Made by a program: the position numbers and the translations under genes | The notes under the pieces: generated by a model | The model's input: only the letters and a program-made list of their open reading frames with translations | Told to the model about the DNA's origin: nothing | Databases searched by the model: none | Source of the DNA: a virus | Strand: one strand, 5' to 3' | IMG/VR virus record: IMGVR_UViG_3300017971_000026 | Span: 20,079 to 84,078 of that record | DNA length: 64,000 nucleotides | In this document: positions 1 to 64,000 of the stretch, piece by piece | How positions within the stretch are numbered: the stretch's first letter is position 1 | Layout of the letters: each line of letters starts with the position of its first letter

Positions 1-153
1 CCCCTTCTCGGTCTCCCCGACGATCAGGATCGTCCCCGTGCCGGCCCCGAACAGGAGCTGCGGCGGAGCACGGTCGATGATGTTGGTGCTGGCGACGTTG
101 AGAAACGTCGCGTTGCCGGGGTCATCGAGAAAGACGCGGCGGAAGGCGACCAT
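1..153 (-). CDS. Tail sheath-like protein, N-terminal part (runs off left edge)
   Basis: Partial gene: only the first 51 codons are inside the window. The ATG lies 6 nt after a TACCCT box that is itself preceded by TGA, the type B promoter form seen before other virion genes. The visible N-terminus ends in ILIVGETEKG, which resembles the N-terminal strand and turn of contractile-tail sheath subunits (VVGxAxKG). A sheath gene fits the gp25-like wedge and baseplate J genes at 60-63 kb. The assignment rests on this short motif and context; another virion protein remains possible. Confidence 0.45.
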   Translation of the reverse strand, partial: MVAFRRVFLDDPGNATFLNVASTNIIDRAPPQLLFGAGTGTILIVGETEKG

Positions 154-168
154 GCCGCGAGGGTATCA
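154..168 (-). promoter_or_regulatory. Type B promoter-like element of the sheath-like gene
   Basis: On the minus strand the order is TGA-TACCCT-CGCGGC-ATG. It is an extended -10 look-alike whose expected transcription start would coincide with the start codon. Confidence 0.45.
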
Positions 169-184
169 GCCTCTCGGGCTGGCG

Positions 185-490
185 TCACAGGGGCGACCTG
201 AGCAGACCCAGGGCAGCTGCGCGCTCCAGCCCGAGGCGCTCACCGATCGTGCCCTCGATCATCGCGTGGCCGAGATCCTCGCACGCGTCGGAGACGGCAT
301 CCGCAAGTGCCACCGATCCATCGTGGGCGGTAAGCCACGGGCTTACGCTAGCGACGCCGCGGCGCCATCCGCAAGACGCTACGACAGTGACGACGCCGTA
401 GATGGACGAGGCCGGTGTGCACGTGACGGTCGCCGGCAACTCGCCGAGCACGCTCCGGGCTACCCGGCTAACGATCTGCTGGTCGTTCAC
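185..490 (-). CDS. Hypothetical protein
   Basis: 101 residues with no recognised domain. The GTG start is fixed by a perfect type A element ending 6 nt upstream (GGTAGA-CCGGGC-GTG), so the mRNA is probably leaderless. The protein is Ala/Val-rich, without a signal peptide or convincing membrane segment. It lies between two type B virion genes on the same strand but carries the type A signal, which suggests an accessory rather than structural role. Confidence 0.65.
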   Translation of the reverse strand: MNDQQIVSRVARSVLGELPATVTCTPASSIYGVVTVVASCGWRRGVASVSPWLTAHDGSVALADAVSDACEDLGHAMIEGTIGERLGLERAAALGLLRSPL

Positions 491-524
491 GCCCGGTCTA
501 CCGCGCGCCCCCGCGTCAGCTTCC
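491..524 (-). promoter_or_regulatory. Type A promoter-like element
   Basis: Minus strand: GGAAGC, a 16-nt spacer, GGTAGA, six bases, then the GTG start of the gene at 490. Confidence 0.55.
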
Positions 525-1376
525 CGCGACCGTAGCCTCGACGTCGAACTGGAAGCCGTCGACCACGCCGGGGATCGTCACGAGCTCGACCACGGGCGCC
601 TCGGCGAGGATGCTGACCTCGAGCACCCACTCGTTCACGCGCGCGCCCTCAGCGTTGTCCGGCCGCGTCGTGTCCTGCAGCTGGTAGCGGATCGACCGCG
701 AGAAGTACTCCGGCACGACCACGTGCCGGGCGCCGATGTCCTGCCGCGGCTCGCCCGCGAGCGCGTTGATGATCCGCGAGGCGAACCCCCTGCGCTGGTC
801 CTTGTGCGCGAACCACACGACGACCGCGAGCGGGATCTCCTGGACGCCCATGTAGCGCAGCACCGTCCCCTCCATGAACCGGTCCTGGGTCTCCTCGAGC
901 AGCCGAGGCGTGAAGCCAGCGACGTCGAAAGGCGCGGGATCGGGTCCGGTGATCAGCGCCGTCTGAGCCGGCATCGACTCCTTCTGCTGGCCGTCGGGCC
1001 AGTCGAGGTGGATCTTCGTCAAGCGGTGCGGCTCGCGGCTCGTGCTGATCGTCTTCCCGAGCTCGGCGAGGATCTGTAGGTCGAAGCTGCGCCACCGCAT
1101 CGCGTCGAGGATCCGGTAGAGGCCGAGCATGGCCGCGTCCTTCGGGGCCATGGTGACGACCGCGGCGCCGTCGGGCGGGAACGACTTGGTCTGCTGAGCG
1201 GGGAGGATCTCGCCGTAGCCCGAGATCCCGACGAGTGACCGGGTCCCGTCGGGGTTCGCGATGATCTCGACCGTGTACGCCTCTTCGGGCGGGACCCCTG
1301 CCGGGCGCGGTGGGACGCCGATCGTCGGGACGTCTGGGCGGATCGAGTCGGGGTCGAAGGTGCGCTTGATCTGCAC
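516..1376 (-). CDS. Putative virion protein
   Basis: 286 residues; I do not recognise the family. The reading frame is open further upstream (to an ATG at 1448), but that would place the start inside the opposite-strand leader. GTG 1376 is preferred because TACGCT-TCCCGG-GTG forms a type B element. The sequence is rich in beta-type stretches and prolines with no cysteine cluster or signal peptide, as in tail or baseplate components. Position next to the sheath-like gene and the type B start support a structural role. Confidence 0.5.
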   Translation of the reverse strand: MQIKRTFDPDSIRPDVPTIGVPPRPAGVPPEEAYTVEIIANPDGTRSLVGISGYGEILPAQQTKSFPPDGAAVVTMAPKDAAMLGLYRILDAMRWRSFDLQILAELGKTISTSREPHRLTKIHLDWPDGQQKESMPAQTALITGPDPAPFDVAGFTPRLLEETQDRFMEGTVLRYMGVQEIPLAVVVWFAHKDQRRGFASRIINALAGEPRQDIGARHVVVPEYFSRSIRYQLQDTTRPDNAEGARVNEWVLEVSILAEAPVVELVTIPGVVDGFQFDVEATVAGS

Positions 1377-1407
1377 CCGGGAAGCGTACACGGGCGGCGG
1401 CGGTAGA
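1377..1407. promoter_or_regulatory. Back-to-back type B (minus) and type A (plus) elements
   Basis: Plus strand: GGAAGC at 1380-1385, 16-nt spacer, GGTAGA at 1402-1407. Minus strand: TACGCT at 1388-1383 overlaps the same GGAAGC and feeds the GTG at 1376. This plus-strand copy is unusual because no start codon follows immediately; a roughly 100-nt leader intervenes. Confidence 0.5.
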
Positions 1408-1412
1408 GTTGG

Positions 1413-1516
1413 GCGACACCAAGCAACACAGACCCGGAGGTGAGCCATGCGACCGTAGACATGAACCCGGAGCCCCGCACGCAGCCGTAAGGCCGAGCGC
1501 CGGGGCTTTCGGGGTG
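1413..1516 (+). promoter_or_regulatory. Structured leader with two minimal upstream ORFs
   Basis: Downstream of the type A element lies a CGGAGG ribosome site and an ATG at 1447 that opens only a 3-codon ORF (M-R-P-stop). A 9-codon ORF follows at 1461-1490. AGCCCCG (1471-1477) can pair with CGGGGCT (1501-1507), followed by TTTC. This looks like a translational or attenuation-type leader for the gene at 1517, in contrast to the leaderless starts elsewhere. Confidence 0.35.
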
Positions 1517-1966
1517 ATGGACCCCGAGACCAAGCGACTCCTCGAAGAAGCTCTACGGACGATGGTGGCGCCTCGTCCGGTGGCGCCCGTTGTCCGCGAG
1601 TTCACCGCGTTCGAGCGCGCCGTCGAAGAGGCCGGCCGGAAGTTCTACGAGCAAGCCAAGGACGGCCGGGGCTACCAGTTCGTGCGCGACGACGGCTCGA
1701 AGATCGGTCCGCCGTTCATCGTGTCGAAGCCCACCCCGCCGATCTGCGAGCGCAGCGGAAACCCGAGCGGGACGGACACCTGGAGCCTCGGCCACCCGTG
1801 CCCGTGCAAGCCATGCACGACCTACTGCGCGCTGCTCGACGACGGCGTGCCGTTCATCGTCAACGCGAGCGCGCTCCCGGGCACCTACCGCGAGCCGCTG
1901 ACCTACGTCGGCCCCGTGCGCTCGGGCAGCCTGCGCGAGTTCGAGGACGAGGAGTCAGGACGATGA
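1517..1966 (+). CDS. Hypothetical protein with Cys cluster
   Basis: 149 residues. The start ATG at 1517 follows the leader described at 1413-1516. The C-terminal half has a CPCKPCTTYC cluster plus an earlier Cys, so a bound zinc or other metal is plausible. No family recognised. It overlaps the next gene by 4 nt (ATGA), forming a three-gene operon 1517-2513 that lies opposite the surrounding virion genes. Confidence 0.6.
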   Translation: MDPETKRLLEEALRTMVAPRPVAPVVREFTAFERAVEEAGRKFYEQAKDGRGYQFVRDDGSKIGPPFIVSKPTPPICERSGNPSGTDTWSLGHPCPCKPCTTYCALLDDGVPFIVNASALPGTYREPLTYVGPVRSGSLREFEDEESGR

Positions 1967-2412
1967 GGCTCAAGGGCAAGTCCAAAGTGACGATCCTGCG
2001 CCCGGATGGCGTCGCCTGGACGCTGCCGGTCGAGGAGCTATCCATCTTCGAGTTGCCCGACTCGCGCGATCCCAACGGCCCTAGGCGCTTCGACAACATC
2101 TACGAGGGGGAATCCTTCTCGATGACGGTGCAACTCGAACCGACCGCGATGGACGTCCTGCGCGAGTTCATCGCGAAACAACAGCAGCGGCTAGACCCAA
2201 GGCCTGGGCTCGTGGTCTCGGTCCCTCGGTTCAGCCACTACGACGTAGCTCTCGCGCTGCGTATGCGGCAGCACGTGCCGGTCGGTGGCGACGTCGTGGA
2301 CATGTACTCCGGGCCCGGTTCGTTGATGTGGGTCGAGTCGCCCGAGGACGATGGCGACGGGCTCATCCGCTACACGCTGCGGCGTGGCCAGGACCTCGTG
2401 AGGTCGGCGTGA
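1963..2412 (+). CDS. Hypothetical protein
   Basis: 149 residues, acidic, no recognised domain. Translationally coupled to the preceding gene (ATGA overlap) and to the following membrane peptide (GTGA overlap). Probably soluble and intracellular; no signal peptide. Confidence 0.6.
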   Translation: MRLKGKSKVTILRPDGVAWTLPVEELSIFELPDSRDPNGPRRFDNIYEGESFSMTVQLEPTAMDVLREFIAKQQQRLDPRPGLVVSVPRFSHYDVALALRMRQHVPVGGDVVDMYSGPGSLMWVESPEDDGDGLIRYTLRRGQDLVRSA

Positions 2413-2513
2413 GCCACCGGGTCTGGTTCGTTCTGACACTGCTCGTGGCTTCCGCGGTCGCAGCCCTCGCGTGCGTGCTGACCCTCGAAGTGATCGCCTA
2501 CCTCACTTCTTGA
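2409..2513 (+). CDS. Small single-pass membrane protein
   Basis: 34 residues with GTG start in a GTGA overlap with the upstream stop. Residues about 5-30 are one continuous hydrophobic segment. Its stop overlaps the end of the convergent gp10-like gene by 11 nt. Function unknown; small phage membrane peptides include superinfection-exclusion and lysis-timing proteins, but nothing here identifies it. Confidence 0.5.
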   Translation: MSHRVWFVLTLLVASAVAALACVLTLEVIAYLTS

Positions 2514-3006
2514 CCCGCGCCGCCCGTTCAAACGCCCGCGACATCGCGGCGTCCATTTCGAAGGGGATCCGCTTCGCCATGAGCGGGACCGTTCGCCGGA
2601 GGATGAAGCGGCCCTTGAACCCGACGCGGCCGATCTTGCGCTGGACCGCGAGCGCGACCCGCTTGGCCTTCGAACCGCGAGCGATCTTCTTCAACTCGAC
2701 CCAGCGGATCAGCGGCGCGAGCGGTGGCCGCTTGCCGGGCTTGCGGCCGACCTCGACGAAGATCGCGTGCTTCGCCGAGTTGGTCACCGCGGCGCCGTCA
2801 GGGAGCTTGACCACCATCCACCCACGCGCGTAGGTGCCCGAGGCTCGAGGGCGGGGCCGCGTCTGCGCCGTCGTCTTGCGGACCATGGTCACGCCGTAGC
2901 GGGCGGTCCGGCGAAGGGCTGTCACCGTGGCCTTGTCCATCTCGCGGGAGAGCTTGCGCAGGGCGGGGCCGAGTTGCTTCGGGGAGGAGAGGCGGACGGT
3001 GGTCAT
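2503..3006 (-). CDS. HK97 gp10-like head-tail connector / tail completion protein
   Basis: 167 residues, strongly basic at both ends. The layout fits the HK97 gp10 / minor-tail-protein family: an N-terminal helix LRKLSREMDKATVTALRRTA, a central SGTYARGW and AKHAIFVEVG segment, and a C-terminal helix. These proteins act at the head-tail interface or tail terminus during assembly. The ATG follows TAGACT-TCCCGC, a type B element shared back to back with the type A element of the gene at 3044. Confidence 0.7.
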   Translation of the reverse strand: MTTVRLSSPKQLGPALRKLSREMDKATVTALRRTARYGVTMVRKTTAQTRPRPRASGTYARGWMVVKLPDGAAVTNSAKHAIFVEVGRKPGKRPPLAPLIRWVELKKIARGSKAKRVALAVQRKIGRVGFKGRFILRRTVPLMAKRIPFEMDAAMSRAFERAARVKK

Positions 3007-3043
3007 GCGGGAAGTCTACGCGGGTGCGGGCGGTAGAGCAGGC
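3007..3043. promoter_or_regulatory. Divergent type B / type A module
   Basis: Plus: GGAAGT 3010-3015, N16, GGTAGA 3032-3037, six bases, ATG 3044. Minus: TAGACT 3018-3013, six bases, ATG 3006. The two elements overlap and leave only 37 nt between the two start codons. Confidence 0.6.
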
Positions 3044-3376
3044 ATGTGGCTGCCCGAGTACATCGAGAACACCCGCGCCTCGATCGAGGCGATCCCCGAG
3101 CCCTTCATGAAGCAGGCGGCCGCCGCGAAGACGTGGGGAGCGACCTACGAACCCGTCGCAACACCCACGGGCGTGCGCATGTGGATGCGGCTTCTCGGGA
3201 CGTTCTCGTGCGACTACGGTCCGACGCACGACCGCTCGCTCGACGACTTGAGGTTGGAGATCGACGCCCTCGAAATCGTCGCCCACCCGCAGGCCGAGGC
3301 GCTTCAGCGCTGGATCTCCGACTACGGCAACAGCAGCGCGACGCCCTCGACCGAGTCCCCGTCGACCACAGTCTGA
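3044..3376 (+). CDS. Hypothetical protein
   Basis: 110 residues, no recognised domain. The leaderless-type ATG at 3044 is set by the type A element. It is a single-gene unit between two minus-strand virion genes; its 3' end overlaps the convergent gene by 55 nt. The C-terminus is Ser/Thr-rich. Probably an early accessory protein. Confidence 0.6.
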   Translation: MWLPEYIENTRASIEAIPEPFMKQAAAAKTWGATYEPVATPTGVRMWMRLLGTFSCDYGPTHDRSLDDLRLEIDALEIVAHPQAEALQRWISDYGNSSATPSTESPSTTV

Positions 3377-4002
3377 TCTTGCTGCGCCTCGCTGCGGTGG
3401 CCGAACTGCGAGACGAGCCGGACCTGCCACTCGTTCCGGTCCATCCGCAGCGTCGGCGCGCCCGCAAGCACGAAGCGGTAGGTCCTCGGCGCTCGGTCAC
3501 CCGGGCAGCTGGCGATCTGCTGGACCTCGTAGAAGAACTCGCGCGCGGGCGTGTCGTCGCCCCACGGCTCGCCGTTGCGGAAGCCTCGAAGCGTCCACTC
3601 GTCGAGCGTCGTCGAGACCTCGCGCAGGCTGATCACGCCGGCCGGTACCTGGCCGGGCGCCTCGACGACGAGGTCGACGTTGTCCATTCCGCGGACCTCG
3701 ACCGGCATTAGCTCGAGCGATCCGCCGGGCGCCTGCTCGGACCACAGGCCGGTGTCCTCGTCGCGAACCTGCCAGACCAGGCGAACGCGGTACGGCCGGT
3801 AGCCGAGCGCGTGCTGGACCTTCCGCGCCGTGTCGACGGCCGCCTGCTGGGCGTAGGCTGGCGTGCACGCGAGTAGGCCGATCGGTGGCGGCGTGTTCTG
3901 GGGCGCCGTCGGCTCGCCTGGTCCTCGCGGCCCGCAGCCCGGGAGGCCGGGGGCAGCGACGCAGGAGCACGGGGCGCGGGAGCAAGATCCGCATACGGCC
4001 AT
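3322..4002 (-). CDS. Putative virion protein with Cys-rich N-terminus
   Basis: 226 residues. The first 15 residues hold four cysteines (CGSCSRAPCSC), then a Pro/Gly linker, then a beta-rich body. ATG 4002 is preceded by TACGCT and seven bases (type B). No family recognised; the strand, promoter class and neighbours argue for a tail or connector component. The Cys-rich tip could bind metal or be part of an adaptor. Confidence 0.5.
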   Translation of the reverse strand: MAVCGSCSRAPCSCVAAPGLPGCGPRGPGEPTAPQNTPPPIGLLACTPAYAQQAAVDTARKVQHALGYRPYRVRLVWQVRDEDTGLWSEQAPGGSLELMPVEVRGMDNVDLVVEAPGQVPAGVISLREVSTTLDEWTLRGFRNGEPWGDDTPAREFFYEVQQIASCPGDRAPRTYRFVLAGAPTLRMDRNEWQVRLVSQFGHRSEAQQDQTVVDGDSVEGVALLLP

Positions 4003-4040
4003 GGCGGGAAGCGTACCGCGGGCGCGCGGGTAGAGTAGGC
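4003..4040. promoter_or_regulatory. Divergent type B / type A module
   Basis: Plus: GGAAGC 4007-4012, N16, GGTAGA 4029-4034, six bases, ATG 4041. Minus: TACGCT 4015-4010, seven bases, ATG 4002. Confidence 0.6.
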
Positions 4041-4598
4041 ATGGCCCTCTTCCGCCGCGTCTACGCCCGAGACATCGTCATCAACCGCCTGCTCATCCCC
4101 GCGATCCGAGCCGAGGTCGAGTCGTTGACCGAGGAGCCCCGGCGCGAGCTGGTCGAGTTCGCGTGGGGCACTTCGCCATGGCTCGCCGACGAGTACGGCT
4201 CCGAGTGGCTCGGCCGCGCCTGCTGGGACTGGCTCGACCAGGCCGTCGTGCTGGGCGTCGTTGAGTGCGAGGCCACGGCGTTGCGTGGCGGGACACCGGA
4301 CGACGACCTTCTCGCCCGCGCCGCGATCGCTACCCTCGACCCGCCCCACCCGGTGCTCAAGCTCAAGGACACCGTCGGCGCGATGGAGATCCTCGAAGCC
4401 CTGATGGATCTCAGCTGCTCGCCGAAGGTTCGCGCGGATCGGGCGGACTGCGTCGACGCGGTGCTCGATCAGATGGACGAGTCCGACGCAATCGAGGTAG
4501 CGGCGGCGATCGCCATGCGAGGCTTCCCGCTGCCTCGGTTCCGATTCGAGTGGCCAGAGATCGACCTCTCTACCCGCCTCGCCTGGGCCGCGGCCTGA
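4041..4598 (+). CDS. Hypothetical protein
   Basis: 185 residues, helical and acidic, rich in Trp/Leu in the first half. No recognised domain. Start fixed by a type A element. A monocistronic unit placed against the grain of the surrounding minus-strand virion genes; ends one nucleotide before the convergent gene at 4600. Confidence 0.6.
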   Translation: MALFRRVYARDIVINRLLIPAIRAEVESLTEEPRRELVEFAWGTSPWLADEYGSEWLGRACWDWLDQAVVLGVVECEATALRGGTPDDDLLARAAIATLDPPHPVLKLKDTVGAMEILEALMDLSCSPKVRADRADCVDAVLDQMDESDAIEVAAAIAMRGFPLPRFRFEWPEIDLSTRLAWAAA

Positions 4599-4599
4599 C

Positions 4600-4923
4600 C
4601 TACTTCGGCTTCTTGACCCGGCCGCCCTTGGACCAGAGCACCTTGTCCGCCCAGTATGCCGGGCTCGACTTGCCGCGGGCTATGTTCTTCGCGTGGCGCG
4701 CCTTGAAGCCCTTCCGCGCGCCGGGGCTGTAGTTGTGTGGGGCGCCCTGCTCGCCGAAGCGGATCGTCTTCGGCTTGCCGTCGACCATGGTCACGACGAC
4801 GCCCTTCTTCTTCGGGTGGCTTGGTGTCATCTTAGGCTTGTCGAGCCCAGCCACGCCGGCCTTTTTCACCGCGCGCTGGACGACCTCGCGCTTCTTCGTC
4901 GCGGCTGACTTCGGCTTCGCCAT
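4600..4923 (-). CDS. Small basic phage protein of the KARHAKNI type
   Basis: 107 residues, very Lys-rich. The series GVVVTMVDGKPKTIRFGEQG, then GFKARHAKNIARGK, then AYWADKVLW matches a small conserved phage protein found beside structural genes in many myo- and siphoviruses. Its role is not established. Last gene of a four-gene type B operon (5990 to 4600); its ATG overlaps the upstream stop by one base (TGATG). Confidence 0.6.
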   Translation of the reverse strand: MAKPKSAATKKREVVQRAVKKAGVAGLDKPKMTPSHPKKKGVVVTMVDGKPKTIRFGEQGAPHNYSPGARKGFKARHAKNIARGKSSPAYWADKVLWSKGGRVKKPK

Positions 4924-5327
4924 CAGCGCATGTCGCCTTCGATGACCGACCCGTACCGTTCCTGCTCACTCGCGCTCACCGGGTTGATCTGTCCGGCGAT
5001 CTGGTCCGCGAGCTTGAGTTGGTAGCGGCGGTACTCCTCCTGGAGCGTGAACAGGCCGGCCTCGAAGTCGAACTTGGTCGACCCCACCGAGGCTACCCAC
5101 GGAGCCGATCCCCGCAGCTGGTCGAGCTGCTTCTCGATGCAGTCGAGCCGGTCGATCGTCGCGATCACGTCCGGCTCGGAGATCGGAAGAATGTTGGCGA
5201 TGTTCTGGTCGATCCGGAACTTCGCCATCGTGACAGACGGATCGCCGAGCGACAGCGTCGTCGGGGTCGTCAGCTGCGTGTACTGCAGGTGGTAGTAGAT
5301 CCGCTGTTTCTGCCGCTCGGTGAGCAT
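4923..5327 (-). CDS. Putative structural/connector protein
   Basis: 134 residues. Begins MLTERQKQRIYYHL, a helical opening often seen in small head-tail adaptor proteins, followed by long helices. No specific family recognised. Same operon as the genes at 5345 and 5748. Confidence 0.5.
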   Translation of the reverse strand: MLTERQKQRIYYHLQYTQLTTPTTLSLGDPSVTMAKFRIDQNIANILPISEPDVIATIDRLDCIEKQLDQLRGSAPWVASVGSTKFDFEAGLFTLQEEYRRYQLKLADQIAGQINPVSASEQERYGSVIEGDMR

Positions 5328-5344
5328 CGATCACCCCGCTATGG

Positions 5345-5743
5345 TCAGGCCGCAACGACCTGGATCACGCCGCCCTCGACGTGCGAGACGAAGCGCTGGA
5401 CGGACGCGAACCGGGTCTGGGCCTCGATGACCTCTCCCGGCCGCATGCCGAGATGAGGCGCGGCCGCGATGACCCTGAACTTCGCCGCGCTGTTGTCGCG
5501 CATCATCAGCCGGACGTCGTCGGGCTTGAGCGGCTGCGGGGTCGAGAGCATGGCCGCGGGGATCACCTTGGCCAGGCCCCGGAGGGCCTCCTCGATCCGT
5601 CGCTGCCCGGCCTTGATCTCCTCGAGCATGGCGGACGCGTCGCCGCGAGCCGCCAGCTGCTCAATCATCTTGGCCTGCTCGGCGGCGCCCTTCTCGAGCA
5701 CCGCGACACGGTCACCGACCTTGGTGGTCTTGGTCGTGGCCAT
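5345..5743 (-). CDS. Putative structural protein with N-terminal coiled coil
   Basis: 132 residues. The first 60 form heptad-like helices (VGDRVAVLEKGAAEQAKMIEQ). The C-terminal half reads like a small beta domain (VIAAAPHLGMRPGEVIEAQT). No family recognised. Operon position suggests a virion component. Confidence 0.5.
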   Translation of the reverse strand: MATTKTTKVGDRVAVLEKGAAEQAKMIEQLAARGDASAMLEEIKAGQRRIEEALRGLAKVIPAAMLSTPQPLKPDDVRLMMRDNSAAKFRVIAAAPHLGMRPGEVIEAQTRFASVQRFVSHVEGGVIQVVAA

Positions 5744-5747
5744 TGGG

Positions 5748-5990
5748 TCACTCCCCGTCGACGTAGGTCAGCGGGACCATGGTGACGGCCTGGCCGCCCT
5801 GGACCGGATTGGCGAGCGGGGTCGTCGCCCCCTGGCTGTAGGTGACCTCGCTGGGGCCACCGGGGTAGCTGACCAGGCCGGGCGGGGTGAGTTCGCCGAG
5901 GCCGGGCTTGAGGTCCGGGAAGCTTCCCTCGACGCCACTGCCCTCGATCGAGCGGACGCCGGGCTTCATGTAGCTGGGCTTCTTCTGCAT
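5748..5990 (-). CDS. Small Pro/Gly-rich protein
   Basis: 80 residues, low complexity, rich in Pro and Gly, without a predicted fold. First gene of the 5990-4600 operon. ATG follows TAGGCT-CGGGGC, a type B element. Probably a minor virion or assembly factor. Confidence 0.5.
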   Translation of the reverse strand: MQKKPSYMKPGVRSIEGSGVEGSFPDLKPGLGELTPPGLVSYPGGPSEVTYSQGATTPLANPVQGGQAVTMVPLTYVDGE

Positions 5991-6002
5991 GCCCCGAGCC
6001 TA
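5991..6002 (-). promoter_or_regulatory. Type B promoter-like element
   Basis: TAGGCT, six bases, ATG at 5990 (minus strand). Confidence 0.45.
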
Positions 6003-6011
6003 CCAGACGAA

Positions 6012-6091
6012 AAGACGGCGGGCCCGCAGATCCACACAGACCGTCACTGGCCCCCGCGGTGACCACCACCGAAGGGCAGGCCCGCCGTCTT
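6012..6091. repeat. Long inverted repeat with nested stem
   Basis: Arms AAGACGGCGGGCC (6012-6024) and GGCCCGCCGTCTT (6079-6091) are perfect 13-bp complements. Between them GTCAC (6043-6047) and GTGAC (6059-6063) can form an inner stem. It lies in the 238-nt gap between a minus-strand virion operon and a plus-strand early operon. It could be a structured RNA or a transcription barrier. Confidence 0.5.
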
Positions 6092-6105
6092 GCGGAGGCT
6101 ACACG

Positions 6106-6131
6106 AAAAAGGGCGGGGTCAACCCCCGCCC
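6106..6131 (-). terminator. Intrinsic terminator, minus orientation
   Basis: Read on the minus strand: GGGCGGGG, short loop, CCCCGCCC, then TTTTT. No minus-strand gene ends here, so it would stop transcripts coming from the right before they enter the virion operon starting at 5990, or act as an attenuator. Confidence 0.6.
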
Positions 6132-6194
6132 GAGAAAGCGCGCACCCGTCCGAGACGAGGCGATCCTTCGCCGGGCGCGAGCGTAGCACGCACG

Positions 6195-6228
6195 GGAAGC
6201 GGATCGGCCCGTCGCGGGTAGGGCTTGC
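6195..6228 (+). promoter_or_regulatory. Type A promoter-like element
   Basis: GGAAGC, N16, GGTAGG, six bases, GTG 6229. Heads the operon 6229-7554. Confidence 0.6.
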
Positions 6229-6615
6229 GTGACCATCGAACCGAAACCCATGGACCCCGACCGGCTCGCGCGGCTGATCGCCGAGGTCGAGGACGAGATC
6301 TACGTCGAGCCTGCGCTCGTCTTCGAGTTGCTCGCTGACCGGGCCTGGCACCGCGCGCGCGTCGAGGTGACCGACGAGGACATCGCCAACTCCGATGTCG
6401 ACGAAGCGGACCCGCGGTTCTACGCGTGGATGACCCGCCAACATCAGCTGCCGGATCTCGCCGATGGGCGATGGTCGGGCGACCCTGGTCATCCAAGCTC
6501 GATCATCCTCGACTACCTCGACGCGGAGACAGCCAACGCGGCAGCTCGCGGTGTTGGAAAGCCGCCCCTCGACGTTCTTGACGAGATCGCCGCGACGGAG
6601 GTTCCCAATGGTTGA
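6229..6615 (+). CDS. Hypothetical acidic protein
   Basis: 128 residues, many Asp/Glu; no domain recognised. The GTG start is placed by the type A element rather than by a ribosome site. Overlaps the ASCH-like gene by 8 nt, so the two are likely co-translated. Confidence 0.6.
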   Translation: MTIEPKPMDPDRLARLIAEVEDEIYVEPALVFELLADRAWHRARVEVTDEDIANSDVDEADPRFYAWMTRQHQLPDLADGRWSGDPGHPSSIILDYLDAETANAAARGVGKPPLDVLDEIAATEVPNG

Positions 6616-7339
6616 GCGACCGATCCTGTTCAGCGGCCCTCTCGTGCGGGCGATCCTCGACGGTCGCAAGACCGAGACGCGGCGGCTCGTCACGAAGGGT
6701 ACGAGCCGCATGGTCAAGGCGACGCGCGACGCGTGGGGCGAACTCGACTGGTCGGCCGCGGCGATCAACTTCGCACCGGGGTCCTACGTGGGCCGGGATG
6801 GAGGCCGGATCGGGGCTCATCGTGGCCTGCTCGTGGCCCACGAAGACACGAGCGTCCACGGTGTCGCGTGCCGCATCGAGCCCGGCGACGTGCTCTGGGT
6901 CCGCGAGCGGATCTGGCAGTCGAGGCGCTGCGGCTACATGGCCGAGTGGGGGGAGTGGGAGGCCGGCGCGTGGACGCGCTCGGTGGTTCGCTACCACGCC
7001 ACCGAGGGCGCGCCCGAGTCCACCGATCTGCCCGGCCGCGAGTTCTTGTCGAGCCGCCCATCGATCCACATGCCGAAGTGGGTCAGCCGGATCCGCCTGC
7101 GGGTCACCGATGTCCGCGCCGAGGGGCTTCACGAGATCGACGAGGCCGGGGCGCGAGCCGAAGGGATCGCGGCCCCGATAGGGACGGCCGTGCTTTCGTC
7201 CGGTGATGAGGTTTCCGTACACGCGACCGCGCGCACCCACTTCGCCACGCTCTGGGACGAGATCAACGGCAAGCGCGAGGGCGCCCGCTGGGACGACAAC
7301 CCCTGGGTGTGGGTCTACAAGTTCGAGGTCGAGCGATGA
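6608..7339 (+). CDS. ASCH/PUA-like phage protein
   Basis: 243 residues. Opens LFSGPLVRAILDGRKTETRR, the signature of a phage protein family with an ASCH (PUA-like, RNA-binding) fold. It continues with RIEPGDVLWVRERIW and a C-terminal FATLWDEINGKREGARWDDN segment typical of that family. ASCH domains bind RNA or modified nucleotides; the phage function is not settled. ATG at 6608 overlaps the previous gene and its stop overlaps the next ATG. Confidence 0.75.
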   Translation: MVERPILFSGPLVRAILDGRKTETRRLVTKGTSRMVKATRDAWGELDWSAAAINFAPGSYVGRDGGRIGAHRGLLVAHEDTSVHGVACRIEPGDVLWVRERIWQSRRCGYMAEWGEWEAGAWTRSVVRYHATEGAPESTDLPGREFLSSRPSIHMPKWVSRIRLRVTDVRAEGLHEIDEAGARAEGIAAPIGTAVLSSGDEVSVHATARTHFATLWDEINGKREGARWDDNPWVWVYKFEVER

Positions 7340-7554
7340 CGGCCGCGAAGAAGAAGCCCGACAGCGTCCGCGTCCAGATCGCCAAGATCCAGGACCAGGT
7401 CCGGCGCGAGGCGAAGCCCACCGTGCCCACCGTCGCGGCGCTCAAGGAGCTTCGAGACCTCGGGTCGATCGAGGAACTGCGAGAGTCGGAGTTCCACTGC
7501 GAGAGCCTCGACGAGTACCTCAAGCTGGCGATCAAGCGGAGGCGACTCGCGTGA
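7336..7554 (+). CDS. Small hypothetical protein
   Basis: 72 residues, Lys-rich N-terminus, helical. ATGA overlap with the ASCH-like gene. Its stop lies beside the type A element of the next transcription unit. Confidence 0.55.
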   Translation: MTAAKKKPDSVRVQIAKIQDQVRREAKPTVPTVAALKELRDLGSIEELRESEFHCESLDEYLKLAIKRRRLA

Positions 7555-7557
7555 TCG

Positions 7558-7591
7558 GGAAGCGCCCGCCATCCCAGTAGGTACAGACGAC
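7558..7591 (+). promoter_or_regulatory. Type A promoter-like element
   Basis: GGAAGC, N16, GGTACA, six bases, ATG 7592. Confidence 0.55.
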
Positions 7592-7924
7592 ATGGAGTAC
7601 ACGTTGAAGAAGCCGTGTCCGAAGTGCCCGTTTCGCACCGATGTCCCGAGCTACCTCAAGCGCGGTCGGGCCGAGGGCATCGTCGACGAAATCACCCGCG
7701 ATCGTAGTGGCGGATTCATCTGCCACGAGACGGCCGAGTCGCTCGGGCATGACTGCGGCGAAAAACACTGCGCGGGAGCGTTGGTCGTCCTCGAACACGA
7801 AGGGCGACCGCACCAGATGATGCGGATCGCCGAGCGTCTGGGCATGTACGATCGCAACGCCCTCGACATGACTTCGCCCGTCTTCGAAACCCTCGAAGCC
7901 TTCGTCGAGCATCACGACGCATGA
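7592..7924 (+). CDS. DUF6283-like Cys/His protein
   Basis: 110 residues. KKPCPKCPFR near the N-terminus, a central FICHET and a GEKHCAGALV segment are the Cys/His signature of the DUF6283 family, found in phages and actinobacteria and probably metal binding. Function unknown. The last codons overlap the helicase start (ATGA), indicating a two-gene unit. Confidence 0.65.
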   Translation: MEYTLKKPCPKCPFRTDVPSYLKRGRAEGIVDEITRDRSGGFICHETAESLGHDCGEKHCAGALVVLEHEGRPHQMMRIAERLGMYDRNALDMTSPVFETLEAFVEHHDA

Positions 7925-9555
7925 AGCCGCGCGACTACCAGGCCGACGCGATCCGCGAGTGCTCGCGCGCGCTGAAGAGGCACCGGTCGGCGTTGGTCGC
8001 TATTCCGACAGGCGGGGGCAAAGGCGCCGTGATCGGCATGATCGTCGACATCGCCGCGCGCCAGGGTAGGCGCATCCTCGTGTTCGTTCACCGCCGCGAG
8101 ATCGTCGACCAGCTCGCGGACCACATCCGCCGGTGGGCTGGGACCGAGCCCGCGATCGAACAGGCTGAGCGCCAGCAAGCGACCGACGAGAGCCGAGTCG
8201 TCGTTGGATCGTTGCAGTCGTTGTTGCCACGACTCGACCGATTCGAACCGTCACGATTCGACCTCGTGATCTATGACGAATGTCATCACGCCTGCGCTGT
8301 CACACCACGTCAGCTACTCGCCCACTTCGCACCGGCCAAAGTACTTGGCTTCACCGCGACCCCCAACCGTGGCGACGAGAAGGCCCTCGGCCAGATCTTC
8401 GACACCGTCGCCTACGACATGACCCTCGCCGACGCGATCAAGCTCGGCTGGCTCGTGCCGATCAAGACGCGCGCGATCGAGTGCCCGAGCCTCGACCTAT
8501 CGAAGGTCCGCAAGCGCGGCGGAAAGCTCGTCGACGGGGACCTCGGCGCGGTGATGTCCGAGGTCGCGGTGCTGCGCGAGGCGATCGTCCCGGCTGTCGA
8601 GATCGCCGGCGAGCGACAGGCGATCGTGTTCTGCGTGACGATCGCCCACATGCACTGCGTCGCCGAGACGATCAACGAGGTCGCGGCGGAGCGGTCGCTC
8701 GAGCTGCCGATCGCCATGGTCGACGGCAAGACGCCGAAGACCGCGCGGCGCGAGATCATGCAGGGCTTCCGCGATGGCCGGATCCGCTGGCTGCTCAACG
8801 TCGGCGTTGCCACCGAGGGCTTCGACGCGCCGTCGGCTGAGGTCGTCCTGTTCTTGCGGCCGACGCTGTCGCGCGCGCTGTTCTTGCAGATGGGCGGCCG
8901 AGCCACTCGACCGCTCCCCGGCGTCGTCGACGGTCCCGAGACGCCAGAGGATCGCCGAGCTGCGATCGCGGCGTCTGCCAAGCCCTCGTGCCTGTGGCTG
9001 GACTTCACCGACAACTCGAAGAAGCACGACCTCGCGTCGCCGATCGACTTGCTCGGCGGCGACTACAGCCTGCCCGAGCAGAAGGAGGCCGAGCGCCTGC
9101 TGGCCACAGGGCAAGCCGACGACCTCCTCGCGGCGCTCGAGTCCGCCCGCGCAGCCCACGAAGCGAAGCTCGCTGCCGCCCGAGCTCGCGCTGGCGATCC
9201 CTTCGCCCTGTTCGGGATCGCGTCGAGCAAGGATCGGTGGAGCCGACCGGCGACGAAGAAGCAGACCGCGGCCCTCGGCCCCATGCCTCGGCGGCTCGAC
9301 TTCCGCGAGGCCAACGCCGTGCTCGAGGAGATGGCGCGGCGCAAGGTCTCGGGCCTGGCCATGTACGAGCAGCTCGCCCTGCTCGCGCGGCTGCATCACC
9401 CGGTCGAGCAGCTGCCGACGATGACGCGCGCGGTCGCGGCGAAGCTCGTGGCCGCCGTCGCCATGCGTGGCTGGTTCGCGGACTGCGGCTGGGTCAGGCT
9501 CTACGACCTGGCCGGCGTCGTGCATCCGGGAAGCGTCCTCGCGTCTCGGCGGTAG
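7921..9555 (+). CDS. DEAD/DEAH-type superfamily 2 helicase
   Basis: 544 residues. Motif I is PTGGGKGA near residue 29-36, with Gly where most homologues have Thr/Ser after GK. Motif II is DECH (about 118-121), motif III FTATP (about 142), and motif VI QMGGRATR (about 323-330). This is the ResIII/UvrB-like DNA helicase core that many phages carry for replication initiation or branch processing. A C-terminal helical extension of about 150 residues follows. Translationally coupled to the DUF6283-like gene. The unusual motif I may weaken ATPase activity or may be a tolerated variant. Confidence 0.8.
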   Translation: MKPRDYQADAIRECSRALKRHRSALVAIPTGGGKGAVIGMIVDIAARQGRRILVFVHRREIVDQLADHIRRWAGTEPAIEQAERQQATDESRVVVGSLQSLLPRLDRFEPSRFDLVIYDECHHACAVTPRQLLAHFAPAKVLGFTATPNRGDEKALGQIFDTVAYDMTLADAIKLGWLVPIKTRAIECPSLDLSKVRKRGGKLVDGDLGAVMSEVAVLREAIVPAVEIAGERQAIVFCVTIAHMHCVAETINEVAAERSLELPIAMVDGKTPKTARREIMQGFRDGRIRWLLNVGVATEGFDAPSAEVVLFLRPTLSRALFLQMGGRATRPLPGVVDGPETPEDRRAAIAASAKPSCLWLDFTDNSKKHDLASPIDLLGGDYSLPEQKEAERLLATGQADDLLAALESARAAHEAKLAAARARAGDPFALFGIASSKDRWSRPATKKQTAALGPMPRRLDFREANAVLEEMARRKVSGLAMYEQLALLARLHHPVEQLPTMTRAVAAKLVAAVAMRGWFADCGWVRLYDLAGVVHPGSVLASRR

Positions 9556-9562
9556 ACCGAGC
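9529..9562 (+). promoter_or_regulatory. Type A promoter-like element
   Basis: GGAAGC, N16, GGTAGA, six bases, ATG 9563. It lies inside the last codons of the helicase gene. Confidence 0.6.
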
Positions 9563-10213
9563 ATGAAGCACACGATCGGGATCACTGACCTCGTCGAGGT
9601 CGAGCTTACGCCATGGGGTCGATACGCTGTCGGTGCAACGCACGACAGGGCCAGCGCTCGGGCCACGGGTGAAGACCTCCCCGAGAGGATCACGCGGGCG
9701 GACGTGACCGTAACCATGCCTCTGTGGGAGGCAGTCCGCATGCTTGGACCATTCATCGAATCGAGCCTGAAGTTGCCCATGCGAGCGGTCACGGTCACCG
9801 TGGCCGAGTCCGAGCGCGCGAAGGGCCTCGTCGCTCAGCTGCACGAGGAGCGGGAGTGGCGAGTCGCCCAGGGCAAGCTCGCCGACGAGCGACTGATCCT
9901 GATCAAGCAGCTCGCCAAGGCTGTCGGGCTCGGGTCCACCGAGTACTGCGCGCCCGAGGAGTTGGCGCGGCGCGTGATCGAGTACATCGAGGCTGAGGTC
10001 CCGCGCGTGCCCAACGACGATGGCCTGTGGTTCTACGGCTCGCGCGTCGTCGAGGTCATCGGTGGACCGCACTCGATGCGGGTCAAGCACCGCAACGGCC
10101 GCGAGACTCCGGTCTGCAAAATGCGCGACGAATGGGGCGGACCTGCGCGCCGCGATCCGCGGGTCGAGGGGCCCATGTGCGCGGGCGTCGAGGACGAGGA
10201 CATGCCGTTCTGA
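9563..10213 (+). CDS. Hypothetical protein
   Basis: 216 residues: a beta-rich N-terminal third, a central helical segment (LVAQLHEEREWRVAQGKLAD) and an acidic C-terminal tail. No recognised family. Start set by a type A element. Overlaps the next ATG by one base. Confidence 0.6.
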   Translation: MKHTIGITDLVEVELTPWGRYAVGATHDRASARATGEDLPERITRADVTVTMPLWEAVRMLGPFIESSLKLPMRAVTVTVAESERAKGLVAQLHEEREWRVAQGKLADERLILIKQLAKAVGLGSTEYCAPEELARRVIEYIEAEVPRVPNDDGLWFYGSRVVEVIGGPHSMRVKHRNGRETPVCKMRDEWGGPARRDPRVEGPMCAGVEDEDMPF

Positions 10214-10806
10214 TGACCGCCACAGACCACCACCGCGACCTCGTCGCCCTGGCCATCAACGTGATCGAGTCGTCGACCGCTGATGCGTGGCGCCACCACG
10301 GATTCGGACTCCTATCGCTCTACGTGACACCCGCTCACCGGATCAACATGTGGTCCGAGGATCTACGGCAGATCCAGCCACACGAGGGCGCCTGGCACAC
10401 GCGCGGGTCGACCATTCACTCGACGGTGCTCGCGGGCTCTGTCTGCAACTCGCGGATCGTCCGGTCGCATCGCGGTACGATGCTCGACGCTTGGGTCGTC
10501 CACGACGGCGACCTGATCCCGAGCGATCGCTACCCTGTCATAGCCAACGTCCGCGAGCCGGCGTCGTTCGGACCGCGGTCTGGCTACCTCACCCAGCGAG
10601 GATGCGGACACTGTACCGAGCCCGGTGTTCGCGGCGCAGTCACCTCGGTCTTGATCATGGGGGTGGGCGAGAAGCCGGCGGAGATCTGGGTGCCGACAGG
10701 GACCGAGCCGAAGCGAGCATTCGACAATAGGTGCAGTGACGAAGTGATCAACCGAGTTCGCGCGAACTCGCTCGTTCTTCTGCGCGAGCAGTCTGATGCG
10801 GGCTGA
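10213..10806 (+). CDS. Hypothetical protein
   Basis: 197 residues, no recognised domain. TGATG junction with the upstream gene and an 11-nt overlap with the downstream one, so part of the 9563-11098 operon. Contains a HIST-like stretch TRGSTIHSTVLAGSVCN and a GCGHC pair, but no assignable motif set. Confidence 0.55.
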   Translation: MTATDHHRDLVALAINVIESSTADAWRHHGFGLLSLYVTPAHRINMWSEDLRQIQPHEGAWHTRGSTIHSTVLAGSVCNSRIVRSHRGTMLDAWVVHDGDLIPSDRYPVIANVREPASFGPRSGYLTQRGCGHCTEPGVRGAVTSVLIMGVGEKPAEIWVPTGTEPKRAFDNRCSDEVINRVRANSLVLLREQSDAG

Positions 10807-11098
10807 CCGGACCCTCTGCATCGCCGCCGCGTCCGACACGGTCACGGCGGCGCACTTCAAGGGCCGTCACCGCGAGGGCAAGCCGGTCGACCTGTTCGGC
10901 CGGCGCTGGACGATCACGAAGCTGCGCGAGGTCGAGGGCCTCGTGCTCGTCGAGTTGCAGGCGAGCGAGCGCGAGGGGCCGATCATGTGCTCGAAGTGCG
11001 GGTCGTTCGAGTGGGACACGCCCGGTGGCCCGGGGATCTACGAGTGCCAGGGCTGTCCGCACCGGGGCCCCGGGCTCGATGGCGGCGTGCTGTTCTAG
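10796..11098 (+). CDS. Zinc-ribbon-like small protein
   Basis: 100 residues. The C-terminal third has CSKCGSFEWDTP followed by YECQGCP, two CxxC knuckles that make a zinc ribbon. The N-terminal part is basic. Likely nucleic-acid or protein binding. The stop codon abuts the type A element of the next gene. Confidence 0.6.
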   Translation: MRADRTLCIAAASDTVTAAHFKGRHREGKPVDLFGRRWTITKLREVEGLVLVELQASEREGPIMCSKCGSFEWDTPGGPGIYECQGCPHRGPGLDGGVLF

Positions 11099-11134
11099 GG
11101 AAGCGATCGGCGCGGCCGTAGGTAGAGATCGCCG
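11099..11134 (+). promoter_or_regulatory. Type A promoter-like element
   Basis: GGAAGC, N16, GGTAGA, eight bases, ATG 11135. Confidence 0.55.
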
Positions 11135-11446
11135 ATGACCAAGAAGCCTGACCCCGCAACCGTCGCCTACGACTCGAAGAAGGGCGCCGAGCGCAGCGCT
11201 CGGATCGAAGCCCGGATCGAGACCCTCGGCACCTACAAGGGATGGGCCGCCAACGCCGAGGCGAGCGCGCTCCGATGGGCGCTCGCGCGGCTCGAGTTCG
11301 TCGAGGCGAAGCTCGCGTCCGAGCCTCGGATCTCGCAGGCGCGCGCGGCCGCGATCATCGAAGCGTGGCTGGTCGACGGTGCCCGCAATCACGACGGTCG
11401 GCCAGTCCTCGACGGGCTCGACCTCGACGGACTGGGGATCGGGTGA
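11135..11446 (+). CDS. Hypothetical helical protein
   Basis: 103 residues, almost all helix, Ala/Arg/Glu-rich. No family recognised. Led by a type A element; its stop overlaps the GTG of a 21-codon ORF. Confidence 0.6.
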   Translation: MTKKPDPATVAYDSKKGAERSARIEARIETLGTYKGWAANAEASALRWALARLEFVEAKLASEPRISQARAAAIIEAWLVDGARNHDGRPVLDGLDLDGLGIG

Positions 11447-11508
11447 TTGGCGCGACCCTCGTCTCGGCAATGGACCAGGCGAGGGCTCGGATCGCTCGGC
11501 GGGGATGA
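11443..11508 (+). CDS. Possible 21-residue peptide
   Basis: GTG start in a GTGA overlap with the upstream stop, encoding MIGATLVSAMDQARARIARR plus one Gly. The overlap style matches genuine genes in this genome, but the ORF is too short to judge by content. A second short frame begins ATGA at 11505. Confidence 0.3.
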   Translation: MIGATLVSAMDQARARIARRG

Positions 11509-11628
11509 CCGTCGGTGGACTAGATCTCCGCCACGCTCCTGGGGTAGAACGAGAAAAGCCAAGGCGGTGAGACGCCAAGGCTCGTGGGGTCAGCCGGCTC
11601 CATGGACTTCAAACAAGGAGGGCCCGAC

Positions 11629-11895
11629 GTGGCCGAAGATACCACGCCCGACGAGGGCGACAAGACCGAAGGCGAGCGTTGCGACGTCTGCCTGCGGATC
11701 CGCATCACGAGCGAGGAACTCAAGCCCCATGAGGGCAAGACGATCACGGAGATCGAGGCCGTGATCGGAAAACGCTGCTGGTCGCCCGGATCGGGCCCCT
11801 GCGTCAGTCTCGGCTGGGCGCGCGTCCGCAAGCTCGAGAACTTGATCCGCTCCGCGATTGACGACCGATCGAGGCCGGGGCCACACGATGGGTGA
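11629..11895 (+). CDS. Hypothetical Cys-containing protein
   Basis: 88 residues. GTG 11629 is preferred over the upstream ATG at 11602 because AAGGAGG lies 7 nt before it, one of the few clear Shine-Dalgarno sites here. A CDVC pair and a later GKRCW suggest metal binding. A GGTAGA-like box at about 11540 and about 80 nt of untranslated leader with the direct repeat GCCAAGGC precede it. Overlaps the initiator gene by 8 nt. Confidence 0.6.
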   Translation: MAEDTTPDEGDKTEGERCDVCLRIRITSEELKPHEGKTITEIEAVIGKRCWSPGSGPCVSLGWARVRKLENLIRSAIDDRSRPGPHDG

Positions 11896-13012
11896 GTGGT
11901 CAGCGCCAGTCGATCGCTGGGTCAGGAGGGCCAAGGGCGTCGACGGCAAGATGCTCGGCGCACCGGCGAGGCTCCTCCTCGACGACCTCTGGTCGAAGGC
12001 CGACGCCCCGAGCAAGCGCGACCCCGAGGCCCATGTCTTCGTCTACGGCGAGTGGATCACCGTCGGTGAGATCGCCCGTGACTTCGAGTGCGCCGATCGC
12101 ACGATCCGCACGCAGTTCGCGCAGATATTCAATGCTGGACTCGCCAAGAAGGGTCGCGGGGTCAACAACCACGGCCGCGAGGTCGACGGGATCTGGCTCG
12201 CCAACGTGCCCTCGGCCGGATGGTTTGATCCGCCGACCCGGATCAAATCGTCCGATCAAACCATCCACGATCGCGGATCAAACCATCCGGCTGCCCGGAT
12301 CAAATCGTCCGGGGACGCGGATCAAACCATCCACGAAAACGGATCATTTAATCCGCACGATCGGCAAAAAACGTCCGCCAACCCGGATCAAATGATCCGC
12401 GCCTATAAGGAAGACCCAATTAACCCAATTGGACCCGATCAGACCCGATCGCGCGAGGCCGGGCAGGCCGGCCTGTTCGGTGACGAGCCAGTGGTGGAGG
12501 AGACTGCACCTGGTGAGTCCGTCACCCCTGCGAAGATCCGGGCCTGGTGGGACGAGGTCTTCGTGCCGCTGCGCGCCGAGACACTCGACCGATACCGGAC
12601 GGGATCTGCGCAGCCGATCGCATGCTCGAAATCCAGGATGGCGGCGCTGCGCAAGCGCATCGCCGAGACCTGCCCTGGGGTGCCGTGGACAGATCCGACC
12701 CCCGGTGTCGACGGCGTCCGCGAGCAGCTGACCCACGTCGTGCGCAACGCAGCGGCTAGGGTCCACGAGCATCGTGGAGGAGAGACCTCGTGGGGGTGGA
12801 ACTCGCTCGACGCGATCCAGCCGAAGCACTGGACGGCCGAGAAGAACTTCACCCGGTACTACGAGGCACCACCTGCCGACGACAGCGACGGGAAGCCTCC
12901 GCCCGATGTCGAGGTAATCGGCGGCGTGGTCCAATACCCTCGAGCCGACGCGACGAACTACGGCACCGGCACCGCCTACGGCGACCCACGGAGGCGACGC
13001 CGCGATGACTGA
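11888..13012 (+). CDS. Lambda O-like replication initiator with internal origin
   Basis: 374 residues. Residues about 25-100 form a winged-helix DNA-binding domain (LLLDDLWSKAD, then ITVGEIARDFECADRTIRTQ). The middle (about 115-180) is a low-complexity linker encoded by the iteron array at 12218-12398. The C-terminal half (about 200-340) would be the helicase-loading part. Order and architecture match lambdoid O proteins: N-terminal origin binding, origin inside the gene, DnaB-type helicase next. It probably melts the origin and recruits the helicase encoded at 13005. Overlaps both neighbours. Confidence 0.7.
   Translation: MGEWSAPVDRWVRRAKGVDGKMLGAPARLLLDDLWSKADAPSKRDPEAHVFVYGEWITVGEIARDFECADRTIRTQFAQIFNAGLAKKGRGVNNHGREVDGIWLANVPSAGWFDPPTRIKSSDQTIHDRGSNHPAARIKSSGDADQTIHENGSFNPHDRQKTSANPDQMIRAYKEDPINPIGPDQTRSREAGQAGLFGDEPVVEETAPGESVTPAKIRAWWDEVFVPLRAETLDRYRTGSAQPIACSKSRMAALRKRIAETCPGVPWTDPTPGVDGVREQLTHVVRNAAARVHEHRGGETSWGWNSLDAIQPKHWTAEKNFTRYYEAPPADDSDGKPPPDVEVIGGVVQYPRADATNYGTGTAYGDPRRRRRDD
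12218..12398 (+). repeat. Iteron array (probable replication origin) inside the initiator gene
   Basis: Seven 14-bp units start every 22 bp at 12253, 12275, 12297, 12319, 12341, 12363 and 12385. The consensus is GGATCAAACCATCC, with GGATCAAATCGTCC as a common variant. The 12363 copy is degenerate. One extra direct copy sits at 12240 and one inverted copy (GGATGGTTTGATCC) at 12218. Because 22 is not a multiple of three, the repeats fall in different reading frames and the protein is not repeated, so selection is on the DNA. 22 bp is close to two helical turns. Confidence 0.85.
12399..12450 (+). other. AT-rich stretch next to the iterons (candidate unwinding element)
   Basis: Immediately after the last iteron the sequence contains CCTATAAGG and AATTAACCCAATT, markedly AT-richer than the surrounding genome. 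An AT-rich unwinding region beside iterons is the lambda origin layout. Still inside the coding sequence. Confidence 0.55.
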
Positions 13013-14516
13013 CCACGGCCTGCCCCACAACCCGGCGGCCGAGCTCGCCTGCGTCGCGGCGATCTACGCCCGAGGAGTCCCGGGCCTCGACCAGGTCGTC
13101 GCCGAGGTCCGAGACGCCGACGCGTTTCTCAACCCGAGGAACCAGGCGCTCTTCGCAGCGATGCTCGCCTGCGCTGACGCCGGCGAGCCGATCGCCGATG
13201 ACCAGATCGTGAGCGAGCTTCGTCGCCTCGGTGACTTCGACCGTCTCGGCGGGGCGTCGGTCTTCGAGTACCTGCGATCCGGGATCACCACGAGGACCAC
13301 CGACGCTGCGAAGGCCGTGCGCCGGGACTACATGCGCCGGCAGCTGTTCACCCAGCTGCGCGAGGTGAGCGAACGGCCGCTGCACGACGACGACGTCGCC
13401 GCCTCGATCAACGCAGCTCGACAGGTCCTCGACCGGCTCGAGCAGGACCAGGCCCGCAAGCGGGTTTCGATCCGCGACGCGGTGGCCGAGACGCGTGAGG
13501 AGCTCTACGCCGACCCCAGCGAGTTGACTGGCCACGTCCCGCTCGGCTTCGCGTCGATCGACGAGTACGCCGGAGCCCCCGAGCCCGGCGACCTGGTGAT
13601 ACTCGGCGCCGAGTCAGGCACCGGCAAGACGGCCGCGCTGCTCAGCTGGATCCGCAACGGCGTCCTGGACTGGCACGAGAACCTCGGCCGCTACCGACCG
13701 AGGGCCATGCCGATCCCGGCGCTCATGTTCAGCGGCGAGATGCTTCTGCCCAAGCTGGTCCGCCGCTGGCTCTCGGACATGGCTGGGATCGACGGACGGG
13801 ATCTTCGTGGCCGGCTCGACCCCGAGTGGCTGGAGGCGAAGCGCGGTCGGGTCACGCACCGGGAGATCGTCGACCGCGAGCTCGACATCCTCGCCGCCTG
13901 CGCGATCGAACTCGCGGACCCGCGGGCGTCGACGTCGATCGACGGGATCGCGGCAGAGGCTCGAGCTTGGCGCACCGCGATGGTCTCGAAGTACGGGGCC
14001 AAGTCGCCGGGGCTGATCGGCGTCGACTTCCTGCAGCTCGTCGACCCGCCGTCGGGCCTCGCTCGGAACATCCGCAGCGACGAGCGCGAGGAGGCGAAGG
14101 CGAAGGCACTCAAGCGCCTCGCCATGGGCACAGGAACCGTCGTCACCGCGCTCTCGCAGCTGACCGTTCCGAAGGGCGCCGAGGGTGAGCGTCCTCGGGT
14201 CTCGTGGATCCGCGGGTCGAAGGGGATCCGCAACGCGGCGGACCGGATCTACCTGCTCCATCGGCCGTGGATCCACGACCCCAACGTCAGCGACCGCGAG
14301 GCCGAGTACCAGCACCTGCGGGGACTCGCCAATGAGGGCCGGCTCGGCGATCAGGGCAAGCGCTTTCGCGGGCTCGAGCACGCTCGGCACTACGCCGAGG
14401 TCGGGATCGCCAAGGGTCGAGACGGCGCGGCGTTCCGCTGGCTGCCGCTGGACTTCGCGCCCGAGTACACGCGCTTCCTCGACTGGTCGGGAAGCGAACA
14501 CCAGGCCAACGGGTAG
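13005..14516 (+). CDS. DnaB-type replicative helicase
   Basis: 503 residues. The N-terminal DnaB_N helical domain (residues about 8-105) is followed by a linker and a RecA-like core. Walker A is GAESGTGKT at 201-209 and Walker B LIGVDFLQLV about 140 residues later. A conserved SQLT and RGSKGIRNAADRIYLL follow. As the ring helicase it would unwind the fork from the origin in the preceding gene. ATG 13005 overlaps the initiator by 8 nt. Confidence 0.88.
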   Translation: MTDHGLPHNPAAELACVAAIYARGVPGLDQVVAEVRDADAFLNPRNQALFAAMLACADAGEPIADDQIVSELRRLGDFDRLGGASVFEYLRSGITTRTTDAAKAVRRDYMRRQLFTQLREVSERPLHDDDVAASINAARQVLDRLEQDQARKRVSIRDAVAETREELYADPSELTGHVPLGFASIDEYAGAPEPGDLVILGAESGTGKTAALLSWIRNGVLDWHENLGRYRPRAMPIPALMFSGEMLLPKLVRRWLSDMAGIDGRDLRGRLDPEWLEAKRGRVTHREIVDRELDILAACAIELADPRASTSIDGIAAEARAWRTAMVSKYGAKSPGLIGVDFLQLVDPPSGLARNIRSDEREEAKAKALKRLAMGTGTVVTALSQLTVPKGAEGERPRVSWIRGSKGIRNAADRIYLLHRPWIHDPNVSDREAEYQHLRGLANEGRLGDQGKRFRGLEHARHYAEVGIAKGRDGAAFRWLPLDFAPEYTRFLDWSGSEHQANG

Positions 14517-14523
14517 GACCGAC
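14490..14523 (+). promoter_or_regulatory. Type A promoter-like element
   Basis: GGAAGC, N16, GGTAGG, six bases, ATG 14524; overlaps the end of the helicase gene. Confidence 0.6.
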
Positions 14524-14712
14524 ATGAGCGAGAAAATCAGCACCGTCACGATCGCGCGCCAGGCCGAGGGCATGGCCAAGGCTATGGGCCTTGACCCGAC
14601 CGAGGCGGCGGTCCGACTCACCGCCGAGAACATCCGGCGCGGCGTTTCCGTCGAGTCCACGACCCGGCCGGTCCCCGCGGGAAAGCTTCGCGATCCGGAG
14701 TTCGACCAGTGA
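14524..14712 (+). CDS. Small hypothetical protein
   Basis: 62 residues, helical N-terminus, no family. First gene of a run of five overlapping small genes (14524-16130). Confidence 0.55.
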   Translation: MSEKISTVTIARQAEGMAKAMGLDPTEAAVRLTAENIRRGVSVESTTRPVPAGKLRDPEFDQ

Positions 14713-15056
14713 CCGACCCGCCCGTCTCCGACGCCGACCTCGGGCCGAACCTCGAAGCCGAACTCGCCCGGCTGTCGCCGGCGCAGCGCCAACGCTACGA
14801 CGCGTGGATCTGCGCGTACAAAATCGAGTGGGACCGCGAGTGTCTGCGGCGAGCTGCTCAAGCCGATCGCATCCTGGCGCTCCGGTCGGACCTCGCAGCG
14901 TCTAAACAGGATTTTCGCGACAAACTCCGAGAGGGCGCCGAGGGCTTCGTAGTGCTGGCCCTCGTCGCGATCGGAATCGCCGGGACCGGCGGTGTCTGCA
15001 TCGGGATCCTACTCGCGCTTGTCCGCGCAGGCTGGCGCGCAGGGGCAACGTTGTGA
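14709..15056 (+). CDS. Membrane protein with N-terminal coiled-coil-like region
   Basis: 115 residues. Residues 1-75 are charged helix; residues about 78-105 are one hydrophobic Gly-rich segment (FVVLALVAIGIAGTGG). GTG start in a GTGA overlap. Probably inner membrane; function unknown. Confidence 0.6.
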   Translation: MTDPPVSDADLGPNLEAELARLSPAQRQRYDAWICAYKIEWDRECLRRAAQADRILALRSDLAASKQDFRDKLREGAEGFVVLALVAIGIAGTGGVCIGILLALVRAGWRAGATL

Positions 15057-15319
15057 GCGTCCACGAGCAGCAGACCCTCGGCCTGCCCGTCGTCCAGCGC
15101 GAGGCCCTCGCCGCGATCATGCGCGGCGGTCCGCTGACGAAGCGCGAGTCGACGCGGCTCCGCCACCGGACCGGCTACGCGCAGATCACATTCCGCGGCA
15201 AGCCGATCGCCAACGCGGTGATCCGCGAGTTGGCCGCGAGGGCTCGCGCCGCTGAGTTGCCGACGTTCACGCGCCGACCGGCCCCGCTCGCGGCGCTTTC
15301 GATCGGGGCAGCACGGTGA
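15053..15319 (+). CDS. Hypothetical basic protein
   Basis: 88 residues, Arg-rich, helix-turn-helix-like spacing (VQREALAAIMRGGPLTKRES). May bind DNA, but no family is recognised. GTG start in a GTGA overlap. Confidence 0.5.
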   Translation: MSVHEQQTLGLPVVQREALAAIMRGGPLTKRESTRLRHRTGYAQITFRGKPIANAVIRELAARARAAELPTFTRRPAPLAALSIGAAR

Positions 15320-15606
15320 GCGCCTCCGGCACGCCGGCGAAGTGTGAGTGCGGGACCGAGGGCCCGTCACGAGGACCGAAGGCGATCGCCCGCGGATGGA
15401 CATGCGACCGACGGAGCGCGGGCGGATCGACGTGGACCTGCTCGGCTTGCTCGACCGCGCGTCGTGCCGAGCGAGCACGGCTGCGCGCCGAGGAGCGGGC
15501 GCTCCGCGAACTCGACCGGCAGTCGGACGACGAGATCCGCGAAGCACTCCCGCCCGAGTTGCGCGCCTCGCTCGGACTCCTGCTCGGGTTTAGGTTGCGC
15601 CGATGA
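15316..15606 (+). CDS. Small Cys-containing protein
   Basis: 96 residues. Four cysteines as CECG, CD and CSAC in the first half make a probable zinc knuckle. The second half is a charged helix. GTGA overlap at the start, ATGA at the end. Confidence 0.5.
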   Translation: MSASGTPAKCECGTEGPSRGPKAIARGWTCDRRSAGGSTWTCSACSTARRAERARLRAEERALRELDRQSDDEIREALPPELRASLGLLLGFRLRR

Positions 15607-16130
15607 CGCGGTGTCGCCCAGAGACCCGAGCCCGCGCGGTGCTTGCGCTGCTCGATCCATGGCTTGATCGTGTCGATCGCGGGCTCGGGTTCGGCGACGT
15701 GGACCTCGCACGCACGAGGAGCCGCCTGGGTTCGCTCGTGCACCGAGTTCGGGCCGTCGCAGTGCGAGGGGAGCACCCCGATCTGGTCGGGCTCACAATC
15801 GATTCTCGTGCGTCGTCTCGACATGCCGCGATCGACGCGCTCTTGAGCTTCGCGCGAAGCTCGCACGCTCCTGGGATCTCGCCGGCTGAGGTCGAGGCGA
15901 AGACATCCGAGCTGACGTCCGCCGAGGACGCCGCGTTCGAGGACGGATCGCTGTTCGTTCAGCGGCTCCTCGAACAGATTCGACGCGCCCCGGCCCGGGC
16001 GGTCGCGGGCCGCTTCGACCTCGACGAGCCTGTCGACCTCGGGCCCAACCCCGCCAACGTCGTCAGGATGCCCGGCGTAACCTCCGACCAGGCGCGAGCG
16101 ATGACCGACCGCGTCATGGGGGCCTCGTGA
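15603..16130 (+). CDS. Hypothetical protein
   Basis: 175 residues, helical and Arg/Ala-rich, no recognised domain. Last gene of the 14524-16130 overlapping set. Confidence 0.55.
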   Translation: MTRCRPETRARAVLALLDPWLDRVDRGLGFGDVDLARTRSRLGSLVHRVRAVAVRGEHPDLVGLTIDSRASSRHAAIDALLSFARSSHAPGISPAEVEAKTSELTSAEDAAFEDGSLFVQRLLEQIRRAPARAVAGRFDLDEPVDLGPNPANVVRMPGVTSDQARAMTDRVMGAS

Positions 16131-16187
16131 CCCGCCGACGGCCCCGCTTGCAACGCGAGCGCTGGGGCGCAACCCTACGGGTGCGCG

Positions 16188-16448
16188 ATGCCGATCAGGA
16201 TCACAGTGCCGGAGGTTGCAACCGTGCGCGCGGGCTGGCGCCGCTGCGCAAGGCGAAGGGCAAAGGACGTCGCCGAGCTGGCCCGGCAGCTGGGGGTGAC
16301 TCGCCAGTACCTCAGCCGGATCCTCAACGGCCAGACGCAGACCATGCCGGCGTGGATCTATATGGCGCTCTGCGCAAAACTCGAGATCGATCCACTCAAA
16401 CACCTGACCACCAAGGAGCCACCATGGCTGCAACGATCACCCAACTGA
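16188..16448 (+). CDS. XRE-family helix-turn-helix regulator
   Basis: 86 residues. The core AKDVAELARQLGVTRQYLSR followed by ILNGQTQTMPAWIYMALCAK is a canonical Cro/C1-type helix-turn-helix. TACGGG lies six bases before the ATG, a weak type B match. It overlaps the following gene by 25 nt and sits between the small-gene run and the recombination genes, so it probably regulates one of them. Confidence 0.75.
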   Translation: MPIRITVPEVATVRAGWRRCARRRAKDVAELARQLGVTRQYLSRILNGQTQTMPAWIYMALCAKLEIDPLKHLTTKEPPWLQRSPN

Positions 16449-17092
16449 ACCCCAACAAGATGACCGCCTCCGAACAAACCCAGACCTACGCCCGCTGCTA
16501 TGTCGTGCTCTACACGATCGAGGACATGCGGGAGAAGCTCGTCGCCGAACGCGGCCGGCGACTCAACGACTTCAAGGAGCGGCTGTCCGCCGCGACCAAG
16601 GCGTACCGCGAGCCCCTGCGCGACGAGGACAACCGGACGGCCTCGCAGAAGGTGCGCGCTCAGCTGTTCCTCGACTGCATGGATGGCGTCGCTGAGCGCG
16701 ACGCCATCAACAGCGAGAAGAAAGAGGAACTCGGCGAGATCGACGGCAAGATCAAGAAGCTCGACGAGGTCAAGGCCGAGGCCCGGGCCGCGCGCAAGGG
16801 CGACGGGAACCAGACCAAGATGTTCGACGACGAGGCCGAAGGCGCGATCCCCCACATGTCGTGGGCGACGCCAGGGTCGCGGACGGTCCTCTACTCCGCG
16901 CTGCTGACGATCGAGAAGCTCGGCGACGCGCTGGACCCGAGCCAGGCCGACCTGCTCGCAGACCTGGCCTCGGCGCAGACGGGGGAGATGGACTTCGGCC
17001 TCGAGCCCTCCGAGGCGATCGAGCAGGACGTCGACGACGAGATCGATGAAGACGAAGACGACGAGGCCGAGGAGACCGACCCCGAGTTCTAG
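16424..17092 (+). CDS. Hypothetical acidic-tailed protein
   Basis: 222 residues. ATG 16424 is chosen because AAGGAG lies 6 nt upstream; the frame is open further but that region overlaps the regulator. Residues about 25-115 are helical and charged, and the last 25 are almost all Asp/Glu (a DNA-mimic-like or chaperone-like acidic tail). It precedes RecE/RecT-like genes, so a role with recombination or single-strand DNA is possible but unproven. A strong terminator follows. Confidence 0.6.
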   Translation: MAATITQLNPNKMTASEQTQTYARCYVVLYTIEDMREKLVAERGRRLNDFKERLSAATKAYREPLRDEDNRTASQKVRAQLFLDCMDGVAERDAINSEKKEELGEIDGKIKKLDEVKAEARAARKGDGNQTKMFDDEAEGAIPHMSWATPGSRTVLYSALLTIEKLGDALDPSQADLLADLASAQTGEMDFGLEPSEAIEQDVDDEIDEDEDDEAEETDPEF

Positions 17093-17112
17093 CGATCGGT
17101 GTGCTGCTCGCG

Positions 17113-17144
17113 GGCGTGGCGGCTTCGGTCGTCGCGCCTTTTTT
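17113..17144 (+). terminator. Intrinsic terminator
   Basis: An 11-bp stem (with G-T pairs) closed by a TTCG tetraloop (17113-17138) and followed by six T residues. It ends the 16188-17092 unit; the next type A element starts 3 nt later. Confidence 0.85.
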
Positions 17145-17146
17145 CG

Positions 17147-17180
17147 GGAAGCGGACACCGGGGTCGCGGGTAGTTCGATC
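17147..17180 (+). promoter_or_regulatory. Type A promoter-like element
   Basis: GGAAGC, N16, GGTAGT, six bases, ATG 17181. Heads the recombination operon. Confidence 0.6.
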
Positions 17181-17315
17181 ATGGACATCGACCTCGACGG
17201 GCTCTTTCTCGCACTACTGGCCATGGTGACCCTGATCGTGATGGTCGTGGTCGCAGGGACCGTCGCACATGGCCTCGGCTATCTGCCCGCTGATGGGTCA
17301 CACCGTGGTGACTGA
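17181..17315 (+). CDS. Small membrane protein
   Basis: 44 residues, one membrane segment (LFLALLAMVTLIVMVVVAG). Leaderless-type start. Overlaps the RecE-like gene. Confidence 0.55.
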   Translation: MDIDLDGLFLALLAMVTLIVMVVVAGTVAHGLGYLPADGSHRGD

Positions 17316-18237
17316 CCTCGAACCCGGCGAGGCCGGGTTCGTCGACTGGGGCGAGGCGCGCTACCACGCCGACCGCGACCACGTCTCGAACTCGTGGCTC
17401 TCGGTCCTGATCAAGGAGGGCCCGGCGATCTACCGGGCGAAGCGCGACGGACTGATCGACAGCGACGAGTCCGACTCGATGCGCTTCGGCACGCTCGTGC
17501 ACCTAGCCCTGATCGAACCCGACGAGTGGCGCCGGCGTCTGTTCGAACCCGAGCCCGTCCGACCGGCCAACGCCAACGGCCGTGGCAAGAAGGGCACGCC
17601 TGAGAAAGACTCCTACCTCCGATGGAAGCGCGACGTGGACGAGTGGGCGACCGAGCTCGAGCAGGCTCCGGGCGCGATCGTGCTGACCGAGCGCGAGCGC
17701 GAGCGCGTCGAGGCTTGCGCCGAGTCGGTGCGTCAGCACGCGGCAGACGAGCCGGGCGAGCTTGGCGCGAGCGACCTCCTCGCGGCCACGACCGCGACCG
17801 AGCAGACGATCCTGCGCCGCGACGAGGAGACCGGGATCCTGTTGCGCCACCGGCTCGACCTGCTCGCGGACATGGGTGTCCGCGTGATCGCGGATCTGAA
17901 GACGACGCAGGACCCGAGCCCCGACGCCTTCGCCCGGTCTGTGGCGCGCTTCGGCTACCACCGGCAGGCGGCCATGTACGTCGACGCGCTGCAGGCGGTC
18001 GAGCCCGACGCCGAGATCCACTTCGTGATCATCGCGGTGCGGTCGCGCTTCCCCTTCGAGGTGGCGACGCACGTGATCGAAGCAGACGAACTCAGGCAAG
18101 GCCGTCGCGAGTACCGGCGAGCCCTGCAAGACCTCGCGCGCAGGCGCGAGCAGAACGACTGGCGCGCGGCCTGGCAGCGCGGCCTCAACCGGCTCACGCT
18201 CCCGCGCTGGGCCTTCGACAAGGACGACGACCAATGA
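17308..18237 (+). CDS. RecE-like / PD-(D/E)XK exonuclease
   Basis: 309 residues. The arrangement fits the RecE C-terminal / PDDEXK exonuclease family: YHADRDHVSNSWLSVLI near the N-terminus, FGTLVHLALIEPDEW (motif with His), then GILLRHRLDLLADMGVRVIADLKTT supplying the catalytic D and DLK. These enzymes resect double-strand ends for annealing recombination. GTG 17308 (8-nt overlap) places the YHAD motif at the family's usual distance from the start; ATG 17269 is an alternative. The RecT-like gene follows with an ATGA overlap. Confidence 0.78.
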   Translation: MTDLEPGEAGFVDWGEARYHADRDHVSNSWLSVLIKEGPAIYRAKRDGLIDSDESDSMRFGTLVHLALIEPDEWRRRLFEPEPVRPANANGRGKKGTPEKDSYLRWKRDVDEWATELEQAPGAIVLTERERERVEACAESVRQHAADEPGELGASDLLAATTATEQTILRRDEETGILLRHRLDLLADMGVRVIADLKTTQDPSPDAFARSVARFGYHRQAAMYVDALQAVEPDAEIHFVIIAVRSRFPFEVATHVIEADELRQGRREYRRALQDLARRREQNDWRAAWQRGLNRLTLPRWAFDKDDDQ

Positions 18238-18986
18238 GCACCGAAATCGCACAACAGCAACCACAACTCACCAACGCCTTCGCCGCCGAGAGCAAGGCCA
18301 AGTTCGAACTCGCCCAACGGCAGGCCAAGGCGTTTGCCTCGAGCACGCTCGTCCCCGGCGAGTACCGGGGCAACCTCGCCAACGTCCTGATCGCCACCGA
18401 GCTCGCCGAGCGGATCGGCTGCTCGATCTTCGCGATCATGCAGAACGTCGACATCATCCACGGACGTCCGTCGATGCGGTCGAAGTTCCTGATCGCCACG
18501 GTAAACGCGTGCGGTCGCTTCACCCCGCTGCGCTTCCGCTGGGAGGGCGAGAAGGGAACTGAGTCCTTCGGGTGCCGCGCGGTGGCGACGGACCGCGAAT
18601 CCGGCGAGGAGTGCGTCGGCGCGCTGATCGACTGGCGCATGGTCAACGCCGAGGGCTGGTCGAAGAAGAAGGGGTCCAAGTGGATGACCATGCCCGAGCA
18701 GATGTTCATGTACCGCGCGGCGGCGTTCTGGCAGCGGATCTACGCGCCCGAGTTGAGCCTCGGCATGGGCACAGTCGACGAGGCGCAGGACATTACCGGC
18801 GGCTACATCGACGTCGAGCAACCGCGAGGGACCAGCCAACTCGCCGCCAGGGTCACGCAGCTGCAGGCCGAGCCGGAGCCCGAGGTCGAGCCGGACCACG
18901 ACGCGCCGCCTCCCCGCGAGCCTACGCCCGAGCCGATCCCGGTCGAGCACGATCCGGCGACCGGCGAGGTCTACGGCGGGAAGTGA
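18234..18986 (+). CDS. RecT-like single-strand annealing protein
   Basis: 250 residues. The block LVPGEYRGNLANVLIATELA, then GCSIFAIMQNVDIIHGRPSM and KWMTMPEQMFMYRAAAFW, is characteristic of RecT-family annealing proteins. The C-terminal 60 residues are Pro/Glu-rich. Pairs with the RecE-like exonuclease; together they would mediate recombination-dependent replication or end repair. Confidence 0.78.
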   Translation: MSTEIAQQQPQLTNAFAAESKAKFELAQRQAKAFASSTLVPGEYRGNLANVLIATELAERIGCSIFAIMQNVDIIHGRPSMRSKFLIATVNACGRFTPLRFRWEGEKGTESFGCRAVATDRESGEECVGALIDWRMVNAEGWSKKKGSKWMTMPEQMFMYRAAAFWQRIYAPELSLGMGTVDEAQDITGGYIDVEQPRGTSQLAARVTQLQAEPEPEVEPDHDAPPPREPTPEPIPVEHDPATGEVYGGK

Positions 18987-19012
18987 TCCTGGGCCCGGTG
19001 GGTAGACCGGGC
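18979..19012 (+). promoter_or_regulatory. Type A promoter-like element
   Basis: GGAAGT, N16, GGTAGA, six bases, ATG 19013; starts within the stop region of the RecT-like gene. Confidence 0.6.
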
Positions 19013-19342
19013 ATGCGAGACGCGATCATCACCTACGTCGCCGCGTTCGTCTCATCGAGCGCGGCGTTTCGCTTCGGCTACGCCGTCCCTGACGCTCAGG
19101 CCATGCTCGCCGGGGCGGCGTCTTCGTTGCTTGCTGTCGCCCTCATCGCGCTCGTCGCGTGGGCGTGGAGCCGGTCGAGGTCGACGCGAGCGGCATGGCA
19201 CGAGTCGCGCGCCCGAGCTCTGTCCGAACGACAGTCGACGATGTCCGGCCTGTGGCCGCTGAGCTTCGTCGTGTGGCTCGTGTTTGCGCTGGTCGAGTGG
19301 GGGCATGTCCTGCGCGCGGAGTCGATCGGAGGTGCGCTGTGA
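19013..19342 (+). CDS. Membrane protein, three hydrophobic segments
   Basis: 109 residues with hydrophobic stretches at about 5-28, 32-52 and 78-100 and a basic loop between the second and third. No family recognised. Overlaps the next GTG. Confidence 0.6.
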   Translation: MRDAIITYVAAFVSSSAAFRFGYAVPDAQAMLAGAASSLLAVALIALVAWAWSRSRSTRAAWHESRARALSERQSTMSGLWPLSFVVWLVFALVEWGHVLRAESIGGAL

Positions 19343-20442
19343 CCTTCGGGCCCGGCGTGGATGTGACCCAGTCCGGGGCGCTCGTTGTGCGCTTCTTCTA
19401 CCGCGGCGACGACAGCAGGCTCATGCGGGTCGTCGTGGCCGTCGACAACGACGTGGCTGTCGAGGAGCACATGGGCCTGGACGCTCTTGGCGGGATCCGA
19501 TGGCGGCCGGTCGATCTCGACGATGACGAGGACATGCCGAGCGCCTGGGTCGGCATGGTGGCGGCTGCGATCGCGTGGGCCTACCGGGAGCGGATCCCCT
19601 CGCGGCCGAGCGTCGAGCAGATCATGGACGCCGGCCGATCCGAGGGATTCCGCGAGTGCGCGCACCGCCTCGCAGCCGTACTCGACGACGAGCCTCGATG
19701 GCACATCGTGTTCGGCGAGGTCGTGAAGTTGCGGATCGGGCAACTCCATCGCCAGGGGATGAGCGACGAGGACATCGCCGCCGCCGTGGGCTGGCCTCTG
19801 AGCAACGTCGAAACCGTGCTCGCGGGGACGCGGTGCGAGACCGTGTCGAGCGTAGACGTCGAGACCCTTCGCGAACTCGCCGAGGACTGGGCTGGTCAAG
19901 GGCAGGCGTCGTGGGAGTCGGATTACGAGCGCGGCGAGACCGTGGCCTGGAGGCTCGCGGCTGAACGGATCACAGAGGTCCTCGACGCCAAGCCCAACAT
20001 GGCCGATCCGACCGCTGACATGGAGGCCAGCGCCGACGAGATGGGCGAGCCTCCGCAGGTGCCAGGCCGCCCAGGGTGGCCGGGAGACGTTGGGGGAGTA
20101 GTCGGGCCGAAGCCTGGCACCGATGACGTCGTGGTCGAGATTGCGACCGAAGACGACGGCTTCGTGTTCGTCACCGTGATGACTCCCGAGGACGACGAGT
20201 GGGGCAACGGGTCCGAGGACCCGGACGCCCGAGTGGCTATCGTCGCGCTCGATGACCTGCGCCATGTTCTCGGGGGACTCCGTACCCAAGCAACGGGGCT
20301 ACGCGGTCAGGTCGAGGCCGTTCGCAGGGCCATCGAGACCCGACTGATCAACGCCAACGAACACAAGAACACCGACCGCGCTGGGGCCTTCATCGAGATC
20401 GACGCGCTGCTCCGAACTGCGCTGGACGGTGACCCCACATGA
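19339..20442 (+). CDS. Hypothetical multi-part protein
   Basis: 367 residues. A helix-turn-helix-like segment (LHRQGMSDEDIAAAVGWPL) lies near residue 140. An acidic linker of about 60 residues follows, then a C-terminal helical region. No overall family recognised. GTG in a GTGA overlap; ATGA overlap with the resolvase gene. Confidence 0.5.
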   Translation: MTFGPGVDVTQSGALVVRFFYRGDDSRLMRVVVAVDNDVAVEEHMGLDALGGIRWRPVDLDDDEDMPSAWVGMVAAAIAWAYRERIPSRPSVEQIMDAGRSEGFRECAHRLAAVLDDEPRWHIVFGEVVKLRIGQLHRQGMSDEDIAAAVGWPLSNVETVLAGTRCETVSSVDVETLRELAEDWAGQGQASWESDYERGETVAWRLAAERITEVLDAKPNMADPTADMEASADEMGEPPQVPGRPGWPGDVGGVVGPKPGTDDVVVEIATEDDGFVFVTVMTPEDDEWGNGSEDPDARVAIVALDDLRHVLGGLRTQATGLRGQVEAVRRAIETRLINANEHKNTDRAGAFIEIDALLRTALDGDPT

Positions 20443-20975
20443 GCACGATCGCGATCGACCCCGGCAAGACGACGGGCATCGCCCTCTACCTCGGCGGACC
20501 CTCGAGCCCGATCGTCGCGTCGTGGGTCGACCCGACCTCGGTGGAGATCCTCGCGTTCCTACGCTGGGCGAAAGGCGCCGGGTTCACGACCGTCGTGATC
20601 GAAGATCAGCACCTACCGCGACCGAGGGTCGTGCGTGGCTCGATCAAGTGGCGGCTGAACTGGCCCAACCTCCAGACCCTGATCCGAGGCGCCGCGCGCT
20701 GGATGACCTGCGCAGAGATCGTCGGCATGCGCGTCGAGTTCATCAAGCCGGCCGAGTGGCAGGGGCCGATGCTCGGCAAGTCGAGCGACCTCTCGACGAA
20801 GCAGCTGTGCTCGAAGGTGGTCGCCGAGACCTGGGTGACCGTCCGGCGCTGGCACCCCGCGAAGGGCGAGGCCGTCGGGGACGCGCAACTCGTGAAGGTC
20901 GACCGGCTCAACGAGCACATCCGCGACGCGATCATGATGGGGCGCTGGTGGATGCTCTACGGGGGTGCACGATGA
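20439..20975 (+). CDS. RuvC-like Holliday junction resolvase
   Basis: 178 residues. Begins TIAIDPGKTTGIALY, the RNase H-fold first strand with the catalytic Asp and the GxTTG loop. VVIEDQHLP supplies the acidic second strand, and a late HIRDAIMMGRWW the terminal acidic residue. Phage RuvC-like enzymes resolve junctions before packaging. Follows recombination genes in the same operon. Confidence 0.72.
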   Translation: MSTIAIDPGKTTGIALYLGGPSSPIVASWVDPTSVEILAFLRWAKGAGFTTVVIEDQHLPRPRVVRGSIKWRLNWPNLQTLIRGAARWMTCAEIVGMRVEFIKPAEWQGPMLGKSSDLSTKQLCSKVVAETWVTVRRWHPAKGEAVGDAQLVKVDRLNEHIRDAIMMGRWWMLYGGAR

Positions 20976-21064
20976 GGCGCGCGATGGAGTTTGCCCGCGC
21001 AGCGCTCTGGGTAGCTCTCGTGTTCGTAGCGTGCGCCGTGCCGGACCTGGAGTCGAAACGATGA
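20972..21064 (+). CDS. Small hydrophobic peptide
   Basis: 30 residues with one hydrophobic stretch (ALWVALVFVACA). ATGA overlaps at both ends support translation. Too short to classify. Confidence 0.4.
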   Translation: MRRAMEFARAALWVALVFVACAVPDLESKR

Positions 21065-21273
21065 AGCTCAAGCCCGGGACCAAGCTCGTGCTCGAGATCA
21101 GCCCGTGCGACTACGGCCTCAAGCTCGAGCAGCTCCTCGCCGTCGGTCGTTCGACCCGCAAGCGCAAGGGCAAGCCGATCCTCGTGCGGTCCGAGGAGGA
21201 ACTTTGGATCGAGCTCGAACAGCTTGCGCAGCGCAAGCTCGCGCGCCTCGGACTGGAGAAGTCGAAGCCATGA
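21061..21273 (+). CDS. Small basic protein
   Basis: 70 residues, Lys/Leu-rich, no domain recognised. Overlaps the RelE-like gene by 4 nt. Confidence 0.5.
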   Translation: MKLKPGTKLVLEISPCDYGLKLEQLLAVGRSTRKRKGKPILVRSEEELWIELEQLAQRKLARLGLEKSKP

Positions 21274-21530
21274 AGTCATTCGAGAAGTCATTGAAGCGCA
21301 AGCCGCGGGACGTCGTGAACCGGGCGCGGAAGATCGTCGAGAGAATCCGCGACGGCGCCAAGGCCCACGAGGTCGGGGCGAAGCGGATGAACCACGCCCG
21401 GGATCGGCTCTCAGTCGCGATCGGACGCTCGTGGCGCCTGGTCCTGCGCGAGGTCGATGGCGTGCTCGAACCCCTCGCGCTCATGAGCCACGAGACCTAC
21501 AACGGGACCAAGCCGGCGTCGAAGCGATGA
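21270..21530 (+). CDS. RelE/ParE-like small protein (tentative)
   Basis: 86 residues. ARDRLSVAIGRSWRLVLREV followed by a turn and LMSHETYN resembles the strand-turn-strand core and terminal His of RelE/ParE-fold proteins. The N-terminal helix is basic. The small coupled gene upstream could be an antitoxin-like partner, but nothing proves this. Confidence 0.4.
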   Translation: MKSFEKSLKRKPRDVVNRARKIVERIRDGAKAHEVGAKRMNHARDRLSVAIGRSWRLVLREVDGVLEPLALMSHETYNGTKPASKR

Positions 21531-22228
21531 CGCCCGACCCACCGTCGGACTGACGCCCGCGCGAGACCCAGTGCCCACGCCCGCCGCTCCTCCGTCGACT
21601 GTCGACGGCCAAGATCCCGCTCGGTGACGGGGGCCCAGCAGCTGTGGCCGTAGCCGCTGAGCCGCTCGCAGAACCGGCGACGCTTCGCCGCGGGCAACGT
21701 GAAGGAGCAGTCGCCCGAGCGGCACTCGACGAACCCGCCGTAGACTGCCTGGACCTCGACGAGGTTGCGAGCGCCGTAGCGGGTCACCGCCCGCCACACG
21801 ATCTCGTGGGCGATCGCGGTCGAGACCTCGGGCGTGCACAAGGCGGGCTCGAGGTCGCTGCCGTCCCACTTGTTGCCGTGCCAGCGAAGCGAGAGGCCGT
21901 AGGCGCCCAGGCCATCCTCGACGCCGCGCACGTCCTCGCCGCGGGTGTGCCGGACGCTCGCCTCGCCGCAGAAGCTCTCGCGGCAGATCACGAGCCGATG
22001 GAAGGCGCGGATGATCGGCGCGACGCGCAGGTCGGACAGGGCGACGTCGACGCGCTCCTGGGTCCGGCGCTTCTGGTCCCGAGACCACGCCACGCGCTCG
22101 CTACGGTCGTTGCAGTAGTCTCCGGGGACCAAGCCGCCGATGACGCCGGCGGACGCTGGACGGGCCCACAGAAGCGCGAGGACAGTGAGGATGGCGAGGG
22201 TGATGCGGAGCATGATCCGGTCGTCCAT
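21497..22228 (-). CDS. Exported lysozyme / lytic transglycosylase-like endolysin
   Basis: 243 residues. A signal peptide or signal anchor spans 1-28 (MLRITLAILTVLALLWARPA, then SAG). Residues about 75-165 resemble a lytic transglycosylase: HRLVICRESFC with a candidate catalytic Glu, GLGAYGLSLRWHG and YGGFVEC. It would cut peptidoglycan after export. TACGCT lies nine bases before the ATG, a looser type B match consistent with a late gene. It overlaps the end of the convergent RelE-like gene. Confidence 0.6.
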   Translation of the reverse strand: MDDRIMLRITLAILTVLALLWARPASAGVIGGLVPGDYCNDRSERVAWSRDQKRRTQERVDVALSDLRVAPIIRAFHRLVICRESFCGEASVRHTRGEDVRGVEDGLGAYGLSLRWHGNKWDGSDLEPALCTPEVSTAIAHEIVWRAVTRYGARNLVEVQAVYGGFVECRSGDCSFTLPAAKRRRFCERLSGYGHSCWAPVTERDLGRRQSTEERRAWALGLARASVRRWVGRHRFDAGLVPL

Positions 22229-22249
22229 GGGTCGGGCAGCGTAGCACCG

Positions 22250-22284
22250 GGAAGCGGGCAGTTGCGTGCGGGGTAGGGACTGGC
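22250..22284 (+). promoter_or_regulatory. Type A promoter-like element
   Basis: GGAAGC, N16, GGTAGG, seven bases, ATG 22285; back to back with the lysin promoter region. Confidence 0.55.
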
Positions 22285-22530
22285 ATGCCCGAGCTGAAGC
22301 CCCACACCGTGTCGCTGACGATCGCGCGATGCAAAGACTGCCCGAACCTGCACGTAGGGCGGCTGTACTCCCTCGACGGCTTTGACCGGGGGTGCGACTG
22401 GACCTGCACCGCGGCGAACAACCGCGCGGTCGCGTCGTTCGTCGAGTGGCCGCGAGATGAACCCAAGACGATCCCGAGGTGGTGCCCGCTGCGCTCGAAG
22501 CCGAGCGAGGAGACCAGCGATGACCGATGA
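22285..22530 (+). CDS. Small Cys-rich protein
   Basis: 81 residues; CKDC, then CDWTC, then CPL make a likely zinc-binding fold. Unknown role. First gene of the 22285-23355 operon; its end overlaps the LuxR-type gene by 11 nt. Confidence 0.6.
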   Translation: MPELKPHTVSLTIARCKDCPNLHVGRLYSLDGFDRGCDWTCTAANNRAVASFVEWPRDEPKTIPRWCPLRSKPSEETSDDR

Positions 22531-22915
22531 CCTGCCCACGATCCGCCTCGCCTGTGAGGGCGATGAGCACGCCCACCGCGCCGCGTGCATCCTGGAGGCC
22601 GTCGGCTACACGGTCGTCCGCGACATCGCGGGCCTCGATACGATCGCCGACCGGGCGCGGGCCATCGGCGAGAAGTTCAAGCTGACCACGCGCGAGCAGG
22701 ACGTCTTCGACGGCGTGATCCGGGGCCGGTCCAACGAGCAGATCGCCCGCGAACTCGACATCAGCCGCGCGACGGTGAAGTGGCACATGCACAACGTGCT
22801 TTCCAAGACCAACACCGGGACGCGCGAGCAAATGCTACGGCTCGCCCTGTTGGGAACCGCCGGCGAGACGGTCGATCCCGATCCTGCCCAGGATTGGCCG
22901 TCGAAATGCTACTGA
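22520..22915 (+). CDS. LuxR-type helix-turn-helix regulator
   Basis: 131 residues. The C-terminal half carries a canonical GerE/LuxR helix-turn-helix: LTTREQDVFDGVIRGRSNEQ, then IARELDISRATVKWHMHN and VLSKTNTGTREQ. The N-terminal 50 residues are not a full receiver domain. Likely a phage transcription regulator; the target is unknown. Overlaps both neighbours by about 10 nt. Confidence 0.82.
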   Translation: MTDDLPTIRLACEGDEHAHRAACILEAVGYTVVRDIAGLDTIADRARAIGEKFKLTTREQDVFDGVIRGRSNEQIARELDISRATVKWHMHNVLSKTNTGTREQMLRLALLGTAGETVDPDPAQDWPSKCY

Positions 22916-23355
22916 TTGACCGAGCCCGAGCGCTCCTCGCACTGCGATCGATCGCCGACTCCGAGATGACCGACGAGCGTGGCGACATCGAGCACGCGCT
23001 ACACGAGGTCTGCCACGCGGTGGTGTTGGGGATCGCCGCGCCGGGCCCAGATGACCTGTCGTTCGTCGTCGGACGGAAAATCCAAGCGATGCAGACCCGC
23101 AGCCATGCTCGCGCGGACTGGCAGGAGATTATGGTAGTCGCCGCGGAGCTTCGCGCGACCGAGCTCCTCGGCGGCTTGCCGGGCGGAGGCCGGCACCTGA
23201 CGATCTCCGACGTGCTCGGTGGCAACACCAACTCGATCCCGCGAGAAGAGGCCGAGGCGCACGTCCAGCGGCTGCTCGGGTGCGAGACGACGTACCGACG
23301 AGCGCGGGCGGCGTTGTGTTGGGCGATAGCGAGCGCACCCGAGCAGGTGCGGTAG
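22906..23355 (+). CDS. HExxH-containing protein
   Basis: 149 residues. ALHEVCHAVVLG matches the zinc-metallopeptidase HExxH pattern. A third ligand is not obvious. Its place right behind a DNA-binding regulator makes a regulator-protease pair imaginable, but the motif may be fortuitous. Confidence 0.5.
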   Translation: MLLIDRARALLALRSIADSEMTDERGDIEHALHEVCHAVVLGIAAPGPDDLSFVVGRKIQAMQTRSHARADWQEIMVVAAELRATELLGGLPGGGRHLTISDVLGGNTNSIPREEAEAHVQRLLGCETTYRRARAALCWAIASAPEQVR

Positions 23356-23364
23356 ACTCGGAGC
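23353..23364 (+). promoter_or_regulatory. Type B promoter-like element
   Basis: TAGACT, six bases, GTG 23365; preceded by GCAGGTGCGG, also found before the TerS promoter. Confidence 0.45.
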
Positions 23365-23922
23365 GTGAAGGCCGAGACCACGCTCTTCCCCTACGGCGGC
23401 GCCGAGGGTCTCCCCGTGCTTCGCCTCGACGCTGAGGGTCAACCCTGGTCCGACGAGGCCGCCGCGCTGGCCCTCGCGCGAGCTCGGCCGCCGGGCCTGT
23501 TCGCCGCGTGGATCACGGGCGTCGCTGACTGGCACGCGCGCGACTTCATGACCTGGGTGACGCGCACGCCGGACCTCGGCCTGCCGCTGATCTCGCTGCG
23601 CGACCTCGACGCCCAGCGTTGGATCGGCGGCGTCGCCAACGTCCTCGACGCGAGCGCGGCGATGCAGTGCTCCGGGCCCGACGAGCTCGCCGACTTCCTC
23701 GCCGCGCGCGCTCACTCGGTGCCCGAGATCGAGGACCTGGTCGTGCGTGTCGGACCGGACACCCGAGCTCCGAGCGCGAGTGTGCTCGAGGTCCTCGCCG
23801 AGTTCTGTCAGCCGCAGGACCAGGGCTACGTCTACGCGCCGCGCGACCACAAGCACTGGGCGCTGCTCGAGCGCGTCGTCGCCATGACGTCGAGCATGTG
23901 GGCGCTGCGGGGGTCGGGCTAG
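23365..23922 (+). CDS. Hypothetical protein, late promoter class
   Basis: 185 residues, no family recognised; mixed alpha/beta composition, no membrane segment. The GTG start follows a type B element. Position just upstream of the terminase genes suggests a late or packaging-associated protein. Confidence 0.5.
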   Translation: MKAETTLFPYGGAEGLPVLRLDAEGQPWSDEAAALALARARPPGLFAAWITGVADWHARDFMTWVTRTPDLGLPLISLRDLDAQRWIGGVANVLDASAAMQCSGPDELADFLAARAHSVPEIEDLVVRVGPDTRAPSASVLEVLAEFCQPQDQGYVYAPRDHKHWALLERVVAMTSSMWALRGSG

Positions 23923-24293
23923 ACCATCCCGGAAGGTCGCACGCCGGTGATGCCCTCCCGGTAGTCCGCAGCCTCTCCCGCGACTTCGCCGAGGATGATC
24001 CCCGCGACCCCGTCGGCCGGGTTGTAGCTCGCTTGGATCGAAAACGCCGGCCAGTCGAGGCCGTAGCTCGTGACCCACTCCGCGAGACGATCGGCCTCGG
24101 CCGCGAGCTCCGAAGGGCGGCACCCGACGAAGACCATGCGAAATGGGACCGCGCACTCCATGCCGGCTGCATGGTTCGACCCGTCGCCGCTGTCCATCGT
24201 GTGAAAGCCCGCGGTGCGCATGGCGACCACAAGATCGCGGATTCCGGGTGAGAGGTCTTGGATTTGCTCGGGTGTGAGAGGTGGCGTCTGCAT
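23919..24293 (-). CDS. Hypothetical protein
   Basis: 124 residues. Segments FHTMDSGDGSNHAAG and a later WVTSYGLDWPAF are distinctive, but I cannot place them. TAGTGT-GCTCGC-ATG is the start context. It shares a 44-nt divergent promoter region with TerS. Confidence 0.55.
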   Translation of the reverse strand: MQTPPLTPEQIQDLSPGIRDLVVAMRTAGFHTMDSGDGSNHAAGMECAVPFRMVFVGCRPSELAAEADRLAEWVTSYGLDWPAFSIQASYNPADGVAGIILGEVAGEAADYREGITGVRPSGMV

Positions 24294-24337
24294 GCGAGCA
24301 CACTACCGCAACCGCGCAGGTGCGGTACGATCCAGCC
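24294..24337. promoter_or_regulatory. Divergent promoter module before TerS
   Basis: Plus: TACGAT 24326-24331, six bases, GTG 24338. Minus: TAGTGT 24305-24300, six bases, ATG 24293. Between them ACCGCA and TGCGGT form an imperfect dyad, so the two -10 boxes are related by symmetry. Confidence 0.5.
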
Positions 24338-25018
24338 GTGACCCGCAAGCCGCCGCGCCCGTCCGACGAGGACCACGCCCGCGCGCTGTCGCTCTACCGC
24401 GCCAACGCGAGCGTCGAGTCGATCGTCGAGCGGACCGGCCTCAGCGAGGAGCAGGTCGACCGAGCGATCTACGAGGGTTGGCCGCCGAGCCGAGGCAAGA
24501 ACCCCCGCGGACCGCTCCGAGCCTTCGAGCACGAGATCCAGGACCGGCTGCACCGGCTGGAGCTCGCGCGACTCGACTGGGCGCAGGCTGTCGTCGAAGC
24601 CGCAGCCGTCCACGCCAAGGACTGGGCGGCGGCCGTCAAGAAGGGCGCCGCGATCAAGCAGGCGATCCTCAGCGCGTGGGGGGCGAAGGTCCAGAACGCG
24701 ATGCAGGACGCGAGCGTCGCCGGCAAGATCGACGCGTCGAAGATCGACCTCGCCGACTTCGCGATCCCGATCGACCTGGTCCGAAGCCTTCGCGCGCTGT
24801 CCGTGGCCATGGACCCGGCGCAGCAGGCGAAGATCGCAGACGTCTACCGGTTCCTCCGCGGCGTCGATGACGACGAGGACGGCGTCGGCGAGTTGGAACG
24901 CGTCCAGGCGGCCCTCGGCGAGATGACCGACGAGCAGCTCGAGCACTACGTCGAGACCGGCGAGCGGCCGAGCCCCGAGCAGAAGGTCATCGACTTTCCG
25001 CAGCAGGGGTCAGGCTAG
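24338..25018 (+). CDS. Terminase small subunit (probable)
   Basis: 226 residues. The N-terminal helix-turn-helix-like region (HARALSLYRANASVESIVER, then TGLSEEQVDRAI) is followed by long helices and an acidic C-terminus, the layout of DNA-recognition terminase subunits. The next plus-strand gene is the large terminase 335 nt downstream. It would bind the packaging site and load the large subunit. Confidence 0.65.
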   Translation: MTRKPPRPSDEDHARALSLYRANASVESIVERTGLSEEQVDRAIYEGWPPSRGKNPRGPLRAFEHEIQDRLHRLELARLDWAQAVVEAAAVHAKDWAAAVKKGAAIKQAILSAWGAKVQNAMQDASVAGKIDASKIDLADFAIPIDLVRSLRALSVAMDPAQQAKIADVYRFLRGVDDDEDGVGELERVQAALGEMTDEQLEHYVETGERPSPEQKVIDFPQQGSG

Positions 25019-25284
25019 GTCTTCGGGTCGCGGACGTACTTCGTGACGGTGACCTGTTTGGCGATCACGGGATAGGCCGCGGTCGCGTAGCTGTGCATCT
25101 CGTTGGAGTTCCACTCCAGCGCCCAGAGCGACCCGTCATCGCGCCGGACGATCGCGCGCTCGCAGGCGTAGGACCTGCGGGTCCCTGTCGTCTCCTGATC
25201 GATGCACGCGTCGCCGTAGCTGAGTTGCTCCAACTCGGCGATCAACTCGTCAGGGTGCTCTGTATCGTTCTCGTCGAACTCCAT
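25015..25284 (-). CDS. Hypothetical acidic protein
   Basis: 89 residues. The frame is open to 25383, but ATG 25284 is fixed by the type A element ending 6 nt upstream (GGTATG-TCGGAC-ATG). No domain recognised. Wedged between the two terminase genes on the opposite strand. Confidence 0.6.
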   Translation of the reverse strand: MEFDENDTEHPDELIAELEQLSYGDACIDQETTGTRRSYACERAIVRRDDGSLWALEWNSNEMHSYATAAYPVIAKQVTVTKYVRDPKT

Positions 25285-25318
25285 GTCCGACATACCGCCC
25301 GCAACCCCGATCGCTTCC
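25285..25318 (-). promoter_or_regulatory. Type A promoter-like element
   Basis: GGAAGC, N16, GGTATG, six bases, ATG 25284 on the minus strand. Confidence 0.55.
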
Positions 25319-25340
25319 CGACGCACCCGCGCGGGTGCGC

Positions 25341-25352
25341 TACGATCGCGGC
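25341..25352 (+). promoter_or_regulatory. Type B promoter-like element of the large terminase
   Basis: TACGAT, six bases, ATG 25353; preceded by CGGGTGCGC as at other type B sites. This selects ATG 25353 over the upstream GTG 25335. Confidence 0.5.
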
Positions 25353-26903
25353 ATGTTCGCCCCGGCCAAGCGCAAGAAGGCAAAGCGCCGCCGACGGATC
25401 CCGGCGAAGGCGACGAGGCGCTGGCACGTCGAGTTGGAGGAGGCCCGGCGCGACCCGATCGTCTTCATCGAGTACGTGTTCGGGATCAAGCTCGATGACG
25501 TCCAGAAGTCCTGGGTCCGCTTCTGGATGCGCCACCGGAAGACGGTCCTGCACGGGTCGATCGGGCTGGGCAAGTCGCTGCTCATGCGCGGCATGGCGTT
25601 GTGGTTCATGGGCCGTGATCCCGGCGTCCAGATCATCTGGCTGTCGGCGACGCAGCGCCAGCCGAAGAAGCACCTGAGCCTGATCGCCACCCTGATCGAG
25701 TCCGACGGCGCCCGGTCTCGACTTCATCACGTGTTCCCGCGGCTCAAGCCCGGCAACACCTGGCGGTCGACCGAGCTCACCGTGGCGCGCGAGGTCGACC
25801 CGCTCGAGGCCGACTACACGGTCTCGGTCTACGGCGCCTACTCGGACTCGCTGCTCGGCTCGCGCGCCACGATCCTGATCGTCGACGACCTGTGCAACTT
25901 CTCGAACACGCTCACCGAGGACGGCCGATCGAAGATGATCGAGTGGCTGGCGACGGTCCTCTCGCGCCTGACCACGCCCGACTACCGGATGATGGTGATC
26001 GGGAACTTCTGGCACAAGCAGGACGCGACGATGGACCTGCATCGCGCGAAGGGGTTCGAGTACATGAAGACCCCGGCGTTCGTCCGCGACGAGGCCGGCG
26101 AGATGATCCCGACGGCGCCGGCGGCCATGCCGGTCCCGACGATCATCGAGAAGATCAAGGAGCTCGGACCGCGCCGCGCGAAGCAGATGCTCGAGTGCGA
26201 GGCGGCGGACACGAACCTCGGCCGGTTCAAGGACATCTACTTCGCGCGCGCCCTCGAGCTTGGCCGCAGGCTGCCCTTCAGGCCCAAGCGCGAGTACGAG
26301 CCCTGCTTCACCGGGATCGACCTCGGGTCGGGCAAGGCGCCCGGGTCGGACCGGACGGCGATGGTCACGGTCAAGCTCCGCGCCGACGGCAAGCGCCAGG
26401 TCGTCGACGTCCGGTCTGGGTGCTGGGGCAGCGACGAGATCAAGCGGAACCTCCGCGAGGTGAAGCGCCGCTACAACACGACGATCGCCGTCGAGAACAA
26501 CGGGATCCAGAAGCTCGTGATCGACTTCTTGCGCGAGGCTACGGTGATCCCGCTCAAGGACCACAACACCAACGCGGTCAACAAGCGGGACATGGCCTAC
26601 GGCGTCGAGGGCCTGGCCACTGAGATGTCCGAGGGCCTGTGGGTGTTCCCATGCGGCGACGCGGCCACCTTCGACCCTCGGTCCGGCATGACCGAAGACG
26701 AGGACAGCGAGCCCCACGAGGAGCTACAGGCGATGATCGGCGAGGCGCTGACCTTCGACCCGACCAAGCCCCGCGAGCATACGGGCGACCGGCTCATGGC
26801 CTGGTGGATCTGCGTCAGCGTCATGTGGAAGTCGGCGCTGTTCGAGCTCGACGAGATGGAACTCGACCTCGACGCGCCGACCCACAACATCTTTGACCGC
26901 TAG
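25353..26903 (+). CDS. Terminase large subunit
   Basis: 516 residues. The ATPase half has Walker A GSIGLGKS (about 72-79) and Walker B ILIVDDL (about 172). The nuclease half starts at FTGIDLGSGKAPGSDRTA, with the catalytic Asp, and has further acidic residues in IAVENNGIQKL. Together with the small subunit it cuts and translocates DNA into the prohead through the portal encoded at 28088. The Lys/Arg-rich first 20 residues are typical. Confidence 0.88.
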   Translation: MFAPAKRKKAKRRRRIPAKATRRWHVELEEARRDPIVFIEYVFGIKLDDVQKSWVRFWMRHRKTVLHGSIGLGKSLLMRGMALWFMGRDPGVQIIWLSATQRQPKKHLSLIATLIESDGARSRLHHVFPRLKPGNTWRSTELTVAREVDPLEADYTVSVYGAYSDSLLGSRATILIVDDLCNFSNTLTEDGRSKMIEWLATVLSRLTTPDYRMMVIGNFWHKQDATMDLHRAKGFEYMKTPAFVRDEAGEMIPTAPAAMPVPTIIEKIKELGPRRAKQMLECEAADTNLGRFKDIYFARALELGRRLPFRPKREYEPCFTGIDLGSGKAPGSDRTAMVTVKLRADGKRQVVDVRSGCWGSDEIKRNLREVKRRYNTTIAVENNGIQKLVIDFLREATVIPLKDHNTNAVNKRDMAYGVEGLATEMSEGLWVFPCGDAATFDPRSGMTEDEDSEPHEELQAMIGEALTFDPTKPREHTGDRLMAWWICVSVMWKSALFELDEMELDLDAPTHNIFDR

Positions 26904-27145
26904 GTGTTCGAGCTCGCGTACGGCAGGCTGGCGTGAGCACCGATCGCCCCGGCGCGAGTCGTCACGAGGAGCCATCGTCCGTCAGCCATGGACACGCCGC
27001 CCGCGTTGCGACCGTGACCGCAGCATGAGTCCCTGGTGCGGATCCCGGCGGCGTTCAGGGCGATCACGATGTCAGCGATGCACTCGTCGACCTCGACCGG
27101 CTTGCCGTCGATCTCAACCGTGCGTGTTGTCCCGTGCTCGCACAT
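26900..27145 (-). CDS. Hypothetical Cys/His protein
   Basis: 81 residues. ATG 27145 forms a TGATG junction with the upstream gene. RTRDSCCGHGRN is reminiscent of a short phage motif in which a Cys-Cys-Gly-His group occurs, but no function is known. Second gene of the 27972-26900 unit, antisense to the head genes. Confidence 0.55.
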   Translation of the reverse strand: MCEHGTTRTVEIDGKPVEVDECIADIVIALNAAGIRTRDSCCGHGRNAGGVSMADGRWLLVTTRAGAIGAHASLPYASSNT

Positions 27146-27972
27146 CAGGCGGAGCTGCCGATCGTCAAAGTCCGGTCCACGCGGATCCGGTGGTAGGCCG
27201 GGTCGCCGCCGCAACTTGGCGTCAGCCTGGTCACGATCACGTGCGACGGCTTCCTCGACAGGAGCTCAACGACCTCGTGCCACTCGAGGTCCCTGCGCGT
27301 GCGTTGGTTGTCGCCGCTCGCCCATGTCTTCTCGAAGAGAAGGCGCTGCTCGCCGTCGATCACGAAGCCCTCGATCAACTCGCCGTGGACAAGGCAGTCC
27401 TTGCCGATCAACGAGTCTGGGCACCACGACTCTGCGGGCTCGGCCTTCACGGACGCCCACTCGTCGGCGTGCTTGTCGAGCCCGAGGACCCAGCCAGATC
27501 GGTACTTCGACCTGGTCAGCGAGAGCAAGTCGCCGCGAGCGCCGTCGGGCCGAAGCGCGCGCGCTGGGAGTACGATCCGGCCGTCGTTGCACCACAGGAT
27601 CTCGCTCGCGCCGTTGTGGCAGTGGATCGCCTGCACGCTAGCCATGCCGTCCTCGTGGACGGTCTCGGTCCGGTGCTCGCCGAGCCAGCGGACCGTGGCC
27701 CGCCCGTCCTCGCGCTCCCAACCGTAGGCCACGAGGCCGGTCCCGCTGACGCCGGTCGGGTCCTCGTGGCGCCAGATGACGAAGCGCCGGCTCGGCGCGT
27801 CTGGCTCGAGGACTGCCCCGGTCACGGTGTCGCGCTGCGGGTAGAACTTTGTCTCGCCGCCGTCCTTGAAGTAGAGGATCCAGGCGCGGTCGCTCGGCTC
27901 GATCCAACCGGCCCAGCCGTCGACGTTCGCAGGGTTCTTGTATCGCTCGATCTTGATCTTCGTGGGGGCCAT
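27145..27972 (-). CDS. Hypothetical protein
   Basis: 275 residues, beta-rich with many Trp. No recognised family. ATG 27972 is preferred over 28011 because GAGGAGG lies 4 nt upstream. Co-oriented with the gene at 26900 and placed between the large terminase and portal genes, on the opposite strand. Confidence 0.55.
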   Translation of the reverse strand: MAPTKIKIERYKNPANVDGWAGWIEPSDRAWILYFKDGGETKFYPQRDTVTGAVLEPDAPSRRFVIWRHEDPTGVSGTGLVAYGWEREDGRATVRWLGEHRTETVHEDGMASVQAIHCHNGASEILWCNDGRIVLPARALRPDGARGDLLSLTRSKYRSGWVLGLDKHADEWASVKAEPAESWCPDSLIGKDCLVHGELIEGFVIDGEQRLLFEKTWASGDNQRTRRDLEWHEVVELLSRKPSHVIVTRLTPSCGGDPAYHRIRVDRTLTIGSSA

Positions 27973-28071
27973 CTGCCTCCTCGCTTTCCGCGGCCATCCG
28001 CCGCACTTCAATGGTGACCTGCTCGGGCGAAACGATCACCTGCCAGACCGTGACGACGGTCACGACCTCCC

Positions 28072-28087
28072 GTGATAGCCTCGCCCC
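28072..28087 (+). promoter_or_regulatory. Type B promoter-like element of the portal gene
   Basis: TGA-TAGCCT (28076-28081), six bases, GTG 28088. The same TGATAGCCTCGCC string precedes the virion gene at 58118 on the other strand. Confidence 0.5.
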
Positions 28088-30142
28088 GTGCCCGAGGAGC
28101 AGACGAACACCAGCCTGAACCGGCTGCGCGTGCTTCACCTCGAAGACACGCCCCGCGCGAAGCTCCTCAAGCAGCGGTGGCTCTACTACACCTGCCAGCA
28201 AAACGACGGCATGGCCGTCGACTTCGACGGGTACGAGCACACGCCGGGCTTGAGCTACCTCGGCCAGCGCATGCGCGGGGTCGGATTCGTCCCGGCCAAC
28301 AACGCGTCGATCCCCTTCGGCCAGAAGCGGCCGATCTGCCACAGCCTCAGCGTCGGGCATATCGTCGACACCTACACGGCGCTGCTGCTCGGCGAGGGCC
28401 GCCAGCCGGCTGTCCGCGTCGTCGGTGACCCGGCCTCGACCGAGTTGCTCGGCGCCCTGCTCAAGTACTGCGGGGCCTGGTCCGCCTTCGCCGAGGCTCG
28501 CAAGATCGGCGGAGCGACGGGGGCGTCCGCGGTCCTCCCGGAGATCTGCAAAGGCAAGATGTCCCTGCGTGCGCTCCGGCCGGAGAACCTCTACGTCGAG
28601 TGGTCCGACGAGGCCGACTGGATCCCGACGCTCGTGATCGAGCAGAAGCGGGTCCGGGTCGAGAAGCTCGACGAGGCCACCGGCCGCGTCGCCACCGTCG
28701 AGGTCTGGCGCACTCGAGCATGGGACGAGACCTATGCCTACGCCATCCACGACAAGGTCATTCAGTCCGACGACGGCAAGGCCGAGACCGAGGGCGTCGA
28801 GACCCCAGACGACCGGATCGAGCTCAGCGAGCAACCCACGCCCCACGGCGCGGGCCGCTGCCCGGTCGTCTGGATCCAGAACACGACCGACAGCGACAAC
28901 CCGGTCGGCGAGCCCGACTGCGAGGCCGTCTTCGAGGCCGTCGACCAACTCGACCGGTCCCAGTCGATGCTCGTCCGAGGGTCGCGCGCCAACACGGACC
29001 CGACGCTGCTGGTGAAGGACAAGCCGATGATGCTTCGGCGCTGGCCGAACAACCGCAAGGGCTACGGGGCGAAGCTCGAGGTCAGCGAGGTCGGCGACGC
29101 GAAGCTCCTCGAGATCTCGGGCAACTCGATCAAGACGGCGTGGGAGACCGTCGTCGCGATCGGTCGGCAGATCGAGCGACGCACCGGCGTGATCCAGCCA
29201 GACCCCGAGAACTCGGGTGCCTACCAGTCCGGCGTCGCGCTGCAGCTGCTGTGGAACACGCAGCACTCGCGCGCGGCGGAGCGACGCACCCCGCTCGGGG
29301 TCGGCCTCAAGCAGGCGTTCGCGGTCATGCTCACCCAGCTTCGCCTGTTCGGCCTGCGCGAGATCGGGTCCAACGGCGAGGGCGTCGAGGTGCCGCCGCG
29401 CGAGGTCCGGGCCGAGGAGAGCGACGACATGACGCTCGAGCCTCACGAGATCGGGCCCGGTGGCGCGCTCGTCCTCGACTGGCCGGGCTTCCACCAGGCG
29501 ACGCCACAGGACCTCCAGACGACCGCGACAGCCCTGAGCACCGCGACGGGCGGCCTGCCGTCGATGAGCCAGGAGACCGCGGTCGCCCACATGACCAAGC
29601 TCGCCCAGACCGACACGGACGTCGCCGAGGAGATGGACCGGATCAGCGGCGAGCGCGACGCCAAGGAGGCCGGCTTCTTCGAGGCCATGCGGCCGGACGT
29701 CGACACGGATGCGGAGCTCGCGGATCTCGAAGGCCAGGCAGGCGAGGCCCCTCAGACCGAAGGCACGGAACAAGTGCAGCACGAAGCCATGAACGGGATC
29801 CAGGTGAAGACCTTCGGCGATGTCCTCGCCCGAGTCGGCAAGGATCTGACTCCCGAGGCCGCCCGCCTCACGATCAACGAGGGATTCCCGAACACGCGCG
29901 AGCCCGCGCGAGCCGCCGAACTCGAGCGCGCGATCGATGCCCAACTCGAAGAGGCTGCGCAAGACGAAAAGAAGGGCGAGACGATCTCCAGCGGTCAGCG
30001 GTTCGACGCCCTGGGCCGACCGATCACGCGCGGAAGCTCGAAGTCAAAGGACGTGCCCGAGTCACGCGAGCGCGAGGAGACCGGCGAGCAAGGCGAGGGC
30101 GAGCCCGAGCAGGACCTCGACGACGAGCAGCTGGATCCGTAG
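28088..30142 (+). CDS. Portal protein
   Basis: 684 residues. Early NLYVEWSDEAD, a central IRRTGVIQPD-like region (QIERRTGVIQPDPENSGAYQ, then SGVALQLLWN) and long helices fit SPP1 gp6-like / phage portal proteins. About 150 residues at the C-terminus form an acidic, low-complexity tail. Twelve copies would form the head vertex channel docking the terminase. GTG start set by a type B element. Confidence 0.8.
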   Translation: MPEEQTNTSLNRLRVLHLEDTPRAKLLKQRWLYYTCQQNDGMAVDFDGYEHTPGLSYLGQRMRGVGFVPANNASIPFGQKRPICHSLSVGHIVDTYTALLLGEGRQPAVRVVGDPASTELLGALLKYCGAWSAFAEARKIGGATGASAVLPEICKGKMSLRALRPENLYVEWSDEADWIPTLVIEQKRVRVEKLDEATGRVATVEVWRTRAWDETYAYAIHDKVIQSDDGKAETEGVETPDDRIELSEQPTPHGAGRCPVVWIQNTTDSDNPVGEPDCEAVFEAVDQLDRSQSMLVRGSRANTDPTLLVKDKPMMLRRWPNNRKGYGAKLEVSEVGDAKLLEISGNSIKTAWETVVAIGRQIERRTGVIQPDPENSGAYQSGVALQLLWNTQHSRAAERRTPLGVGLKQAFAVMLTQLRLFGLREIGSNGEGVEVPPREVRAEESDDMTLEPHEIGPGGALVLDWPGFHQATPQDLQTTATALSTATGGLPSMSQETAVAHMTKLAQTDTDVAEEMDRISGERDAKEAGFFEAMRPDVDTDAELADLEGQAGEAPQTEGTEQVQHEAMNGIQVKTFGDVLARVGKDLTPEAARLTINEGFPNTREPARAAELERAIDAQLEEAAQDEKKGETISSGQRFDALGRPITRGSSKSKDVPESREREETGEQGEGEPEQDLDDEQLDP

Positions 30143-30214
30143 GCTGCGCGTCCGCGACTCGGTGACCGCGAGAGCGGCGATGACGGACGCTTCGATCATG
30201 CCGCGTGAGCTCAT
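30062..30214 (-). CDS. Small membrane protein antisense to the portal 3' end
   Basis: 50 residues; residues about 28-50 are strongly hydrophobic (LLVVEVLLGLALALLAGLLA). ATGA overlap with the upstream 27-codon ORF. Overlaps the portal gene by 81 nt on the opposite strand. Holin-like in size but unproven. Confidence 0.4.
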   Translation of the reverse strand: MSSRGMIEASVIAALAVTESRTRSLRIQLLVVEVLLGLALALLAGLLALA

Positions 30215-30294
30215 GACGCCTCGCAGTCCTCGCGGAAGTTGTCGAGCGACTGCGCGAGCGACTTGATCGCCACGATCCACTCCCGGGGCCCCAT
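30211..30294 (-). CDS. Possible 27-residue peptide
   Basis: Encodes a short amphipathic helix (REWIVAIKSLAQSLDNFRED). Coupled by an ATGA overlap to the membrane peptide gene. No promoter or ribosome site is clear. Confidence 0.3.
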   Translation of the reverse strand: MGPREWIVAIKSLAQSLDNFREDCEAS

Positions 30295-30305
30295 GGGCTT
30301 GTTGG

Positions 30306-30431
30306 CCGTGGTCGATCTGGCAGTGGTCCGGCGGGGGCGAGTACGCCTACGCGTGGCCGGGGCTGCCGTCGCCGATCGACCGCAACCGCTACCGCGGGTC
30401 GGTGGCCGAGTTCGCCGGGCTGCTGGGCTAG
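30306..30431 (+). pseudogene. Remnant of a GH25-type lysozyme C-terminus
   Basis: A 41-codon open stretch reads PWSIWQWSGGGEYAYAW, then LPSPIDRNRYRGS, ending FAGLLG and a stop. The WSIWQWS strand and the IDRNRYRG ending are the last two motifs of glycoside hydrolase family 25 muramidases. There is no start and nothing upstream in frame resembles the rest of the enzyme: the frame closes at 30266. It looks like a decayed or deleted endolysin gene left between the portal and DHH genes. Confidence 0.55.
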
Positions 30432-31243
30432 ACCGGGACGATGTCGCAGCGAAAGCCGGCCGCGTGCTCGTGTCCGCCACCGCCAAACTCGCGGGCGATC
30501 TCAGAGACGTCGGGCCCATCGTCGCGAGACCGGAGCGAGCAGTAGAAGTCACCGGCCTCGCCATCCCACGACCATCCAAGGACCGGCAGGTGTGGCTCGC
30601 GCTTCTTCAGAACCTCAGCAGTCTCACTGACGAACTCGACCGGGACGTTGACTGCCCACACGCGATGGCCGCCCAGGCTGACGACCTTGGCGCGGGTGGC
30701 AAACTTACTCGCGCAAAGCTGCGTGAACCGAAGGACGGCCTGACCCTCGGCGGCAAGTTCGAGGACTGGTCGAGACGCCAAGTACTGCCAGCACTCAAAC
30801 ATCATCGGCATCGCGGTCATGGCCGCGTGCACCGCCTTCGTGTGCTCCAGCTTGAACCGCCACAGATCGCGGTCCTCGACGTGGCTGACGATCGGCGGCC
30901 GGGGCTGCCCAGGGTAGATCGTGTCCCACGTGAGGCCCGCGCCCGATCGATCCATGTCGAATACGGCGAAGTCTAGGCCAGCAAGATCTTCCGCAGCGGT
31001 CTTGTGATGGTCGAGTACGAGCAGCGAAGCCGCCGACTCGTTCATGGCGATGAGCACGTCTCGCGGGTAGCTGAAGTCGCAGATCAGAACGCGCGCTCCG
31101 TCCACGTCGGGCGGCACGTCTCCGTACTTCGCGGGGACAAACCGCGCGTCCGGGCTGTCCATCTTGGCTACCCACGCGGCCGTGAACCCGTCGTAGCAGT
31201 TGGCGTGATAGATGACGACGTCGAAGGCGCGCGGGATCTCCAT
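30428..31243 (-). CDS. DHH-family phosphoesterase
   Basis: 271 residues. Motifs: YHANCYDGFTAAW (motif I), LICDFSY (motif II), LVLDHHKTA (DHH), VSHVEDRDLW (motif IV) and C-terminal FGGGGHEHAAGF (DHHA1). These metal-dependent enzymes cleave short oligonucleotides or cyclic dinucleotides (NrnA/NrnB, GdpP group). Nucleotide salvage or removal of host or defence signalling nucleotides are both conceivable. ATG 31243 is fixed by a type A element, so it belongs to the early class. Confidence 0.78.
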   Translation of the reverse strand: MEIPRAFDVVIYHANCYDGFTAAWVAKMDSPDARFVPAKYGDVPPDVDGARVLICDFSYPRDVLIAMNESAASLLVLDHHKTAAEDLAGLDFAVFDMDRSGAGLTWDTIYPGQPRPPIVSHVEDRDLWRFKLEHTKAVHAAMTAMPMMFECWQYLASRPVLELAAEGQAVLRFTQLCASKFATRAKVVSLGGHRVWAVNVPVEFVSETAEVLKKREPHLPVLGWSWDGEAGDFYCSLRSRDDGPDVSEIAREFGGGGHEHAAGFRCDIVPV

Positions 31244-31281
31244 GCCCACGACTACCGCCGAGCCCCGCGTACACTTCCCGG
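31244..31281. promoter_or_regulatory. Divergent type A (minus) / type B (plus) module
   Basis: Minus: GGAAGT 31278-31273, N16, GGTAGT, seven bases, ATG 31243. Plus: TACACT 31270-31275, six bases, GTG 31282. The same overlapping design as at 3007 and 4003 but with strands exchanged. Confidence 0.6.
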
Positions 31282-32166
31282 GTGACCGCCGACCTCGCCG
31301 CCGACTTGGCGATCGCCCAGCGAGCCCGCTACGACAAGCTGTGGGCGACACTCGAGCGACGCGAGCGAAAGCTCGTCGACGAGGCGCTCGCGGAGATCGA
31401 GCAGAATCTCAAGCGCGCGCGGCCGGGCAGCTGGTCAGCGGCCTCATCTGCGTCGACCCTGGTCCAGCTCGCGCAGGCGGTGCGTGGGCTGTCGAGCGCC
31501 CAGCTGACCCTGCTTCGGCGCGCCCTCCCGGGCGTCGCCAAGAAGGCGCAGGCCGACGCAGCTGCGTGGCTCCGCGAGCTCGACGCGAGCTTCCTCGGTG
31601 CAGCCCGGCCGCTTCGCTTCGACTCGCTCGAGTGGCTGCGGGGCTACAGCCGTCCGCTGCTCCGGTCTCGCCTCCGCGTCTATGAGCAGTCCTTCGCCCG
31701 CTACGGGGCCAAGACGGTGAGCGCGATCGAGGACGCGATCGCCAAGAACATGATCATCGGCACGCCGTGGGCCGAGGCGCGCGAGGAGGTCTACGACCTC
31801 GTGCGCGAGCAGGTCGGCGGCAAGCAGTGGATGGTGGACCGGATCGTCAGGACCGAGGTCAGCGCGGTGCACAACGCCACGACGATGGCCGCGCTACTCG
31901 AAGAAGACGCGGCCGACGACCCGATGCTGAAGAAGCTCGTCGCGACCTTCGACCCGGTGACCGGCCAGGACTCGCGGCTTCTTCACGGCCAGACCCGGCG
32001 GCTCGACGAGTTGTTCACCGACGTCACGACCGGCCGCAAGTTCGACGCGCCGCCCAACCGGCCCAACGACCGCGAGATCGTCGTCGGCTGGCGGCGCAGC
32101 TGGGGCGATGACCGGGGGTTCGACCGGGACACGGCCGAGGAGCACGAAGCCGCGTCGAGTGGCTAG
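31282..32166 (+). CDS. Mu F-like minor head protein
   Basis: 294 residues. The C-terminal domain IVRTEVSAVHNATTMAAL, then FDPVTGQDSRLLHGQTRRLD and APPNRPNDREIVVGWR, is the Mu gpF / SPP1 gp7 head-morphogenesis signature. The N-terminal 100 residues are helical. A few copies join the procapsid near the portal. The start follows a type B element; the end overlaps the convergent gene by 4 nt. Confidence 0.78.
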   Translation: MTADLAADLAIAQRARYDKLWATLERRERKLVDEALAEIEQNLKRARPGSWSAASSASTLVQLAQAVRGLSSAQLTLLRRALPGVAKKAQADAAAWLRELDASFLGAARPLRFDSLEWLRGYSRPLLRSRLRVYEQSFARYGAKTVSAIEDAIAKNMIIGTPWAEAREEVYDLVREQVGGKQWMVDRIVRTEVSAVHNATTMAALLEEDAADDPMLKKLVATFDPVTGQDSRLLHGQTRRLDELFTDVTTGRKFDAPPNRPNDREIVVGWRRSWGDDRGFDRDTAEEHEAASSG

Positions 32167-32330
32167 GGCTCGCAGTCGCAGACGGTGACCGCGTCGCGCG
32201 CAAAGCAAAGCGGGCGATCGGCGATGACCACGTACGCTGCCACGAGCGCGGCGACCAGCGCGATCCCGAGGCATGCACCCGTGGCGATATGTACGCGCCT
32301 CGCCATCCTGAGCATCTCGTCGGAGATCAT
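32163..32330 (-). CDS. Small membrane protein
   Basis: 55 residues, one membrane segment (IALVAALVAAYVVIA) and a Cys-containing C-terminus (CFARDAVTVCDCEP). ATGA overlap with the gene upstream. Last gene of a four-gene type A operon that includes a methyltransferase. Confidence 0.55.
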   Translation of the reverse strand: MISDEMLRMARRVHIATGACLGIALVAALVAAYVVIADRPLCFARDAVTVCDCEP

Positions 32331-32539
32331 TCGCCCGCTCCAAGCTCGCGGATCGAGTCCCCGTCCGCGCACCAGCACGCGCCCTCGTCGAGGTAGCAGT
32401 CGCGCTCGAACTCGGCGGCCGCGGCCTGGCAGACGTCGTTGGCGCGCGCGTTGATGTTGAACACGGCGAAGAACGCCGCCAGCGCGAAGCCCAAGCCGAA
32501 GCCGACACCAAACACGAGCCAGCCCTCTCCGTTGCTCAC
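32327..32539 (-). CDS. Small membrane protein with Cys-rich C-terminus
   Basis: 70 residues. GTG in a GTGA overlap. Hydrophobic segment at residues 5-30 (WLVFGVGFGLGFALAAFFAV), then four cysteines. Together with the next gene it may form a pair of membrane peptides. Unknown role. Confidence 0.55.
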   Translation of the reverse strand: MSNGEGWLVFGVGFGLGFALAAFFAVFNINARANDVCQAAAAEFERDCYLDEGACWCADGDSIRELGAGE

Positions 32540-33498
32540 GACGACCGCTTCCGATAGACGCCCGCGTAGGGCCCTCGAGCCACGACGATCGTCCCGAGGT
32601 GACCAAAGTGGCGCACGAACTCGCGCACGGTGATCGGGTGATCGGCCGGCTTCCTCGGCGGCGTCCCGAACTCCTTGATCCACGAGTGGGCGAAGCGCTC
32701 CGAGACCTCGCGCTCGTCCTGCTCGTCGCCGAGGTCGCTGAGCACCCACCGGCCGTCGGCGGTCTGGTCGAGGAACGACTGGCCGAGGGCAACCGGGAGC
32801 ACGGGCCCGCCGTAGTCGCGCGGGTCAGCCCAGAAGGCGATCATGGTGTCGAAGGGCGCGCCCTGCCACGGCGTAACGTCGTCCTCGTGGCAGCTCGCCA
32901 GCGACTTGAGCTCGGGGCCGACGGCCCAGTTCTCGCCGATGCAGCGAAACGGAGGAGGCAACTCCTCCTCGTCGGCCGCGTAGAACCACGCTCGGAGGTA
33001 GCGCTCGCGCGCCGCCTCGCGCTTGCCTTCGGGCAGGTCGAGGAACTCGGACTCAGGCAGTTGGCGGATCGGGATCGGCCGCCAAAAGACGAAGCGCTTG
33101 TCCGCGATCAGCCACGCGTCGGCGCTGCCGAAGATGTACTCGTGCGCCCAGGAACTCCCGCGGAAGGGCGTGACCGAGATCCCCGGCATGCCCCGGCCGC
33201 GACCGAGTTCGTGCGCCCGACGAGTGAACGCCTTGATCTTCGTGCCGTAGGGGTGATTCGAGAACCAGCAGTCGGCGACTGAGGCGTCGACTGTGAGGCC
33301 GTCACCGCCGTCGGGCGTGCCGTCGCAGGTGAAGTCCGCGCGCACGAGGCCAGCGTTGATCGCCGCGGCGTTGGTGGCGAGGTCGATCAGGGTCCGGCCG
33401 GACCCCTTCGGCACGAGCAGGCGCCGCATGGGTCGCGTGATCTCGGTCGGGGTCAGGTAGTGCTCGTTGTTCGAGCTGAGGCAGGCTTGGATCTTCAT
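32536..33498 (-). CDS. DNA adenine methyltransferase-like protein
   Basis: 320 residues. The N-terminal EHYLTPTEITRPM, then a TLIDLATNAAAINAGL segment (SAM-binding region) and WFSNHPYG in the position of the NPPY catalytic loop, resemble phage Dam-like N6-adenine methyltransferases. HP replaces PP in the tetrapeptide, so activity is uncertain. ATGA overlap with the upstream gene. Confidence 0.55.
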   Translation of the reverse strand: MKIQACLSSNNEHYLTPTEITRPMRRLLVPKGSGRTLIDLATNAAAINAGLVRADFTCDGTPDGGDGLTVDASVADCWFSNHPYGTKIKAFTRRAHELGRGRGMPGISVTPFRGSSWAHEYIFGSADAWLIADKRFVFWRPIPIRQLPESEFLDLPEGKREAARERYLRAWFYAADEEELPPPFRCIGENWAVGPELKSLASCHEDDVTPWQGAPFDTMIAFWADPRDYGGPVLPVALGQSFLDQTADGRWVLSDLGDEQDEREVSERFAHSWIKEFGTPPRKPADHPITVREFVRHFGHLGTIVVARGPYAGVYRKRSS

Positions 33499-33935
33499 GG
33501 CGCCTTGGCCTCCAACGCGAGCACGTGAAGCAGTCCGACGTCCTCGATCGGCCAGTGCTCGCTCAGGTCCTCGCGCTCCCAGGGGTCGAACCCGTTGGCG
33601 TATGACCAGCCCCATCCGAGCTCGTGGTCGTATGTCACTCCGTCGGGGGCCTCGCGCCCCCACGCCTTCCGCACCAGTCCGAGCAGCGAGCCGTTGGCCT
33701 CGTCGCTGCCCCAGCCGAAGACGGTGAGCGCGAGTTCGAGGCGCGAGCCGTCGAGGCCGAGCCGGTCGATCGCTGCGCGGGCGCGTGCGTGCAGCGGGTC
33801 GACATCCTCGGGTGGCTTCAAGAGGTCGATGGCCGCCTGTAGTGCGTCGGCGACGTCCGGATCTGGATGCGGGCCGAACATCGCGTCAGCGTGCGCGCAT
33901 CGCAAGGCGGTTAGGTCGGGTGGCCTGATGGTCAT
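33495..33935 (-). CDS. Hypothetical protein
   Basis: 146 residues. The N-terminal region is helical. A C-terminal VTYDHELGWGWSYANGFDPW segment is distinctive but unassigned. First gene of the 33935-32163 operon; ATG set by a type A element. Confidence 0.55.
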   Translation of the reverse strand: MTIRPPDLTALRCAHADAMFGPHPDPDVADALQAAIDLLKPPEDVDPLHARARAAIDRLGLDGSRLELALTVFGWGSDEANGSLLGLVRKAWGREAPDGVTYDHELGWGWSYANGFDPWEREDLSEHWPIEDVGLLHVLALEAKAP

Positions 33936-34005
33936 GCCCGGACTACCGCGCACCCGTCCGGGTGCTTCCCGGGAAGCGATCCCGCCCGCGGCGGGTAGGT
34001 CGAGC
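33936..34005. promoter_or_regulatory. Divergent pair of type A elements
   Basis: Minus: GGAAGC 33969-33964, N16, GGTAGT, six bases, ATG 33935. Plus: GGAAGC 33972-33977, N16, GGTAGG, six bases, ATG 34006. The two GGAAGC boxes stand back to back as GGTGCTTCCCGGGAAGCGAT. Confidence 0.65.
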
Positions 34006-34287
34006 ATGGCGAAGAAACAGTCCCGAAGGTCGATCAGTGTGAGGGGGTCGACGTACGCTCGACTCAAGGCGCTCGCCGAGAAGCGCAACGCCCTGATCGA
34101 GAACCAGCCCGACGACGCACCGCGTCCCGAGAACTACGACAGGTGGTCGTGCTCGAACATCGTCGAGCAGCTGATCGTCGAGGCGTGCGAGGTAGGTGGT
34201 GTGGTCGCGGTCGAGGCGCCACAGAAGGTCTACCCGCGGCGCTCGGTCGAGGAGTGCGCGGGGCACGGCGGGCACTTCACCTTTTGA
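34006..34287 (+). CDS. Ribbon-helix-helix-like DNA-binding protein
   Basis: 93 residues. RRSISVRGSTYARLKALAEK, then CSNIVEQLIVEAC, has the strand-helix-helix spacing of small RHH regulators. Very basic N-terminus. Start set by a type A element. Confidence 0.55.
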   Translation: MAKKQSRRSISVRGSTYARLKALAEKRNALIENQPDDAPRPENYDRWSCSNIVEQLIVEACEVGGVVAVEAPQKVYPRRSVEECAGHGGHFTF

Positions 34288-34294
34288 GGTCGAC

Positions 34295-34591
34295 ATGGCG
34301 AAGCGAAAGCGACCGATCACATACAAGCACGCCGATCTGATCGACGCCGACCTCGACGGGTGCCTCAGGCTCGCGCGGATGGCTTGGGGGCAGCTGTCCG
34401 TGGCGATGAGGCGAGCGCTCAGCGAGGCAAGGTGCACGACGCCGACTGACGCACGGGTGTCGTCGATGACGCGCTCGGGCACCGTTCGGGCTCTCCAGCG
34501 ACGAGGCCTGCTCGAGCACGAGGGGCTCCATCTGACCCGGCTCGGCCTGCTCGTCAGCGAAGCAGGTCTGGCTCCGAGGGTCGAGGCATGA
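34295..34591 (+). CDS. Hypothetical basic protein
   Basis: 98 residues. The second half (TRSGTVRALQRRGLLEHEGL followed by LTRLGLL) has the form of a small winged helix. It follows the RHH-like gene by 7 nt and overlaps the next by 4. Confidence 0.5.
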   Translation: MAKRKRPITYKHADLIDADLDGCLRLARMAWGQLSVAMRRALSEARCTTPTDARVSSMTRSGTVRALQRRGLLEHEGLHLTRLGLLVSEAGLAPRVEA

Positions 34592-34842
34592 AGCGCCGAA
34601 ACCGAGCCGCATCGAGGGAGCGCAGGCGTGATCGGATCGCTCAGGAGCAGGCCGACGCCGAGGTCCGCGAGGAGTGGCTCAACTCGGTCGTCGGCAGCCC
34701 CGACCTGCTGGCGATCGTCGCCGGCGACACGATCGAGGGGAAGGCCTACCGCCAGCGGATCCTGCTCGACGACCAGGTGCCAGACGGCGTCACGCACACG
34801 ATGCTCAAGGCCGCCGCGAAGCGGGCGCTGGGGCGGTCGTGA
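34588..34842 (+). CDS. Hypothetical basic helical protein
   Basis: 84 residues, Arg-rich N-terminus, no recognised domain. ATGA overlap with the upstream gene. Confidence 0.5.
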   Translation: MKRRNRAASRERRRDRIAQEQADAEVREEWLNSVVGSPDLLAIVAGDTIEGKAYRQRILLDDQVPDGVTHTMLKAAAKRALGRS

Positions 34843-34867
34843 GCTTTTCGAAGTGGTCGAGGCCGAC

Positions 34868-34882
34868 TGATACCCTGACCGC
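34868..34882 (+). promoter_or_regulatory. Type B promoter-like element
   Basis: TGA-TACCCT (34871-34876), six bases, GTG 34883. Confidence 0.5.
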
Positions 34883-36784
34883 GTGGCCGAGCAGTCCCCG
34901 ACCCTCGATGACCTCCTGCGCGAGATCCAGCTGACGACGCCGGACGAGTACTGGCGGAAGTTCTTCGAGGATCCCGAAGGCGGGATCGCCACCTACCGCG
35001 GCGCCGCGCGGGCGCTGCTCGAGTACGCCAAGGTCGCAGGGCGAAGTGCGTCGCGGCAGTTCTTCTTGCGGCCGCCGGGATTCGAGCCGGCCGGGCCGGG
35101 AGTCCGGGCGTCGCAGCTCGTGACCTTCGGCAGGGCTTCCGGCGAGGACTCTGGCCTGTTCCTCGAAGCCGGAACCGTCTTCACCGAGGGGCCTCGCCAG
35201 CGCTTCTACAAGACCGTCGAGGACATCCAGTGGGTGCCCTTCGATCCCAACCCGACGCGCACGGTCGAGCTGCAGTCCACCGTGATCGGCGAGCCAGGCA
35301 ACCTGGACTACCTTGCCGACGACGACGGCAACCTGACGCTGCCCGAAGATCCGACGCTGCCCGGGATCGACGTGGTCGACCTGCAAGATCGGTCGCAAGG
35401 CCGTAGCGACATCAAAGCCGTGCTGACCCTCGGGCCCGCGACGCTCACCGACAACGGCCTCGCTCCGACCTTCTCGCCGAGCGACCCCGGCCTCTACCTG
35501 CGGATCAACCAGGCTGGCGACGCCGCGAACATCGGCCGCGTCCTGCGGATCATCGGGTACGGCGTGAGCACGGTCGAGGATCCGCCTGGGTCCGGCCGGT
35601 TTACGCGCTTCGTGATCCTCGACGACGGTCCGCAGCCGAACCTGGTCGAGTCCGCCCAGGCCGATGACGGCGGCGTCTTCACCGACTACACCGCGACGGC
35701 TCGCGCCGCTTCGCCTTCGGGGATCGCCTTGCTTCCGGTCGCCCCGGTGGTCAACGACGCGTTCTACTTCGGCGGACCGGAGCCGTTCTCGCAGATCGAC
35801 ATCGACGTCCAGCAAAAGCGGGTGGGTGACCTGGACCTGACCTGGGAGTACTGGGACGGGGTCGCGTGGGTGGCCTTCTTGGCGGTCGAGCTCGTCGACG
35901 GGACCGAGGCCTTCTCGATCGAAGGCGTGCGTCCGGTGACGATCACGCCGCCCGCGGGCTGGGCATCGACCACAGTCAACGGGGTCCCGGCGTTCTACGT
36001 CCGCGCGCGCGTCTCCGCCTTCGTCTCGCAGTCGCAGCAGCCCCTCGCCGGCCGTCTGCTGATCTACTACGGGGATCCGCTGCAGCCCGACCCGCTGGAC
36101 CCAAACGGCGACGGCCAGATCAGCTGGACGATCCTCGACGCCAAAGACCTCGGGGTCGTGATCGAGTCGATGACCGCACCGGCTGGAGGCCGCGACGACG
36201 ACCTCGGCCTGAAGCTGCGCGAGCGCGGGATCCAGCGGATGCCCGGAGAGTCCGAGGACCAGCTGCGCCGGCGCGCGTCGAGGTTCGACGACGTGGTCTC
36301 GCCCGAGCTGCTCGAGCGTAAGATCCTGCGGATCCTCGAGCCCTACGGCCTGACCGCCGAGATCTGCGACGTCGGCTACGACGGGCCTGGCGCGCCGAAC
36401 TTCTCCGGCCTGTTCTGGGACGTCGACCCACAGTTCGCGCCTGGTGTTGTCGGGGCGTGGGACCTCTACGGGCCTGGCGACGCGTTCCCGGTCAATGACA
36501 GCTTCCTTCCGTTGTCGATCAACGAGGCTCGGTGGCACTTCTTCGTGTGCGTCCCGCCGCCAACCCTCGGCGAGTTCGGGGCCGCATGGGACGATGGGCC
36601 GCCGGCCTACTTCGAGGCGAGCTTCGGGACGTTCCTCGGCAGCGCGTGGGACTTCGCGTTCGTCGACGGCTACGCGGCGCTGTCCTCGGCGCTGTACATG
36701 GAGGTCTACGACTGCCTCAAGTCCGCCAAGGGCGGCGGGATCGGCTACACGCTGATCCAGAAGGACCTCGTGGGCTGCCCTTAG
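34883..36784 (+). CDS. Large baseplate/tail protein
   Basis: 633 residues. Long beta-rich middle with Asp/Gly/Pro loops. A C-terminal region LRRRASRFDDVVSPELLERK, then ILRILEPYGLTAEI, recalls baseplate proteins of the gpI / tail-I type. The type B start places it in the late class. It stands alone on the plus strand far from the other baseplate genes at 60-63 kb. Specific role not resolved. Confidence 0.55.
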   Translation: MAEQSPTLDDLLREIQLTTPDEYWRKFFEDPEGGIATYRGAARALLEYAKVAGRSASRQFFLRPPGFEPAGPGVRASQLVTFGRASGEDSGLFLEAGTVFTEGPRQRFYKTVEDIQWVPFDPNPTRTVELQSTVIGEPGNLDYLADDDGNLTLPEDPTLPGIDVVDLQDRSQGRSDIKAVLTLGPATLTDNGLAPTFSPSDPGLYLRINQAGDAANIGRVLRIIGYGVSTVEDPPGSGRFTRFVILDDGPQPNLVESAQADDGGVFTDYTATARAASPSGIALLPVAPVVNDAFYFGGPEPFSQIDIDVQQKRVGDLDLTWEYWDGVAWVAFLAVELVDGTEAFSIEGVRPVTITPPAGWASTTVNGVPAFYVRARVSAFVSQSQQPLAGRLLIYYGDPLQPDPLDPNGDGQISWTILDAKDLGVVIESMTAPAGGRDDDLGLKLRERGIQRMPGESEDQLRRRASRFDDVVSPELLERKILRILEPYGLTAEICDVGYDGPGAPNFSGLFWDVDPQFAPGVVGAWDLYGPGDAFPVNDSFLPLSINEARWHFFVCVPPPTLGEFGAAWDDGPPAYFEASFGTFLGSAWDFAFVDGYAALSSALYMEVYDCLKSAKGGGIGYTLIQKDLVGCP

Positions 36785-37560
36785 AACAGCGGCAGCGTCC
36801 CGGTTGAGTTCGCGCGCGTCGGCGTCGCCGATATCCGGTCGAGCGCATCCTCGAAGGTCGCACGGTCCGCCTCCGACCCGAGCCCGTCGAGGCCGAGCTC
36901 GCGCGCGGCCATGAGCGTCGTCGCGCTCCCGGCGTAGGGGTCGACGACACGCGGCCGAGGAGGCCAACCCGGGACGCGCGAGGAGTCCTTCGGGATCGCG
37001 TAGTCTCGGACGATCTCCCGCATGATCCCGAGCGGCTTGCCGCCCGTCCTCGGCGACCGCGGATCGTTGGGGCTGCGGATGTAGGCTCCCGAAAGCGTCC
37101 CCCACCTCTGGAACTGAGCCGTTCGCGGGCGCGCGACCACGAGCCACCACGACCACGACGAAGGGCCGTCCCCCGACAGGCGGCAGCGCGACCCGACGTC
37201 GACGATCGGGATCGGCGGGAACACGAGGCGCCCCGCGTCGCTCAGGTGGTCGGACCAGACCGGCGCGAGGTTGTGGTCGGTGATCGACGCGACCCAGCCG
37301 AGCGTGCGCTCAGACCAGCTGGCGACGAACGCCTCGACGTCTGCCTCGTCAAGGAACTCGTAGCTGATCTGATCGGTGTAGCCCGGCCGATGTCGGTAGC
37401 GAGGGTCTCGGGGCTTGTCGCCGCGCGAGCGAGCTGCGCGGCCGTCGTTGCCGTAGCCGTCGTGCGTCTCCTTGCCGAAGGGCCCGTCGAAGATCAGCGC
37501 GTCGGCGGTCTCTCCGTCGAGGGTCTCCTGCCACCTTCCGTGGCGTAGCTCAATGCTCAC
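36781..37560 (-). CDS. DNA methyltransferase (N4/N6 class)
   Basis: 259 residues. The catalytic-type loop ALIFDGPFG (DxPF) comes first and the SAM-binding DPYAGSATTLMAARELG comes near the C-terminus: the motif order of beta-class amino-methyltransferases. GTG overlaps the sigma-factor stop, so it is co-translated with the sigma gene. Confidence 0.7.
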   Translation of the reverse strand: MSIELRHGRWQETLDGETADALIFDGPFGKETHDGYGNDGRAARSRGDKPRDPRYRHRPGYTDQISYEFLDEADVEAFVASWSERTLGWVASITDHNLAPVWSDHLSDAGRLVFPPIPIVDVGSRCRLSGDGPSSWSWWLVVARPRTAQFQRWGTLSGAYIRSPNDPRSPRTGGKPLGIMREIVRDYAIPKDSSRVPGWPPRPRVVDPYAGSATTLMAARELGLDGLGSEADRATFEDALDRISATPTRANSTGTLPLF

Positions 37561-38093
37561 GCGACCGCTTCGAGCAAGGGGCGAGCGTGGGCGAGCTTCT
37601 TGCGCAGGGCGATCCGTGACCTCGACGTGCGGCCGTGGATCGTGTTGCGGGTCGTGCCCTGGACCTCGGCGATGTCGGCGTGGCGCTGGCCCTTCATCGC
37701 GCGGAGGGTCGCGTCGCGCCAGGTCTCCGGGAGATCGTCGATCGCCTCGCGCACGGTCGAGTCGATCAACTCGCGGGCGCGCGCGTCGTCGATACGGCCC
37801 TCGAGCTTCTCGAAGTCGGTGACCTCGGACTTGGCCCAGCGATGCTCGACGGCGACGCGACGCGACCGACGCCCAACGTCGTTGAGGTGAGCGTTGCGCA
37901 TGATCGTGAAGGCCCAAGCCGACGGTGTCGCGCGCTCGGGGTCGTAACGGTCGATCGCCTTCCAGATCCGCAGCTGCGTGTCGGCGACGAGGTCCTCGGC
38001 GTCGGCGACGTTGCCGGTGAGCTTGATCGCGATGCGCCGCATCGATGGCGCGAGAGGGGCGAAGTACTTGGTGAAGATCTGCGTGGTGGTCAT
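37557..38093 (-). CDS. ECF-like sigma-70 family RNA polymerase sigma factor
   Basis: 178 residues. The sigma-2 region is LVADTQLRIWKAIDRYDPER followed by SAWAFTIMRNAHLNDVGR. A linker follows, then the sigma-4 region EAIDDLPETWRDATLRAMKG with AEVQGTTRNTIHGRTSRSR as recognition helix. No sigma-1 or -3 domain: ECF size and layout. It would direct RNA polymerase to phage promoters; the type A or C elements are natural candidates. ATG 38093 is chosen because TAGGAT lies seven bases upstream; ATG 38102 would overlap that box. Confidence 0.78.
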   Translation of the reverse strand: MTTTQIFTKYFAPLAPSMRRIAIKLTGNVADAEDLVADTQLRIWKAIDRYDPERATPSAWAFTIMRNAHLNDVGRRSRRVAVEHRWAKSEVTDFEKLEGRIDDARARELIDSTVREAIDDLPETWRDATLRAMKGQRHADIAEVQGTTRNTIHGRTSRSRIALRKKLAHARPLLEAVA

Positions 38094-38106
38094 GTCGGTC
38101 ATCCTA
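38094..38106 (-). promoter_or_regulatory. Type B-like element of the sigma-factor gene
   Basis: TAGGAT, seven bases, ATG 38093 on the minus strand. Confidence 0.4.
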
Positions 38107-38136
38107 CGGGTTTGGTGTGGTCTTGGGGAGATCTCT

Positions 38137-40311
38137 TCAGGCGGTCAGCGAGGCGATCCGCAGCTTCACGTGGCCGACGATCGAGGCGATCTTTCCGACG
38201 CGATGCACGCGCTTGGTCTTGCCGATCCCGCGCTCGTCGACGGTGTCCGCGTCGCGAACCAGCGAGACCTTGATCGAGTCCTTGCCGACGCCGCGGACCT
38301 GGCCGCCCTCGATCGTGCTGGCGACCTTGCAGGTCACGCGACCGCGCTTGCGGGTGTAGATGACCTCCCAGTAGCCGCGAGCGGGCTTGCTCGGGGTGAA
38401 GCCCAGGCCGCGCAGCTCGGCGTCGAGGCGGCGCGCCAGGGCCACGCGAGCGGCGGCGGCGTGCGGGTCGTAGGTGTCCGGGGCGTCGGCGGCGACGGGC
38501 GGGAGCGGGGCGGGCTGATCGTTCTCGGGCTTGGCGTCGCGGTCTAGATACCCTGGGTCGTGCTTGCGCCCGGGGTGCGCGCAGTCGACATGCGCGTGAT
38601 GGCCGGGCCCCTTGAGGCTCTGGACGACACTCATGACCGGCAGGCCATCGACGGGCGCCCCACACTTGTGGCAAGGCCCAGCGATCCCCGCGACGATCGG
38701 GTCGTCGTCCTCGTCGTCATCGCCACCCACGTCAATCACGCCGTCGAGCATCACCAGCTCCTCCTGCGCGCGCGTCACCGCGACGTCGAGCAGGTTCCGC
38801 TCCTGCTCGACCATCCACGGGCGCGAGTTCGGCCACGCTTGACCGAGCCGCTCGGGCTTGGCGATGAACACCCGCGGAGCTTCGAGCCCCTTCGCCCGGT
38901 GCACCGAGCTGAGCACGACCTTGGGGTCCTGGTCTTCGAACAGCTTGGCGATCGCGGCCTTCAGCTCGTTGGCCGACTTCGCGCCCGACGAGATCCAGAT
39001 CACCCGGATGCACTCGGCCTGGTCGGAGATCGCTTCGAGCCGCGCGGCCAGGGCGTCCTCGCTGCGCTTGCCGTAGCGCTTGCGGGCCTGGTCCTTCTCG
39101 CGGTCCTCCCAGTCGTCGAGACCGAGGCCGAAGTCCGCGAAGCTGCGACCCTTGGCCGCGACGGTGATCACCTTGGCCAGCCCCTTGCCGAGGTCGCGAC
39201 CGCGGACCGCCGCGCTCACGCCGTTTCCGATCAGCTTGAACGCGAGGCTGAGGAGCGGCGCGTTCAGGCGACAGAGGACCATGTCGCCGCGCCGGGCCTC
39301 GTCGAGGAACGCGTCGGTGGTCGAACTGCGGACGACGCCCTCTGGAGCGCCGGGGCGAGCCTCGATCTGCGGGACGATCTCGCGGGCGAGGTCGAGGACG
39401 CTGGTCGGGCAGCGGTAGCAGACGCTGAGGGGTAGGACCTTCGCGTCGAACTCGGTGATGATCGCCTGGAACGACGCGCTGTCTGCTCCCGCGAAGCCGT
39501 AGATCGCTTGATTCCTGTCGCCGATCGCAAGCAGTCGGCCGTTCTTCGTCAGTGACCGGCCGATCAGGACCCGGTGCGCCTTCGAGATGTCCTGGCACTC
39601 ATCGACGAAGATCGACGAGTAGGTCGCGGGCTGCAGTCCGAGTTGGCAGGGGAGCCAGACCATGTCGGTGAAGTCGACGATCCTCGGGTTGTCGGCGCCC
39701 CACTGCATGGCGAGGCGGGCGACGTCGACAATCAGCTGCTCGACGGCGCCGGGGAAGTCGATGTTGTGATGGTCCGCGAGGGCGAGGAGATCGGCAGCGA
39801 AGCCAGGGCCCGCCTCAGGCGCGACTAGGCTCAGCCGCGCGAGGTCGATCAACTTGAGGGTCGAGCTGCGCGGGAAGCCGTCGTCGATGACCGACTTGAT
39901 CTCGGCGGGCGTGAGCGCGTCGCCGCGGAGGGTCTGCGCGGCGTCGACCTCGGCGATGCAGCCGTCGACGAAGTCGCGGTACTTGCCGGCGTCGACCTTG
40001 ACCCGGCCGAAGGCCCGGCGGACCGCGCCGAAGCCATGCGAGTGTACCGTCGAGGCGACCATCCCGGTCCCCTTCAGCTCGGTGTTCAGCATCGTGGCGA
40101 TCGACCTGTTGAAGGCCAGGAACAAGCCCGATTCGACCAGCTTCGCGCAGCTGACGATGGTCGTTGTCTTGCCAGATCCTGCGCAGGCCTCGACCACGCC
40201 GTTGCCCTCGCCGTCCGCGACAAAGTCGAAGATCGCGGCTTGATAGGCGCTCGGGACGTAGGTCAGCTCGAGGCGGTCGCGCCAGGCTTCGGGGGTCATG
40301 CTCGTCGTCAT
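38137..40311 (-). CDS. UvrD/Rep-like superfamily 1 helicase
   Basis: 724 residues. Motif I ACAGSGKTTT (about 43), motif II IFVDECQDIS, motif III AIGDRNQAIYGFAGAD, motif V SSVHRAKGLEA and motif VI NLLDVAVTRAQEEL are all present. The C-terminal 200 residues hold a CHKCG...HVDC zinc site and a possible OB-like tail. Likely a 3'-5' helicase for replication or repair. ATG 40311 (MTTSMTPEAW) is preferred over 40341 because a type C element ends at 40312. Confidence 0.85.
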   Translation of the reverse strand: MTTSMTPEAWRDRLELTYVPSAYQAAIFDFVADGEGNGVVEACAGSGKTTTIVSCAKLVESGLFLAFNRSIATMLNTELKGTGMVASTVHSHGFGAVRRAFGRVKVDAGKYRDFVDGCIAEVDAAQTLRGDALTPAEIKSVIDDGFPRSSTLKLIDLARLSLVAPEAGPGFAADLLALADHHNIDFPGAVEQLIVDVARLAMQWGADNPRIVDFTDMVWLPCQLGLQPATYSSIFVDECQDISKAHRVLIGRSLTKNGRLLAIGDRNQAIYGFAGADSASFQAIITEFDAKVLPLSVCYRCPTSVLDLAREIVPQIEARPGAPEGVVRSSTTDAFLDEARRGDMVLCRLNAPLLSLAFKLIGNGVSAAVRGRDLGKGLAKVITVAAKGRSFADFGLGLDDWEDREKDQARKRYGKRSEDALAARLEAISDQAECIRVIWISSGAKSANELKAAIAKLFEDQDPKVVLSSVHRAKGLEAPRVFIAKPERLGQAWPNSRPWMVEQERNLLDVAVTRAQEELVMLDGVIDVGGDDDEDDDPIVAGIAGPCHKCGAPVDGLPVMSVVQSLKGPGHHAHVDCAHPGRKHDPGYLDRDAKPENDQPAPLPPVAADAPDTYDPHAAAARVALARRLDAELRGLGFTPSKPARGYWEVIYTRKRGRVTCKVASTIEGGQVRGVGKDSIKVSLVRDADTVDERGIGKTKRVHRVGKIASIVGHVKLRIASLTA

Positions 40312-40346
40312 CGCGCGGTCCAACCGGGCCCAACGCGCCATATTCC
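40312..40346 (-). promoter_or_regulatory. Type C promoter-like element
   Basis: GGAATA, N14, CGGTTGG, eight bases, ATG 40311. Further upstream lies AAAAAAGATCGAGAAAGT, shared with the site at 48722. Confidence 0.6.
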
Positions 40347-40420
40347 GCCACTTCCCAACTTTCTCGATCTTTTTTCTGATCTACCCACGACCTGCCGCCA
40401 CTACCACTGTGAGCATCGCG

Positions 40421-40454
40421 GGAAGCGCCCGGCCGCCCGGCGGGTAGACCGGGC
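40421..40454 (+). promoter_or_regulatory. Type A promoter-like element
   Basis: GGAAGC, N16, GGTAGA, six bases, ATG 40455. Divergent from the type C element of the helicase. Confidence 0.6.
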
Positions 40455-41009
40455 ATGAGCGAGAACCAGCCGGTCTACCTGACCACCCGCGAGCACCGTG
40501 CGCTGCGCGACCTGCTCACCGCGCAGATCGCCTTCGAGGACGGCGCGCCGCCCGAGCCCACCGCCGAGGAGCGGGACCACGAGATGCACGGCGTCCGCCA
40601 TCCGATCCAGGACGGCGACGAGGTCCTCTACCCGATCGCCTGCCGCAAGAACGTGATGCACCGTCGCCACGACGAGGACCTCGTGGCCTGTCGCTGGCGC
40701 GCGGACGACAAGGCGATCCAGGGCGCGGTGTCGTGCACGCTGTGTGGCAAGTGCGAGGGACCGGGGATGGTCCGACACGAGAAGCTTCGGTCGATGGTCG
40801 ACGGGACCTACCTGCCGAGCACGGCCGAGGGCGAACCATCGATTTTCGACGAGGCTGGGGCTCCGGAGCGGGCGGTGGAGATCACGACCATCCCGAAGAT
40901 CACGATCTCGCACGGCGGCGGATGGGACCCAAGGAGCGACCCGCGGGCGCATGACCCGACGCTCAACGAGTGCGTCGGGATGGTCGAGACGCTGGCCGAG
41001 AACGACTGA
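40455..41009 (+). CDS. Hypothetical Cys-containing protein
   Basis: 184 residues. A CTLCGKCEGPG cluster in the middle may bind zinc. No family recognised. Single-gene type A unit ending at a bidirectional hairpin. Confidence 0.6.
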   Translation: MSENQPVYLTTREHRALRDLLTAQIAFEDGAPPEPTAEERDHEMHGVRHPIQDGDEVLYPIACRKNVMHRRHDEDLVACRWRADDKAIQGAVSCTLCGKCEGPGMVRHEKLRSMVDGTYLPSTAEGEPSIFDEAGAPERAVEITTIPKITISHGGGWDPRSDPRAHDPTLNECVGMVETLAEND

Positions 41010-41018
41010 CCACGCAGA

Positions 41019-41048
41019 AGCGCCCGACCCCTCGCGGGACCGGGCGCT
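41019..41048. terminator. Hairpin between convergent genes
   Basis: AGCGCCCG (41019-41026) and CGGGCGCT (41041-41048) form an 8-bp stem with a 14-nt loop between the ends of the plus gene at 41009 and the minus gene at 41067. No strong T-run, so the terminator call is by position and stem. Confidence 0.5.
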
Positions 41049-41066
41049 CGTTCGAAGCTCGAAGGC

Positions 41067-41504
41067 TCAGGCGCTGCCGGGAGCGGCGAGGGCCTCGGCG
41101 AGCTCGAGCGGCATGATCGCCTTCTCGACGCGGTAGCCGGTGACGGCCGCCTGGAAGGTCAGCGTCGGCACGCCGGTCGCCGAGTAGATGACCTGAACTT
41201 CGCCGACCGCGGGCGCGGTAGTCCCGTAGACGATCGGGAAGTTGGTGACGCCGTCCTCGGACGTGACCGCGAAGATCCGGCCGGGTTCGGGGACGACGGC
41301 GCCCGACGAGTCGAGCGGGCCGTCGACGTGGGTGACCTGCGACGGCAGTCCGGTGCGGGTGGTCAGGCCCGGCACGAAGCTGGCGATGATGTCACCGAAG
41401 CCCCGGACGGGGTCGGAGTCGTCGCGCAACTGGGCGAGCGCGGTCTGCATGCGGGTGGGCTCGGTGGCCTCGTTGAGGAGGGTCTTGACGGTACGTCCTG
41501 CCAT
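41067..41504 (-). CDS. Probable head-associated structural protein
   Basis: 145 residues, beta-rich, no specific family. It follows the coat gene with a 34-nt gap and has its own ribosome site (AAAGGA about 10 nt before the ATG). Such genes often encode a decoration, stabilisation or head-closure protein. Confidence 0.5.
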   Translation of the reverse strand: MAGRTVKTLLNEATEPTRMQTALAQLRDDSDPVRGFGDIIASFVPGLTTRTGLPSQVTHVDGPLDSSGAVVPEPGRIFAVTSEDGVTNFPIVYGTTAPAVGEVQVIYSATGVPTLTFQAAVTGYRVEKAIMPLELAEALAAPGSA

Positions 41505-41538
41505 GATCTCTGGTCCTTTCTCTGCTCGAGGGTCGAGG

Positions 41539-42969
41539 CTAGTTGAGCGCCGTCTGGATCAGGCGCGCGCGCTTGTAGGCGACGCCGACCCGATCGCCGG
41601 CGGCGTTGCGGCCACCCGAGCTCGTGCCGGTGAGGCGGTTGGTCGGACAGACGTGGTCGCCGGCCCACGACCACGCGAGGGTCACGTTCTCGTTGAAGGC
41701 GTCGGTGGGCGCCTTGAGGATGAAGCGGATCCCGTCGAGGTCGATCTCGACGCCGCCGTTGGTCGCCCGCATGCCACCAACGCGACCGGCGACGCCGGCC
41801 TCGGACATGAAGGCGTTCTCGTTGAGGTGCTTCTCGCAGAGGGCGCTTTGGCCGATCACGATCGTGTTCATCAACTCGATCCCACCGGCGTTGGTGGTCT
41901 CGAGCCCGACGTCGCCGGACCCGAAGGCCAGTGGGGCCGAGGCGGGACGCGTCTGGACGAAGCTGTCCGGGTCGACGGTGTTGTCGCGCGGGACCTCGTT
42001 GTTCGCGAAGAAGGTGCAGCCAGCGGTGCGGCCAACCGCGAACTTGAGGTAGGGCGCGACGTCGAGACCCATGCCCTCGATCTGGCGCTGGAAGCTGTTG
42101 TCCAGCTGCAGTTGCTCCTCGCCGAGTGGGTCGAAGTGCACGTGGTAGTAGCCGTCAGCGCAGGGGCCGACGTTGTCGCGGCGGAGGCTCGAGATCGCCT
42201 TGCGGATCAGGTCCATCGTCAGGACCTTGCCCGCGGTGATCCCGTCCACCGTCGGTGCGCCGTTCGGCCGAATGACAACCGAGGCGTCGAGGGCGTCGAT
42301 CCGGTTGCCGGCCGCGAGGCCACCGACGGCGACGTCGAGCACGAGACGTCCGGGCCCGAGCGGGAAGTCGGTGTCATCCGGGATCGTCCCGATGATCTGC
42401 GAGCCGGCGAGCACGCCGTTGACGTTGAACTCGCGCGGGTTGGCGGACGACACCGGGACGAGCGACCCGCTCAGCGGATCCGGGGTCTCGGTGAAGCCGT
42501 TGAGGGCCGAGACTTGGACCTCGAGACCAGCGGCCAGGATCGCGTCGACGATCGCGTGGCCGGCGGAGTAGTTCTGGTAGAGCCGGTTGCGGGGCAGCCG
42601 GTTGAGCACCTGAGCGGCCGCGAGCGAGAACTTGTGCTGCTTCTCGAGGTACGGGCTGATCGCGGTGACGTAGTTCGACGGCATGTGAACCTGCGTCTTG
42701 TCGCCGTACAGGTTCATCGTCGCCTTGTACTTCTCGTAGTCGAGCTGCGCGAAGCCGGGCTCGACGGCGGGATTCCGAGGCTTGGTCCGTGCCCGGAACA
42801 GGCCCGGGTTGAGGAACTCCATGGTCTGACCCGCTCGGGCCTCCCAACGTTCGCGGTGCGCCGCGGCACGAAAGAGAAGCCCGGGGAACAGGGCCTCACC
42901 GATCGAACGCGCGATCGTGCGGTCCTGGATGATCTTGTCGAGGTTGGCGTTGCCGATGAGGATGTTCAT
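41539..42969 (-). CDS. Major capsid protein
   Basis: 476 residues, the size of a coat protein, with scaffold gene directly upstream. RERWEARAGQTMEFLNPGLF in the N-arm, a long helical spine region (YLEKQHKFSLAAAQVLNRLP), GKVLTMDLIRKAISSLRRDN and many beta loops fit an HK97/P22-like coat. It starts at ATG 42969 behind AGGAGACCTCGA, a clear ribosome site that lies in a hairpin. Confidence 0.7.
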   Translation of the reverse strand: MNILIGNANLDKIIQDRTIARSIGEALFPGLLFRAAAHRERWEARAGQTMEFLNPGLFRARTKPRNPAVEPGFAQLDYEKYKATMNLYGDKTQVHMPSNYVTAISPYLEKQHKFSLAAAQVLNRLPRNRLYQNYSAGHAIVDAILAAGLEVQVSALNGFTETPDPLSGSLVPVSSANPREFNVNGVLAGSQIIGTIPDDTDFPLGPGRLVLDVAVGGLAAGNRIDALDASVVIRPNGAPTVDGITAGKVLTMDLIRKAISSLRRDNVGPCADGYYHVHFDPLGEEQLQLDNSFQRQIEGMGLDVAPYLKFAVGRTAGCTFFANNEVPRDNTVDPDSFVQTRPASAPLAFGSGDVGLETTNAGGIELMNTIVIGQSALCEKHLNENAFMSEAGVAGRVGGMRATNGGVEIDLDGIRFILKAPTDAFNENVTLAWSWAGDHVCPTNRLTGTSSGGRNAAGDRVGVAYKRARLIQTALN

Positions 42970-42974
42970 TCGAG

Positions 42975-43009
42975 GTCTCCTGGTCGAGTGGCGAAGGTGG
43001 CCAGGAGAC
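42975..43009 (-). promoter_or_regulatory. Hairpin containing the capsid ribosome-binding site
   Basis: In the minus-strand RNA GTCTCCTGG (43009-43001) pairs perfectly with CCAGGAGAC (42983-42975), loop 17 nt. The 3' arm holds the AGGAG of the major capsid gene, whose ATG follows 5 nt later, so folding would mask it. Confidence 0.6.
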
Positions 43010-43026
43010 GGGGGCGCGCGTGTAGG

Positions 43027-43743
43027 TCAGTGGAAGATCCCGAGGCTTCGCTTGTGGGCTGCCCACTCGGCGGTGGACATGGCCATCGCGTCCTTGCCGG
43101 GTGGCGCGGACGGAGGAGCGGGGGCGACGGTCGCACCGCGAGGCGCCGACGATCCCGAGGTCGTTGTGGTCGCGGACGCAGACGGAGCCGCTTGGCGGAA
43201 CAGGGCCGGGTGAGCGGCTGCGAGGTCCGGGATCACCGTGGCGAACTTGCCGTCGGGAGCCATCCGCTTCGCGCGCTCGTAGGCAAGCTTCTCGAAGTCG
43301 GGATCGTCGGCCAGCTGGTGGGCCGACGATCCGAGGGCTCGGAGGAAATCGATCCGAGCGTCGGCGTCCTTCTTGTCCGCCTCGGCGCGGGCCTTCTCGG
43401 CGGCGAGCCTCGTCTTGTGAGCGCGCTCGTCCTCGAGCATCCGCTGCAGACGCTGCTGCTCGGTCATCGCTGCGAGCTCGGCCTCCTTCTTCGCGGCGGC
43501 CTCCAACTCGGAGATCGCCTCCGCCTTCGCGGCTTGGCGATCCTGCTCGGCCTGCGCCGCCATGGCTTCGCGCTCCTGGGCCAGCTTGGCCTCGAGCGCC
43601 GCGCGGAACACCGGGTCCTGCATGGGGTCGGGATCCGGGGCCGGCGGCTGAGCGGCCTCAACGACCGGTGGCTCCGGGGCGGGCTCGGCCGTTGGCGCGG
43701 GCTCCGGGGCGGGCGTGTCGGGGATCTGATCGTCGACGTCCAT
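43027..43743 (-). CDS. Capsid scaffold protein
   Basis: 238 residues. A Pro/Ala/Glu-rich N-terminus (about 1-40) is followed by a long charged coiled coil (about 45-135, for example LEAAAKKEAELAAMTEQQRL), then a flexible Ala/Ser/Pro stretch and a basic end. This is the classic scaffold layout, immediately before the coat gene. ATG follows TAGGCT and seven bases (type B). Confidence 0.75.
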   Translation of the reverse strand: MDVDDQIPDTPAPEPAPTAEPAPEPPVVEAAQPPAPDPDPMQDPVFRAALEAKLAQEREAMAAQAEQDRQAAKAEAISELEAAAKKEAELAAMTEQQRLQRMLEDERAHKTRLAAEKARAEADKKDADARIDFLRALGSSAHQLADDPDFEKLAYERAKRMAPDGKFATVIPDLAAAHPALFRQAAPSASATTTTSGSSAPRGATVAPAPPSAPPGKDAMAMSTAEWAAHKRSLGIFH

Positions 43744-43756
43744 CGCGCCAAGCCTA
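43744..43756 (-). promoter_or_regulatory. Type B promoter-like element of the head operon
   Basis: TAGGCT, seven bases, ATG 43743. Confidence 0.45.
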
Positions 43757-43764
43757 CACCACGA

Positions 43765-44178
43765 TCAAACCGTGTCGCCAGCCGCGTACCACTCGATCGT
43801 CCCCTGGCCCTGGACCTCGATGGTCGTCAGGCGGTCATCCGCGGCGAACTCGAACAGGATCGACCCGCTCAGCGATGGAAGCGTGGTGACGCCGGCGAGC
43901 TCGGTCGTCAGGCGGACGACGAACGGCGAGAGCGTCTGAACGCGCAGGTAGAACACCCGCGCGGCCATCGACGCCGGGATCCCCAGGTCCTCGAAGGCGG
44001 GTGCGACCGAGTCGATCGGCCTGACCATCGAGGACTCCTCCTGGGCAGCCGCGGCGTTGCTCGACTTGAGCGCGAGCTGGAACGTCGGGCCGCTGGACGT
44101 GCTGCCGACGCCGTTGCAGCTCGCGGGGGCGGACTTGAGTGATCCCTTGAGCGTGATCGAGATGTCGCCGGCGGCCAT
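43765..44178 (-). CDS. Putative virion protein
   Basis: 137 residues, beta-strand-rich with short charged helices, no Cys. TAGACT and seven bases precede its ATG (type B). Located at the head operon; family not recognised. Confidence 0.5.
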   Translation of the reverse strand: MAAGDISITLKGSLKSAPASCNGVGSTSSGPTFQLALKSSNAAAAQEESSMVRPIDSVAPAFEDLGIPASMAARVFYLRVQTLSPFVVRLTTELAGVTTLPSLSGSILFEFAADDRLTTIEVQGQGTIEWYAAGDTV

Positions 44179-44188
44179 GCCCGCGAGT

Positions 44189-44248
44189 CTACCGCCTCGA
44201 GCGTCGGGCCTCGACCCAGGCGATCAGGTAGACGATCCAGCGGGTCAC
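44189..44248 (-). CDS. Possible 19-residue membrane peptide
   Basis: GTG in a GTGA overlap with the regulator stop; encodes a hydrophobic N-half and an Arg-rich end. Its stop overlaps the TAGACT box of the next gene. Supported only by the overlap pattern. Confidence 0.3.
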   Translation of the reverse strand: MTRWIVYLIAWVEARRSRR

Positions 44249-44511
44249 GCCGTCGGCCCCATGACCGCGCGCAGCTCGTCGCCCGTCGGGAGCAGGTCAC
44301 CCGGGTCGCAGTCGAGCGCGATCGCCAGGGCGCACAGCGAGTTGAGGCTCGGGCACGTGTCGCCCTTCTCGTAGACGCAGATCGACGGACCGCTGATGAA
44401 GCAGCGCTCGGCGAGGGCGACCTGGGACATGCGCGCCTCGACCCGCCGGCGCTTGACCTCGCGACCGATCAACTCGGCGAGCGGGTAGTTCAGGACGTTC
44501 GAGCTAGCCAC
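44245..44511 (-). CDS. XRE-family helix-turn-helix regulator
   Basis: 88 residues. VKRRRVEARMSQVALAERCF followed by ISGPSICVYEKGDTCPSLNS and LCALAIALDCDPGDLLP is a canonical Cro/C1-type domain. GTG 44511 overlaps the DUF5131 stop. Second-last gene of the 46778-44189 operon and adjacent to the head operon, so it may time late expression. Confidence 0.75.
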   Translation of the reverse strand: MASSNVLNYPLAELIGREVKRRRVEARMSQVALAERCFISGPSICVYEKGDTCPSLNSLCALAIALDCDPGDLLPTGDELRAVMGPTA

Positions 44512-46108
44512 GGTCGGGCATCTCCCGCACGCGGAGATCCTCGGGCCATTCCGCAGGGTCTGCGCCCTTGCTCGAGCGAAGCTTCGGGATCCAGCCCTCG
44601 GCCGGGAACGGGTGGCCGCCGGTCTGCGCGTCCCAGTCGTGTGCCGCCTCGTTGCCGAGGTCGTCATCGGTCCGCGCGAGAGGCTTCGATCCGAGTTGCT
44701 TGACAAAACATGGAACCGACGCGGCCGCGCACTGCTCGACGATCGACCGGATCCACGCGACCTCGCACGGTCGCGCCTTGGGGCCGCCCTCTCCCCCGCA
44801 AATTATCCAAGATGGCCCCACCGATCGCCGCGCAGAATCTTCGATACCGTCTGGTGTGCGCAGCCCACAATCTCGCCGATCTTCGCCTGGGTCAGGCCTG
44901 TCTCCCGCAGCGCCCGGATCTTCCGAATATCGGCGTCGGTCAGGCGCGACGCGTTGTTCTTCGAGCCCTTCTGGCACATCTTGCCGAGCACTGATCGAGC
45001 ATGGATCAGCTGCTCGCTGTAGGTCGCGGTCTCCAGGTTCTCGGGGCGGTTGTCGTCCTTGACCCCGTTGATGTGATTGATCGTAAGGCCGGCTGGGATC
45101 GGGCCGCGGAAGTGAAGATAGACGAGCCTGTGCGCGAGGGCGTGGTGCCTGACCCGATCGAGCATCACCCTCACCTGCAAGTAGCCAGCTCCGGTCGGGT
45201 TCTCGGCTCGCCTCGGGTCGCACGGCCGGATGGTCGGAGTCGTGCCCCATCGGCTTCCCCTCCGGATAGCTATTTTCCACACTGACCCGTCGTCGCGTAT
45301 CTCCAAAAGCCCCATTCGGACCGCGTCGTAGGCCAGCTCCTCGCGATTCATCGATGCGACCATGGACTGGACTATGCCCGAGCCATTCTCCCAAGTCCAG
45401 CGGACCGAGTAGCGGCTCGCAGCTCAAGAACCGCAGCGCCGCGGGTACGCGCAGCAGCTCGGGGATCCGCTCGTCGGCGCGAGGCTGGTCCTCGACGCTC
45501 GTCCCGACCCAGATGTTTCGGCGAGGCCAATGGCCGTCGACGAGACGTTCGCCGAAATCCACGCCGTGTTCCTCGGCACAGCCAACACAGAACTCGACCT
45601 GGCCGCCGACGGGAGCGACGCTGTCCAGCCAGTCAAACCACGCGCGCGCCTTCGCCGGCCGCTTCGTCAGGCATTGAAATGTGTGCTGCGGCGTCGCGGC
45701 CATGACCCCGAAGATCGCGGCGATGAATCGGCGCCCCTCCTCGCAGTCGACGAGGCTCTCGTGGAAGATGTCGCTCAGCGAGTTGACGAACCACGTTGTC
45801 GACTTCTTGCGCTTGAGCGGGACGTCGAGTTGCCACGGGAGCAAGCGAAGCTCGCCGGTCCACTGGGCCCCCTTGCCGAGCGACTTGCCGTCGGGCGAGC
45901 GCGGCACGAAGGTCATGCCTGGTCGCTTCGCCTTGCCTCGGATCACGACGACGCCATCGCGCTCGTACACCGACTTGAAGCGGTGCGGGCTGTCGCCCTG
46001 GGCATAGCAAAAATCGCACCCGGGGCTGACCTTCGAGCATCCGACGATCGGGTTCCAGGTCTTGCCGGGCGTGCCGTCGGCGTTCTGAGTCCACTGGATC
46101 TTAGTCAT
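44504..46108 (-). CDS. DUF5131 (phage Gp37/Gp68) family protein with an in-frame insertion
   Basis: 534 codons, but only about 345 belong to the family. The N-terminal part has TWNPIVGCSKVSPGCDFCYA, a CxxC-type radical-SAM-like opening, FVNSLSDIFHE and FLSCEPLLGPLDL. The C-terminal part resumes at SWIICGGEGGPKARP and FVKQLGSK. Roughly 185 codons between them (about 45360-44813) are the shadow of the HNH gene in another frame and make no family sense. The frame stays open throughout, so either a protein with a foreign insert is made or the gene is inactive unless the insert is removed. Confidence 0.7.
   Translation of the reverse strand: MTKIQWTQNADGTPGKTWNPIVGCSKVSPGCDFCYAQGDSPHRFKSVYERDGVVVIRGKAKRPGMTFVPRSPDGKSLGKGAQWTGELRLLPWQLDVPLKRKKSTTWFVNSLSDIFHESLVDCEEGRRFIAAIFGVMAATPQHTFQCLTKRPAKARAWFDWLDSVAPVGGQVEFCVGCAEEHGVDFGERLVDGHWPRRNIWVGTSVEDQPRADERIPELLRVPAALRFLSCEPLLGPLDLGEWLGHSPVHGRIDESRGAGLRRGPNGAFGDTRRRVSVENSYPEGKPMGHDSDHPAVRPEASREPDRSWLLAGEGDARSGQAPRPRAQARLSSLPRPDPSRPYDQSHQRGQGRQPPREPGDRDLQRAADPCSISARQDVPEGLEEQRVAPDRRRYSEDPGAAGDRPDPGEDRRDCGLRTPDGIEDSARRSVGPSWIICGGEGGPKARPCEVAWIRSIVEQCAAASVPCFVKQLGSKPLARTDDDLGNEAAHDWDAQTGGHPFPAEGWIPKLRSSKGADPAEWPEDLRVREMPDRG
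44803..45363 (-). CDS. HNH homing endonuclease nested in the DUF5131 gene
   Basis: 186 residues. YLQVRVMLDRVRHHALAHRL and LTINHINGVKDDNRPENLE are the HNH_3 core. The C-terminal TDADIRKIRALRETGLTQAK, then IGEIVGCAHQTVSKIL, is a helix-turn-helix for target binding. ATG and stop coincide with the two breakpoints in the DUF5131 gene; the stop overlaps the first resumed codons. At 561 nt the gene fills the insertion, leaving no room for a group I ribozyme. Confidence 0.8.
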   Translation of the reverse strand: MVASMNREELAYDAVRMGLLEIRDDGSVWKIAIRRGSRWGTTPTIRPCDPRRAENPTGAGYLQVRVMLDRVRHHALAHRLVYLHFRGPIPAGLTINHINGVKDDNRPENLETATYSEQLIHARSVLGKMCQKGSKNNASRLTDADIRKIRALRETGLTQAKIGEIVGCAHQTVSKILRGDRWGHLG

Positions 46109-46560
46109 CGTCGTTCCTCCACCGCGTCGCGGATCTCCGCGAGCTTCGCCATCTGCTCCTCGTGCTGAGGGTCCGGCCGGCTCACGAACTCGGCCATCGC
46201 AAGCGCGAGACCTTCGAGGGTGTAGCGGCCGTCGCCCGCCAGCTTGGCGATCGAGAACAGCGCGTCGACGACATCGTCGGGCGTCTCGTTCGGGAGCTCA
46301 AGCGTGATCCCGTCGCGCTCGAGGCCGATCGTGCCGACCTCGTCATCGATGTAGTCGACGAATCCGTCGGGCAGCGCCGCGAGTAGTGCCGCCTCGGCAA
46401 GCTCGCTGATCTCGTCGTGGAGACCGAGGGCGACGGAATGCTCGTCGGACTTCTCCTCGTAGTAGAGCGCGACGGCGCATCGGTCGAGCACCGGACGGAC
46501 GCGCACGAGGCAGTCGGCGAGGCGGCGGATCACCGCGCGCCGTCGTTCAGCGATCTTCAC
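46105..46560 (-). CDS. Hypothetical acidic protein
   Basis: 151 residues, mostly helical and acidic, no recognised domain. GTG in a GTGA overlap with the upstream stop and ATGA overlap with the DUF5131 start. Confidence 0.55.
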   Translation of the reverse strand: MKIAERRRAVIRRLADCLVRVRPVLDRCAVALYYEEKSDEHSVALGLHDEISELAEAALLAALPDGFVDYIDDEVGTIGLERDGITLELPNETPDDVVDALFSIAKLAGDGRYTLEGLALAMAEFVSRPDPQHEEQMAKLAEIRDAVEERR

Positions 46561-46778
46561 GCCGACACCGCCGGAAGCCGACGGGCCTCGCGCTCGCACA
46601 GCGCCTGGATGATCACGTCCTGCGCCTTCGCGTCGACGAGCTCCTCAGTCAGCGTCTCGACCGAGACCGCGAGCACCTTGACCTTGGTCAGTAGCCAGGC
46701 CTCCTCTTCATCGAAGGCGTCGAGGTCGATCGGGTCCGCGCGGAGGGCCGCGGCGAGAGATTGCTTGAAGCGGTTCAT
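46557..46778 (-). CDS. Small helical protein
   Basis: 73 residues, all helix, acidic. ATG 46778 is set by a type A element. First gene of the operon 46778-44189. Confidence 0.55.
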   Translation of the reverse strand: MNRFKQSLAAALRADPIDLDAFDEEEAWLLTKVKVLAVSVETLTEELVDAKAQDVIIQALCEREARRLPAVSA

Positions 46779-46812
46779 GCTCGGGGTACCCGCGAGCCGG
46801 TCTACCGCTTCC
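46779..46812 (-). promoter_or_regulatory. Type A promoter-like element
   Basis: GGAAGC, N16, GGTACC, six bases, ATG 46778; overlaps the end of the HD-domain gene. Confidence 0.55.
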
Positions 46813-47470
46813 CGAGCAGCGCCTCGACCTCGGTCCGCCAGCACTCGCCTGGGCGAGGGGCGATCAACGGCATGAAGCGCGGGATCACGTCCGAGTGACG
46901 CACCGAGATCGGCGCGGCCGCGTCCGACCCCCACGGGAAGACGTCGGGCGCCCAGTCGATCGCGCCCGGCTGCCACAGCAGCGCCTCGAAGTAGAGCGCG
47001 ATCGCATCGGCGGTCTTGACGATTTCGAACGTCCGCTCGTCCGGTAGTGACACGCCCAGCGCGAGACGGATCGCGGAGTCGACCTGATCCTCCGCCTCGC
47101 GCATCTCCGGCGTCTTGCCCGGCCGCAGGCAGTCGCCCCACGGGACGAGTGCCTCGTGGGCGTCGTGCAGAAGCGCCCAAATCGGCACCCCGTCGAGCAG
47201 GGCCGCGTGCCGTTCGAGCACGTCCACGGCCTGGCCCTCCTCGAACATGCTCGGAGTTGGCCCGATCAACTCGACCGCGATCCGGCGCACCCGCAGCGAG
47301 TGCTCGGCGATCGTGATCGGCCGTAGCGTCTGGCCGTTGAACCGCGGCGCCTGCAGGCCGTGCTCGAGCACGTCGAGGTTGATGACGCTCGGGTCCGGCG
47401 CGAGGTGGTCGAAGTACTCGCCCGTGACGAGCATGACGGGGGTAGGGGTATTCGGGGTCGTCGGGTCCAT
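46802..47470 (-). CDS. HD-domain phosphohydrolase (YfbR-like)
   Basis: 222 residues. TIAEHSLRVRRIAVELIG supplies the first His, ALLHDAHEALVPWGD the HD pair, and IVKTADAIALYFEALLW the late Asp, matching the HD hydrolase fold of 5'-nucleotidases. It may adjust nucleotide pools. ATG 47470 is set by a type A element. Confidence 0.72.
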   Translation of the reverse strand: MDPTTPNTPTPVMLVTGEYFDHLAPDPSVINLDVLEHGLQAPRFNGQTLRPITIAEHSLRVRRIAVELIGPTPSMFEEGQAVDVLERHAALLDGVPIWALLHDAHEALVPWGDCLRPGKTPEMREAEDQVDSAIRLALGVSLPDERTFEIVKTADAIALYFEALLWQPGAIDWAPDVFPWGSDAAAPISVRHSDVIPRFMPLIAPRPGECWRTEVEALLGKR

Positions 47471-47505
47471 GCCTGAGCCTACCCGCGGGGCGGGCGGTCG
47501 CTTCC
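47471..47505 (-). promoter_or_regulatory. Type A promoter-like element
   Basis: GGAAGC, N16, GGTAGG, seven bases, ATG 47470; the end of the methyltransferase frame lies inside it. Confidence 0.55.
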
Positions 47506-48327
47506 CGCGAGTAGCAGGTCGAGCAGCGAGCGGATCGCTACCGCGGCTTGCTGGGGCACGCATCCGTTGCCGGTGGCCCGGAGTCGACTTCGCCGCGAGG
47601 CCCTGGCCAGGTCCACCCCAGCGGCCAGCCCATCAACCACTCGACCCACGTCGGGTTCAGCTTCCCAGACCGCCCAGGGCCCGTCGGGTCCCCATTGTCC
47701 CCCGTGACCGCGTCGGTCAGGCTCGTCCCCGCGTGGGCGTTGCTCGTGCTGTAGTTCCGCGAGCCCGACGCCTTCGCGTCGCCCGCTGTCGGCGTCGGCC
47801 ACATGGCCACGGCGGTCCGAAGGCTTGGTCCACCTTGCCGATCCCCGTCGCCTGCACCATTCGCGTCCGATGTCGTCGGCGTCGGGAGCAACGGCAACGA
47901 CGAACACGCGGTCGCGTCGGTGGGGAGCTCCGACGTCGGCAGCTCGCAGGCACCGCCAGGCCCCCACATACCCGCGGTCGGCCAGGTCGGCGAGCACTTG
48001 CCCAAACGCGAGCGCGCGAGACGACGTGAGTAGGCCGCGGACGTTCTCCAACACCACGAGTCGGGGTCCCACCTCGCCGATGATCCGGTCGATGTCGGTC
48101 CAAAGCCAGCGAGCGTCAGTTGTCCCCCTGCGCTTACCCGCCTGGCTGAACGGCTGGCAGGGGAAGCCGGCAGAGACGAGATCCACTCGGCCACGCCACG
48201 GGCGGCCGTCGAAGGTGGCAACGTCATCCCAGACAGGAGCCGGGGCCAGGTCGCCGTCCTGCATGCGTGCCGCCAGGACCCCCGCGACAAAGGCTTCGCG
48301 TTCGACGTAACAGACAGTCGATGCTCC
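47479..48327 (-). pseudogene. 5-cytosine DNA methyltransferase lacking its N-terminus
   Basis: The open stretch begins at GASTVCYVEREAFVAGVLAA and has the catalytic GFPCQPFSQAG, LVVLENVRGLL, RRDRVFVVA and terminal RATGNGCVPQQAA motifs. The first 30-40 residues of the family, with the SAM-binding DLFxGxGG motif, are missing. Upstream of 48327 the DNA is the coding sequence of the gene at 48721 in another frame, so a deletion or recombination has joined the two. No good start codon precedes the homology (ATG 48429 is in foreign sequence, ATG 48264 is internal). Probably inactive unless joined by frameshifting. Confidence 0.6.
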
Positions 48328-48721
48328 GGTCGAGGTCGTCGTCGTCGAGGATCTCCGCGCCGTCGGCGTAGTAGTCGTAGGGGAACCGCTCGCGGTAGAG
48401 GGCGTCGAGGTCTCGGTCGAGCGCCGCATCGCCGTCGTGGTCGATGTAGAGCGTGGGAGTCGCCCGCGAGGTCGATCGGTAGGTGATCGACCGAGTATCG
48501 GACTGGACCGATCCGGCCTCGCGGATGTCGCGGACAAAGCGCTCGCGGCCACCCTTCCCCGCGTAGCACGCGGGGATCTCGCGCAGTTGGTGCGCGAACA
48601 TGCCCTCGGGCCAGGTCTGGCGGCTGTCGTCCTGGCGAAGCGTGAGCTGCGCGAGGAGATCGCCGAGGCGAGCGAGGGCGGGGTCGGAGACGGGGTTCCG
48701 GGTGGTGATGGTCTTCGTCAT
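48224..48721 (-). CDS. Hypothetical protein, fused or truncated at its C-terminus
   Basis: 165 codons, of which about 131 look genuine (to LDDDDLDRSI near 48330). The remaining Arg/Gly-rich residues are the shadow of the methyltransferase. No family recognised. ATG set by a type C element. The original end of this gene has been lost in the same event that truncated the methyltransferase. Confidence 0.5.
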   Translation of the reverse strand: MTKTITTRNPVSDPALARLGDLLAQLTLRQDDSRQTWPEGMFAHQLREIPACYAGKGGRERFVRDIREAGSVQSDTRSITYRSTSRATPTLYIDHDGDAALDRDLDALYRERFPYDYYADGAEILDDDDLDRSIDCLLRRTRSLCRGGPGGTHAGRRPGPGSCLG

Positions 48722-48756
48722 CGCGTGGCCTAACCGGGCTCTCCCGATCTTCTTCC
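48722..48756 (-). promoter_or_regulatory. Type C promoter-like element
   Basis: GGAAGA, N14, CGGTTAG, eight bases, ATG 48721; preceded by AAAAAAGATCGAGAAAGT as at 40312. Confidence 0.55.
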
Positions 48757-48781
48757 CGACTTTCTCGATCTTTTTTCGCGC

Positions 48782-49579
48782 CTATCCCGCGGCCGCATAC
48801 TGCGCCGCGAACGCCGCCGCCATCTCCGCGAGCCGGTCCTCGGCATCCTGGGCGACCTGCCTGACCTTCATCAGGCCCGGCGCGAAGTCGCGCAGCAGTC
48901 GGCCGCGCAGCTCGTCAAAAGTCTCGGCGAGGCGACCGAAGACGATGAAGCCGCGCCAGCGGTCCCCGGGCTTGCCGAGCACGCCGACGTCCGCGAGGAG
49001 CTGCAGGTGGGCGTTGAAGCTCCCGCCGCGCTTGATCCCGAGCAGCCGCGCGAGCTCGCCCACCGAGGCGTCGATCTTCCGCACGCGGCCGAGCTTGCGG
49101 TGCTGGGTCTTGACGACGACGTGCGCCGCGAGGGCGATCCCGAGGGCGGTCACCGGACGGCTCGACAGCCGGCGAACGCGCTTCCAGATCTCCGCGACCT
49201 CGGCCTCGCTGGGCAGCTCGACGATCGGCGCTGGCCCGTCGATCTGCATGTTCAGGACCCTGCCGTAGCGGCGGGCTCGACCCCTTCCGCGGACCCCATA
49301 GGACCGCGCGAGCTTGCCGACGCGGACCAGGTAGGCGATCCCGCGCTCGACGGCGCGCATGGCCAGGCCGGTCTCGCGGGCGATCGTCTGGTCGTTGACG
49401 TGCACGCGGCCGCTTGAGCGGCCCCAGCGAAGGTGCGAGGCCAGGCACAGCCAGACGATCCGGGCGGGAGCTCGGCCTCGACCGGGCGGGCAGCCTTCGA
49501 GGTAGAGGGTCTCGAGCGCTGTCAGCGACCGGAGGCGGTCGAGGTTGCGGGGCGTCCGGCGCCAGCGGAGGCGCTTCAC
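48782..49579 (-). CDS. Protein with two winged-helix domains
   Basis: 265 residues. The first domain has VNDQTIARETGLAMRAVERG followed by IAYLVRVGKLARSY. The second has ASVGELARLLGIKRGGSFNA, then HLQLLADVGVLGKPG. This twin winged-helix form occurs in replication initiators and transcription regulators. The end is a helical tail. GTG in a GTGA overlap. Last gene of the 51060-48782 run; it could bind the repeats at 51118-51201, but that is conjecture. Confidence 0.55.
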   Translation of the reverse strand: MKRLRWRRTPRNLDRLRSLTALETLYLEGCPPGRGRAPARIVWLCLASHLRWGRSSGRVHVNDQTIARETGLAMRAVERGIAYLVRVGKLARSYGVRGRGRARRYGRVLNMQIDGPAPIVELPSEAEVAEIWKRVRRLSSRPVTALGIALAAHVVVKTQHRKLGRVRKIDASVGELARLLGIKRGGSFNAHLQLLADVGVLGKPGDRWRGFIVFGRLAETFDELRGRLLRDFAPGLMKVRQVAQDAEDRLAEMAAAFAAQYAAAG

Positions 49580-49827
49580 GCGTCGGTCTCCAGCACGCGC
49601 ACGGTCTTCGCGCCCATCTCGTCGAGTCGCCGGCGCAGGTCGCCGGCGCGGCCCTTCCCGGCGTAGACGACGACGGGGTTCAGGACGCCCGCGGCGAGGA
49701 GCTTGTCGGCGCAGACGGCCGCGTGCTCGAGCATCGCCTGGGTCTTGCCGCAGCGTCGAGATCGCAACTCGGCGGGTTCGGTTTGGTCTGGACCGGCGTT
49801 GGCCAGTCGGGTAGGTTTCTGAGGCAC
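49576..49827 (-). CDS. Small protein with GKT motif
   Basis: 83 residues. GTG 49827 has AGAGGAGG five nt upstream. RSRRCGKTQAML resembles a P-loop, but no second ATPase motif follows, so this may be a truncated P-loop protein. Confidence 0.5.
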   Translation of the reverse strand: MPQKPTRLANAGPDQTEPAELRSRRCGKTQAMLEHAAVCADKLLAAGVLNPVVVYAGKGRAGDLRRRLDEMGAKTVRVLETDA

Positions 49828-49878
49828 GTCGGCCTCCTCTCGGGTGAGGGGCTGTCGAGCCCGCCGACGTGGCGGACC

Positions 49879-49915
49879 GAGCGCTTGGGACGACTGCACG
49901 AAGTCCCAGGCGCTC
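49879..49915 (-). repeat. Hairpin in the leader of the gene at 49827
   Basis: GAGCGC-T-TGGGAC and GTCCCA-G-GCGCTC pair over 12 positions with one mismatch and an 11-nt loop. On the plus strand a short T-run follows (CCTTTT), so it could also stop antisense transcription. It occupies most of the 123-nt gap between genes. Confidence 0.5.
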
Positions 49916-49950
49916 TCCTTTTACCCCGAGGAGCGCGGGGAGATCCAGGT

Positions 49951-50229
49951 TCATCCGCCACTGCCATGCAGACGCTCCCACGCCTCGCGCTCGTCGGCGG
50001 TCGCCATACGCCCGTCCACCTGGATCCCGCGCCCTCGCAGGCCCAGGGTGATGATCTCGACAGCCTCGGGCGAGTAGGCCCGGCCGCTGGCGCCGTCGCG
50101 GACGTGCTCGGGGTCGAGCGGGACGTGGGAGATCGCGTGGTCGAGGGCGCGCTTGCGGGTGCGCAGCGGGATCTTGCCCCACGAGCAGCGGGCGGAGATC
50201 TCGACTAGGGTCTGCCAGGGGTCGGTCAC
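49951..50229 (-). CDS. Hypothetical protein
   Basis: 92 residues; GTG in a GTGA overlap. ARCSWGKIPLRTRKRALDHA then an SPEAVEIITLGLRGRG segment; no family recognised. Confidence 0.5.
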   Translation of the reverse strand: MTDPWQTLVEISARCSWGKIPLRTRKRALDHAISHVPLDPEHVRDGASGRAYSPEAVEIITLGLRGRGIQVDGRMATADEREAWERLHGSGG

Positions 50230-50480
50230 AGGCAGCCCTGGATCACGAGCGCCTCCACGAAGGCCGCGGCCTCGTCGGGCGAGTCGAAGGCCCGCGCGAT
50301 CCAACTCAGCCTCACCTCGCTCGGCTTGATCGGTGGCGCCTTCGTGTCCGGCCAGTAGAGCACCCCGCGCGTACCTCCGGCCTCCCAGCGGTCGCGGTCG
50401 ACGACGTAGTGAGGCACGCGACCGGAGCGATCTCCGATGTCGCGCTCGATCCTTGGGTCCTTGACGTAGATCAGGGCCAT
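50226..50480 (-). CDS. Hypothetical protein
   Basis: 84 residues. ATG 50480 forms TGATG with the upstream stop (a GTG three bases earlier is possible). No recognised domain. Confidence 0.5.
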   Translation of the reverse strand: MALIYVKDPRIERDIGDRSGRVPHYVVDRDRWEAGGTRGVLYWPDTKAPPIKPSEVRLSWIARAFDSPDEAAAFVEALVIQGCL

Positions 50481-50767
50481 CACGCGAGCCCTCCTGGCGT
50501 CGAGATCTTCAGGACGACCTCGCGCAGGAACGTCCAGTCAGCTGAACAGGCCGGGAGGCCGAGGTCGCGGACATTCATCGCGGTCACCGGATCGGCATAG
50601 AGCCGAGCCTCGTTCGCCCAGCACTCGCGCACCTTCTGTTCGGCTGCATCTACTCCCGCGATCCCCTCATTCATGTCTTGGGTCGTCTCGGCGGCTTCGG
50701 CGGCCTGCCATGCGCGGTCGTAGTCGGCGACGGCTCGCGCGGTGTTCGTATACTTGGATGTGCTCAC
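50480..50767 (-). CDS. Hypothetical helical protein
   Basis: 95 residues, mostly helix; GTG in a GTGA overlap. No domain recognised. Confidence 0.5.
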   Translation of the reverse strand: MSTSKYTNTARAVADYDRAWQAAEAAETTQDMNEGIAGVDAAEQKVRECWANEARLYADPVTAMNVRDLGLPACSADWTFLREVVLKISTPGGLA

Positions 50768-51060
50768 GCGTCACCTCGCAGCCAGCGCACGAGCGCGTCG
50801 AGGTCGTCGTCGAGAGTGTCGAGCCGCTTCCGATGCGTCTTGCGCGCTGCGAACGGCCCACCGTTGCGCGTGTGCAGCCAGCTTCGGTTGTCCGGGTCGG
50901 CGACGATCCAGGCCACGCGCCCGGTCGCGGTGCGGTCTTCGCGGTAGCCGATCGCCAGCACCGTCGCCTCGTCGACAACGAGCAGCTGCACGCGGTCCGC
51001 GCTGTAGGAGTAGGCGCCGGCGATGTCGCGGGCGGTGAAGTTGGAGATCGGGGTGCTCAT
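50764..51060 (-). CDS. Hypothetical protein
   Basis: 98 residues. A basic central part with Trp-rich strands (VAWIVADPDNRSWLHTRNGG) and an acidic end. First gene of the run 51060-48782, led by a type C element. Confidence 0.55.
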   Translation of the reverse strand: MSTPISNFTARDIAGAYSYSADRVQLLVVDEATVLAIGYREDRTATGRVAWIVADPDNRSWLHTRNGGPFAARKTHRKRLDTLDDDLDALVRWLRGDA

Positions 51061-51095
51061 CGGTCGCGCTAACCGCGTGATCGCTGGGCTATTCC
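51061..51095 (-). promoter_or_regulatory. Type C promoter-like element
   Basis: GGAATA, N14, CGGTTAG, eight bases, ATG 51060. Confidence 0.6.
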
Positions 51096-51607
51096 CGGCC
51101 ATTTTACGCGCTGATCGCGAACGTGCCCCGGGGGCGGTTGCGCGTGTGCGCCGCGATCTGGCTCCCCGAAGACGCCGTTTCGAATGTGCCCCGGGGGCGG
51201 TCATAACGGTTCAAACCACAGTGGTCGCCCACAGCGTGCTGTTTGCAGCCTGGGGTCGGTCTCCGTCGCGATCGGTGTGCGGCCCGCTCGAGCTCGGTTA
51301 TCGCGCGCCAGCGGCCGCGATCGTGACGCGGTCGGCGCGATCGGTCGGCGCGATCGGTCGGCGGTCGCGATCGCGCTTGGACGACGGCGGCGCAGCTCGG
51401 AGATCTCCCCCGGCCTTCAGGTGGTCGCCCTCCGCGCACCCGCGTGCTCAGCGGTCACCCCGTGGCGCGATGGTCGCAGGCCGAGATGGTGGCGACCGAC
51501 GCCCTGCTCCAGGCCGATGACGGCCTCCGGAGATCTCACCGTTGGCGAAGCTCCGCGATCTCCGCAGACGACGCAGGACGATCCCGATCGATCGCGAGAA
51601 GGCGACG
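51096..51607. other. Non-coding repeat-rich region between divergent operons
   Basis: About 510 nt with no convincing gene on either strand. It has two copies of a 21-bp element (51118-51138 and 51181-51201, core GTGCCCCGGGGGCGGT) exactly 63 bp apart. It also has a tandem run of GGTCGGCGCGATC units (about 51330-51375) and many GATC sites. The second 21-bp copy differs at one base. Candidates are operator sites, a second origin, or a packaging/terminus region. Confidence 0.6.
51118..51201. repeat. Paired 21-bp direct repeats
   Basis: CGAACGTGCCCCGGGGGCGGT at 51118-51138 is repeated with one change at 51181-51201. The 63-bp spacing equals six helical turns, as expected for two binding sites on the same DNA face. 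Confidence 0.7.
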
Positions 51608-51643
51608 GGAAGCGCTCGTGGGCGCCGCCGGTACCTCGACCAC
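51608..51643 (+). promoter_or_regulatory. Type A promoter-like element
   Basis: GGAAGC, N16, GGTACC, eight bases, ATG 51644. Confidence 0.55.
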
Positions 51644-52300
51644 ATGAGCAAGCCGAAGCGACCACCCCTCACGCACGCGGTCCGCCCTTCGACCGGGACG
51701 CCGCCGATGCAGGCGCCAGCGGTCTCGGTCTACGCGGCTCCTCCGCCGCAGCACCAGTTCACGCAGCCCGTGCAGCCGATCGATCTGCCACCGTCGATCA
51801 ACATCGAAGTCGACACCGAGCCCATGAGTCGAGAGCAGCGCATGTCGATGATCAAGACGCTGGTCGCCGAGCTCGACCGGTCGGAGCGCGCGCGCGTGCG
51901 GAAGCTGCTCGCCGCGCACGACTCCTTCGACGAGGTAGGGGTCGAGGTGACGGTCAACATGGGGGAGGCCCATGATCGCGTCGCCGCGGACTTTGCCAGG
52001 CGGTTCGTGGCCAACGCCAAGAAGCAGCTCGTCGCCCTGACCCTCGACGTCGAACTGCTGGACGACTCGATCCAGGTCCGATGCGAGCAGTCGACGCCCG
52101 CGGGCGCGGCGATCTACGCGGCGATGTCGGACGACCTCAAGATGCTGATGGCCGACGGCGCGGTCAAGGTCGACAACATCTGCAGGATCCTCGACCGTCA
52201 CCGAGCGACGATCCGAGGCCAGGACGTGGTCGAGATCTCGATCTGGTCTGGCCCCGCGTCGGACAGTTACCTGTTGCGCGTTTGGCGGCCGGGGGAATAG
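51644..52300 (+). CDS. Hypothetical protein
   Basis: 218 residues. Pro/Gln-rich N-terminal 45 residues, then a helical region (SREQRMSMIKTLVAELDRSE) and an alpha/beta C-terminal domain. No recognised family. First plus-strand gene after the repeat region. Confidence 0.55.
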   Translation: MSKPKRPPLTHAVRPSTGTPPMQAPAVSVYAAPPPQHQFTQPVQPIDLPPSINIEVDTEPMSREQRMSMIKTLVAELDRSERARVRKLLAAHDSFDEVGVEVTVNMGEAHDRVAADFARRFVANAKKQLVALTLDVELLDDSIQVRCEQSTPAGAAIYAAMSDDLKMLMADGAVKVDNICRILDRHRATIRGQDVVEISIWSGPASDSYLLRVWRPGE

Positions 52301-52327
52301 GCCCGCGGGCTCGAGGTTGGGTCGACC
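52294..52327 (+). promoter_or_regulatory. Type C promoter-like element (variant)
   Basis: GGAATA, N14, AGGTTGG, seven bases, ATG 52328. One base shorter than the other type C sites. Confidence 0.45.
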
Positions 52328-52501
52328 ATGGACCAAAACGAGACCAAGACCACCATCGAGATCAGGCGAGGAGAGCAAGGATTCAGCGTGTGCCTGCTCC
52401 GTGAAGACGGAAGCTCGACGCTGTTCACCCGCGACCACAGCAGGGCTTCGCTGTTGGCCAAGATCGAGGAGCTACTCCTGCGTGAGGGCGCCCTCCGATG
52501 A
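52328..52501 (+). CDS. Small hypothetical protein
   Basis: 57 residues, alternating strand and helix, no family. ATGA overlap with the next gene. Confidence 0.5.
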   Translation: MDQNETKTTIEIRRGEQGFSVCLLREDGSSTLFTRDHSRASLLAKIEELLLREGALR

Positions 52502-52695
52502 ACCAGAACGAGATGCTGAGGATCTGGCTCGCGCAGGCGTGCGGGGTCGGGTCGATGCAGGTCACCGACGAGCACCTGCGCGAGTGGCACGCGCTGCGGA
52601 TGAAGATCCGGGCGTACCAGCCCACCGAGGCGGGCGCTCGCAAGGCCAGGTCCAACGCGCGCGCTCTCGGGGTGCATGTGGAAGGTGACCGATGA
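52498..52695 (+). CDS. Small helical protein
   Basis: 65 residues, helical, basic C-terminus, unknown. ATGA overlaps at both ends. Confidence 0.5.
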   Translation: MNQNEMLRIWLAQACGVGSMQVTDEHLREWHALRMKIRAYQPTEAGARKARSNARALGVHVEGDR

Positions 52696-52736
52696 CCTCG
52701 GGGCACGCACTGTTGATCATGGAGGGCTGGTCGTGA
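52692..52736 (+). CDS. Possible 14-residue peptide
   Basis: Encodes MTSGHALLIMEGWS. ATGA overlap upstream and GTGA overlap downstream keep the coupling chain unbroken, which is the main reason to record it. Confidence 0.3.
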   Translation: MTSGHALLIMEGWS

Positions 52737-52987
52737 GGACGAAGATCAGCTCGGCCCGCAAGCGTGAGATCATCCTCGCTGGCCTGACCCCTCACTGGCG
52801 CGTGAGGGTCAGGGGCTTCGTGTCCCTCGCCTCCCGGCAGCTGAAGGCTTCCGGGCTGTCATCATCCTCGATCAATGCCTTCGGCCGTAGCGCCTACCGC
52901 GAAGGCAAAATCGAGGAGATCGACGGTGAGCGCGTATTGATCACCTACGCTCGCGGTGGGTGGTCGGTGCTCCCGGCGCCCTACTGA
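52733..52987 (+). CDS. Hypothetical basic protein
   Basis: 84 residues; basic, beta-rich end (GERVLITYARGGWSVLPAPY). GTG in a GTGA overlap. End overlaps the convergent lipoprotein gene by 7 nt. Confidence 0.5.
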   Translation: MRTKISSARKREIILAGLTPHWRVRVRGFVSLASRQLKASGLSSSSINAFGRSAYREGKIEEIDGERVLITYARGGWSVLPAPY

Positions 52988-53193
52988 GGCAGGCTCGCCC
53001 GACACTCAGCGAGATCGGCCTCGAGCTTCTCGGACCGGGCTTTTTCGGCCGCCAGTTCCTCGGAGCACGAGCCACCGTCCCCGCTACCGTCGTCGGCGGG
53101 CTGGGCCGTGTCGTCGCGCGTCGGGTGGTTGGCCTCGCTCAGCGGGCAAGCGGTGAGGGCCAGGGCGAAGACGATCGCGGGTCGAGAACGCAT
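52981..53193 (-). CDS. Small lipoprotein (candidate outer-membrane spanin)
   Basis: 70 residues. MRSRPAIVFALALTAC ends in a lipobox with Cys at 16. An Asp/Gly-rich linker and a short coiled coil (EELAAEKARSEKLEADLAEC) follow. TAGGTC and six bases precede the ATG (type B-like). Divergent from the membrane/coiled-coil gene at 53271, which would make an inner-membrane spanin partner. Spanins fuse the two membranes at the end of lysis. Confidence 0.5.
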   Translation of the reverse strand: MRSRPAIVFALALTACPLSEANHPTRDDTAQPADDGSGDGGSCSEELAAEKARSEKLEADLAECRASLPQ

Positions 53194-53270
53194 CCCGCTG
53201 ACCTACCCCGACCCGTCGTCACGGGCAAGCCGTTTGCGCTGGCCGACGACGCAGGTGTAGCGTCGGGGTC
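53194..53270. promoter_or_regulatory. Divergent type B promoter region of the candidate spanin pair
   Basis: Minus: TAGGTC, six bases, ATG 53193. Plus: TAGCGT 53258-53263, seven bases, GTG 53271. Confidence 0.4.
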
Positions 53271-53774
53271 GTGGACGAGCACACCGCCCTGATCATCAGC
53301 ACGCTCGTCGGCGGAGGCGTGGCGTCGTTCGGGGCCGTCTGCGTGATCGGTTGGAAGGTCTGGCAGGCGGTGGCGAAGCTCTTGCCGTCGGTGGGACGGG
53401 TCGCTTCGACCGTCGACGAGGCGCTCGGGAGCGAAGACAACCTCGACGTGAGCGGGCTCGACACGCCGGAGCCTCGGCGCCGGCGTAGGACCGGAGCCTT
53501 CCAGCAGATGATCCGCGAGGAGCTCGAGGAGCACGACCGCAGGCTCGACCGCCGCTTCGACCGGCTCGAGGCGACCGTCGACGGACTCGCCGAGGGCTTC
53601 GAGGGCATGCGCCGGGGTCAGAAGAAGCACGCGGACCTGCTCGCAGGCCTCGCCTCGGCCACCGAGACCGTCCAGGCCAGGACTGCCGAGCACTCGGCCG
53701 AGCTCGCACTCGCGCGCGCCGACGGGTCCATGACCGCGGGCCGAGTCACGCAGCTCGACAGGGGCCCGATGTGA
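53271..53774 (+). CDS. Membrane-anchored coiled-coil protein (candidate inner spanin or tail-associated)
   Basis: 167 residues. A membrane segment at about 8-30 (ISTLVGGGVASFGAVCVIGW) is followed by a long charged coiled coil (about 75-150). This is the i-spanin layout; a holin-associated role is an alternative. It is coupled by a GTGA overlap to a 38-residue membrane peptide. Confidence 0.5.
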   Translation: MDEHTALIISTLVGGGVASFGAVCVIGWKVWQAVAKLLPSVGRVASTVDEALGSEDNLDVSGLDTPEPRRRRRTGAFQQMIREELEEHDRRLDRRFDRLEATVDGLAEGFEGMRRGQKKHADLLAGLASATETVQARTAEHSAELALARADGSMTAGRVTQLDRGPM

Positions 53775-53887
53775 AGCTCCCGCGCTGGCAGCTGCTCGCG
53801 GTCGTGCTGATCGCCGCGATCTGCGGGGCGGCGACGGCGAGCGCGCTCATGCGGCACGCTGACGCATCGCAGTCGGTGAAAACCTAG
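53771..53887 (+). CDS. Small membrane protein
   Basis: 38 residues, one membrane segment (LLAVVLIAAICGAATASALM). GTG in a GTGA overlap. Could be a holin-like peptide next to the candidate spanins. Confidence 0.45.
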   Translation: MKLPRWQLLAVVLIAAICGAATASALMRHADASQSVKT

Positions 53888-53923
53888 CGATCTCGCTGGG
53901 TTGCGAAAAAGTTGGTTGATCGC

Positions 53924-53958
53924 GGAATAGGTGATGGCGGGGCCGGTTGGACCGCGCG
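53924..53958 (+). promoter_or_regulatory. Type C promoter-like element
   Basis: GGAATA, N14, CGGTTGG, eight bases, ATG 53959. The last 18 bases (CGGTTGGACCGCGCGATG) are identical to those of the helicase promoter at 40312. Confidence 0.65.
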
Positions 53959-54111
53959 ATGCCGACGAAAGACCTGCCCCGCCGCGAGGCCCAGATCCAA
54001 CGCGCCCTCGCCGGCACCCTGAGCCGCGCTCGACGCTCCGATCTGATGGCCGAGTTGTTCGAGATCTCCGAGGTCCTCGACCGCCGCATGCGCTCGCGGG
54101 GTGCGCGATGA
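53959..54111 (+). CDS. Small basic helical protein
   Basis: 50 residues, Arg-rich helices, unknown. Followed by an ATGA overlap. Confidence 0.5.
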   Translation: MPTKDLPRREAQIQRALAGTLSRARRSDLMAELFEISEVLDRRMRSRGAR

Positions 54112-54434
54112 GCACTGCATTCCCCGTCGCCTCCGTCCGCCGCATGTACGCGACTCTGTCCGTGCGAGGTCCCGCGCGCACTCGCGCCGCCTTCTGCACG
54201 GTCGTCGACATGATCGATATGGGCACGCTGACGCCCGAGGTCGTGGCCGACGTCATCCTCGGAAAGACCACGATCGCTCAGGCGGTGCGCGACGTCGCCG
54301 AGGTCATGGCCGACGGTGCCGCAGACTGCGACGACGCGGAGATCGCCGCCGACATGGAGCGCGTCGCGGCCGACTGTCGGGCGGCATCGGACGCGCTCAA
54401 CCCGATGGGCGCGGTCAGCCCTCGCGCGGCCTGA
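54108..54434 (+). CDS. Hypothetical helical protein
   Basis: 108 residues. A PEVVADVILGKTTIAQAVRD segment resembles a small helix-turn-helix but is not conclusive. End overlaps the convergent methyltransferase gene by 20 nt. Confidence 0.5.
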   Translation: MSTAFPVASVRRMYATLSVRGPARTRAAFCTVVDMIDMGTLTPEVVADVILGKTTIAQAVRDVAEVMADGAADCDDAEIAADMERVAADCRAASDALNPMGAVSPRAA

Positions 54435-55707
54435 CCAGCTGCGCCTTGCGGCCGGTCTCGCGCTCCCACCTGGCCACGGTGACGTCGCACATCGCCCGCT
54501 CCATCTCCATCGCTCGAACCCGTCGCCCGGTCCGCTCACCCGCGATGATCACAGAGCCCGATCCGTTGAAGAGGTCGAGCACGATCTCGCCCTCGTCGCT
54601 GCTGTTCTCGATCAGCTCCGCGAGCATGGCGACGGGCTTGGCCGCGTTGTGCAGGCGCTCGTCTCCGGTGGGGCGGTTGTGCCCGCGCACGACGTTGGGC
54701 TTGAACACCTGGCGATGCCCAGCGATCCGGCTGCTGGTCATCTTGTGCTTCGGCGGCTCCCGCACGAAGAACGCGATCATCTCGTAGCAATGGGCGTACA
54801 TGCTCCCAAGGCCTCCGCCCCCCTTGTCCCAGATCAGCGCGTTCTTCGGGCTCATCTTCGCGCCCTTCAGACCATCCCAGATCGTCGCCCAGCTGCGCCA
54901 GTCGCAGCACACGTAGACGTGGGCGAACTCGCGGACGCTGCCGACGATCACGAACCCGAGCCGCGCGAAGAAGGGCCGGATCATCTTGTCGTCGGCGATG
55001 TCCGCTCCGATCCCGGTCGAGCTTCCGTAGATCGCGAACGGAGGATCCATGAGCGCCATGTCTGCGATCTCGCCGTCGAGGAGAAGCGCCCGAGCGCCCT
55101 CGTCGAAGCTGTCGCCACAGACGAGGCGATGGTCGCCGAGGATCCACAGGTCGCCCGTCTGCGTGACAGGTTCCTTCGGCGGCTCGGGTAGCGGCGGCTC
55201 CTCGCCCCCCCCTTCGCCCCGCTCATGCTCGCCGACGGTCGAGACCTCCTCGAGCGGCCACTCGACGTCGAAGCCCTCAAAGTCCGCCGCCTCAAAGCCG
55301 ACGTCGCCCCAGTCGAAGTCCGGCTGCTCGCCGATCGTCTCCGCGAGCTGCTCGGGGTGCCACTCCGCGAGCTCGGCGCTGCGGTTGTCGACGATCGCCA
55401 ACTCAGCGGCCTCCTCGGGCGTCATCGGTCGAAGCTCGCCCGTCTCGGGGTCGCGGACCTTGTCGACGAAGACGGCGACGATCTGCTCGGCGCCCATGTC
55501 GATCGCTCGAGTCACGGTGCCGTTGCCGGCGATGATCACCCCGGTCGGCTCGTAGACGACGATCGGCTTGACCTGCTGGAACTTGCCGAGGCTGTGCTCG
55601 ATCACCGCGAGGTTGCGGTCGTTGTGGCGGCGTGCGTTGTGCGGGTCGAGGGTCAGGCTCGCGATGTCGACGAGCTTCGGTCGGAGGGCTGGGGCGTCAG
55701 CGTCCAC
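54415..55707 (-). CDS. ParB-like domain fused to a DNA methyltransferase
   Basis: 430 residues. Residues about 10-115 are a ParB/Srx-type domain (LTLDPHNARRHNDRNLAVIE, then VIIAGNGTVTRA). A Pro/Glu-rich linker follows, then an amino-methyltransferase domain with GDSFD, MALMDPPFAIYG (DPPF), and VLDLFNGSGSVIIAGE. Such fusions are common in phages and probably modify specific DNA sites. GTG 55707 is chosen because TATCCT lies six bases upstream; the frame is open 6 codons further. Confidence 0.78.
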   Translation of the reverse strand: MDADAPALRPKLVDIASLTLDPHNARRHNDRNLAVIEHSLGKFQQVKPIVVYEPTGVIIAGNGTVTRAIDMGAEQIVAVFVDKVRDPETGELRPMTPEEAAELAIVDNRSAELAEWHPEQLAETIGEQPDFDWGDVGFEAADFEGFDVEWPLEEVSTVGEHERGEGGGEEPPLPEPPKEPVTQTGDLWILGDHRLVCGDSFDEGARALLLDGEIADMALMDPPFAIYGSSTGIGADIADDKMIRPFFARLGFVIVGSVREFAHVYVCCDWRSWATIWDGLKGAKMSPKNALIWDKGGGGLGSMYAHCYEMIAFFVREPPKHKMTSSRIAGHRQVFKPNVVRGHNRPTGDERLHNAAKPVAMLAELIENSSDEGEIVLDLFNGSGSVIIAGERTGRRVRAMEMERAMCDVTVARWERETGRKAQLVRPREG

Positions 55708-55769
55708 GCTGTGAGGATAGCGCACCCGTCCGGTTGCACGGGGAAGCGGTCTGGGTCTTCGCGGGTATC
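55708..55769. promoter_or_regulatory. Divergent type B / type A module
   Basis: Minus: TATCCT 55719-55714, six bases, GTG 55707. Plus: GGAAGC 55742-55747, N16, GGTATC 55764-55769; here the ATG (55795) is 25 nt away rather than 6, leaving a short leader with AAGG. Confidence 0.5.
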
Positions 55770-55794
55770 ATCGCCAGCAAGGTAGACCACGATC

Positions 55795-56388
55795 ATGCGC
55801 ACCCACCTTCTCGCCGCCGCCCTGTTCCTCTCCGCCTGCTCGGCCCCCGTCGGCTCCGACGATGACGCCGGGGAGACGGGCGACGCTGAGATCCAGGCAT
55901 GGGCGGAGATCCGATGCACCGACACGACCTTCGGCGCGGTGGCAATGGTTCGACCGCCTGGCGAGGGCGACGCGTGGGCCTATGCGATCCACGCTGACGA
56001 GCTCGAGCGCCGGACGGATCACCTCGAGCCCGTCGACTCGTGGCCGCAGGACAGCTGCGCCGCTGGCCAAGTCCCGGAGACGTTCATGCCCGAGGTTCGC
56101 TGCTATGAATCTGATCTCAACGGACGCGTGGGCTGCTACGTCGGCGACGGGACGTGGTTCGCGGCTGCGGTGCCCGAGTGCGACCCAGACTTCGCCGGCC
56201 TGGAGTTCCGGTCACACTGGCCGGAGGATGGCTGCGCGGATCAGCACGGATCTGCGGACCCGTTCGACTCGATCTCGTGCGCGGATGGCCTCGCGTGCAT
56301 TGGCTGGTCCGGCAACGCGGCGATGCTCGTGCTACCCACCTGCGAGGTCGAGGCGAGGCCCCACCTGCCCGGCGACAGGTGCAACTAG
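55795..56388 (+). CDS. Lipoprotein
   Basis: 197 residues. Signal peptide and lipobox MRTHLLAAALFLSAC, then an Asp/Gly/Thr-rich spacer and an extracytoplasmic domain with 8 further cysteines, so probably disulfide-bonded. No family recognised. Possible roles are superinfection exclusion or lysogenic conversion. Its 3' end overlaps the convergent virion gene by 4 nt. Confidence 0.6.
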   Translation: MRTHLLAAALFLSACSAPVGSDDDAGETGDAEIQAWAEIRCTDTTFGAVAMVRPPGEGDAWAYAIHADELERRTDHLEPVDSWPQDSCAAGQVPETFMPEVRCYESDLNGRVGCYVGDGTWFAAAVPECDPDFAGLEFRSHWPEDGCADQHGSADPFDSISCADGLACIGWSGNAAMLVLPTCEVEARPHLPGDRCN

Positions 56389-58118
56389 CGGGTCGCCAGG
56401 AAGGCGTCCTTGTAGCCCTGCAGAAACAGGATCGATGTCGCTCCGCCGGCCGCTACAGTCGCCGCGAGTTGAGCCTGACCGGACGCGTCGAGGCCTACTT
56501 CGAACGTGTCGTCTGCCGCGAAGGCTGGCTGGCTGGTGTTGTCGAGTCGCACCCTGTACTCGGCGACAAGCGTCTGGTCCGCCGCTCCGGATCCAAAGTT
56601 GGCGCCGACGATCAAGGCAACGACGGCGTTGAGGTTGCCGCCCTCGAAGACCGTGCCGACCTTCGCCCACAAGGCAGCGGTCGGGAGGATCGTCGGCTCA
56701 ACGCCGGCCTGGTCCATCGACGGGAACCCGCCGGGCTTGAAGGTCGTGAGCGCCACGTCGGCCACGTCTCGGCGGATCGGCTTGGCGCCAGTGCCGGCGA
56801 CGACGTCGACCTCGTCGATCATCCAGACCTCGCCGGCTCCGCGATAGGCTTGGGCGATGAACTGGCCCCCAGTCGCAGACACGGCGCCGATGTAGACGCT
56901 CTCGGTCACGACCTGCGTGTTGCCCCACGACGGGTCCTGGGTCGCGTCGAGGGTCAGGGAGCCGCTCGTGTTGCCTCGAGCATCAACGATCCTGATCGGC
57001 GCGGTGCTGAGCGGGCCGCGGTCGATCCCGTTTGGCCCCTGGTCGTCCCAGATCGGGATGCAGTTCACGAAGGTCGGCCCCGCCTCCAGGGGCGCGAACC
57101 CGAGGCCGAGGGACGTGAAGGTCGACCCGTCGCCGAAGACGATCGAGTCCGGCGTCGCTAGGAGGTCCAGCTGGTTGGGGTTGGTGGCCTTGGCCTCGCG
57201 CGGCGCTAGAGGGCCGTAGTCTGACGCCCACGGTGGCGGTACGAGGTAGCAGTAGACCGGCCCCGTCGAGGCGAGCAGCGCCGCCGGGCTCGTCGTGTCC
57301 GGCGTGCGCGCGGTGACGGTGCCCGAGAAGCTGACGTTGCCGCGAGCTCGCGCAGGGATCCCCAGCAACTCGACCCGGGCGTCGTGGATCTCAGGCAGCT
57401 GCAGCGCGCCGAAGGTGCCGCCGGCCTCCTCGCCCACGCTGATCCCACCGCCCTCGATCGTCCGGTCCGCGATCAAGGTCTTGCCCGACGCGGCGAGCAG
57501 CGGTCGGCAGCACATGACCGGAAGGCGGTCGTCCGAGAACGCCGCCAGGCCCGTCGAGAGCTTGACGATCGCCAGCGGGATGAAGCCCGAGACGCCGGGA
57601 CCCGCCGCGACCTGTGGCGAAGCTCCGGCCGCTCCGGCGCGGACGTTGAAGACCGGATCGCTCCCGACGACGACGTCCTGGTTGACCGCCGCGAAGGTGC
57701 CTGTCCCCGGATCAAATACGTCGACCAGCGTATTCACCTTCGCGACCTGGTTGGCCTGGACTTCGATCGTCACGAGGCGCGGGTTGCCGCCGTCGACGAA
57801 GCTCGACAGGTCGATGACTTCCGGGTTGCGCTGCTCGATGTAGTCGATCGGTGGATCGTAGAGCGTGTCCGCCGGCGTCTCGGGGACGAACGCGATCCCC
57901 GGGCTGACCTCGACGGTCAGGGTGCCGGCGACGGCGCGGACGTCGAAGCCGCCGAGGACGCCACCGAGCCCAGCCGCGACGGACTTATAGGCGTCCTGCA
58001 GCTGGGCGGCCGACAGGCCTTCGAGGAGCGCCCGGTCACGCAAGCGCTCCCCGTTGTTGAAGTCGTCGCTGACCAGCCTGCGCCGCGTCCCGATCACGAC
58101 CTTGTCGATGTCCGGCAT
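56385..58118 (-). CDS. Large virion protein (tail fibre-proximal or baseplate)
   Basis: 577 residues. An N-terminal helical part (LLEGLSAAQLQDAYKSVAAG) leads into repeated beta structure with an early LTVEVSPGIAF strand, as in baseplate/fibre-attachment proteins. Many Gly/Asn turns, no Cys cluster. TAGCCT and six bases precede the ATG, the same TGATAGCCTCGCC context as the portal gene. Exact role unknown. Confidence 0.55.
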   Translation of the reverse strand: MPDIDKVVIGTRRRLVSDDFNNGERLRDRALLEGLSAAQLQDAYKSVAAGLGGVLGGFDVRAVAGTLTVEVSPGIAFVPETPADTLYDPPIDYIEQRNPEVIDLSSFVDGGNPRLVTIEVQANQVAKVNTLVDVFDPGTGTFAAVNQDVVVGSDPVFNVRAGAAGASPQVAAGPGVSGFIPLAIVKLSTGLAAFSDDRLPVMCCRPLLAASGKTLIADRTIEGGGISVGEEAGGTFGALQLPEIHDARVELLGIPARARGNVSFSGTVTARTPDTTSPAALLASTGPVYCYLVPPPWASDYGPLAPREAKATNPNQLDLLATPDSIVFGDGSTFTSLGLGFAPLEAGPTFVNCIPIWDDQGPNGIDRGPLSTAPIRIVDARGNTSGSLTLDATQDPSWGNTQVVTESVYIGAVSATGGQFIAQAYRGAGEVWMIDEVDVVAGTGAKPIRRDVADVALTTFKPGGFPSMDQAGVEPTILPTAALWAKVGTVFEGGNLNAVVALIVGANFGSGAADQTLVAEYRVRLDNTSQPAFAADDTFEVGLDASGQAQLAATVAAGGATSILFLQGYKDAFLATR

Positions 58119-58133
58119 GCGGCGAGGCTATCA
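58119..58133 (-). promoter_or_regulatory. Type B promoter-like element
   Basis: TGA-TAGCCT, six bases, ATG 58118 (minus). Confidence 0.45.
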
Positions 58134-58144
58134 CGCGAGATCAG

Positions 58145-58873
58145 CTACTCGGGCCAGCCAGCGGCCGGCTCGATGTCGTCGACCTCGACTTCACGCCCGA
58201 GTCCGTCGAGCCACGGGCCCTTGCTCTGCGGGCGCCACAGTCCCCGGCTCATGATGATCTGCGCATGGGCCTGCTCGCAGCCGCTGCCGATCAGCGTCGC
58301 GTCTAGACCACGCACCGACTCGCATCCGGCCCAGGAGATGATCCCGGGTCCCGCGCCGAAGCTCGTGCCATGTCGCTCGACGTAGCGCCAAGCCGCCTCG
58401 ACGGCCGCCGAGTGCATGTGCTGCGCCTCCGCGCGGCGGACCACGTAGGTGTGGAGGCCCCGAGCTGCGCGCGCGACCGCCTCGACGTCGAGGTCGCCGG
58501 ACTGCTGCATCGCCTTGCGGTCCTCGAGCGTCCAGTCGAGTTGGACCTCGGTCACGCTCGCGGCCTTCGAGCTGAGGTGATGCGGGAGCACGCCGATCAC
58601 GTGCTTGCCGCGGACGTTGGCGGCGTTGTGTCCGTCGGCGAGTGCTTGCGCTTCGAGCACGTCTAGATCGCGGGCGATCGTGCCGCCGCAGATCACATCG
58701 TAGACGTCACGGCGTAGGCTGATCTTGGCGGTCCGAGCATGGGCATGGGCGTGCTCGACCACGGGCGTCGAGTCGTCGATGTAGCCCTCGCGGATCAGGT
58801 ACTCGACGAGGGGAGCGTGGCGCGTGACGACGAGGTCGAAGCGCGCGGGGACGTAGGTGTTCTTGGTCTTCAT
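58145..58873 (-). CDS. Csx16-like protein (candidate cyclic-oligoadenylate ring nuclease)
   Basis: 242 residues. The N-terminal FDLVVTRHAPLVEYLIREGY and the later HVIGVLPHHLSSKAASVTEV, then QLDWTLEDR, mirror the two most conserved parts of Csx16 (VTRHxGAxxW and VIGTLPVHLAAxV...LSL). Csx16 and related small proteins degrade the cyclic tetra-adenylate signal of type III CRISPR systems. About 45 extra residues lie between the two blocks and about 80 after them. If correct, it could be a phage anti-CRISPR enzyme. The similarity was judged by eye. The context CCAGAACACGAA before the ATG is shared with the gene at 59223. Confidence 0.45.
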   Translation of the reverse strand: MKTKNTYVPARFDLVVTRHAPLVEYLIREGYIDDSTPVVEHAHAHARTAKISLRRDVYDVICGGTIARDLDVLEAQALADGHNAANVRGKHVIGVLPHHLSSKAASVTEVQLDWTLEDRKAMQQSGDLDVEAVARAARGLHTYVVRRAEAQHMHSAAVEAAWRYVERHGTSFGAGPGIISWAGCESVRGLDATLIGSGCEQAHAQIIMSRGLWRPQSKGPWLDGLGREVEVDDIEPAAGWPE

Positions 58874-58989
58874 TTTTTCGTGTTCTGGACGGCTCATCAG
58901 CGCCGGCATGTCCAAGCCGGCGGACGCCCGCAAGTGACAATGCCCTGGTCGCAGGACCATGTCTCCCAGACGGGGGCGTTTCGCCGAGG

Positions 58990-59223
58990 TCAGCGGCGGT
59001 GCACAAGTTCGACCACGGGCCCGGGATCCCGGGCGAGCCTACGGCGCACGCGTCGACACTCACGGCGAAAAGCCCTCTCGCTGCGGAGCAGCGCGAGCCG
59101 AGGAAATCGCGGGTGACCCATGGCCACCATGGTGCCAGACAGCGTGAGGCGGTAACCGCGGCGCCACAAACGGCGGCGGACGAAGTGAGCGACAGTTTTG
59201 ACGCGAGTTGAGATGTTGTTCAT
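58990..59223 (-). CDS. Small Arg-rich protein
   Basis: 77 residues with about 22 Arg (FVRRRLWRRGYRLTLSG). Likely nucleic-acid binding or membrane-active. Starts at ATG 59223 behind CCAGAACACGAA. Unknown function; sits just before the Csx16-like gene. Confidence 0.5.
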   Translation of the reverse strand: MNNISTRVKTVAHFVRRRLWRRGYRLTLSGTMVAMGHPRFPRLALLRSERAFRRECRRVRRRLARDPGPVVELVHRR

Positions 59224-59297
59224 TGTTCGTGTTCTGGCCTGGTTGGTCAGGAGCGCAGGGCGGCCAGCTCCGCGCTCGGTTGTAGTGGTAGTTCAGC

Positions 59298-59311
59298 GGG
59301 GATCGATCCCC
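59298..59311. repeat. Perfect 14-bp palindrome
   Basis: GGGGATCGATCCCC lies 8 nt after the stop of the gene at 59319. It could form a small hairpin at the operon end or be a protein-binding site; no T-run follows. Confidence 0.4.
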
Positions 59312-59318
59312 AGAAAGA

Positions 59319-59477
59319 TCAGGTCGTTGGGTACATCGACTCGGATCGGAGCCGATGGCGGACGTCTGCGACCTCGTCGCTCGGAAACACGCGCACGGCC
59401 ACTCCGTCGAGGGTCAGTCGCACGTGGTCACCGACGCGGCGCGCCCGTGCGATCGCGTCGTCGATCGACTCGCTCAC
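59319..59477 (-). CDS. Small hypothetical protein
   Basis: 52 residues (begins SESIDDAIARARRVGDHVRL). GTG in a GTGA overlap with the upstream stop. No family recognised. Confidence 0.45.
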   Translation of the reverse strand: MSESIDDAIARARRVGDHVRLTLDGVAVRVFPSDEVADVRHRLRSESMYPTT

Positions 59478-59617
59478 AGCGGGCCCTCGCAGTCGTCCGC
59501 CCAGGGGCAGCGCTCAACCGCGACCGGCAGGATCATCGTGACGAAGACGCGCCACGACCAGGCCGCGGTCGCGATCAGGCCGGAGTCGACGAGGACGTGG
59601 GCGAGCCAGTCGATCAT
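59474..59617 (-). CDS. Small membrane protein
   Basis: 47 residues with hydrophobic stretches at 4-20 and 22-34 and a short Cys-containing tail. GGGAGG lies 8 nt before the ATG, and the ATG overlaps the end of the gene at 59614. Confidence 0.45.
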   Translation of the reverse strand: MIDWLAHVLVDSGLIATAAWSWRVFVTMILPVAVERCPWADDCEGPL

Positions 59618-59886
59618 CGCCGGTCCTCCCATCGAAAGGTCGCGTGCGAATGGTCGCCGCGGCCTTCGACGATCTCGCCGGACATTGATGCTGATCCATG
59701 CAGCCCGAAGCCGCCGGGACCAGCAAGCAGAGGGTTCGGGTCAAACCCATCTCCGATGCACTCACGTCCCAGCCAATCCTCGTCCCAGCCAAGCGTCGAT
59801 TTGAGCCGCATGTCCTCCAGCTCGCGGTCGAGTCGCCCTTGGGCGATGACCTCGATCAACAGTCGCCGATCAATCTTCGTCGTCAT
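59614..59886 (-). CDS. Hypothetical protein
   Basis: 90 residues. Basic helical N-half, Gly-rich C-half (GFDPNPLLAGPGGFGLHG). Led by a type C element; first gene of the run 59886-59319. Confidence 0.5.
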   Translation of the reverse strand: MTTKIDRRLLIEVIAQGRLDRELEDMRLKSTLGWDEDWLGRECIGDGFDPNPLLAGPGGFGLHGSASMSGEIVEGRGDHSHATFRWEDRR

Positions 59887-59921
59887 CGGTCCACCCAACC
59901 GCACCCCGCCGATCTTATTTC
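59887..59921 (-). promoter_or_regulatory. Type C promoter-like element
   Basis: GAAATA, N14, CGGTTGG, eight bases, ATG 59886; an AT-rich tract with TTTTTTCGAGAT lies upstream. Confidence 0.55.
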
Positions 59922-59957
59922 GAGAAATCTCGAAAAAATCGCAACCAACCGTAATCG

Positions 59958-60407
59958 CTAGGCTTTTCGCCCTCGACGCATTGGATCCGGCCGGTTGAGC
60001 AGCGAAGCGCGAATCGCGGGGTCATCGCTCGAGAGTCCCTGCCGGAGCCGCTCGTAGGCCTTGGTGAACTCGCTGGCCACGCCGTAGGTCTGCCGCATCT
60101 GCTCGGCGACCTCGGCCTGCAGCGCCGCCTTTCCCGCGAGGAGCTGCTCGCGCGTGATCACCGGCTGGACCTCGGCGCGCTCCTCGACCTGGCCGTTGGC
60201 TTCGCCGATCTCCTCCACTCCGAGGTCCACGACGACGTGCCGGATCGTGTAGCCGCCCTCGGCCCACCCTTCGCCGTCCTCGCAGCCTCCATGGTGCCGG
60301 TGGCACTCGACGCAGACGGCGGCGTAGTCGTCCCACGGCGGCTCCCAGAGCACGAAGAGCTTCGTCTCGAAGCAGTGCTCGCAGAAGTAGTAGCCGACGC
60401 GCCTCAC
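59958..60407 (-). CDS. Zinc-binding protein with helical tail
   Basis: 149 residues. CEHC near residue 9 and CVECHRHHGGC near 32-42 form a likely zinc site; the C-terminal half is helix. GTG follows TAGCGT and six bases (type B). Located 17 nt after the baseplate J gene, so possibly a tail or late protein. Confidence 0.55.
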   Translation of the reverse strand: MRRVGYYFCEHCFETKLFVLWEPPWDDYAAVCVECHRHHGGCEDGEGWAEGGYTIRHVVVDLGVEEIGEANGQVEERAEVQPVITREQLLAGKAALQAEVAEQMRQTYGVASEFTKAYERLRQGLSSDDPAIRASLLNRPDPMRRGRKA

Positions 60408-60424
60408 GGATCGACGCTAGCACG

Positions 60425-61570
60425 CTACGGGGCCGGGTCGGTCGAGACCTGCACGACGTCTGCGCTCGTCACGAGGTAGCTCGACGCGGAGGGCACGACG
60501 TCGCCGGCCGGCACGACGATCGCACCCTGCGGCACCGAGAGCCCGTCGATGTCCTGCCAGGCTCCGGTGATCTGGGCGAGGTAGAGCGTGGCGCCGACCT
60601 CGACCTCGCCGGTGATCCCAGCCGTCGGGTCGCCGATCACAGCGACCGCGGTCGACCGCGCCTGCTCGAGCACGGTGGCCTCGTCGAAGTCCGGGTCGAC
60701 CACGAGGTTGTAGGCCTCGATGAAGACCGTCTGCGGGTTGAGGGCTTCGACGATCACGGGGATCCCGGCGCACCTGTACTCGCGGAGTACCTTTCGCACC
60801 TTGTTCGCGAGCGAGCTGTTCGTCGTGCCACCTCCCCCGAGGACCCGGACCCGGACCCGGCCGGTCTGCGCGTCGCCGTCGAGGAGCTCCTCGGCCTGGG
60901 CGGAGATGATCCCGGGCACAGCGGCGGCCGCCGCCTCGATCGCTCCGAGGGTCCCGCGTCGAGCTCGCTGGTACGCGGTCTCGAGCTGCGCCTGGTAGTC
61001 CTCGGGCGACTGCTCGACGAGACCACCGCTTGCGGGCTCGTTGTTGTTGACCGCCAACGTCGTGTCTGGGACCTGCCCGAGGATCGTCGAGATCGTCAAC
61101 GCCGGGACGTTGCCGCCCGGACCAGCGGTCGTGGCGATCGCGTCCACGGTGTCGCCCGTCACGCCGAAGCCCAGCGGCAAGTCGACGGCGGTCTCGAAGG
61201 TCACGCCGCCGTTGGTCGAGACGAGGGTCCCCGCCGCGATCACGATCGACGATCCGCCCGGATCGCGCTTGAAAGTCAGCGGGACGATCGACGAGGTGGC
61301 TCCCTGTCGGATCTCGCCGCCGAGTTCGCTGGCGCCGTAGCGCTCGAGGGCCTCGATGCTGACCGACAGCGCCGTGCGCAGCCGGGTCTCGTTCAGCTCC
61401 CGCTGGGCATAGGTCGACGCTCGCTCGGACATCGCACCGACGGCCGCGAAGGCGATGTTCACCTGGCTACCAGGCGTCTCCATGATCTCGCGGGTCAGGC
61501 GAGTAGGCCGCGCGAGCCCCTCGCGTTTGGCGGCCTGGATGTAGTCCTCGGCGGTGGGCAGCGTGGCCAC
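60425..61570 (-). CDS. Baseplate J-family protein
   Basis: 381 residues. IVPLTFKRDPGGSSIVIAAG followed by TLVSTNGGVTFETAVD and GDTVDAIATTAGPGGNVPAL is the core of the Baseplate_J family. A helical linker and a C-terminal beta domain follow (TVFIEAYNLVVDPDF). It forms part of the baseplate wedge of contractile tails. GTG follows TGA-TACCCT and six bases (type B). Confidence 0.8.
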   Translation of the reverse strand: MATLPTAEDYIQAAKREGLARPTRLTREIMETPGSQVNIAFAAVGAMSERASTYAQRELNETRLRTALSVSIEALERYGASELGGEIRQGATSSIVPLTFKRDPGGSSIVIAAGTLVSTNGGVTFETAVDLPLGFGVTGDTVDAIATTAGPGGNVPALTISTILGQVPDTTLAVNNNEPASGGLVEQSPEDYQAQLETAYQRARRGTLGAIEAAAAAVPGIISAQAEELLDGDAQTGRVRVRVLGGGGTTNSSLANKVRKVLREYRCAGIPVIVEALNPQTVFIEAYNLVVDPDFDEATVLEQARSTAVAVIGDPTAGITGEVEVGATLYLAQITGAWQDIDGLSVPQGAIVVPAGDVVPSASSYLVTSADVVQVSTDPAP

Positions 61571-61585
61571 GCGCCGAGGGTATCA
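61571..61585 (-). promoter_or_regulatory. Type B promoter-like element
   Basis: TGA-TACCCT, six bases, GTG 61570 (minus). Confidence 0.5.
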
Positions 61586-61861
61586 CCGGAGCCTTGCGAG
61601 CCTTCGCTCGATCCGTTTGGCTGCGCGCGAGTGGTTGCGCGCGAGCGCGTAGTGGCCGTCGCTCGTGCACCTGACCCACTGAGCGCGCGCGGCACCCAGG
61701 CCAGCTTCCAGCGCTGCGATCTCCGCATGGTCTCCGCGCTTGAGCGCCCTCGCTCGACGGTACGCCCGAAGCCTCCGCCTGACCGCCAGACGCTTGTCGG
61801 GGTCGAGCACCGCGTCGGCGACCAGCGCAGCGGCGACCGAGCCGAGGACGAGCGCGATCAT
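61583..61861 (-). CDS. Basic helical membrane-anchored protein
   Basis: 92 residues. The first 18 are hydrophobic (IALVLGSVAAALVADAVL), then a long Arg-rich helix. ATGA overlap with the upstream 38-codon gene. Unknown function. Confidence 0.5.
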   Translation of the reverse strand: MIALVLGSVAAALVADAVLDPDKRLAVRRRLRAYRRARALKRGDHAEIAALEAGLGAARAQWVRCTSDGHYALARNHSRAAKRIERRLARLR

Positions 61862-61974
61862 GAGCCGAGAGCGTCCATGTACTCGCGCACCAGACCATCG
61901 ATTCGACCCGCGCGATCGAGGTGCGGTCCTCGGCGAAGCTCGCGGCCGTTGAACTCGATCATGATGCGGATCAT
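61858..61974 (-). CDS. Small hypothetical protein
   Basis: 38 residues (MIRIMIEFNGRELRRGPHLD at the start). ATG is set by a type A element, making this a two-gene early unit wedged between baseplate genes. Confidence 0.5.
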   Translation of the reverse strand: MIRIMIEFNGRELRRGPHLDRAGRIDGLVREYMDALGS

Positions 61975-62008
61975 GCCCGGTCTACCGCGAGCCCCACCGA
62001 TCGCTTCC
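61975..62008 (-). promoter_or_regulatory. Type A promoter-like element
   Basis: GGAAGC, N16, GGTAGA, six bases, ATG 61974. Confidence 0.6.
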
Positions 62009-62011
62009 CGC

Positions 62012-62902
62012 TCACCGCGCCGGCAGGTCGAAGAGGAACGTTTGCAGACCCTCGGTCCGCGGCTGCACGCTGATCACGAACCGGACCACGCCGCCGCCAT
62101 TGGCCTCGACCTCGACGCGGGCTTCGACGGCCGCCTCGCGTACGTCGGGCTCGAACTGGATCTGCTCGCGCACGCGCACGGCGATCTGCTGGACGTCGTA
62201 TGGCCGCGCGACGCGCTTGGCGAAGCTGGTCAGGCCGTAGTTGGGTAGGTGCGAGAAGGCCCCGACCTCGGTCTGGATCCGCTGGAGGATTCGCGTCTTC
62301 AGTGACTCGGCGTTGTCCGCGAGGACGAGCTCGCCGGCCTCGTCGTAGCGCCAGATCCGCTCTCGCGCGACGGGCAGACCGGTGACCGGGTCGATCTCGA
62401 AGAAGGGGTTCGACCAGTCGCCGTAGGTGTCGACGGCCGCGATCCCGGTCCGGTTGCGCAGCGGACGGTCGCGCGCGGTCACGATGAAGATCGTCTGGCC
62501 GCCGAACTTCTGGCAGTTCGCGCCGAGGATCGGTCCGACGAGCTGGACCGCGTACTCGATCCCGGGCTCGAGGGTCGGCGCCGTCCAGACATGTAGCTGC
62601 GTAGGATCGTCCTCGTCTTGGAGGATGTCGTTGATCACCACGCCGCGGGTGGGCCTGCGCTTGCCGGGCTCGACGTAGATCCCACCGTCGAGGGTAGGCA
62701 CCGCTGGATCGATCGGGTCGACGCGCCAGTTCAGCGCGTTGCGGCTGTCGCGGTAGCCGATCGGGTCGCGCCACTTCGGCGGGTCGGTGAAGAAGACCGT
62801 GATCTTGTTCTCTCCGACGCACAGGGCCGTGATGATCGAGAGCAGGCCCGGTCCGCCCCAGGGCGCGACGGTGCCGAAGGGCAGGATCCCGAAGCCGCTC
62901 AC
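62012..62902 (-). CDS. Baseplate wedge protein with gp25/GPW-like domain
   Basis: 296 residues. The C-terminal part holds LKTRILQRIQTEVGAFSHLP followed by NYG, the core of the gp25 / GpW baseplate family, and a helix-strand ending. The N-terminal 170 residues form a separate beta-rich domain with TVFFTDPPKW and repeated Pro turns. Works with the J protein. GTG follows TACCCT and six bases (type B). Confidence 0.72.
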   Translation of the reverse strand: MSGFGILPFGTVAPWGGPGLLSIITALCVGENKITVFFTDPPKWRDPIGYRDSRNALNWRVDPIDPAVPTLDGGIYVEPGKRRPTRGVVINDILQDEDDPTQLHVWTAPTLEPGIEYAVQLVGPILGANCQKFGGQTIFIVTARDRPLRNRTGIAAVDTYGDWSNPFFEIDPVTGLPVARERIWRYDEAGELVLADNAESLKTRILQRIQTEVGAFSHLPNYGLTSFAKRVARPYDVQQIAVRVREQIQFEPDVREAAVEARVEVEANGGGVVRFVISVQPRTEGLQTFLFDLPAR

Positions 62903-62955
62903 GCGTCGAGGGTACTACGCGGGAAGCGATCGGGTGGCGGTGGGTACTTGTGGCG
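62903..62955. promoter_or_regulatory. Divergent type B / type A module
   Basis: Minus: TACCCT 62914-62909, six bases, GTG 62902. Plus: GGAAGC 62922-62927, a 15-nt spacer, GGTACT 62943-62948, seven bases, ATG 62956. This is the only type A copy with a 15-nt spacer. Confidence 0.55.
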
Positions 62956-63375
62956 ATGAGTGAAGATCTCAGCGACAGGCTCCGCGCCGAGGTCGAGCGG
63001 CTCACCGCGGAGGCCGCCCGCCTACGGGAGCGGGTCGCCGAACTCGGGCGCATGCTGTGCATCAATGCGGCCGAGGATGCGCCCGCCGCGGAGCGCTCTT
63101 GTGCATTCATCGCTCGAGCGCGAGAGTTGGTCTGCTTGGAGTTGATCGGGCGACGCCCGTGTGTGCGGTGCGAGGAGATGTGTGACAGTCAAATGGAGCA
63201 CATCGAGAGCAACGACTACAGGCCCTGGCCCATGTGCGCAGGCTGTGCTGAAGAGGTCGAAGGGTGGAACGACGGCACCCCTACAGGGGCCAAGCCCGCG
63301 GAGCATCACGCTGACTGCACGCCCACGTCTCACTGCGGCGGCGAGGGCTGCCCTGGGAAGGCGTCTGACTGGTGA
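62956..63375 (+). CDS. Coiled-coil, Cys-rich hypothetical protein
   Basis: 139 residues. A short coiled coil at 5-35 (LRAEVERLTAEAARLRERVA), then a zinc-type CVRCEEMC and CAGCAEE region. Unknown role. ATG 62956 fits the type A element; a GTG 6 nt earlier is possible. Confidence 0.55.
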   Translation: MSEDLSDRLRAEVERLTAEAARLRERVAELGRMLCINAAEDAPAAERSCAFIARARELVCLELIGRRPCVRCEEMCDSQMEHIESNDYRPWPMCAGCAEEVEGWNDGTPTGAKPAEHHADCTPTSHCGGEGCPGKASDW

Positions 63376-63710
63376 TCGCGTCCAAGCTGATCCGGCTCGC
63401 CAAGACGAGGGTTCGCCGAGGCCTGACCATCGACTCACCGAGCTTCGTCAGCGAGTCCGCCCTCTATCTCGTGGGCGAGCCGGACGCCGTCGAGGGCCAC
63501 GCTCGACTTCGCTCCGAGACCCGGTCCTATGCGGACGGCCTCCTGGTGGAGGTTGCCCAGGCCTTCGCCCTCCGGCGCGACCGAGCTCGACGAGAAGACG
63601 GCGAGGTCGAGTTGCGAGCGGCGTTGGTCGAGGCCAGGGCCGTGATCGACGCCTGGGTCGACGCGATCGATCATCGGGCGGATCAGGGCACGCGGTCGAC
63701 GAACTCGTAG
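63372..63710 (+). CDS. Hypothetical helical protein
   Basis: 112 residues, helical, mixed charge, no recognised domain. GTG in a GTGA overlap. Its end overlaps the convergent partial gene by 28 nt. Confidence 0.5.
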   Translation: MIASKLIRLAKTRVRRGLTIDSPSFVSESALYLVGEPDAVEGHARLRSETRSYADGLLVEVAQAFALRRDRARREDGEVELRAALVEARAVIDAWVDAIDHRADQGTRSTNS

Positions 63711-64000
63711 CTGAACCAGACGTGGGTCGCCGCGGTCGTGTTGTTGATCGCGATGACCTGCAGCCACGCCTCGAAGCCCTGCGGGAGGTCCTGGTCGATC
63801 GCCGCGAAACCGCCGGGCCAAGGGTTGCCGGCGTTGGCGACGCTGATCGCCTGCAGCCCGACGTACTCGAGCGCCGCCCCACCAAGCCCTGGTGCAGCGT
63901 AGACGAGCCGCGCGTCGAAGGTCAGGCCCGCGGTCATGTCGACCGGGTTCGAGCTCTCGGTGCCGCCGTCGTAGCCGATCCCGTACCACTGGACGAAACC
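63683..64000 (-). CDS. Putative virion protein, C-terminal part (runs off right edge)
   Basis: Partial: the last 105 codons; the start lies beyond the window. Beta-rich sequence (GLTFDARLVYAAPGLGG, then FEAWLQVIAINNTTAATHVW) typical of tail or fibre components. Co-oriented with the baseplate genes. No specific family. Confidence 0.45.
   Translation of the reverse strand, partial: GFVQWYGIGYDGGTESSNPVDMTAGLTFDARLVYAAPGLGGAALEYVGLQAISVANAGNPWPGGFAAIDQDLPQGFEAWLQVIAINNTTAATHVWFSYEFVDRVP

Follow-up and report, generated by a model that had tools for sequence, protein, structure and literature searches.

A candidate theta-type replication origin with 22-bp iterons inside a putative initiator gene of an uncultivated phage

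Results

Organization of the Locus

The DNA analysed here (the window, 64 kb) is part of an IMG/VR virus record of 84,078 bp with 68% G+C. As summarized in Table 1, the locus consists of an open reading frame that carries a cluster of short repeats, a stretch of low duplex stability that follows them, and the gene of a DnaB-type replicative helicase, which overlaps the end of the repeat-bearing gene by 8 bases. The N- and C-terminal domains of DnaB (PF00772 and PF03796) were both detected above cut-off in the helicase product, bearing out the preliminary description, which had placed a helicase of this type after the initiator gene. A DnaB-type helicase gene directly downstream of the repeat-bearing gene is also what the design known from lambda O and P22 gp18 calls for.

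Table 1: Features of the candidate origin and its surroundings (window coordinates).
Feature	Position	Strand	Remarks
Block without detectable DNA homology to the related phage L003	11455..12521	.	blastn; upstream small gene, N-terminal domain, iterons and unwinding stretch
Initiator ORF, 374 aa	11888..13012	+	ORF call; array at the middle of the gene
Inverted iteron GGATCAAACCATCC	12218..12231	-	22 bp ahead of the extra copy
Extra iteron GGATCAAATCGTCC	12240..12253	+	13 bp ahead of the series; one-base overlap with its first copy
Seven-site series, exact 22-bp steps	12253..12398	+	Starts at 12253, 12275, 12297, 12319, 12341, 12363, 12385
Probable unwinding stretch	12399..12449	+	Adjoins the array; short A/C-rich direct repeats ACCCAATT, AACCCAATT, GGACCCGATC, AGACCCGATC
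DnaB-type replicative helicase	13005..14516	+	PF03796 E 3.7e-24; PF00772 E 1.2e-7; phrog_19 E 2.2e-49

Other genes of the window include an Exonuclease VIII-like gene (17269-18237), a Holliday junction resolvase-like gene (20439-20975), and a second helicase gene (38137-40341), which suggests that the phage carries its own recombination set. On the minus strand, positions 54418-55707 encode a DNA methyltransferase (PF01555) whose N-terminal part includes a ParB-like stretch. Searches for integrase, resolvase, and ParA were negative in the records of both this phage and its relative L003, described below.

The Putative Initiator Protein

The product of the repeat-bearing gene can be divided into a predicted N-terminal DNA-binding region (residues ~1-112), a linker encoded by the candidate origin (~113-210), and a C-terminal domain (~212-374). 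None of the family libraries used in the profile searches names this protein an initiator at significance. The winged helix that had been attributed to it is plausible for the N-terminal domain, but no profile establishes it, helix-turn-helix families matching residues 57-91 weakly and at E 0.1-0.3 only. The AlphaFold model of this domain is poor (mean pLDDT 41.9), with the element order helix-strand-helix-helix-strand-strand; mean pLDDT for the C-terminal domain was 37, so that element order alone was drawn from the models, and a Foldseek search of the PDB with the fold model returned nothing informative.

Membership of the Lambda O family (PHROG 391, Pfam Phage_rep_O) could not be shown with the sequence searches that we applied. 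Pfam and NCBIfam profiles, Phage_rep_O among them, gave no O-family match for the initiator, BLASTP against P22 gp18 detected no homology (E 1.5), and hhalign against three O proteins returned a probability of 0.3%. A match to phrog_391 (E 0.074; E 7.7e-4 for one genome) was discounted, since the same search produced a better-scoring unrelated match in the record as well as matches in most of the control genomes. No relative of the initiator was found in the annotated phage collection.

The Iteron Array

Nine 14-bp dyad sites with the consensus GGATCAAAYCATCC occupy positions 12218-12398, the array beginning ~330 bp inside the gene. The seven repeats of exact 22-bp period, the extra copy, and the inverted copy of the preliminary description were all found as placed, with one qualification: the copy at 12363 (GGCAAAAAACGTCC) agrees with GGATCAAACCATCC at 9 of 14 positions and counts as a weak one, so that the in-register series comprises six good sites and a poor one. 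As the dyad of the sites, GGAT-N6-ATCC, is imperfect, "inverted" concerns the AAA/TTT centre only.

When up to two mismatches to GGATCAAAYCATCC were allowed, every match in the 64 kb fell inside the array, and in the remaining 20 kb of the record a pattern search for GGATCAAANNNTCC with up to one mismatch found none. Among periodicities of 16-32 bp, none in the window is as strong as period 22 at 12256 (8.0 sd; runner-up, 5.3). The repeats had been described as out of phase with codons, and this was confirmed: from copy to copy the frame shifts in the order 0, 1, 2, so that all three are used, and synonymous-codon shuffling with the protein held fixed (n = 500) did not reproduce the array, giving at most 27 high-match positions (periods 10-59) against the 39 observed. 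DNA folding of the array region gave a z of -5.1, a value that only reflects the inverted repeats.

GATC is denser at 12218-12450 than anywhere else in the window (13 in 235 bp; mean 3.1); overall, GATC and TCGA are about 5-fold overrepresented. In L003, GATC density likewise peaks at the array of that phage, at 6318-6470 (12 in 153 bp; mean 2.1). Both peaks arise because the two iteron units contain GATC.

The AT-rich flank reported beside the repeats was also recovered. The 60-bp segment 12385-12444 has the second lowest duplex stability of the 64-kb window (z 4.2), and an easily melted AT-rich stretch directly 3' of the repeats is a further element of the lambda O/P22 gp18 design. The only less stable 60-bp stretch lies at 59907-59974, away from the candidate origin. 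GC skew, proposed earlier as a check at 12.2-12.5 kb, gave no signal; over the whole record it shows no turn at the array (~12 kb), is uninformative, and lends the origin no independent support.

A Related Phage with a Different Array

Relatives were sought by scanning viral contigs and genome contigs, and these scans yielded a single true relative, the IMG/VR record IMGVR_UViG_3300035185_000025 (L003). A match in Thermocrispum was dropped, as it looks like that bacterium's own DnaB. L003 carries the same gene pair, with 80% identity in the helicase and 75% in the C-terminal domain of the initiator. In contrast, the N-terminal halves can hardly be aligned: a two-sequence comparison gave a 36-residue match at 33% identity (E 0.001). 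PF01555 matches also occur in the L003 record.

At the same position within its initiator gene, L003 has an array of its own, made of seven copies of a different palindrome, GGATCCTCGAGGATCC, or close variants, and found in that genome at this locus only. The period is again 22 bp, although the array is less regular than that of the window (spacings of 22, 19, 16, 22, 22, and 22), and a stretch of low stability follows it as well. The repeats had been called conserved as DNA, which holds within the array and not between the phages, the unit of L003 being another one.

In blastn, the two phages share DNA homology up to 11454 and again from 12522, where the C-terminal domain begins, so the N-terminal domain, the iterons, and the unwinding stretch between these points form a single block that differs. 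Such a joint change of N-terminal domain and repeat unit is to be expected of binding partners, and it favours the reading of the array as an origin. This pair provides the strongest grounds for linking the repeats to the first half of the protein. The co-variation argument is one comparison between the two genomes that carry the family, and what it shows is joint divergence or replacement rather than binding.

Discussion

We consider it probable, at roughly 85%, that theta-type replication of the phage originates at the array, inside the phage's own initiator gene. In favour of this reading, the array greatly exceeds chance expectation, occurs nowhere else in the record, and is out of phase with the codons; the segment next to it is weak; and the gene order and the overlap with a DnaB-type helicase gene match P22 genes 18-12. 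On the model of lambda and P22, the initiator would bind the nine dyad sites through its N-terminal domain, probably a dimeric winged helix, and a repeat of 22 bp, close to two helical turns, would align these dimers on one face of the DNA. The resulting nucleoprotein complex of dimers and DNA would melt the weak stretch just downstream, where replication would start, and the conserved C-terminal domain would bring in the phage's own DnaB-type helicase, the product of the next, overlapping gene.

The dyad sites are operator-like, and a gene for a Cro/C1-type HTH protein lies not far off, at 16188-16445. The initiator or a repressor could thus use the sites to regulate transcription of the replication operon, with replication starting elsewhere. 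This is quite unlikely in our view, since the array lies ~330 bp inside the gene, where a promoter search not tailored to a particular host found no promoter-like site (a weak argument), and nine phased sites with an adjacent weak stretch exceed the needs of an operator. Centromeres typically have phased repeats too, and the array could serve a plasmid-like prophage as its partition site, with a ParB-like protein binding it; a ParB-like stretch is fused to the methyltransferase. We regard this as highly improbable: neither phage record has a PF13614 ParA-type ATPase, the array sits inside a gene that adjoins a helicase gene, and the weak stretch would be left unexplained. That the repeats encode a repeated peptide of a disordered linker and have no role as DNA is scarcely credible even though they do fall in the linker between two domains, because a period of 22 is not a multiple of 3, the rotation through all three frames already contradicts a peptide repeat, and the synonymous-codon shuffles fail to reproduce the array.

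The reading as an origin is the best one, strongly supported by the array of L003, and to this extent the lambda-style origin of the preliminary description stands; the closest known layout, however, is that of P22 genes 18-12 rather than lambda O-P. The annotated origin of P22 lies in gene 18, with repeats at 20/24/23 bp and then an A-rich stretch. In both phages, the annotated or candidate origin lies inside an initiator gene, several repeats precede a weak stretch that itself contains short direct repeats, and the overlapping next gene encodes the phage's own DnaB-type helicase (BLASTP E 5e-10 between the two helicases). The systems differ in the repeat unit, in the number of repeats (nine here, four in P22), and in their spacing, which is strictly 22 bp here. 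Lambda likewise has iterons, dyads around an A-run, and an AT-rich stretch in the middle of its initiator gene; unlike the phage studied here, it encodes the loader P for the host DnaB, its four iterons are spaced at 20/24/23 bp, and the initiators are not alignable. Lambda, P22, and L003 all have, immediately downstream of their iterons, a stretch rich in A or C that contains short repeats.

The number of iterons and their unit, which had been singled out as different from lambda, do differ from it; they are not unusual, as the same has been published for Stx phages and phage L (PMC7466680, PMC8022706). Stx phages have six iterons, four of them strongly bound, and dimeric O proteins (PMC7466680), while gene 18 of phage L contains six repeats of another sequence (PMC8022706). 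That each initiator has its own iterons, located inside its own gene, is thus published for lambdoid phages (PMC8022706, PMC7466680). Those are enterobacterial lambdoid proteins, and the comparison with the present system is made at the level of published description.

Phased repeats near two helical turns and an AT-rich unwinding stretch are shared with iteron plasmids of the RK2, P1, and R6K type. Plasmid iterons usually lie beside the rep gene, not inside it as the present array does, and work with DnaA boxes; allowing up to one mismatch, no such box was found at distances of up to 2 kb from the array.

Five phage loci with DnaB matches were scanned for comparison, including those of Akkermansia phage Chantilly, Streptococcus phage Javan330, and PMG1. 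Short repeats lie inside a gene adjoining the DnaB-type helicase gene in Chantilly (2475-2577), possibly a further origin of the same design, and in Javan330 (4656-4778), possibly another origin. In PMG1, repeats inside the adjacent gene were weakly seen.

A more speculative extension, which we think unlikely as a whole, is that in these two phages the N-terminal domain, iterons, and unwinding stretch form a block of origin specificity that has been exchanged in nature, next to a C-terminal domain and a helicase that they have in common, and that the initiator family has no kinship with lambda O. The GATC core of both units and the peaks of GATC density would leave room for control of the origin by adenine methylation.

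Judged from the searches above, what is new is the protein family: the candidate origin is lambda/P22-like, yet the protein cannot be classified as a member of the O family. The principle itself is textbook. The analysis gives the coordinates of the probable origin of an uncultivated phage. It would also widen the reach of the design in which the initiator gene contains the origin, adding a phage lineage for whose initiator no relatives are detectable in the annotated phage collection. With a common helicase and C-terminal domain, and a likely DNA-binding half and iterons that differ, the two phages offer a clean natural pair for testing how initiator and origin change together.

Follow-up and report, generated by a model that had tools for sequence, protein, structure and literature searches.

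A phage-encoded ECF-type sigma factor and a repeated bipartite promoter that it probably reads

The 64,000-nt stretch analysed here (the window, bases 20079-84078 of the 84,078-base IMG/VR record IMGVR_UViG_3300017971_000026) carries on its minus strand an open reading frame of 178 aa that runs from an ATG at position 38093 to a stop codon ending at 37557. The protein matches the Pfam domain Sigma70_r2 (4e-18), PHROG 1740 "RNA polymerase sigma factor" (4e-19) and, under Pfam's curated cut-off, Sigma70_r4_2 (4e-4). Its AlphaFold model (mean pLDDT 90, pTM 0.49) comprises two confident helical domains connected by a floppy link, and the best fold matches of this model in the PDB are the sigma-E and sigma-H factors of M. 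tuberculosis. The gene product is an ECF-type alternative sigma subunit with only the sigma-2 and sigma-4 regions, and the same reading in an earlier note on this DNA is borne out by the strong region 2 match, the weaker region 4 match and the two-domain model. Directly upstream of the sigma gene lies a UvrD-like helicase gene (38137-40311, minus strand, its start corrected to the ATG at 40311), preceded by a promoter-like sequence of the class referred to below as type C (GGAATA-N15-GGTTG, 40321-40346, minus strand), whereas the stop codon of the sigma gene is overlapped by a DNA methyltransferase-like gene (36781-37560, minus strand), which is a conserved neighbour. The sigma gene also has its own start of the type B class, the -10-like element TAGGAT at 38101-38106 (minus strand), 7 nt ahead of the ATG, as had been noted before. 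A related phage contig (G001, see below) has the same TAGGAT-N7-ATG arrangement ahead of its sigma gene and a promoter of the same type C class ahead of the cluster. Cognate anti-sigma genes are common, though not universal, beside genes for ECF (group 4) sigma factors; no anti-sigma-like neighbour was recognised here, the genes flanking the sigma gene matching helicase and methyltransferase families.

The contig is marked as a tailed phage because it encodes a terminase, a portal protein, a baseplate protein and a weakly matching tape-measure-like protein. The GC content is 66-70% in each 2-kb step of the window, and the 64-kb window contains no tRNA genes. Nothing close to a 20-kb query from the window turned up in a set of 50,697 phage records; host assignment failed, and the matches were distant and to phages of many hosts. 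Genes were called with a self-trained codon model, which gave 134 genes in the contig and 127 in the relative, and the sequences upstream of the called genes were then read. One sigma factor was found in each of the two phages. A region-4-like match at 22679-22801 was rejected as a second sigma on reading the sequence, which is that of a LuxR-type HTH protein (22520-22915, plus strand) encoded in a gene group led by a type A promoter and having no best-hit partner in the relative; a second candidate in the relative, a weak match inside the orthologue of the gene at 24338, was rejected in the same way. Phage-encoded ECF sigma factors had been described in the earlier note as rare, a view that has to be narrowed: small ECF-like sigmas are listed, as predictions, for many uncultured phages, and it is those with a known promoter set that are rare.

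The sequences upstream of the called genes fall into three promoter-like classes, and they agree with the previous suggestion that the window holds at least two non-sigma70 grammars (types A and C), each with a GGAA box. Type A, a repeated bipartite promoter unlike the host housekeeping type, consists of GGGAAG-N17-GGTAG followed after 7 nt (sometimes 8, rarely 6 or 9) by ATG or GTG. There are 23 exact type A sites in the contig, 17 of them in the window, and 22 in the relative, against an expectation of 0.01 per genome from a first-order Markov control; the pattern read backwards had no match in the two phages. With spacers of 15-19 nt allowed, the spacer was 17 nt in all 45 exact sites of both phages. 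A start codon lies 6-9 nt past the exact site in 22 of 23 cases here and 22 of 22 in the relative, and the ORFs behind these sites span 23-345 codons. When one mismatch was permitted and a start codon required, each phage had 30 sites, with 0.7 one-mismatch sites expected per genome before the start-codon requirement; a few of them, such as the one at 12890 (plus strand) inside a gene, may be chance matches.

The type A sites of the window lie on both strands. Sites with recognisable downstream genes include 6194-6221 (plus), which heads a gene group whose last member is a DNA helicase (7921-9555); 17146-17173 (plus), followed by a small ORF and the genes for exonuclease VIII and RecT; 18978-19005 (plus), whose downstream group includes a resolvase-like gene; 22249-22276 (plus), ahead of the group with the LuxR-type HTH protein; 31252-31279 (minus), which serves a DHH phosphoesterase gene and interlocks with a type B promoter that belongs to a head-gene-like ORF (start 31282, plus); and 47479-47506 (minus), ahead of a gene for a dNMP phosphatase-like protein whose orthologue in G001 has a type A site as well. 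The sites at 9528-9555 (plus), 11098-11125 (plus) and 40420-40447 (plus) are likewise found at orthologous genes in G001. Those at 3009-3036 (plus) and 4006-4033 (plus) are interlocked with type B promoters, of a neck-like gene (start 3006, minus) and of a gene starting at 4002 (minus), respectively. The core at 1379-1406 (plus), antiparallel to a type B promoter whose gene starts at 1376 (minus), is the sole exact site that has no start codon 6-9 nt downstream. Further exact sites are located at 498-525 (minus), 14489-14516 (plus) and 61982-62009 (minus), and sites with one mismatch at 7557-7584 (plus), 25292-25319 (minus), 46786-46813 (minus, orthologous in G001) and 51607-51634 (plus). Two sites, at 33943-33970 (minus) and 33971-33998 (plus), form the left and right halves of a back-to-back pair, of which the right half is orthologous in G001.

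The type B class is a TANNNT element, mostly 6 nt ahead of the start codon. Exactly this distance is seen for 23 of the 132 starts in this phage and for 23 of the 127 in the relative, compared to 0-2 starts for almost any other distance between 0 and 43 nt; this spacing is as expected for leaderless housekeeping promoters. Type C (GGAATA-N15-GGTTG, 8-9 nt from the ATG, often with an A-rich stretch upstream) has six sites. In addition to the one ahead of the helicase gene, these lie at 51070-51095 (minus, one mismatch), 52294-52319 (plus), 53924-53949 (plus), 59896-59921 (minus, one mismatch) and 48731-48756 (minus). The distance from GGAA to GGT is 22 in type A versus 21 in type C. The two classes are not perfectly separate, since the site at 48756 (minus) fits type A with one mismatch and type C with two and is therefore ambiguous.

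The classes head different sets of genes. The recognised virion genes that have their own promoter (terminase, portal, baseplate, tape-measure-like and neck) have type B, whereas type A heads the DHH phosphoesterase gene, the dNMP phosphatase-like gene, the exonuclease VIII and RecT group, the group that closes with a DNA helicase gene, and many genes without recognised function. The earlier suggestion that a large matching promoter set would amount to a takeover system is weakened by the host-like type B promoters of the virion genes; a "middle" role agrees better with the presence of type A on DNA-metabolism genes and genes without recognised function.

Scans of IMG/VR led to a single relative. 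This phage, IMGVR_UViG_3300035185_000025 (G001; 81,566 bases), was found through the promoter pattern alone: the type A pattern with a downstream ATG had four matches in it and one each in 14 other contigs, and a second type A pattern had several matches in it and one in each of seven other contigs, so that in both scans only the relative exceeded one match. Of the 14 contigs with one match, the three that were tested lacked the sigma gene, and their single sites had a spacer of 16 nt, not 17. The sigma gene of the relative, located between helicase and methyltransferase genes as it is here, encodes a protein of 170 aa that is 36-38% identical to the 178-aa sigma. A default IMG/VR scan with the sigma protein returned no relative, a degenerate pattern for the sigma helix had the relative as its sole match in IMG/VR, a scan with the alignment of the two sigmas again returned only G001, and a terminase-based scan returned G001 and one weak 7.4-kb contig. 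In a genome collection, the sigma protein matched generic cellular ECF factors among the best 80 of 295 matches. The two phage proteins group together in a tree, from which no conclusion is drawn because both have long branches and the root is a midpoint root.

A comparison of the two phages gave 61 reciprocal best-hit pairs, and their terminases are 65% identical. Since they are related over most of the genome, the co-occurrence of the sigma gene with the type A set counts as one observation. The promoter could be classed on both sides for 28 of the 61 pairs, of which 20 were B/B, seven A/A and one C/C, with no mixed pairs; in a further 11 pairs one member alone could be classed, and in 22 neither could. 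Over the seven A/A genes the two phages agree at 76 of 77 positions of the 11-base type A core, whereas the 17-base spacers match at 45 of 119 positions, compared to 303 of 714 in unmatched pairs. The spacers are thus saturated, being no better conserved than in unmatched pairs, and the cores are not, so the core is under selection; this contrast is the strongest evidence that type A is functional.

A function other than that of a promoter, for example as an operator, would agree with the location of some type A sites in or beside palindromes, but it is very improbable, as orientation, distance to the start codon and the 17-nt spacer are all fixed and the core is not palindromic. A palindrome GCACCC-N4-GGGTGC, with small variations, is found just upstream of the -10 element of type B promoters, including that of the terminase gene, and also inside a back-to-back type A pair. 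It recurs at orthologous places in the two phages (23335, 25323 and 33950 in the window; 52331, 54938, 63933 and 27779 in G001) and is likely to be the operator of a phage regulator.

The part of the sigma protein expected to read the -35 box is conserved between the two phages. Whereas the two sigmas are 34% identical over 166 aligned columns, the second helix of region 4 (TTRNTIHGRTSRSRI) has 13 of its 15 residues in common (permutation p 0.0015, in a test that takes no account of the usual conservation of the sigma-4 helix). Part of this match is ordinary conservation, since in cellular ECF pairs with a comparable overall identity the region 4 helix is on average 65% identical. Between the sigma described here and the cellular ones, the identity in this helix averages 29% and reaches 40% at most, and three residues, N150, G154 and T156, are present in both phage sigmas and in none of 38 cellular sequences. 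In the open complex of sigma-H, as described in PMC6411747, Arg186 reads G-34, Ser182 reads G-33, and Met181 reads A-31 and packs on -31/-30. These residues align with R158, G154 and H153 (D in the relative) of the phage proteins. At the latter two contact positions the cellular proteins have Met in 26 and Ser in all of the 38 sequences, and the phage sigmas have His or Asp and Gly, so that in both phages the residue reading the first G is retained, and the other two, which shape the rest, are replaced. The -10-reading side differs between the phage sigmas (N67 here, R in the relative) although the type A -10 box is the same in both, which counts against a reading of type A by these sigmas.

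The geometry of type A also points to sigma-H. With the A of the ATG taken as +1, the GGAAGC of type A falls at -34 to -29 and its GTA at -11 to -9; in the sigma-H scaffold, according to the same source (PMC6411747), GGAACA occupies -34 to -29 and GTT forms the -10 element, with T-10 and T-9 flipped. In terms of sequence, type A is the sigma-H geometry changed at -30, -29 and -9. M. tuberculosis sigma-H and Streptomyces SigR thus resemble the phage sigmas in fold, being among the nearest solved structures, and their promoters resemble type A in register, but the phage proteins swap Met for His or Asp and Ser for Gly at the -35 contacts (PMC6411747). Compared to the sigma-H/SigR promoter GGAAYA ... 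GTT, type A (GGAAGC ... GTA) departs in its bases, while type C keeps the bases (GGAATA, GTT) and departs in a spacer that is one base shorter. Several cellular homologues have GGAAT-N17-GGTT ahead of their own start codons (at about 35 nt in L038, L041, L059 and L060, and at 34 nt in L050). Given the sigma-H bases of type C and these cellular sites, type C looks like a site for a cellular sigma-H-type factor, whereas type A resembles a derivative for which a derived reader would be needed.

These observations make it probable that the phage sigma, started from its type B promoter and encoded behind the type C operon, reads type A. The promoter class read by the sigma was regarded in the earlier note as not decidable from sequence; the evidence favours type A over type C, and autoregulation through type C still has room, given that type C heads the operon containing the sigma gene. 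The proposed connection of the sigma with a phage-wide promoter set is thereby supported indirectly, by the co-occurrence of the two in the only relative found, the conserved and rewired -35 helix, the exact ECF register and the lack of type A enrichment in bacterial genomes; binding itself is inferred. ECF (group 4) sigma factors target promoters that have a GGAA-type -35 element and a strict spacer; promoters of that kind are present here, and the sigma is their presumed reader.

Reading of type C by the phage sigma, which would then drive its own cluster and a few small early genes and leave type A to a host ECF or another factor, is considerably less probable. It would account for the position of a type C promoter ahead of the helicase-sigma cluster in both phages, which, with the habit of many ECF sigmas of reading their own promoter, also speaks against the assignment to type A. 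It would also suit the match of type C to the consensus of sigma-H, chains of which belong to the solved structures closest to the phage sigma, and the GGAAT-N17-GGTT-N9-ATG sites ahead of the cellular homologues' own genes, through which this sigma family autoregulates. Yet the residues with which sigma-H reads GGAAY are missing from the phage sigmas, the type C spacing is one base shorter than that of the cellular autoregulatory sites, and in each phage the sigma gene starts from a type B element of its own. It is somewhat less probable again that the sigma reads both classes. They do have in common the GGAA box and a GGT at -10, and the site at 48756 (minus) fits both, but the spacing is fixed and different (22 versus 21), and no orthologue has been swapped between A and C.

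The scans of bacterial genomes bear on a host reader of type A. Type A was not enriched in 26 bacterial genomes (77 sites versus 85 for the reversed pattern) or in a further scan of 42; the genomes scanned were picked via sigma homology and may not include the host, so that a host ECF factor with type A specificity is conceivable. A looser sigma-H-like pattern had 64 sites in the 26 genomes versus five for the reversed pattern and 30 for the pattern with a wrong spacer, which makes the excess about twofold rather than tenfold. Exact type C had 24 sites in 198 actinobacterial genomes, compared to three for the reversed pattern, and a stricter type C pattern had none in 27 genomes. Type C as a plain host promoter was rejected: no host stands out, with at most two exact sites in any of the 198 genomes.

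ECF repertoires vary widely among bacteria. This would allow type A to be read by a host factor, with the phage sigma competing with host sigmas or altering host expression; there is a parallel in the sigma factors of some phages that alter host dormancy, as reported in PMC9429907. Such an arrangement is unlikely in view of the absent enrichment in both sets of bacterial genomes and the finding in the IMG/VR scans that type A is present in quantity only where the phage sigma occurs.

If the phage sigma reads type A, the following scheme can be proposed. Transcription of the sigma gene by the host housekeeping RNA polymerase would begin at its type B promoter, and it may be supplemented via the type C promoter of the cluster, read either by a host ECF resembling sigma-H or by the phage sigma. 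The phage sigma would bind the host core polymerase and direct it to some 30 type A promoters (GGGAAGC-N16-GGTAG), and most of the transcripts would be leaderless because the predicted transcription start is at the A of the start codon. Given that type A heads DNA-metabolism genes and many small genes without recognised function, the sigma would act as a middle-stage switch that turns on the type A genes and leaves the virion genes with their host-type promoters.

The two sets of promoters are physically interlocked. A type B element with its start codon runs antiparallel across seven of the 30 type A sites here and eight of the 30 in the relative, and at five such sites per phage the type B start codon lies 2-3 nt from GGGAAG. 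This places the two promoters on one and the same stretch of ~38 bases, where two holoenzymes could hardly fit together. Judging from this overlap, a mutual block is likely, and at these five sites per genome the phage sigma on type A should shut out the opposite host-type promoter. Back-to-back type A pairs are found at 33943-33998 of the window and in G001 at 22212, 63953/63954 and 2132/2134; their -35 boxes, mostly TTCCCGGGAA, touch or nearly touch, which means that both members of a pair could hardly be occupied together.

A bolder and more tentative proposal is that a sigma-H-type sigma and its promoter have been made into a private pair, by a change of three promoter bases, together with the helix residues that match them, within an unaltered geometry. 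The host and phage sigmas would then be blind to each other's sites, about 30 promoters would start transcription on the start codon, and, with several of them antiparallel on top of host-type promoters of virion genes, one sigma could both activate its own genes and block the opposing set.

The precedents for this system are Salmonella phage 7-11 and phage phiEco32. According to PMC8948821, gp47 of phage 7-11 is a phage sigma with region 4 that works with the host core polymerase on late genes, its eight promoters having been shown in vitro, and these promoters are bipartite with a fixed spacer (GTAAtg-16-aCTA). The phage described here is similar in having a sigma with region 4 and bipartite promoters of fixed spacer, but differs in its approximately 30 predicted, mostly leaderless promoters of another sequence that head DNA-metabolism genes and genes without recognised function. 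The phi32_gp36 protein of phiEco32, also a phage sigma, serves middle and late genes and, again according to PMC8948821, differs in its single-element promoter (tAATGTAtA) and in having no region 4 homology. Uncultured tailed phages and Cronobacter phage GAP52 have predicted ECF/RpoE-like sigmas that are likewise small phage-encoded ECF folds, with 13-22% identity to the present sigma in 11 matches at E < 0.001. What is added here to the precedents is the sigma-H-like register, the larger number of predicted sites, the leaderless starts and the interlocked pairs. No published phage sigma with such a register or with leaderless starts was found in the open-licence literature; a term search of the available text of PMC4331800 gave no mention of ECF, and the available parts of PMC5311408, PMC8270828 and PMC10117723 had no bearing on this sigma-promoter case.

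If the assignment to type A is true, a phage regulon comprising one sigma and about 30 promoters would be readable from sequence alone, and the sigma and its sites would have stayed matched in two phages whose terminases are 65% identical. They would represent a natural orthogonal sigma-promoter pair near a solved structure, that of sigma-H, and a clean test of how -35 specificity shifts. The promoters of two sigmas would lie antiparallel on the same ~38 bases, leaderless starts would be tied to a phage sigma, and a virus could redirect its host without a polymerase of its own.

Three other features of the window deserve mention. Repeats of ~22 nt (GGATCAAACCATCC type), direct and inverted, are located at 12218-12398 inside an ORF upstream of a DnaB-like helicase gene, and this array possibly represents origin iterons. 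The gene at 58145-58873 (minus) matches the Pfam family Cas_VVA1548, a putative CRISPR-associated family, above the curated cut-off (3.7e-8). Finally, the gene at 54415-55707 (minus) encodes a ParB-like domain fused to a DNA methyltransferase; the best match of this fusion in the relative, a protein of 182 aa, aligns with it over 149 aa.

Follow-up and report, generated by a model that had tools for sequence, protein, structure and literature searches.

Genes at the locus

The window analysed here is a 64-kb stretch of DNA with 68% G+C that runs from base 20079 to base 84078 of a virus record of 84,078 bases (G000), and it is marked as part of a tailed phage by terminase, portal, DnaB-like helicase and baseplate matches in Pfam and PHROG searches. 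A two-box sequence, hereafter type C, lies ahead of a UvrD-like helicase gene and of small genes without a known family, as the preliminary description had proposed. Directly behind the UvrD gene, between it and a methyltransferase-like gene, is a gene for an extracytoplasmic function (ECF) sigma factor.

38137-40311, minus strand: UvrD-like helicase (Pfam PF00580, 3.6e-16; phrog_1967, 2.2e-79), led by type C
38101-38106, minus strand: type B (sigmaA-like) -10 box of the sigma gene, TAGGAT-N7-ATG, the same in G001
37557-38093, minus strand: ECF sigma factor with region 2 and region 4, 178 aa (Pfam; phrog_1740, 3.3e-19; solved-chain search)
36781-37560, minus strand: methyltransferase-like gene, third in the UvrD-sigma run, with an ortholog at the same place in G001
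48224-48721, minus strand: type C-led gene, 165 aa, no family match
50764-51060, minus strand: first gene of a small-gene run, type C-led
52328-52501, plus strand: small gene led by a short type C variant
53959-54111, plus strand: small gene, 50 aa, type C-led
59614-59886, minus strand: first gene of a small-gene run, type C-led

The start of UvrD is placed at 40311, since the UvrD of the near relative G001 begins at about the same place, and not at an upstream ATG at 40341, which overlaps the -35 box. The sigma ORF extends over 37557-38102, and the 178 residues are counted from the second ATG, which is the start compatible with the type B box. The same part of the window also encodes a ParB-like domain fused to an N6/N4 DNA methyltransferase (54415-55707, minus strand), a protein with a Cas_VVA1548 (CRISPR-associated) Pfam match (58145-58873, minus strand; E 3.7e-8) and a long ORF that matches DUF5131 over two stretches (44504-46108, minus strand), for which the gene caller chose shorter genes.

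Relatives of the phage

Megablast of the window against phages gave no match, and tblastn with six proteins gave distant phages only and no clear host. Scans of viral contigs with UvrD, sigma or terminase as single queries returned no usable relatives, and a scan of viral contigs for the exact type A pattern (see below) returned nothing usable. A scan with the helicase at 7921-9555 recovered a near relative, G001 (IMGVR_UViG_3300035185_000025; 81,566 bases), in which 62 of 129 genes are matched with G000. The order UvrD-sigma-methyltransferase is identical in the two phages, and the identity between them is 72% for UvrD and 38% for the sigma factor. Further relatives are G002 (IMGVR_UViG_3300009095_000001) and G003 (IMGVR_UViG_3300037755_000828), whose UvrD proteins are about 44% identical and each of which encodes an ECF sigma elsewhere in its genome. 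A genome scan returned two distant MAG loci, and a scan with the sigma pair found the known relative and no new one.

Type C sites in the window

The preliminary description had listed left edges of the type C sites without strand; the strands are assigned here.

40309-40346, minus strand: type C promoter of UvrD, GGAATA-N14-CGGTTGG-N8-ATG, with the same spacing in G001
48719-48756, minus strand: type C promoter, GGAAGA variant (pattern match)
51058-51095, minus strand: type C promoter, GGAATA (pattern match)
52294-52330, plus strand: type C promoter, GGAATA, with AGGTTGG and N7, one base shorter to the ATG (pattern match)
53924-53961, plus strand: type C promoter, GGAATA (pattern match)
59884-59921, minus strand: type C promoter, GAAATA variant (pattern match)
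40358-40375, minus strand: A-rich upstream (UP-like) element AAAAAAGATCGAGAAAGT, with the counterpart AAAAAAGATGCAGATCG in G001
48759-48776, minus strand: A-rich upstream (UP-like) element, the same 18 bases as AAAAAAGATCGAGAAAGT

The claim that five sites carry two boxes at one spacing holds exactly, with N14 and N8 at all five, and the sixth site at 52294 is indeed one base shorter. The final 18 bases of the 40309 and 53924 sites are identical as had been stated, and the upstream sequence said to be common to two sites is the A-rich element of the 40309 and 48719 sites. The -35 hexamer is GGAATA at four of the six sites and GAAATA or GGAAGA at the remaining two, and the -10 motif is GTT at all six. 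The spacer from the hexamer to GTT is 16 at every site and is thus rigid, one off the optimum of 17 of SigH, an ECF sigma factor of Mycobacterium tuberculosis. The start codon of the type C genes sits where transcription would be expected to start.

Pattern searches of the kind that had been suggested support a non-random pattern: GRAATA-N14-CGGTTRG-N8-ATG with at most three mismatches has seven matches against a mean of 0.25 and a maximum of 2 in 100 shuffles, one of the seven (47468) being a type A site and not a type C site. CGGTTRG-N8-ATG occurs five times in the 84-kb record, and the reversed-pattern control occurs zero times. The preliminary description had regarded a location mostly inside genes as evidence against the class; five of the six type C sites lie outside called genes, and the 52294 site begins within the last codons of the gene at 51707-52300. 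Matches of a looser scan inside genes (window 43605 and 55828; G001 54790) were dropped as chance. All six type C sites of G000 are confined to one arc (window 40-60 kb), whereas type A sites are spread genome-wide.

An AT-rich element upstream of type C had also been proposed. Consistently, mean upstream AT is 0.51 for 12 type C sites and 0.30 for 52 type A sites of the two phages (p = 5e-7), the type C set including one G001 site (21147) that was added by hand because it has no start codon at 34-37 nt. Beyond the boxes, the sequence CTAGYGAT...TTGCGA is common to the regions upstream of the 53924 site, the 59884 site and the G001 site 8553.

Type C in the relatives

The UvrD gene of G001 is preceded by an A-rich tract and then by GGAATA-N14-CGGTTGC-N8-ATG, with N14 and N8 as in G000. 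In G001 a loose type C scan returned six matches, of which five are intergenic. Among six C-like sites of G001, the -10 motif is GTT at four and GTA at two. Exact CGGTTRG-N8-ATG has no occurrence in G001, because the UvrD site there reads CGGTTGC and the others CGGTTGA or CGGTAT. The G001 site at 21147 (minus strand; locus L014 at 1147) has full type C boxes and no start codon at the usual distance; its next ATG is preceded by GAGGAAG, which would suit a gene that has acquired a leader.

Ahead of the G002 UvrD gene is GGAATA with N17-GTA, and no such site lies ahead of the UvrD gene of G003. The -35 box of the UvrD promoter is GGAATA in G000, G001 and G002, while the two phage pairs have different abundant classes. 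A TATAGT...ACTATA inverted repeat lies upstream of the G003 UvrD gene (L020, about 5930-5955), and similar boxes precede some G002 genes; this is perhaps an early-gene element of the G002/G003 pair.

Three proposed promoter classes

Type A, which is commoner than type C, is GGAAGC-N17-GTA, with 25 sites in G000 carrying GGGAAG-N17-GGTAG or GGTAC. Type B is TANNNT 12 nt before starts, with 27 sites each in G000 and G001, and is sigmaA-like in its sequence. One type A site faces the UvrD promoter.

40420-40457, plus strand: type A site, GGGAAG-N17-GGTAG-N7-ATG, divergent to the UvrD type C site

Type A and type C differ in -35 positions 5-6 (GC versus TA), in spacer length (17 versus 16) and in the -10 motif (GTA versus GTT). 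Both have GGAA 34/35 nt before the start codon, which suggests that they are sister ECF-type classes. The view of type C as a third grammar thus stands insofar as it is distinct from types A and B, but type C is not unrelated to type A, with which it shares an ECF frame; only type B (TANNNT) is of a different kind. Placing A and C in a single register with a T at a fixed place fails at two G001 sites with CGGTAT, and the one-base shift between A and C is accordingly real. All three types look leaderless.

The -35 box and the spacer are completely linked in G000 and G001 taken together, with GC or GT accompanied by N17 at 52 of 52 sites and TA by N16 at 10 of 10 (p = 9e-12), in a table restricted to rows with GT at index 16 or 17 and leaving out the single GGAAGA site. 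In G002 and G003, the sigma factors of which are SigH-like, GTT again goes with spacer 16 and GTC or GTA with spacer 17 (9:3 versus 1:18, p = 1e-4). Class A has no site in G002 or G003; their abundant class is similar in number, lies at the same start-codon distance and has GGAAT boxes. The gene pair g80/p2_50 is preceded by type A in G000 and by GGAATG in G002.

The classes also differ in the genes that they lead. The first genes of G000 units have a G001 match in 26 of 31 cases for type B, 8 of 22 for type A and 1 of 6 for type C, and those of G001 have a G000 match in 24 of 25, 9 of 29 and 2 of 6 cases, respectively. This suggests that the sigmaA-like boxes carry conserved core genes and that the ECF-like classes carry mostly variable small genes. 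The terminase, portal and baseplate genes are led by type B.

Of the type A sites, 8 of 23 in G000 and 8 of 24 in G001 have their box close to a divergent start, which mostly belongs to a type B gene (window 3322-4598, 30428-32166, 25015-26903 and others). Because box and divergent start adjoin, two polymerases might exclude each other there. At 33970-33971, and at 63952-63955 in G001, two type A promoters stand back to back with a common CTTCCCGGGAAG palindrome.

The phage-encoded ECF sigma factor

Sigma region 2 matches Sigma70_r2 (PF04542, 4.4e-18) with 65 bits against a cut-off of 24, and occurs once in the whole record (window 37857-38054); the same gene then encodes region 4. Region 4 matches Sigma70_r4_2 (PF08281, 3.9e-4) with 20.5 bits, below the cut-off of 25.7, and aligns without gaps with the SigH helix. 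Regions 1.1 and 3 are absent from the 178-residue protein. Among solved structures, M. tuberculosis SigH is the best-scoring relative (E 2e-12), and the alignment spans residues 7-169. A structure model of the sigma factor (mean pLDDT 61.7) was set aside. In the SigH/sigmaR group, a zinc anti-sigma factor with the motif HxxxCxxC is encoded next to the sigma gene; this motif is absent from the neighbours of the phage sigma and is found in G000 only in g29, far away.

The -35 recognition helix is identical between G000 and G001 at 13 of 15 positions, compared with 50 of 152 elsewhere in the protein. At the place of SigH M181, the residue is H in G000, D in G001 and M in G002 and G003; at that of S182, it is G in G000 and G001 and S in G002 and G003. 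T76 of the SigH specificity loop is replaced by A in the G000 and G001 proteins. TAGGAT-N7-ATG, which is the type B form, precedes the sigma start in both G000 and G001. No GGAA box lies ahead of the sigma genes of G002 and G003.

The presence of a sigma factor was compared with that of GGAA boxes by scoring all tetramers at every distance of 15-60 nt before the ATG of ORFs with 60 codons or more. At 34/35 nt, GGAA ranks first in G000, G001 and G003 and third in G002 (p 7e-24 to 7e-9); the first-ranked tetramer of G002 is GAAT at 33/34, which is the same box. Among 13 other viral records searched for region 2, two were positive (G002 and G003) and 11 negative. Six of the negatives, all UvrD-bearing phage records, served as controls, and none of the six shows an enrichment of GGAA at 34/35 nt (p 0.15-0.84); their G+C content is lower (0.56-0.65). 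The other negatives were left out: G004 and G005 (similar and short), G009 (a 10.9-kb fragment), G007 (44.8 kb) and G013 (locus with 33% G+C). Because the four positives are related, they represent one or two independent events rather than four.

Which sigma factor reads type C

Type C is very probably an ECF-type promoter class. Its sites would be leaderless or nearly so, with GGAATA as the -35 box, a spacer of 16 bp, GTT as the -10 motif, an A-rich UP-like tract further upstream and a start codon near +1. Whether it is read by the phage's own ECF sigma in an autoregulated manner is a closer question, on which we come down slightly on the favourable side of even. This reading is favoured by the place of the sigma gene behind UvrD, a type C consensus like that of SigH, a recognition helix that is conserved between G000 and G001, the co-occurrence of sigma factor and GGAA boxes, and the recurrence in G002 and G003 of the pairing of -10 motif and spacer. 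Transcription of the sigma gene would begin with the host sigmaA polymerase at the gene's own TAGGAT box; the type C promoter ahead of UvrD would then add to it, which would close a positive loop, and the same sigma probably serves the sister class A as well. ECF-type promoters would thereby switch on variable accessory genes, and host-sigmaA type B promoters would carry the conserved core genes. The promoter activity, the leaderless transcripts, the reading of type C by the phage sigma, the loop and the time order are what we infer from the arrangement of the sequence. The absence of a GGAA box ahead of the G002 and G003 sigma genes suggests that the loop is not general. Several observations speak against the phage sigma: the -35 box and the spacer are completely linked in G000 and G001, the residues at the places of M181 and S182 have changed, the type C spacer is 16 and not the SigH-favoured 17, the UvrD gene of G003 has no such site and that of G002 has GGAATA with N17-GTA, and region 4 scores below the Pfam cut-off.

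The view that the phage sigma must read type C by virtue of gene position became less certain after the recognition residues were compared, and both readings are kept. According to the passages on the SigH structure in PMC6411747, M181 helps set positions -31/-30 and S182 reads G-33. M and S are retained in G002 and G003, where the boxes are GGAAT[AG]; G000 and G001 have H-G and D-G and the abundant class GGAAGC. The changed residues together with GGAAGC suggest that class A has shifted along with the sigma factor. Type C would then be left either to the same sigma with a loosened choice, as in the M181A mutant, or to a host SigH-like sigma.

A putative host ECF sigma of the SigH/sigmaR type that reads type C, with the phage sigma reading type A only, is the strongest rival, and we regard it as unlikely. 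Type C fits the canonical SigH consensus (GGAAYR, GTT), type A departs from it where the contact residues have changed (M181 to H or D, S182 to G, T76 to A), and the UvrD promoter keeps GGAATA in three phages with differing abundant classes. The complete linkage of -35 box and spacer also suits two readers better than one. However, G000 with H and G001 with D have the same boxes, so that this residue need not set the boxes, and G002 uses GTC with an unchanged loop, which weakens the loop argument. The rival invokes a putative host sigma on the basis of phage sequences, and bacterial ECF sigma factors are usually kept inactive in the absence of stress. On this rival the phage would use three programmes, with host sigmaA serving the core genes, its own ECF sigma class A, and a host stress sigma UvrD-sigma-methyltransferase and the small variable genes. 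A form of it in which the phage ECF sigma has been re-specified, and the UvrD-sigma-methyltransferase operon and a variable gene set answer to the stress state of the host, is quite unlikely.

A phage sigma restricted to type C, with type A left to some other factor, is very unlikely. Type C lies ahead of the sigma operon, an arrangement known from autoregulated ECF systems, and the phage sigma is close to SigH, both of which would agree with this. However, G002 and G003 have a GGAAT class in place of class A, and the g80/p2_50 pair has A in G000 and GGAATG in G002, which suggests that A is the drifted sigma class. It is highly improbable that the boxes serve as the operator of a phage repressor or activator: a LuxR-type HTH gene lies at 22520-22915 and upstream tracts are duplicated between sites, but the spacing to the start codon is fixed, the two boxes stand in an ECF frame and, among the phages compared, are present only together with a sigma gene, and the LuxR-type gene has no match in G001, although G001 keeps type C. 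The LuxR-type protein itself (plus strand; GerE, 4.1e-15) has a homolog in G003 and no match in G001 or G002.

On the reading in which the phage sigma serves types A and C, the virus seems to have a sigma-factor programme of its own, by which its variable accessory genes would be expressed.

Comparison with known systems

The promoters of M. tuberculosis SigH and Streptomyces coelicolor sigmaR resemble type C in having a GGAA -35 box, a GTT -10 motif and a rigid spacer. The SigH consensus is given in PMC4803200 as GGAAYR-N17-GTT with some spacing tolerance. Type C differs in that its spacer is 16 and not 17, it is phage-borne and its start codon lies at about +1 at every site. The phage sigma lacks M181 and S182 and has no anti-sigma motif adjoining its gene. 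The actinobacterial leaderless sigmaA promoters with TANNNT resemble type B, in which TANNNT lies 12 nt before the start codon, and are unlike type C, which has no such box.

Few phages are known to encode ECF-type sigma factors. Sigma factors called ECF have been described in phiEco32, its relatives and Privateer, and a distant one in 7-11 (PMC8948821, PMC4331800, PMC4281155 and PMC7881722). The promoters of phiEco32 and 7-11 were hard to find from sequence. In the four related phages described here, the sequence reveals a full ECF-type promoter set along with the sigma genes, and in one pair of them the recognition residues and the abundant -35 box are both changed. This makes sigma-promoter co-evolution directly testable, and likewise the hanging of variable genes on a phage genome by leaderless promoters. 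Among the open-licence papers searched, none describes such a leaderless phage arrangement of ECF and TANNNT promoters in its title or in the opening of its abstract.

Like 7-11 gp47 and phiEco32 gp36, as far as the accounts of these proteins go, the sigma factor here would be a phage ECF-type sigma that redirects the host polymerase to short promoters of its own. The 7-11 promoters are bipartite, GTAAtg-(16)-aCTA, and lead late genes according to PMC8948821 and PMC7881722. In phiEco32 and 7-11, such promoters lead middle or late genes and are present in few copies. In contrast, the present phage has two sister classes with about 30 sites, which lead mostly variable small genes and look leaderless. 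A sigma gene of the phiEco32/7-11 kind would be served by both host-type and phage-type promoters; here a TAGGAT box lies at the sigma gene and type C ahead of UvrD, and both may serve it. The core genes stay on sigmaA-like boxes, and the structural genes, unlike the late genes of 7-11, are led by type B.
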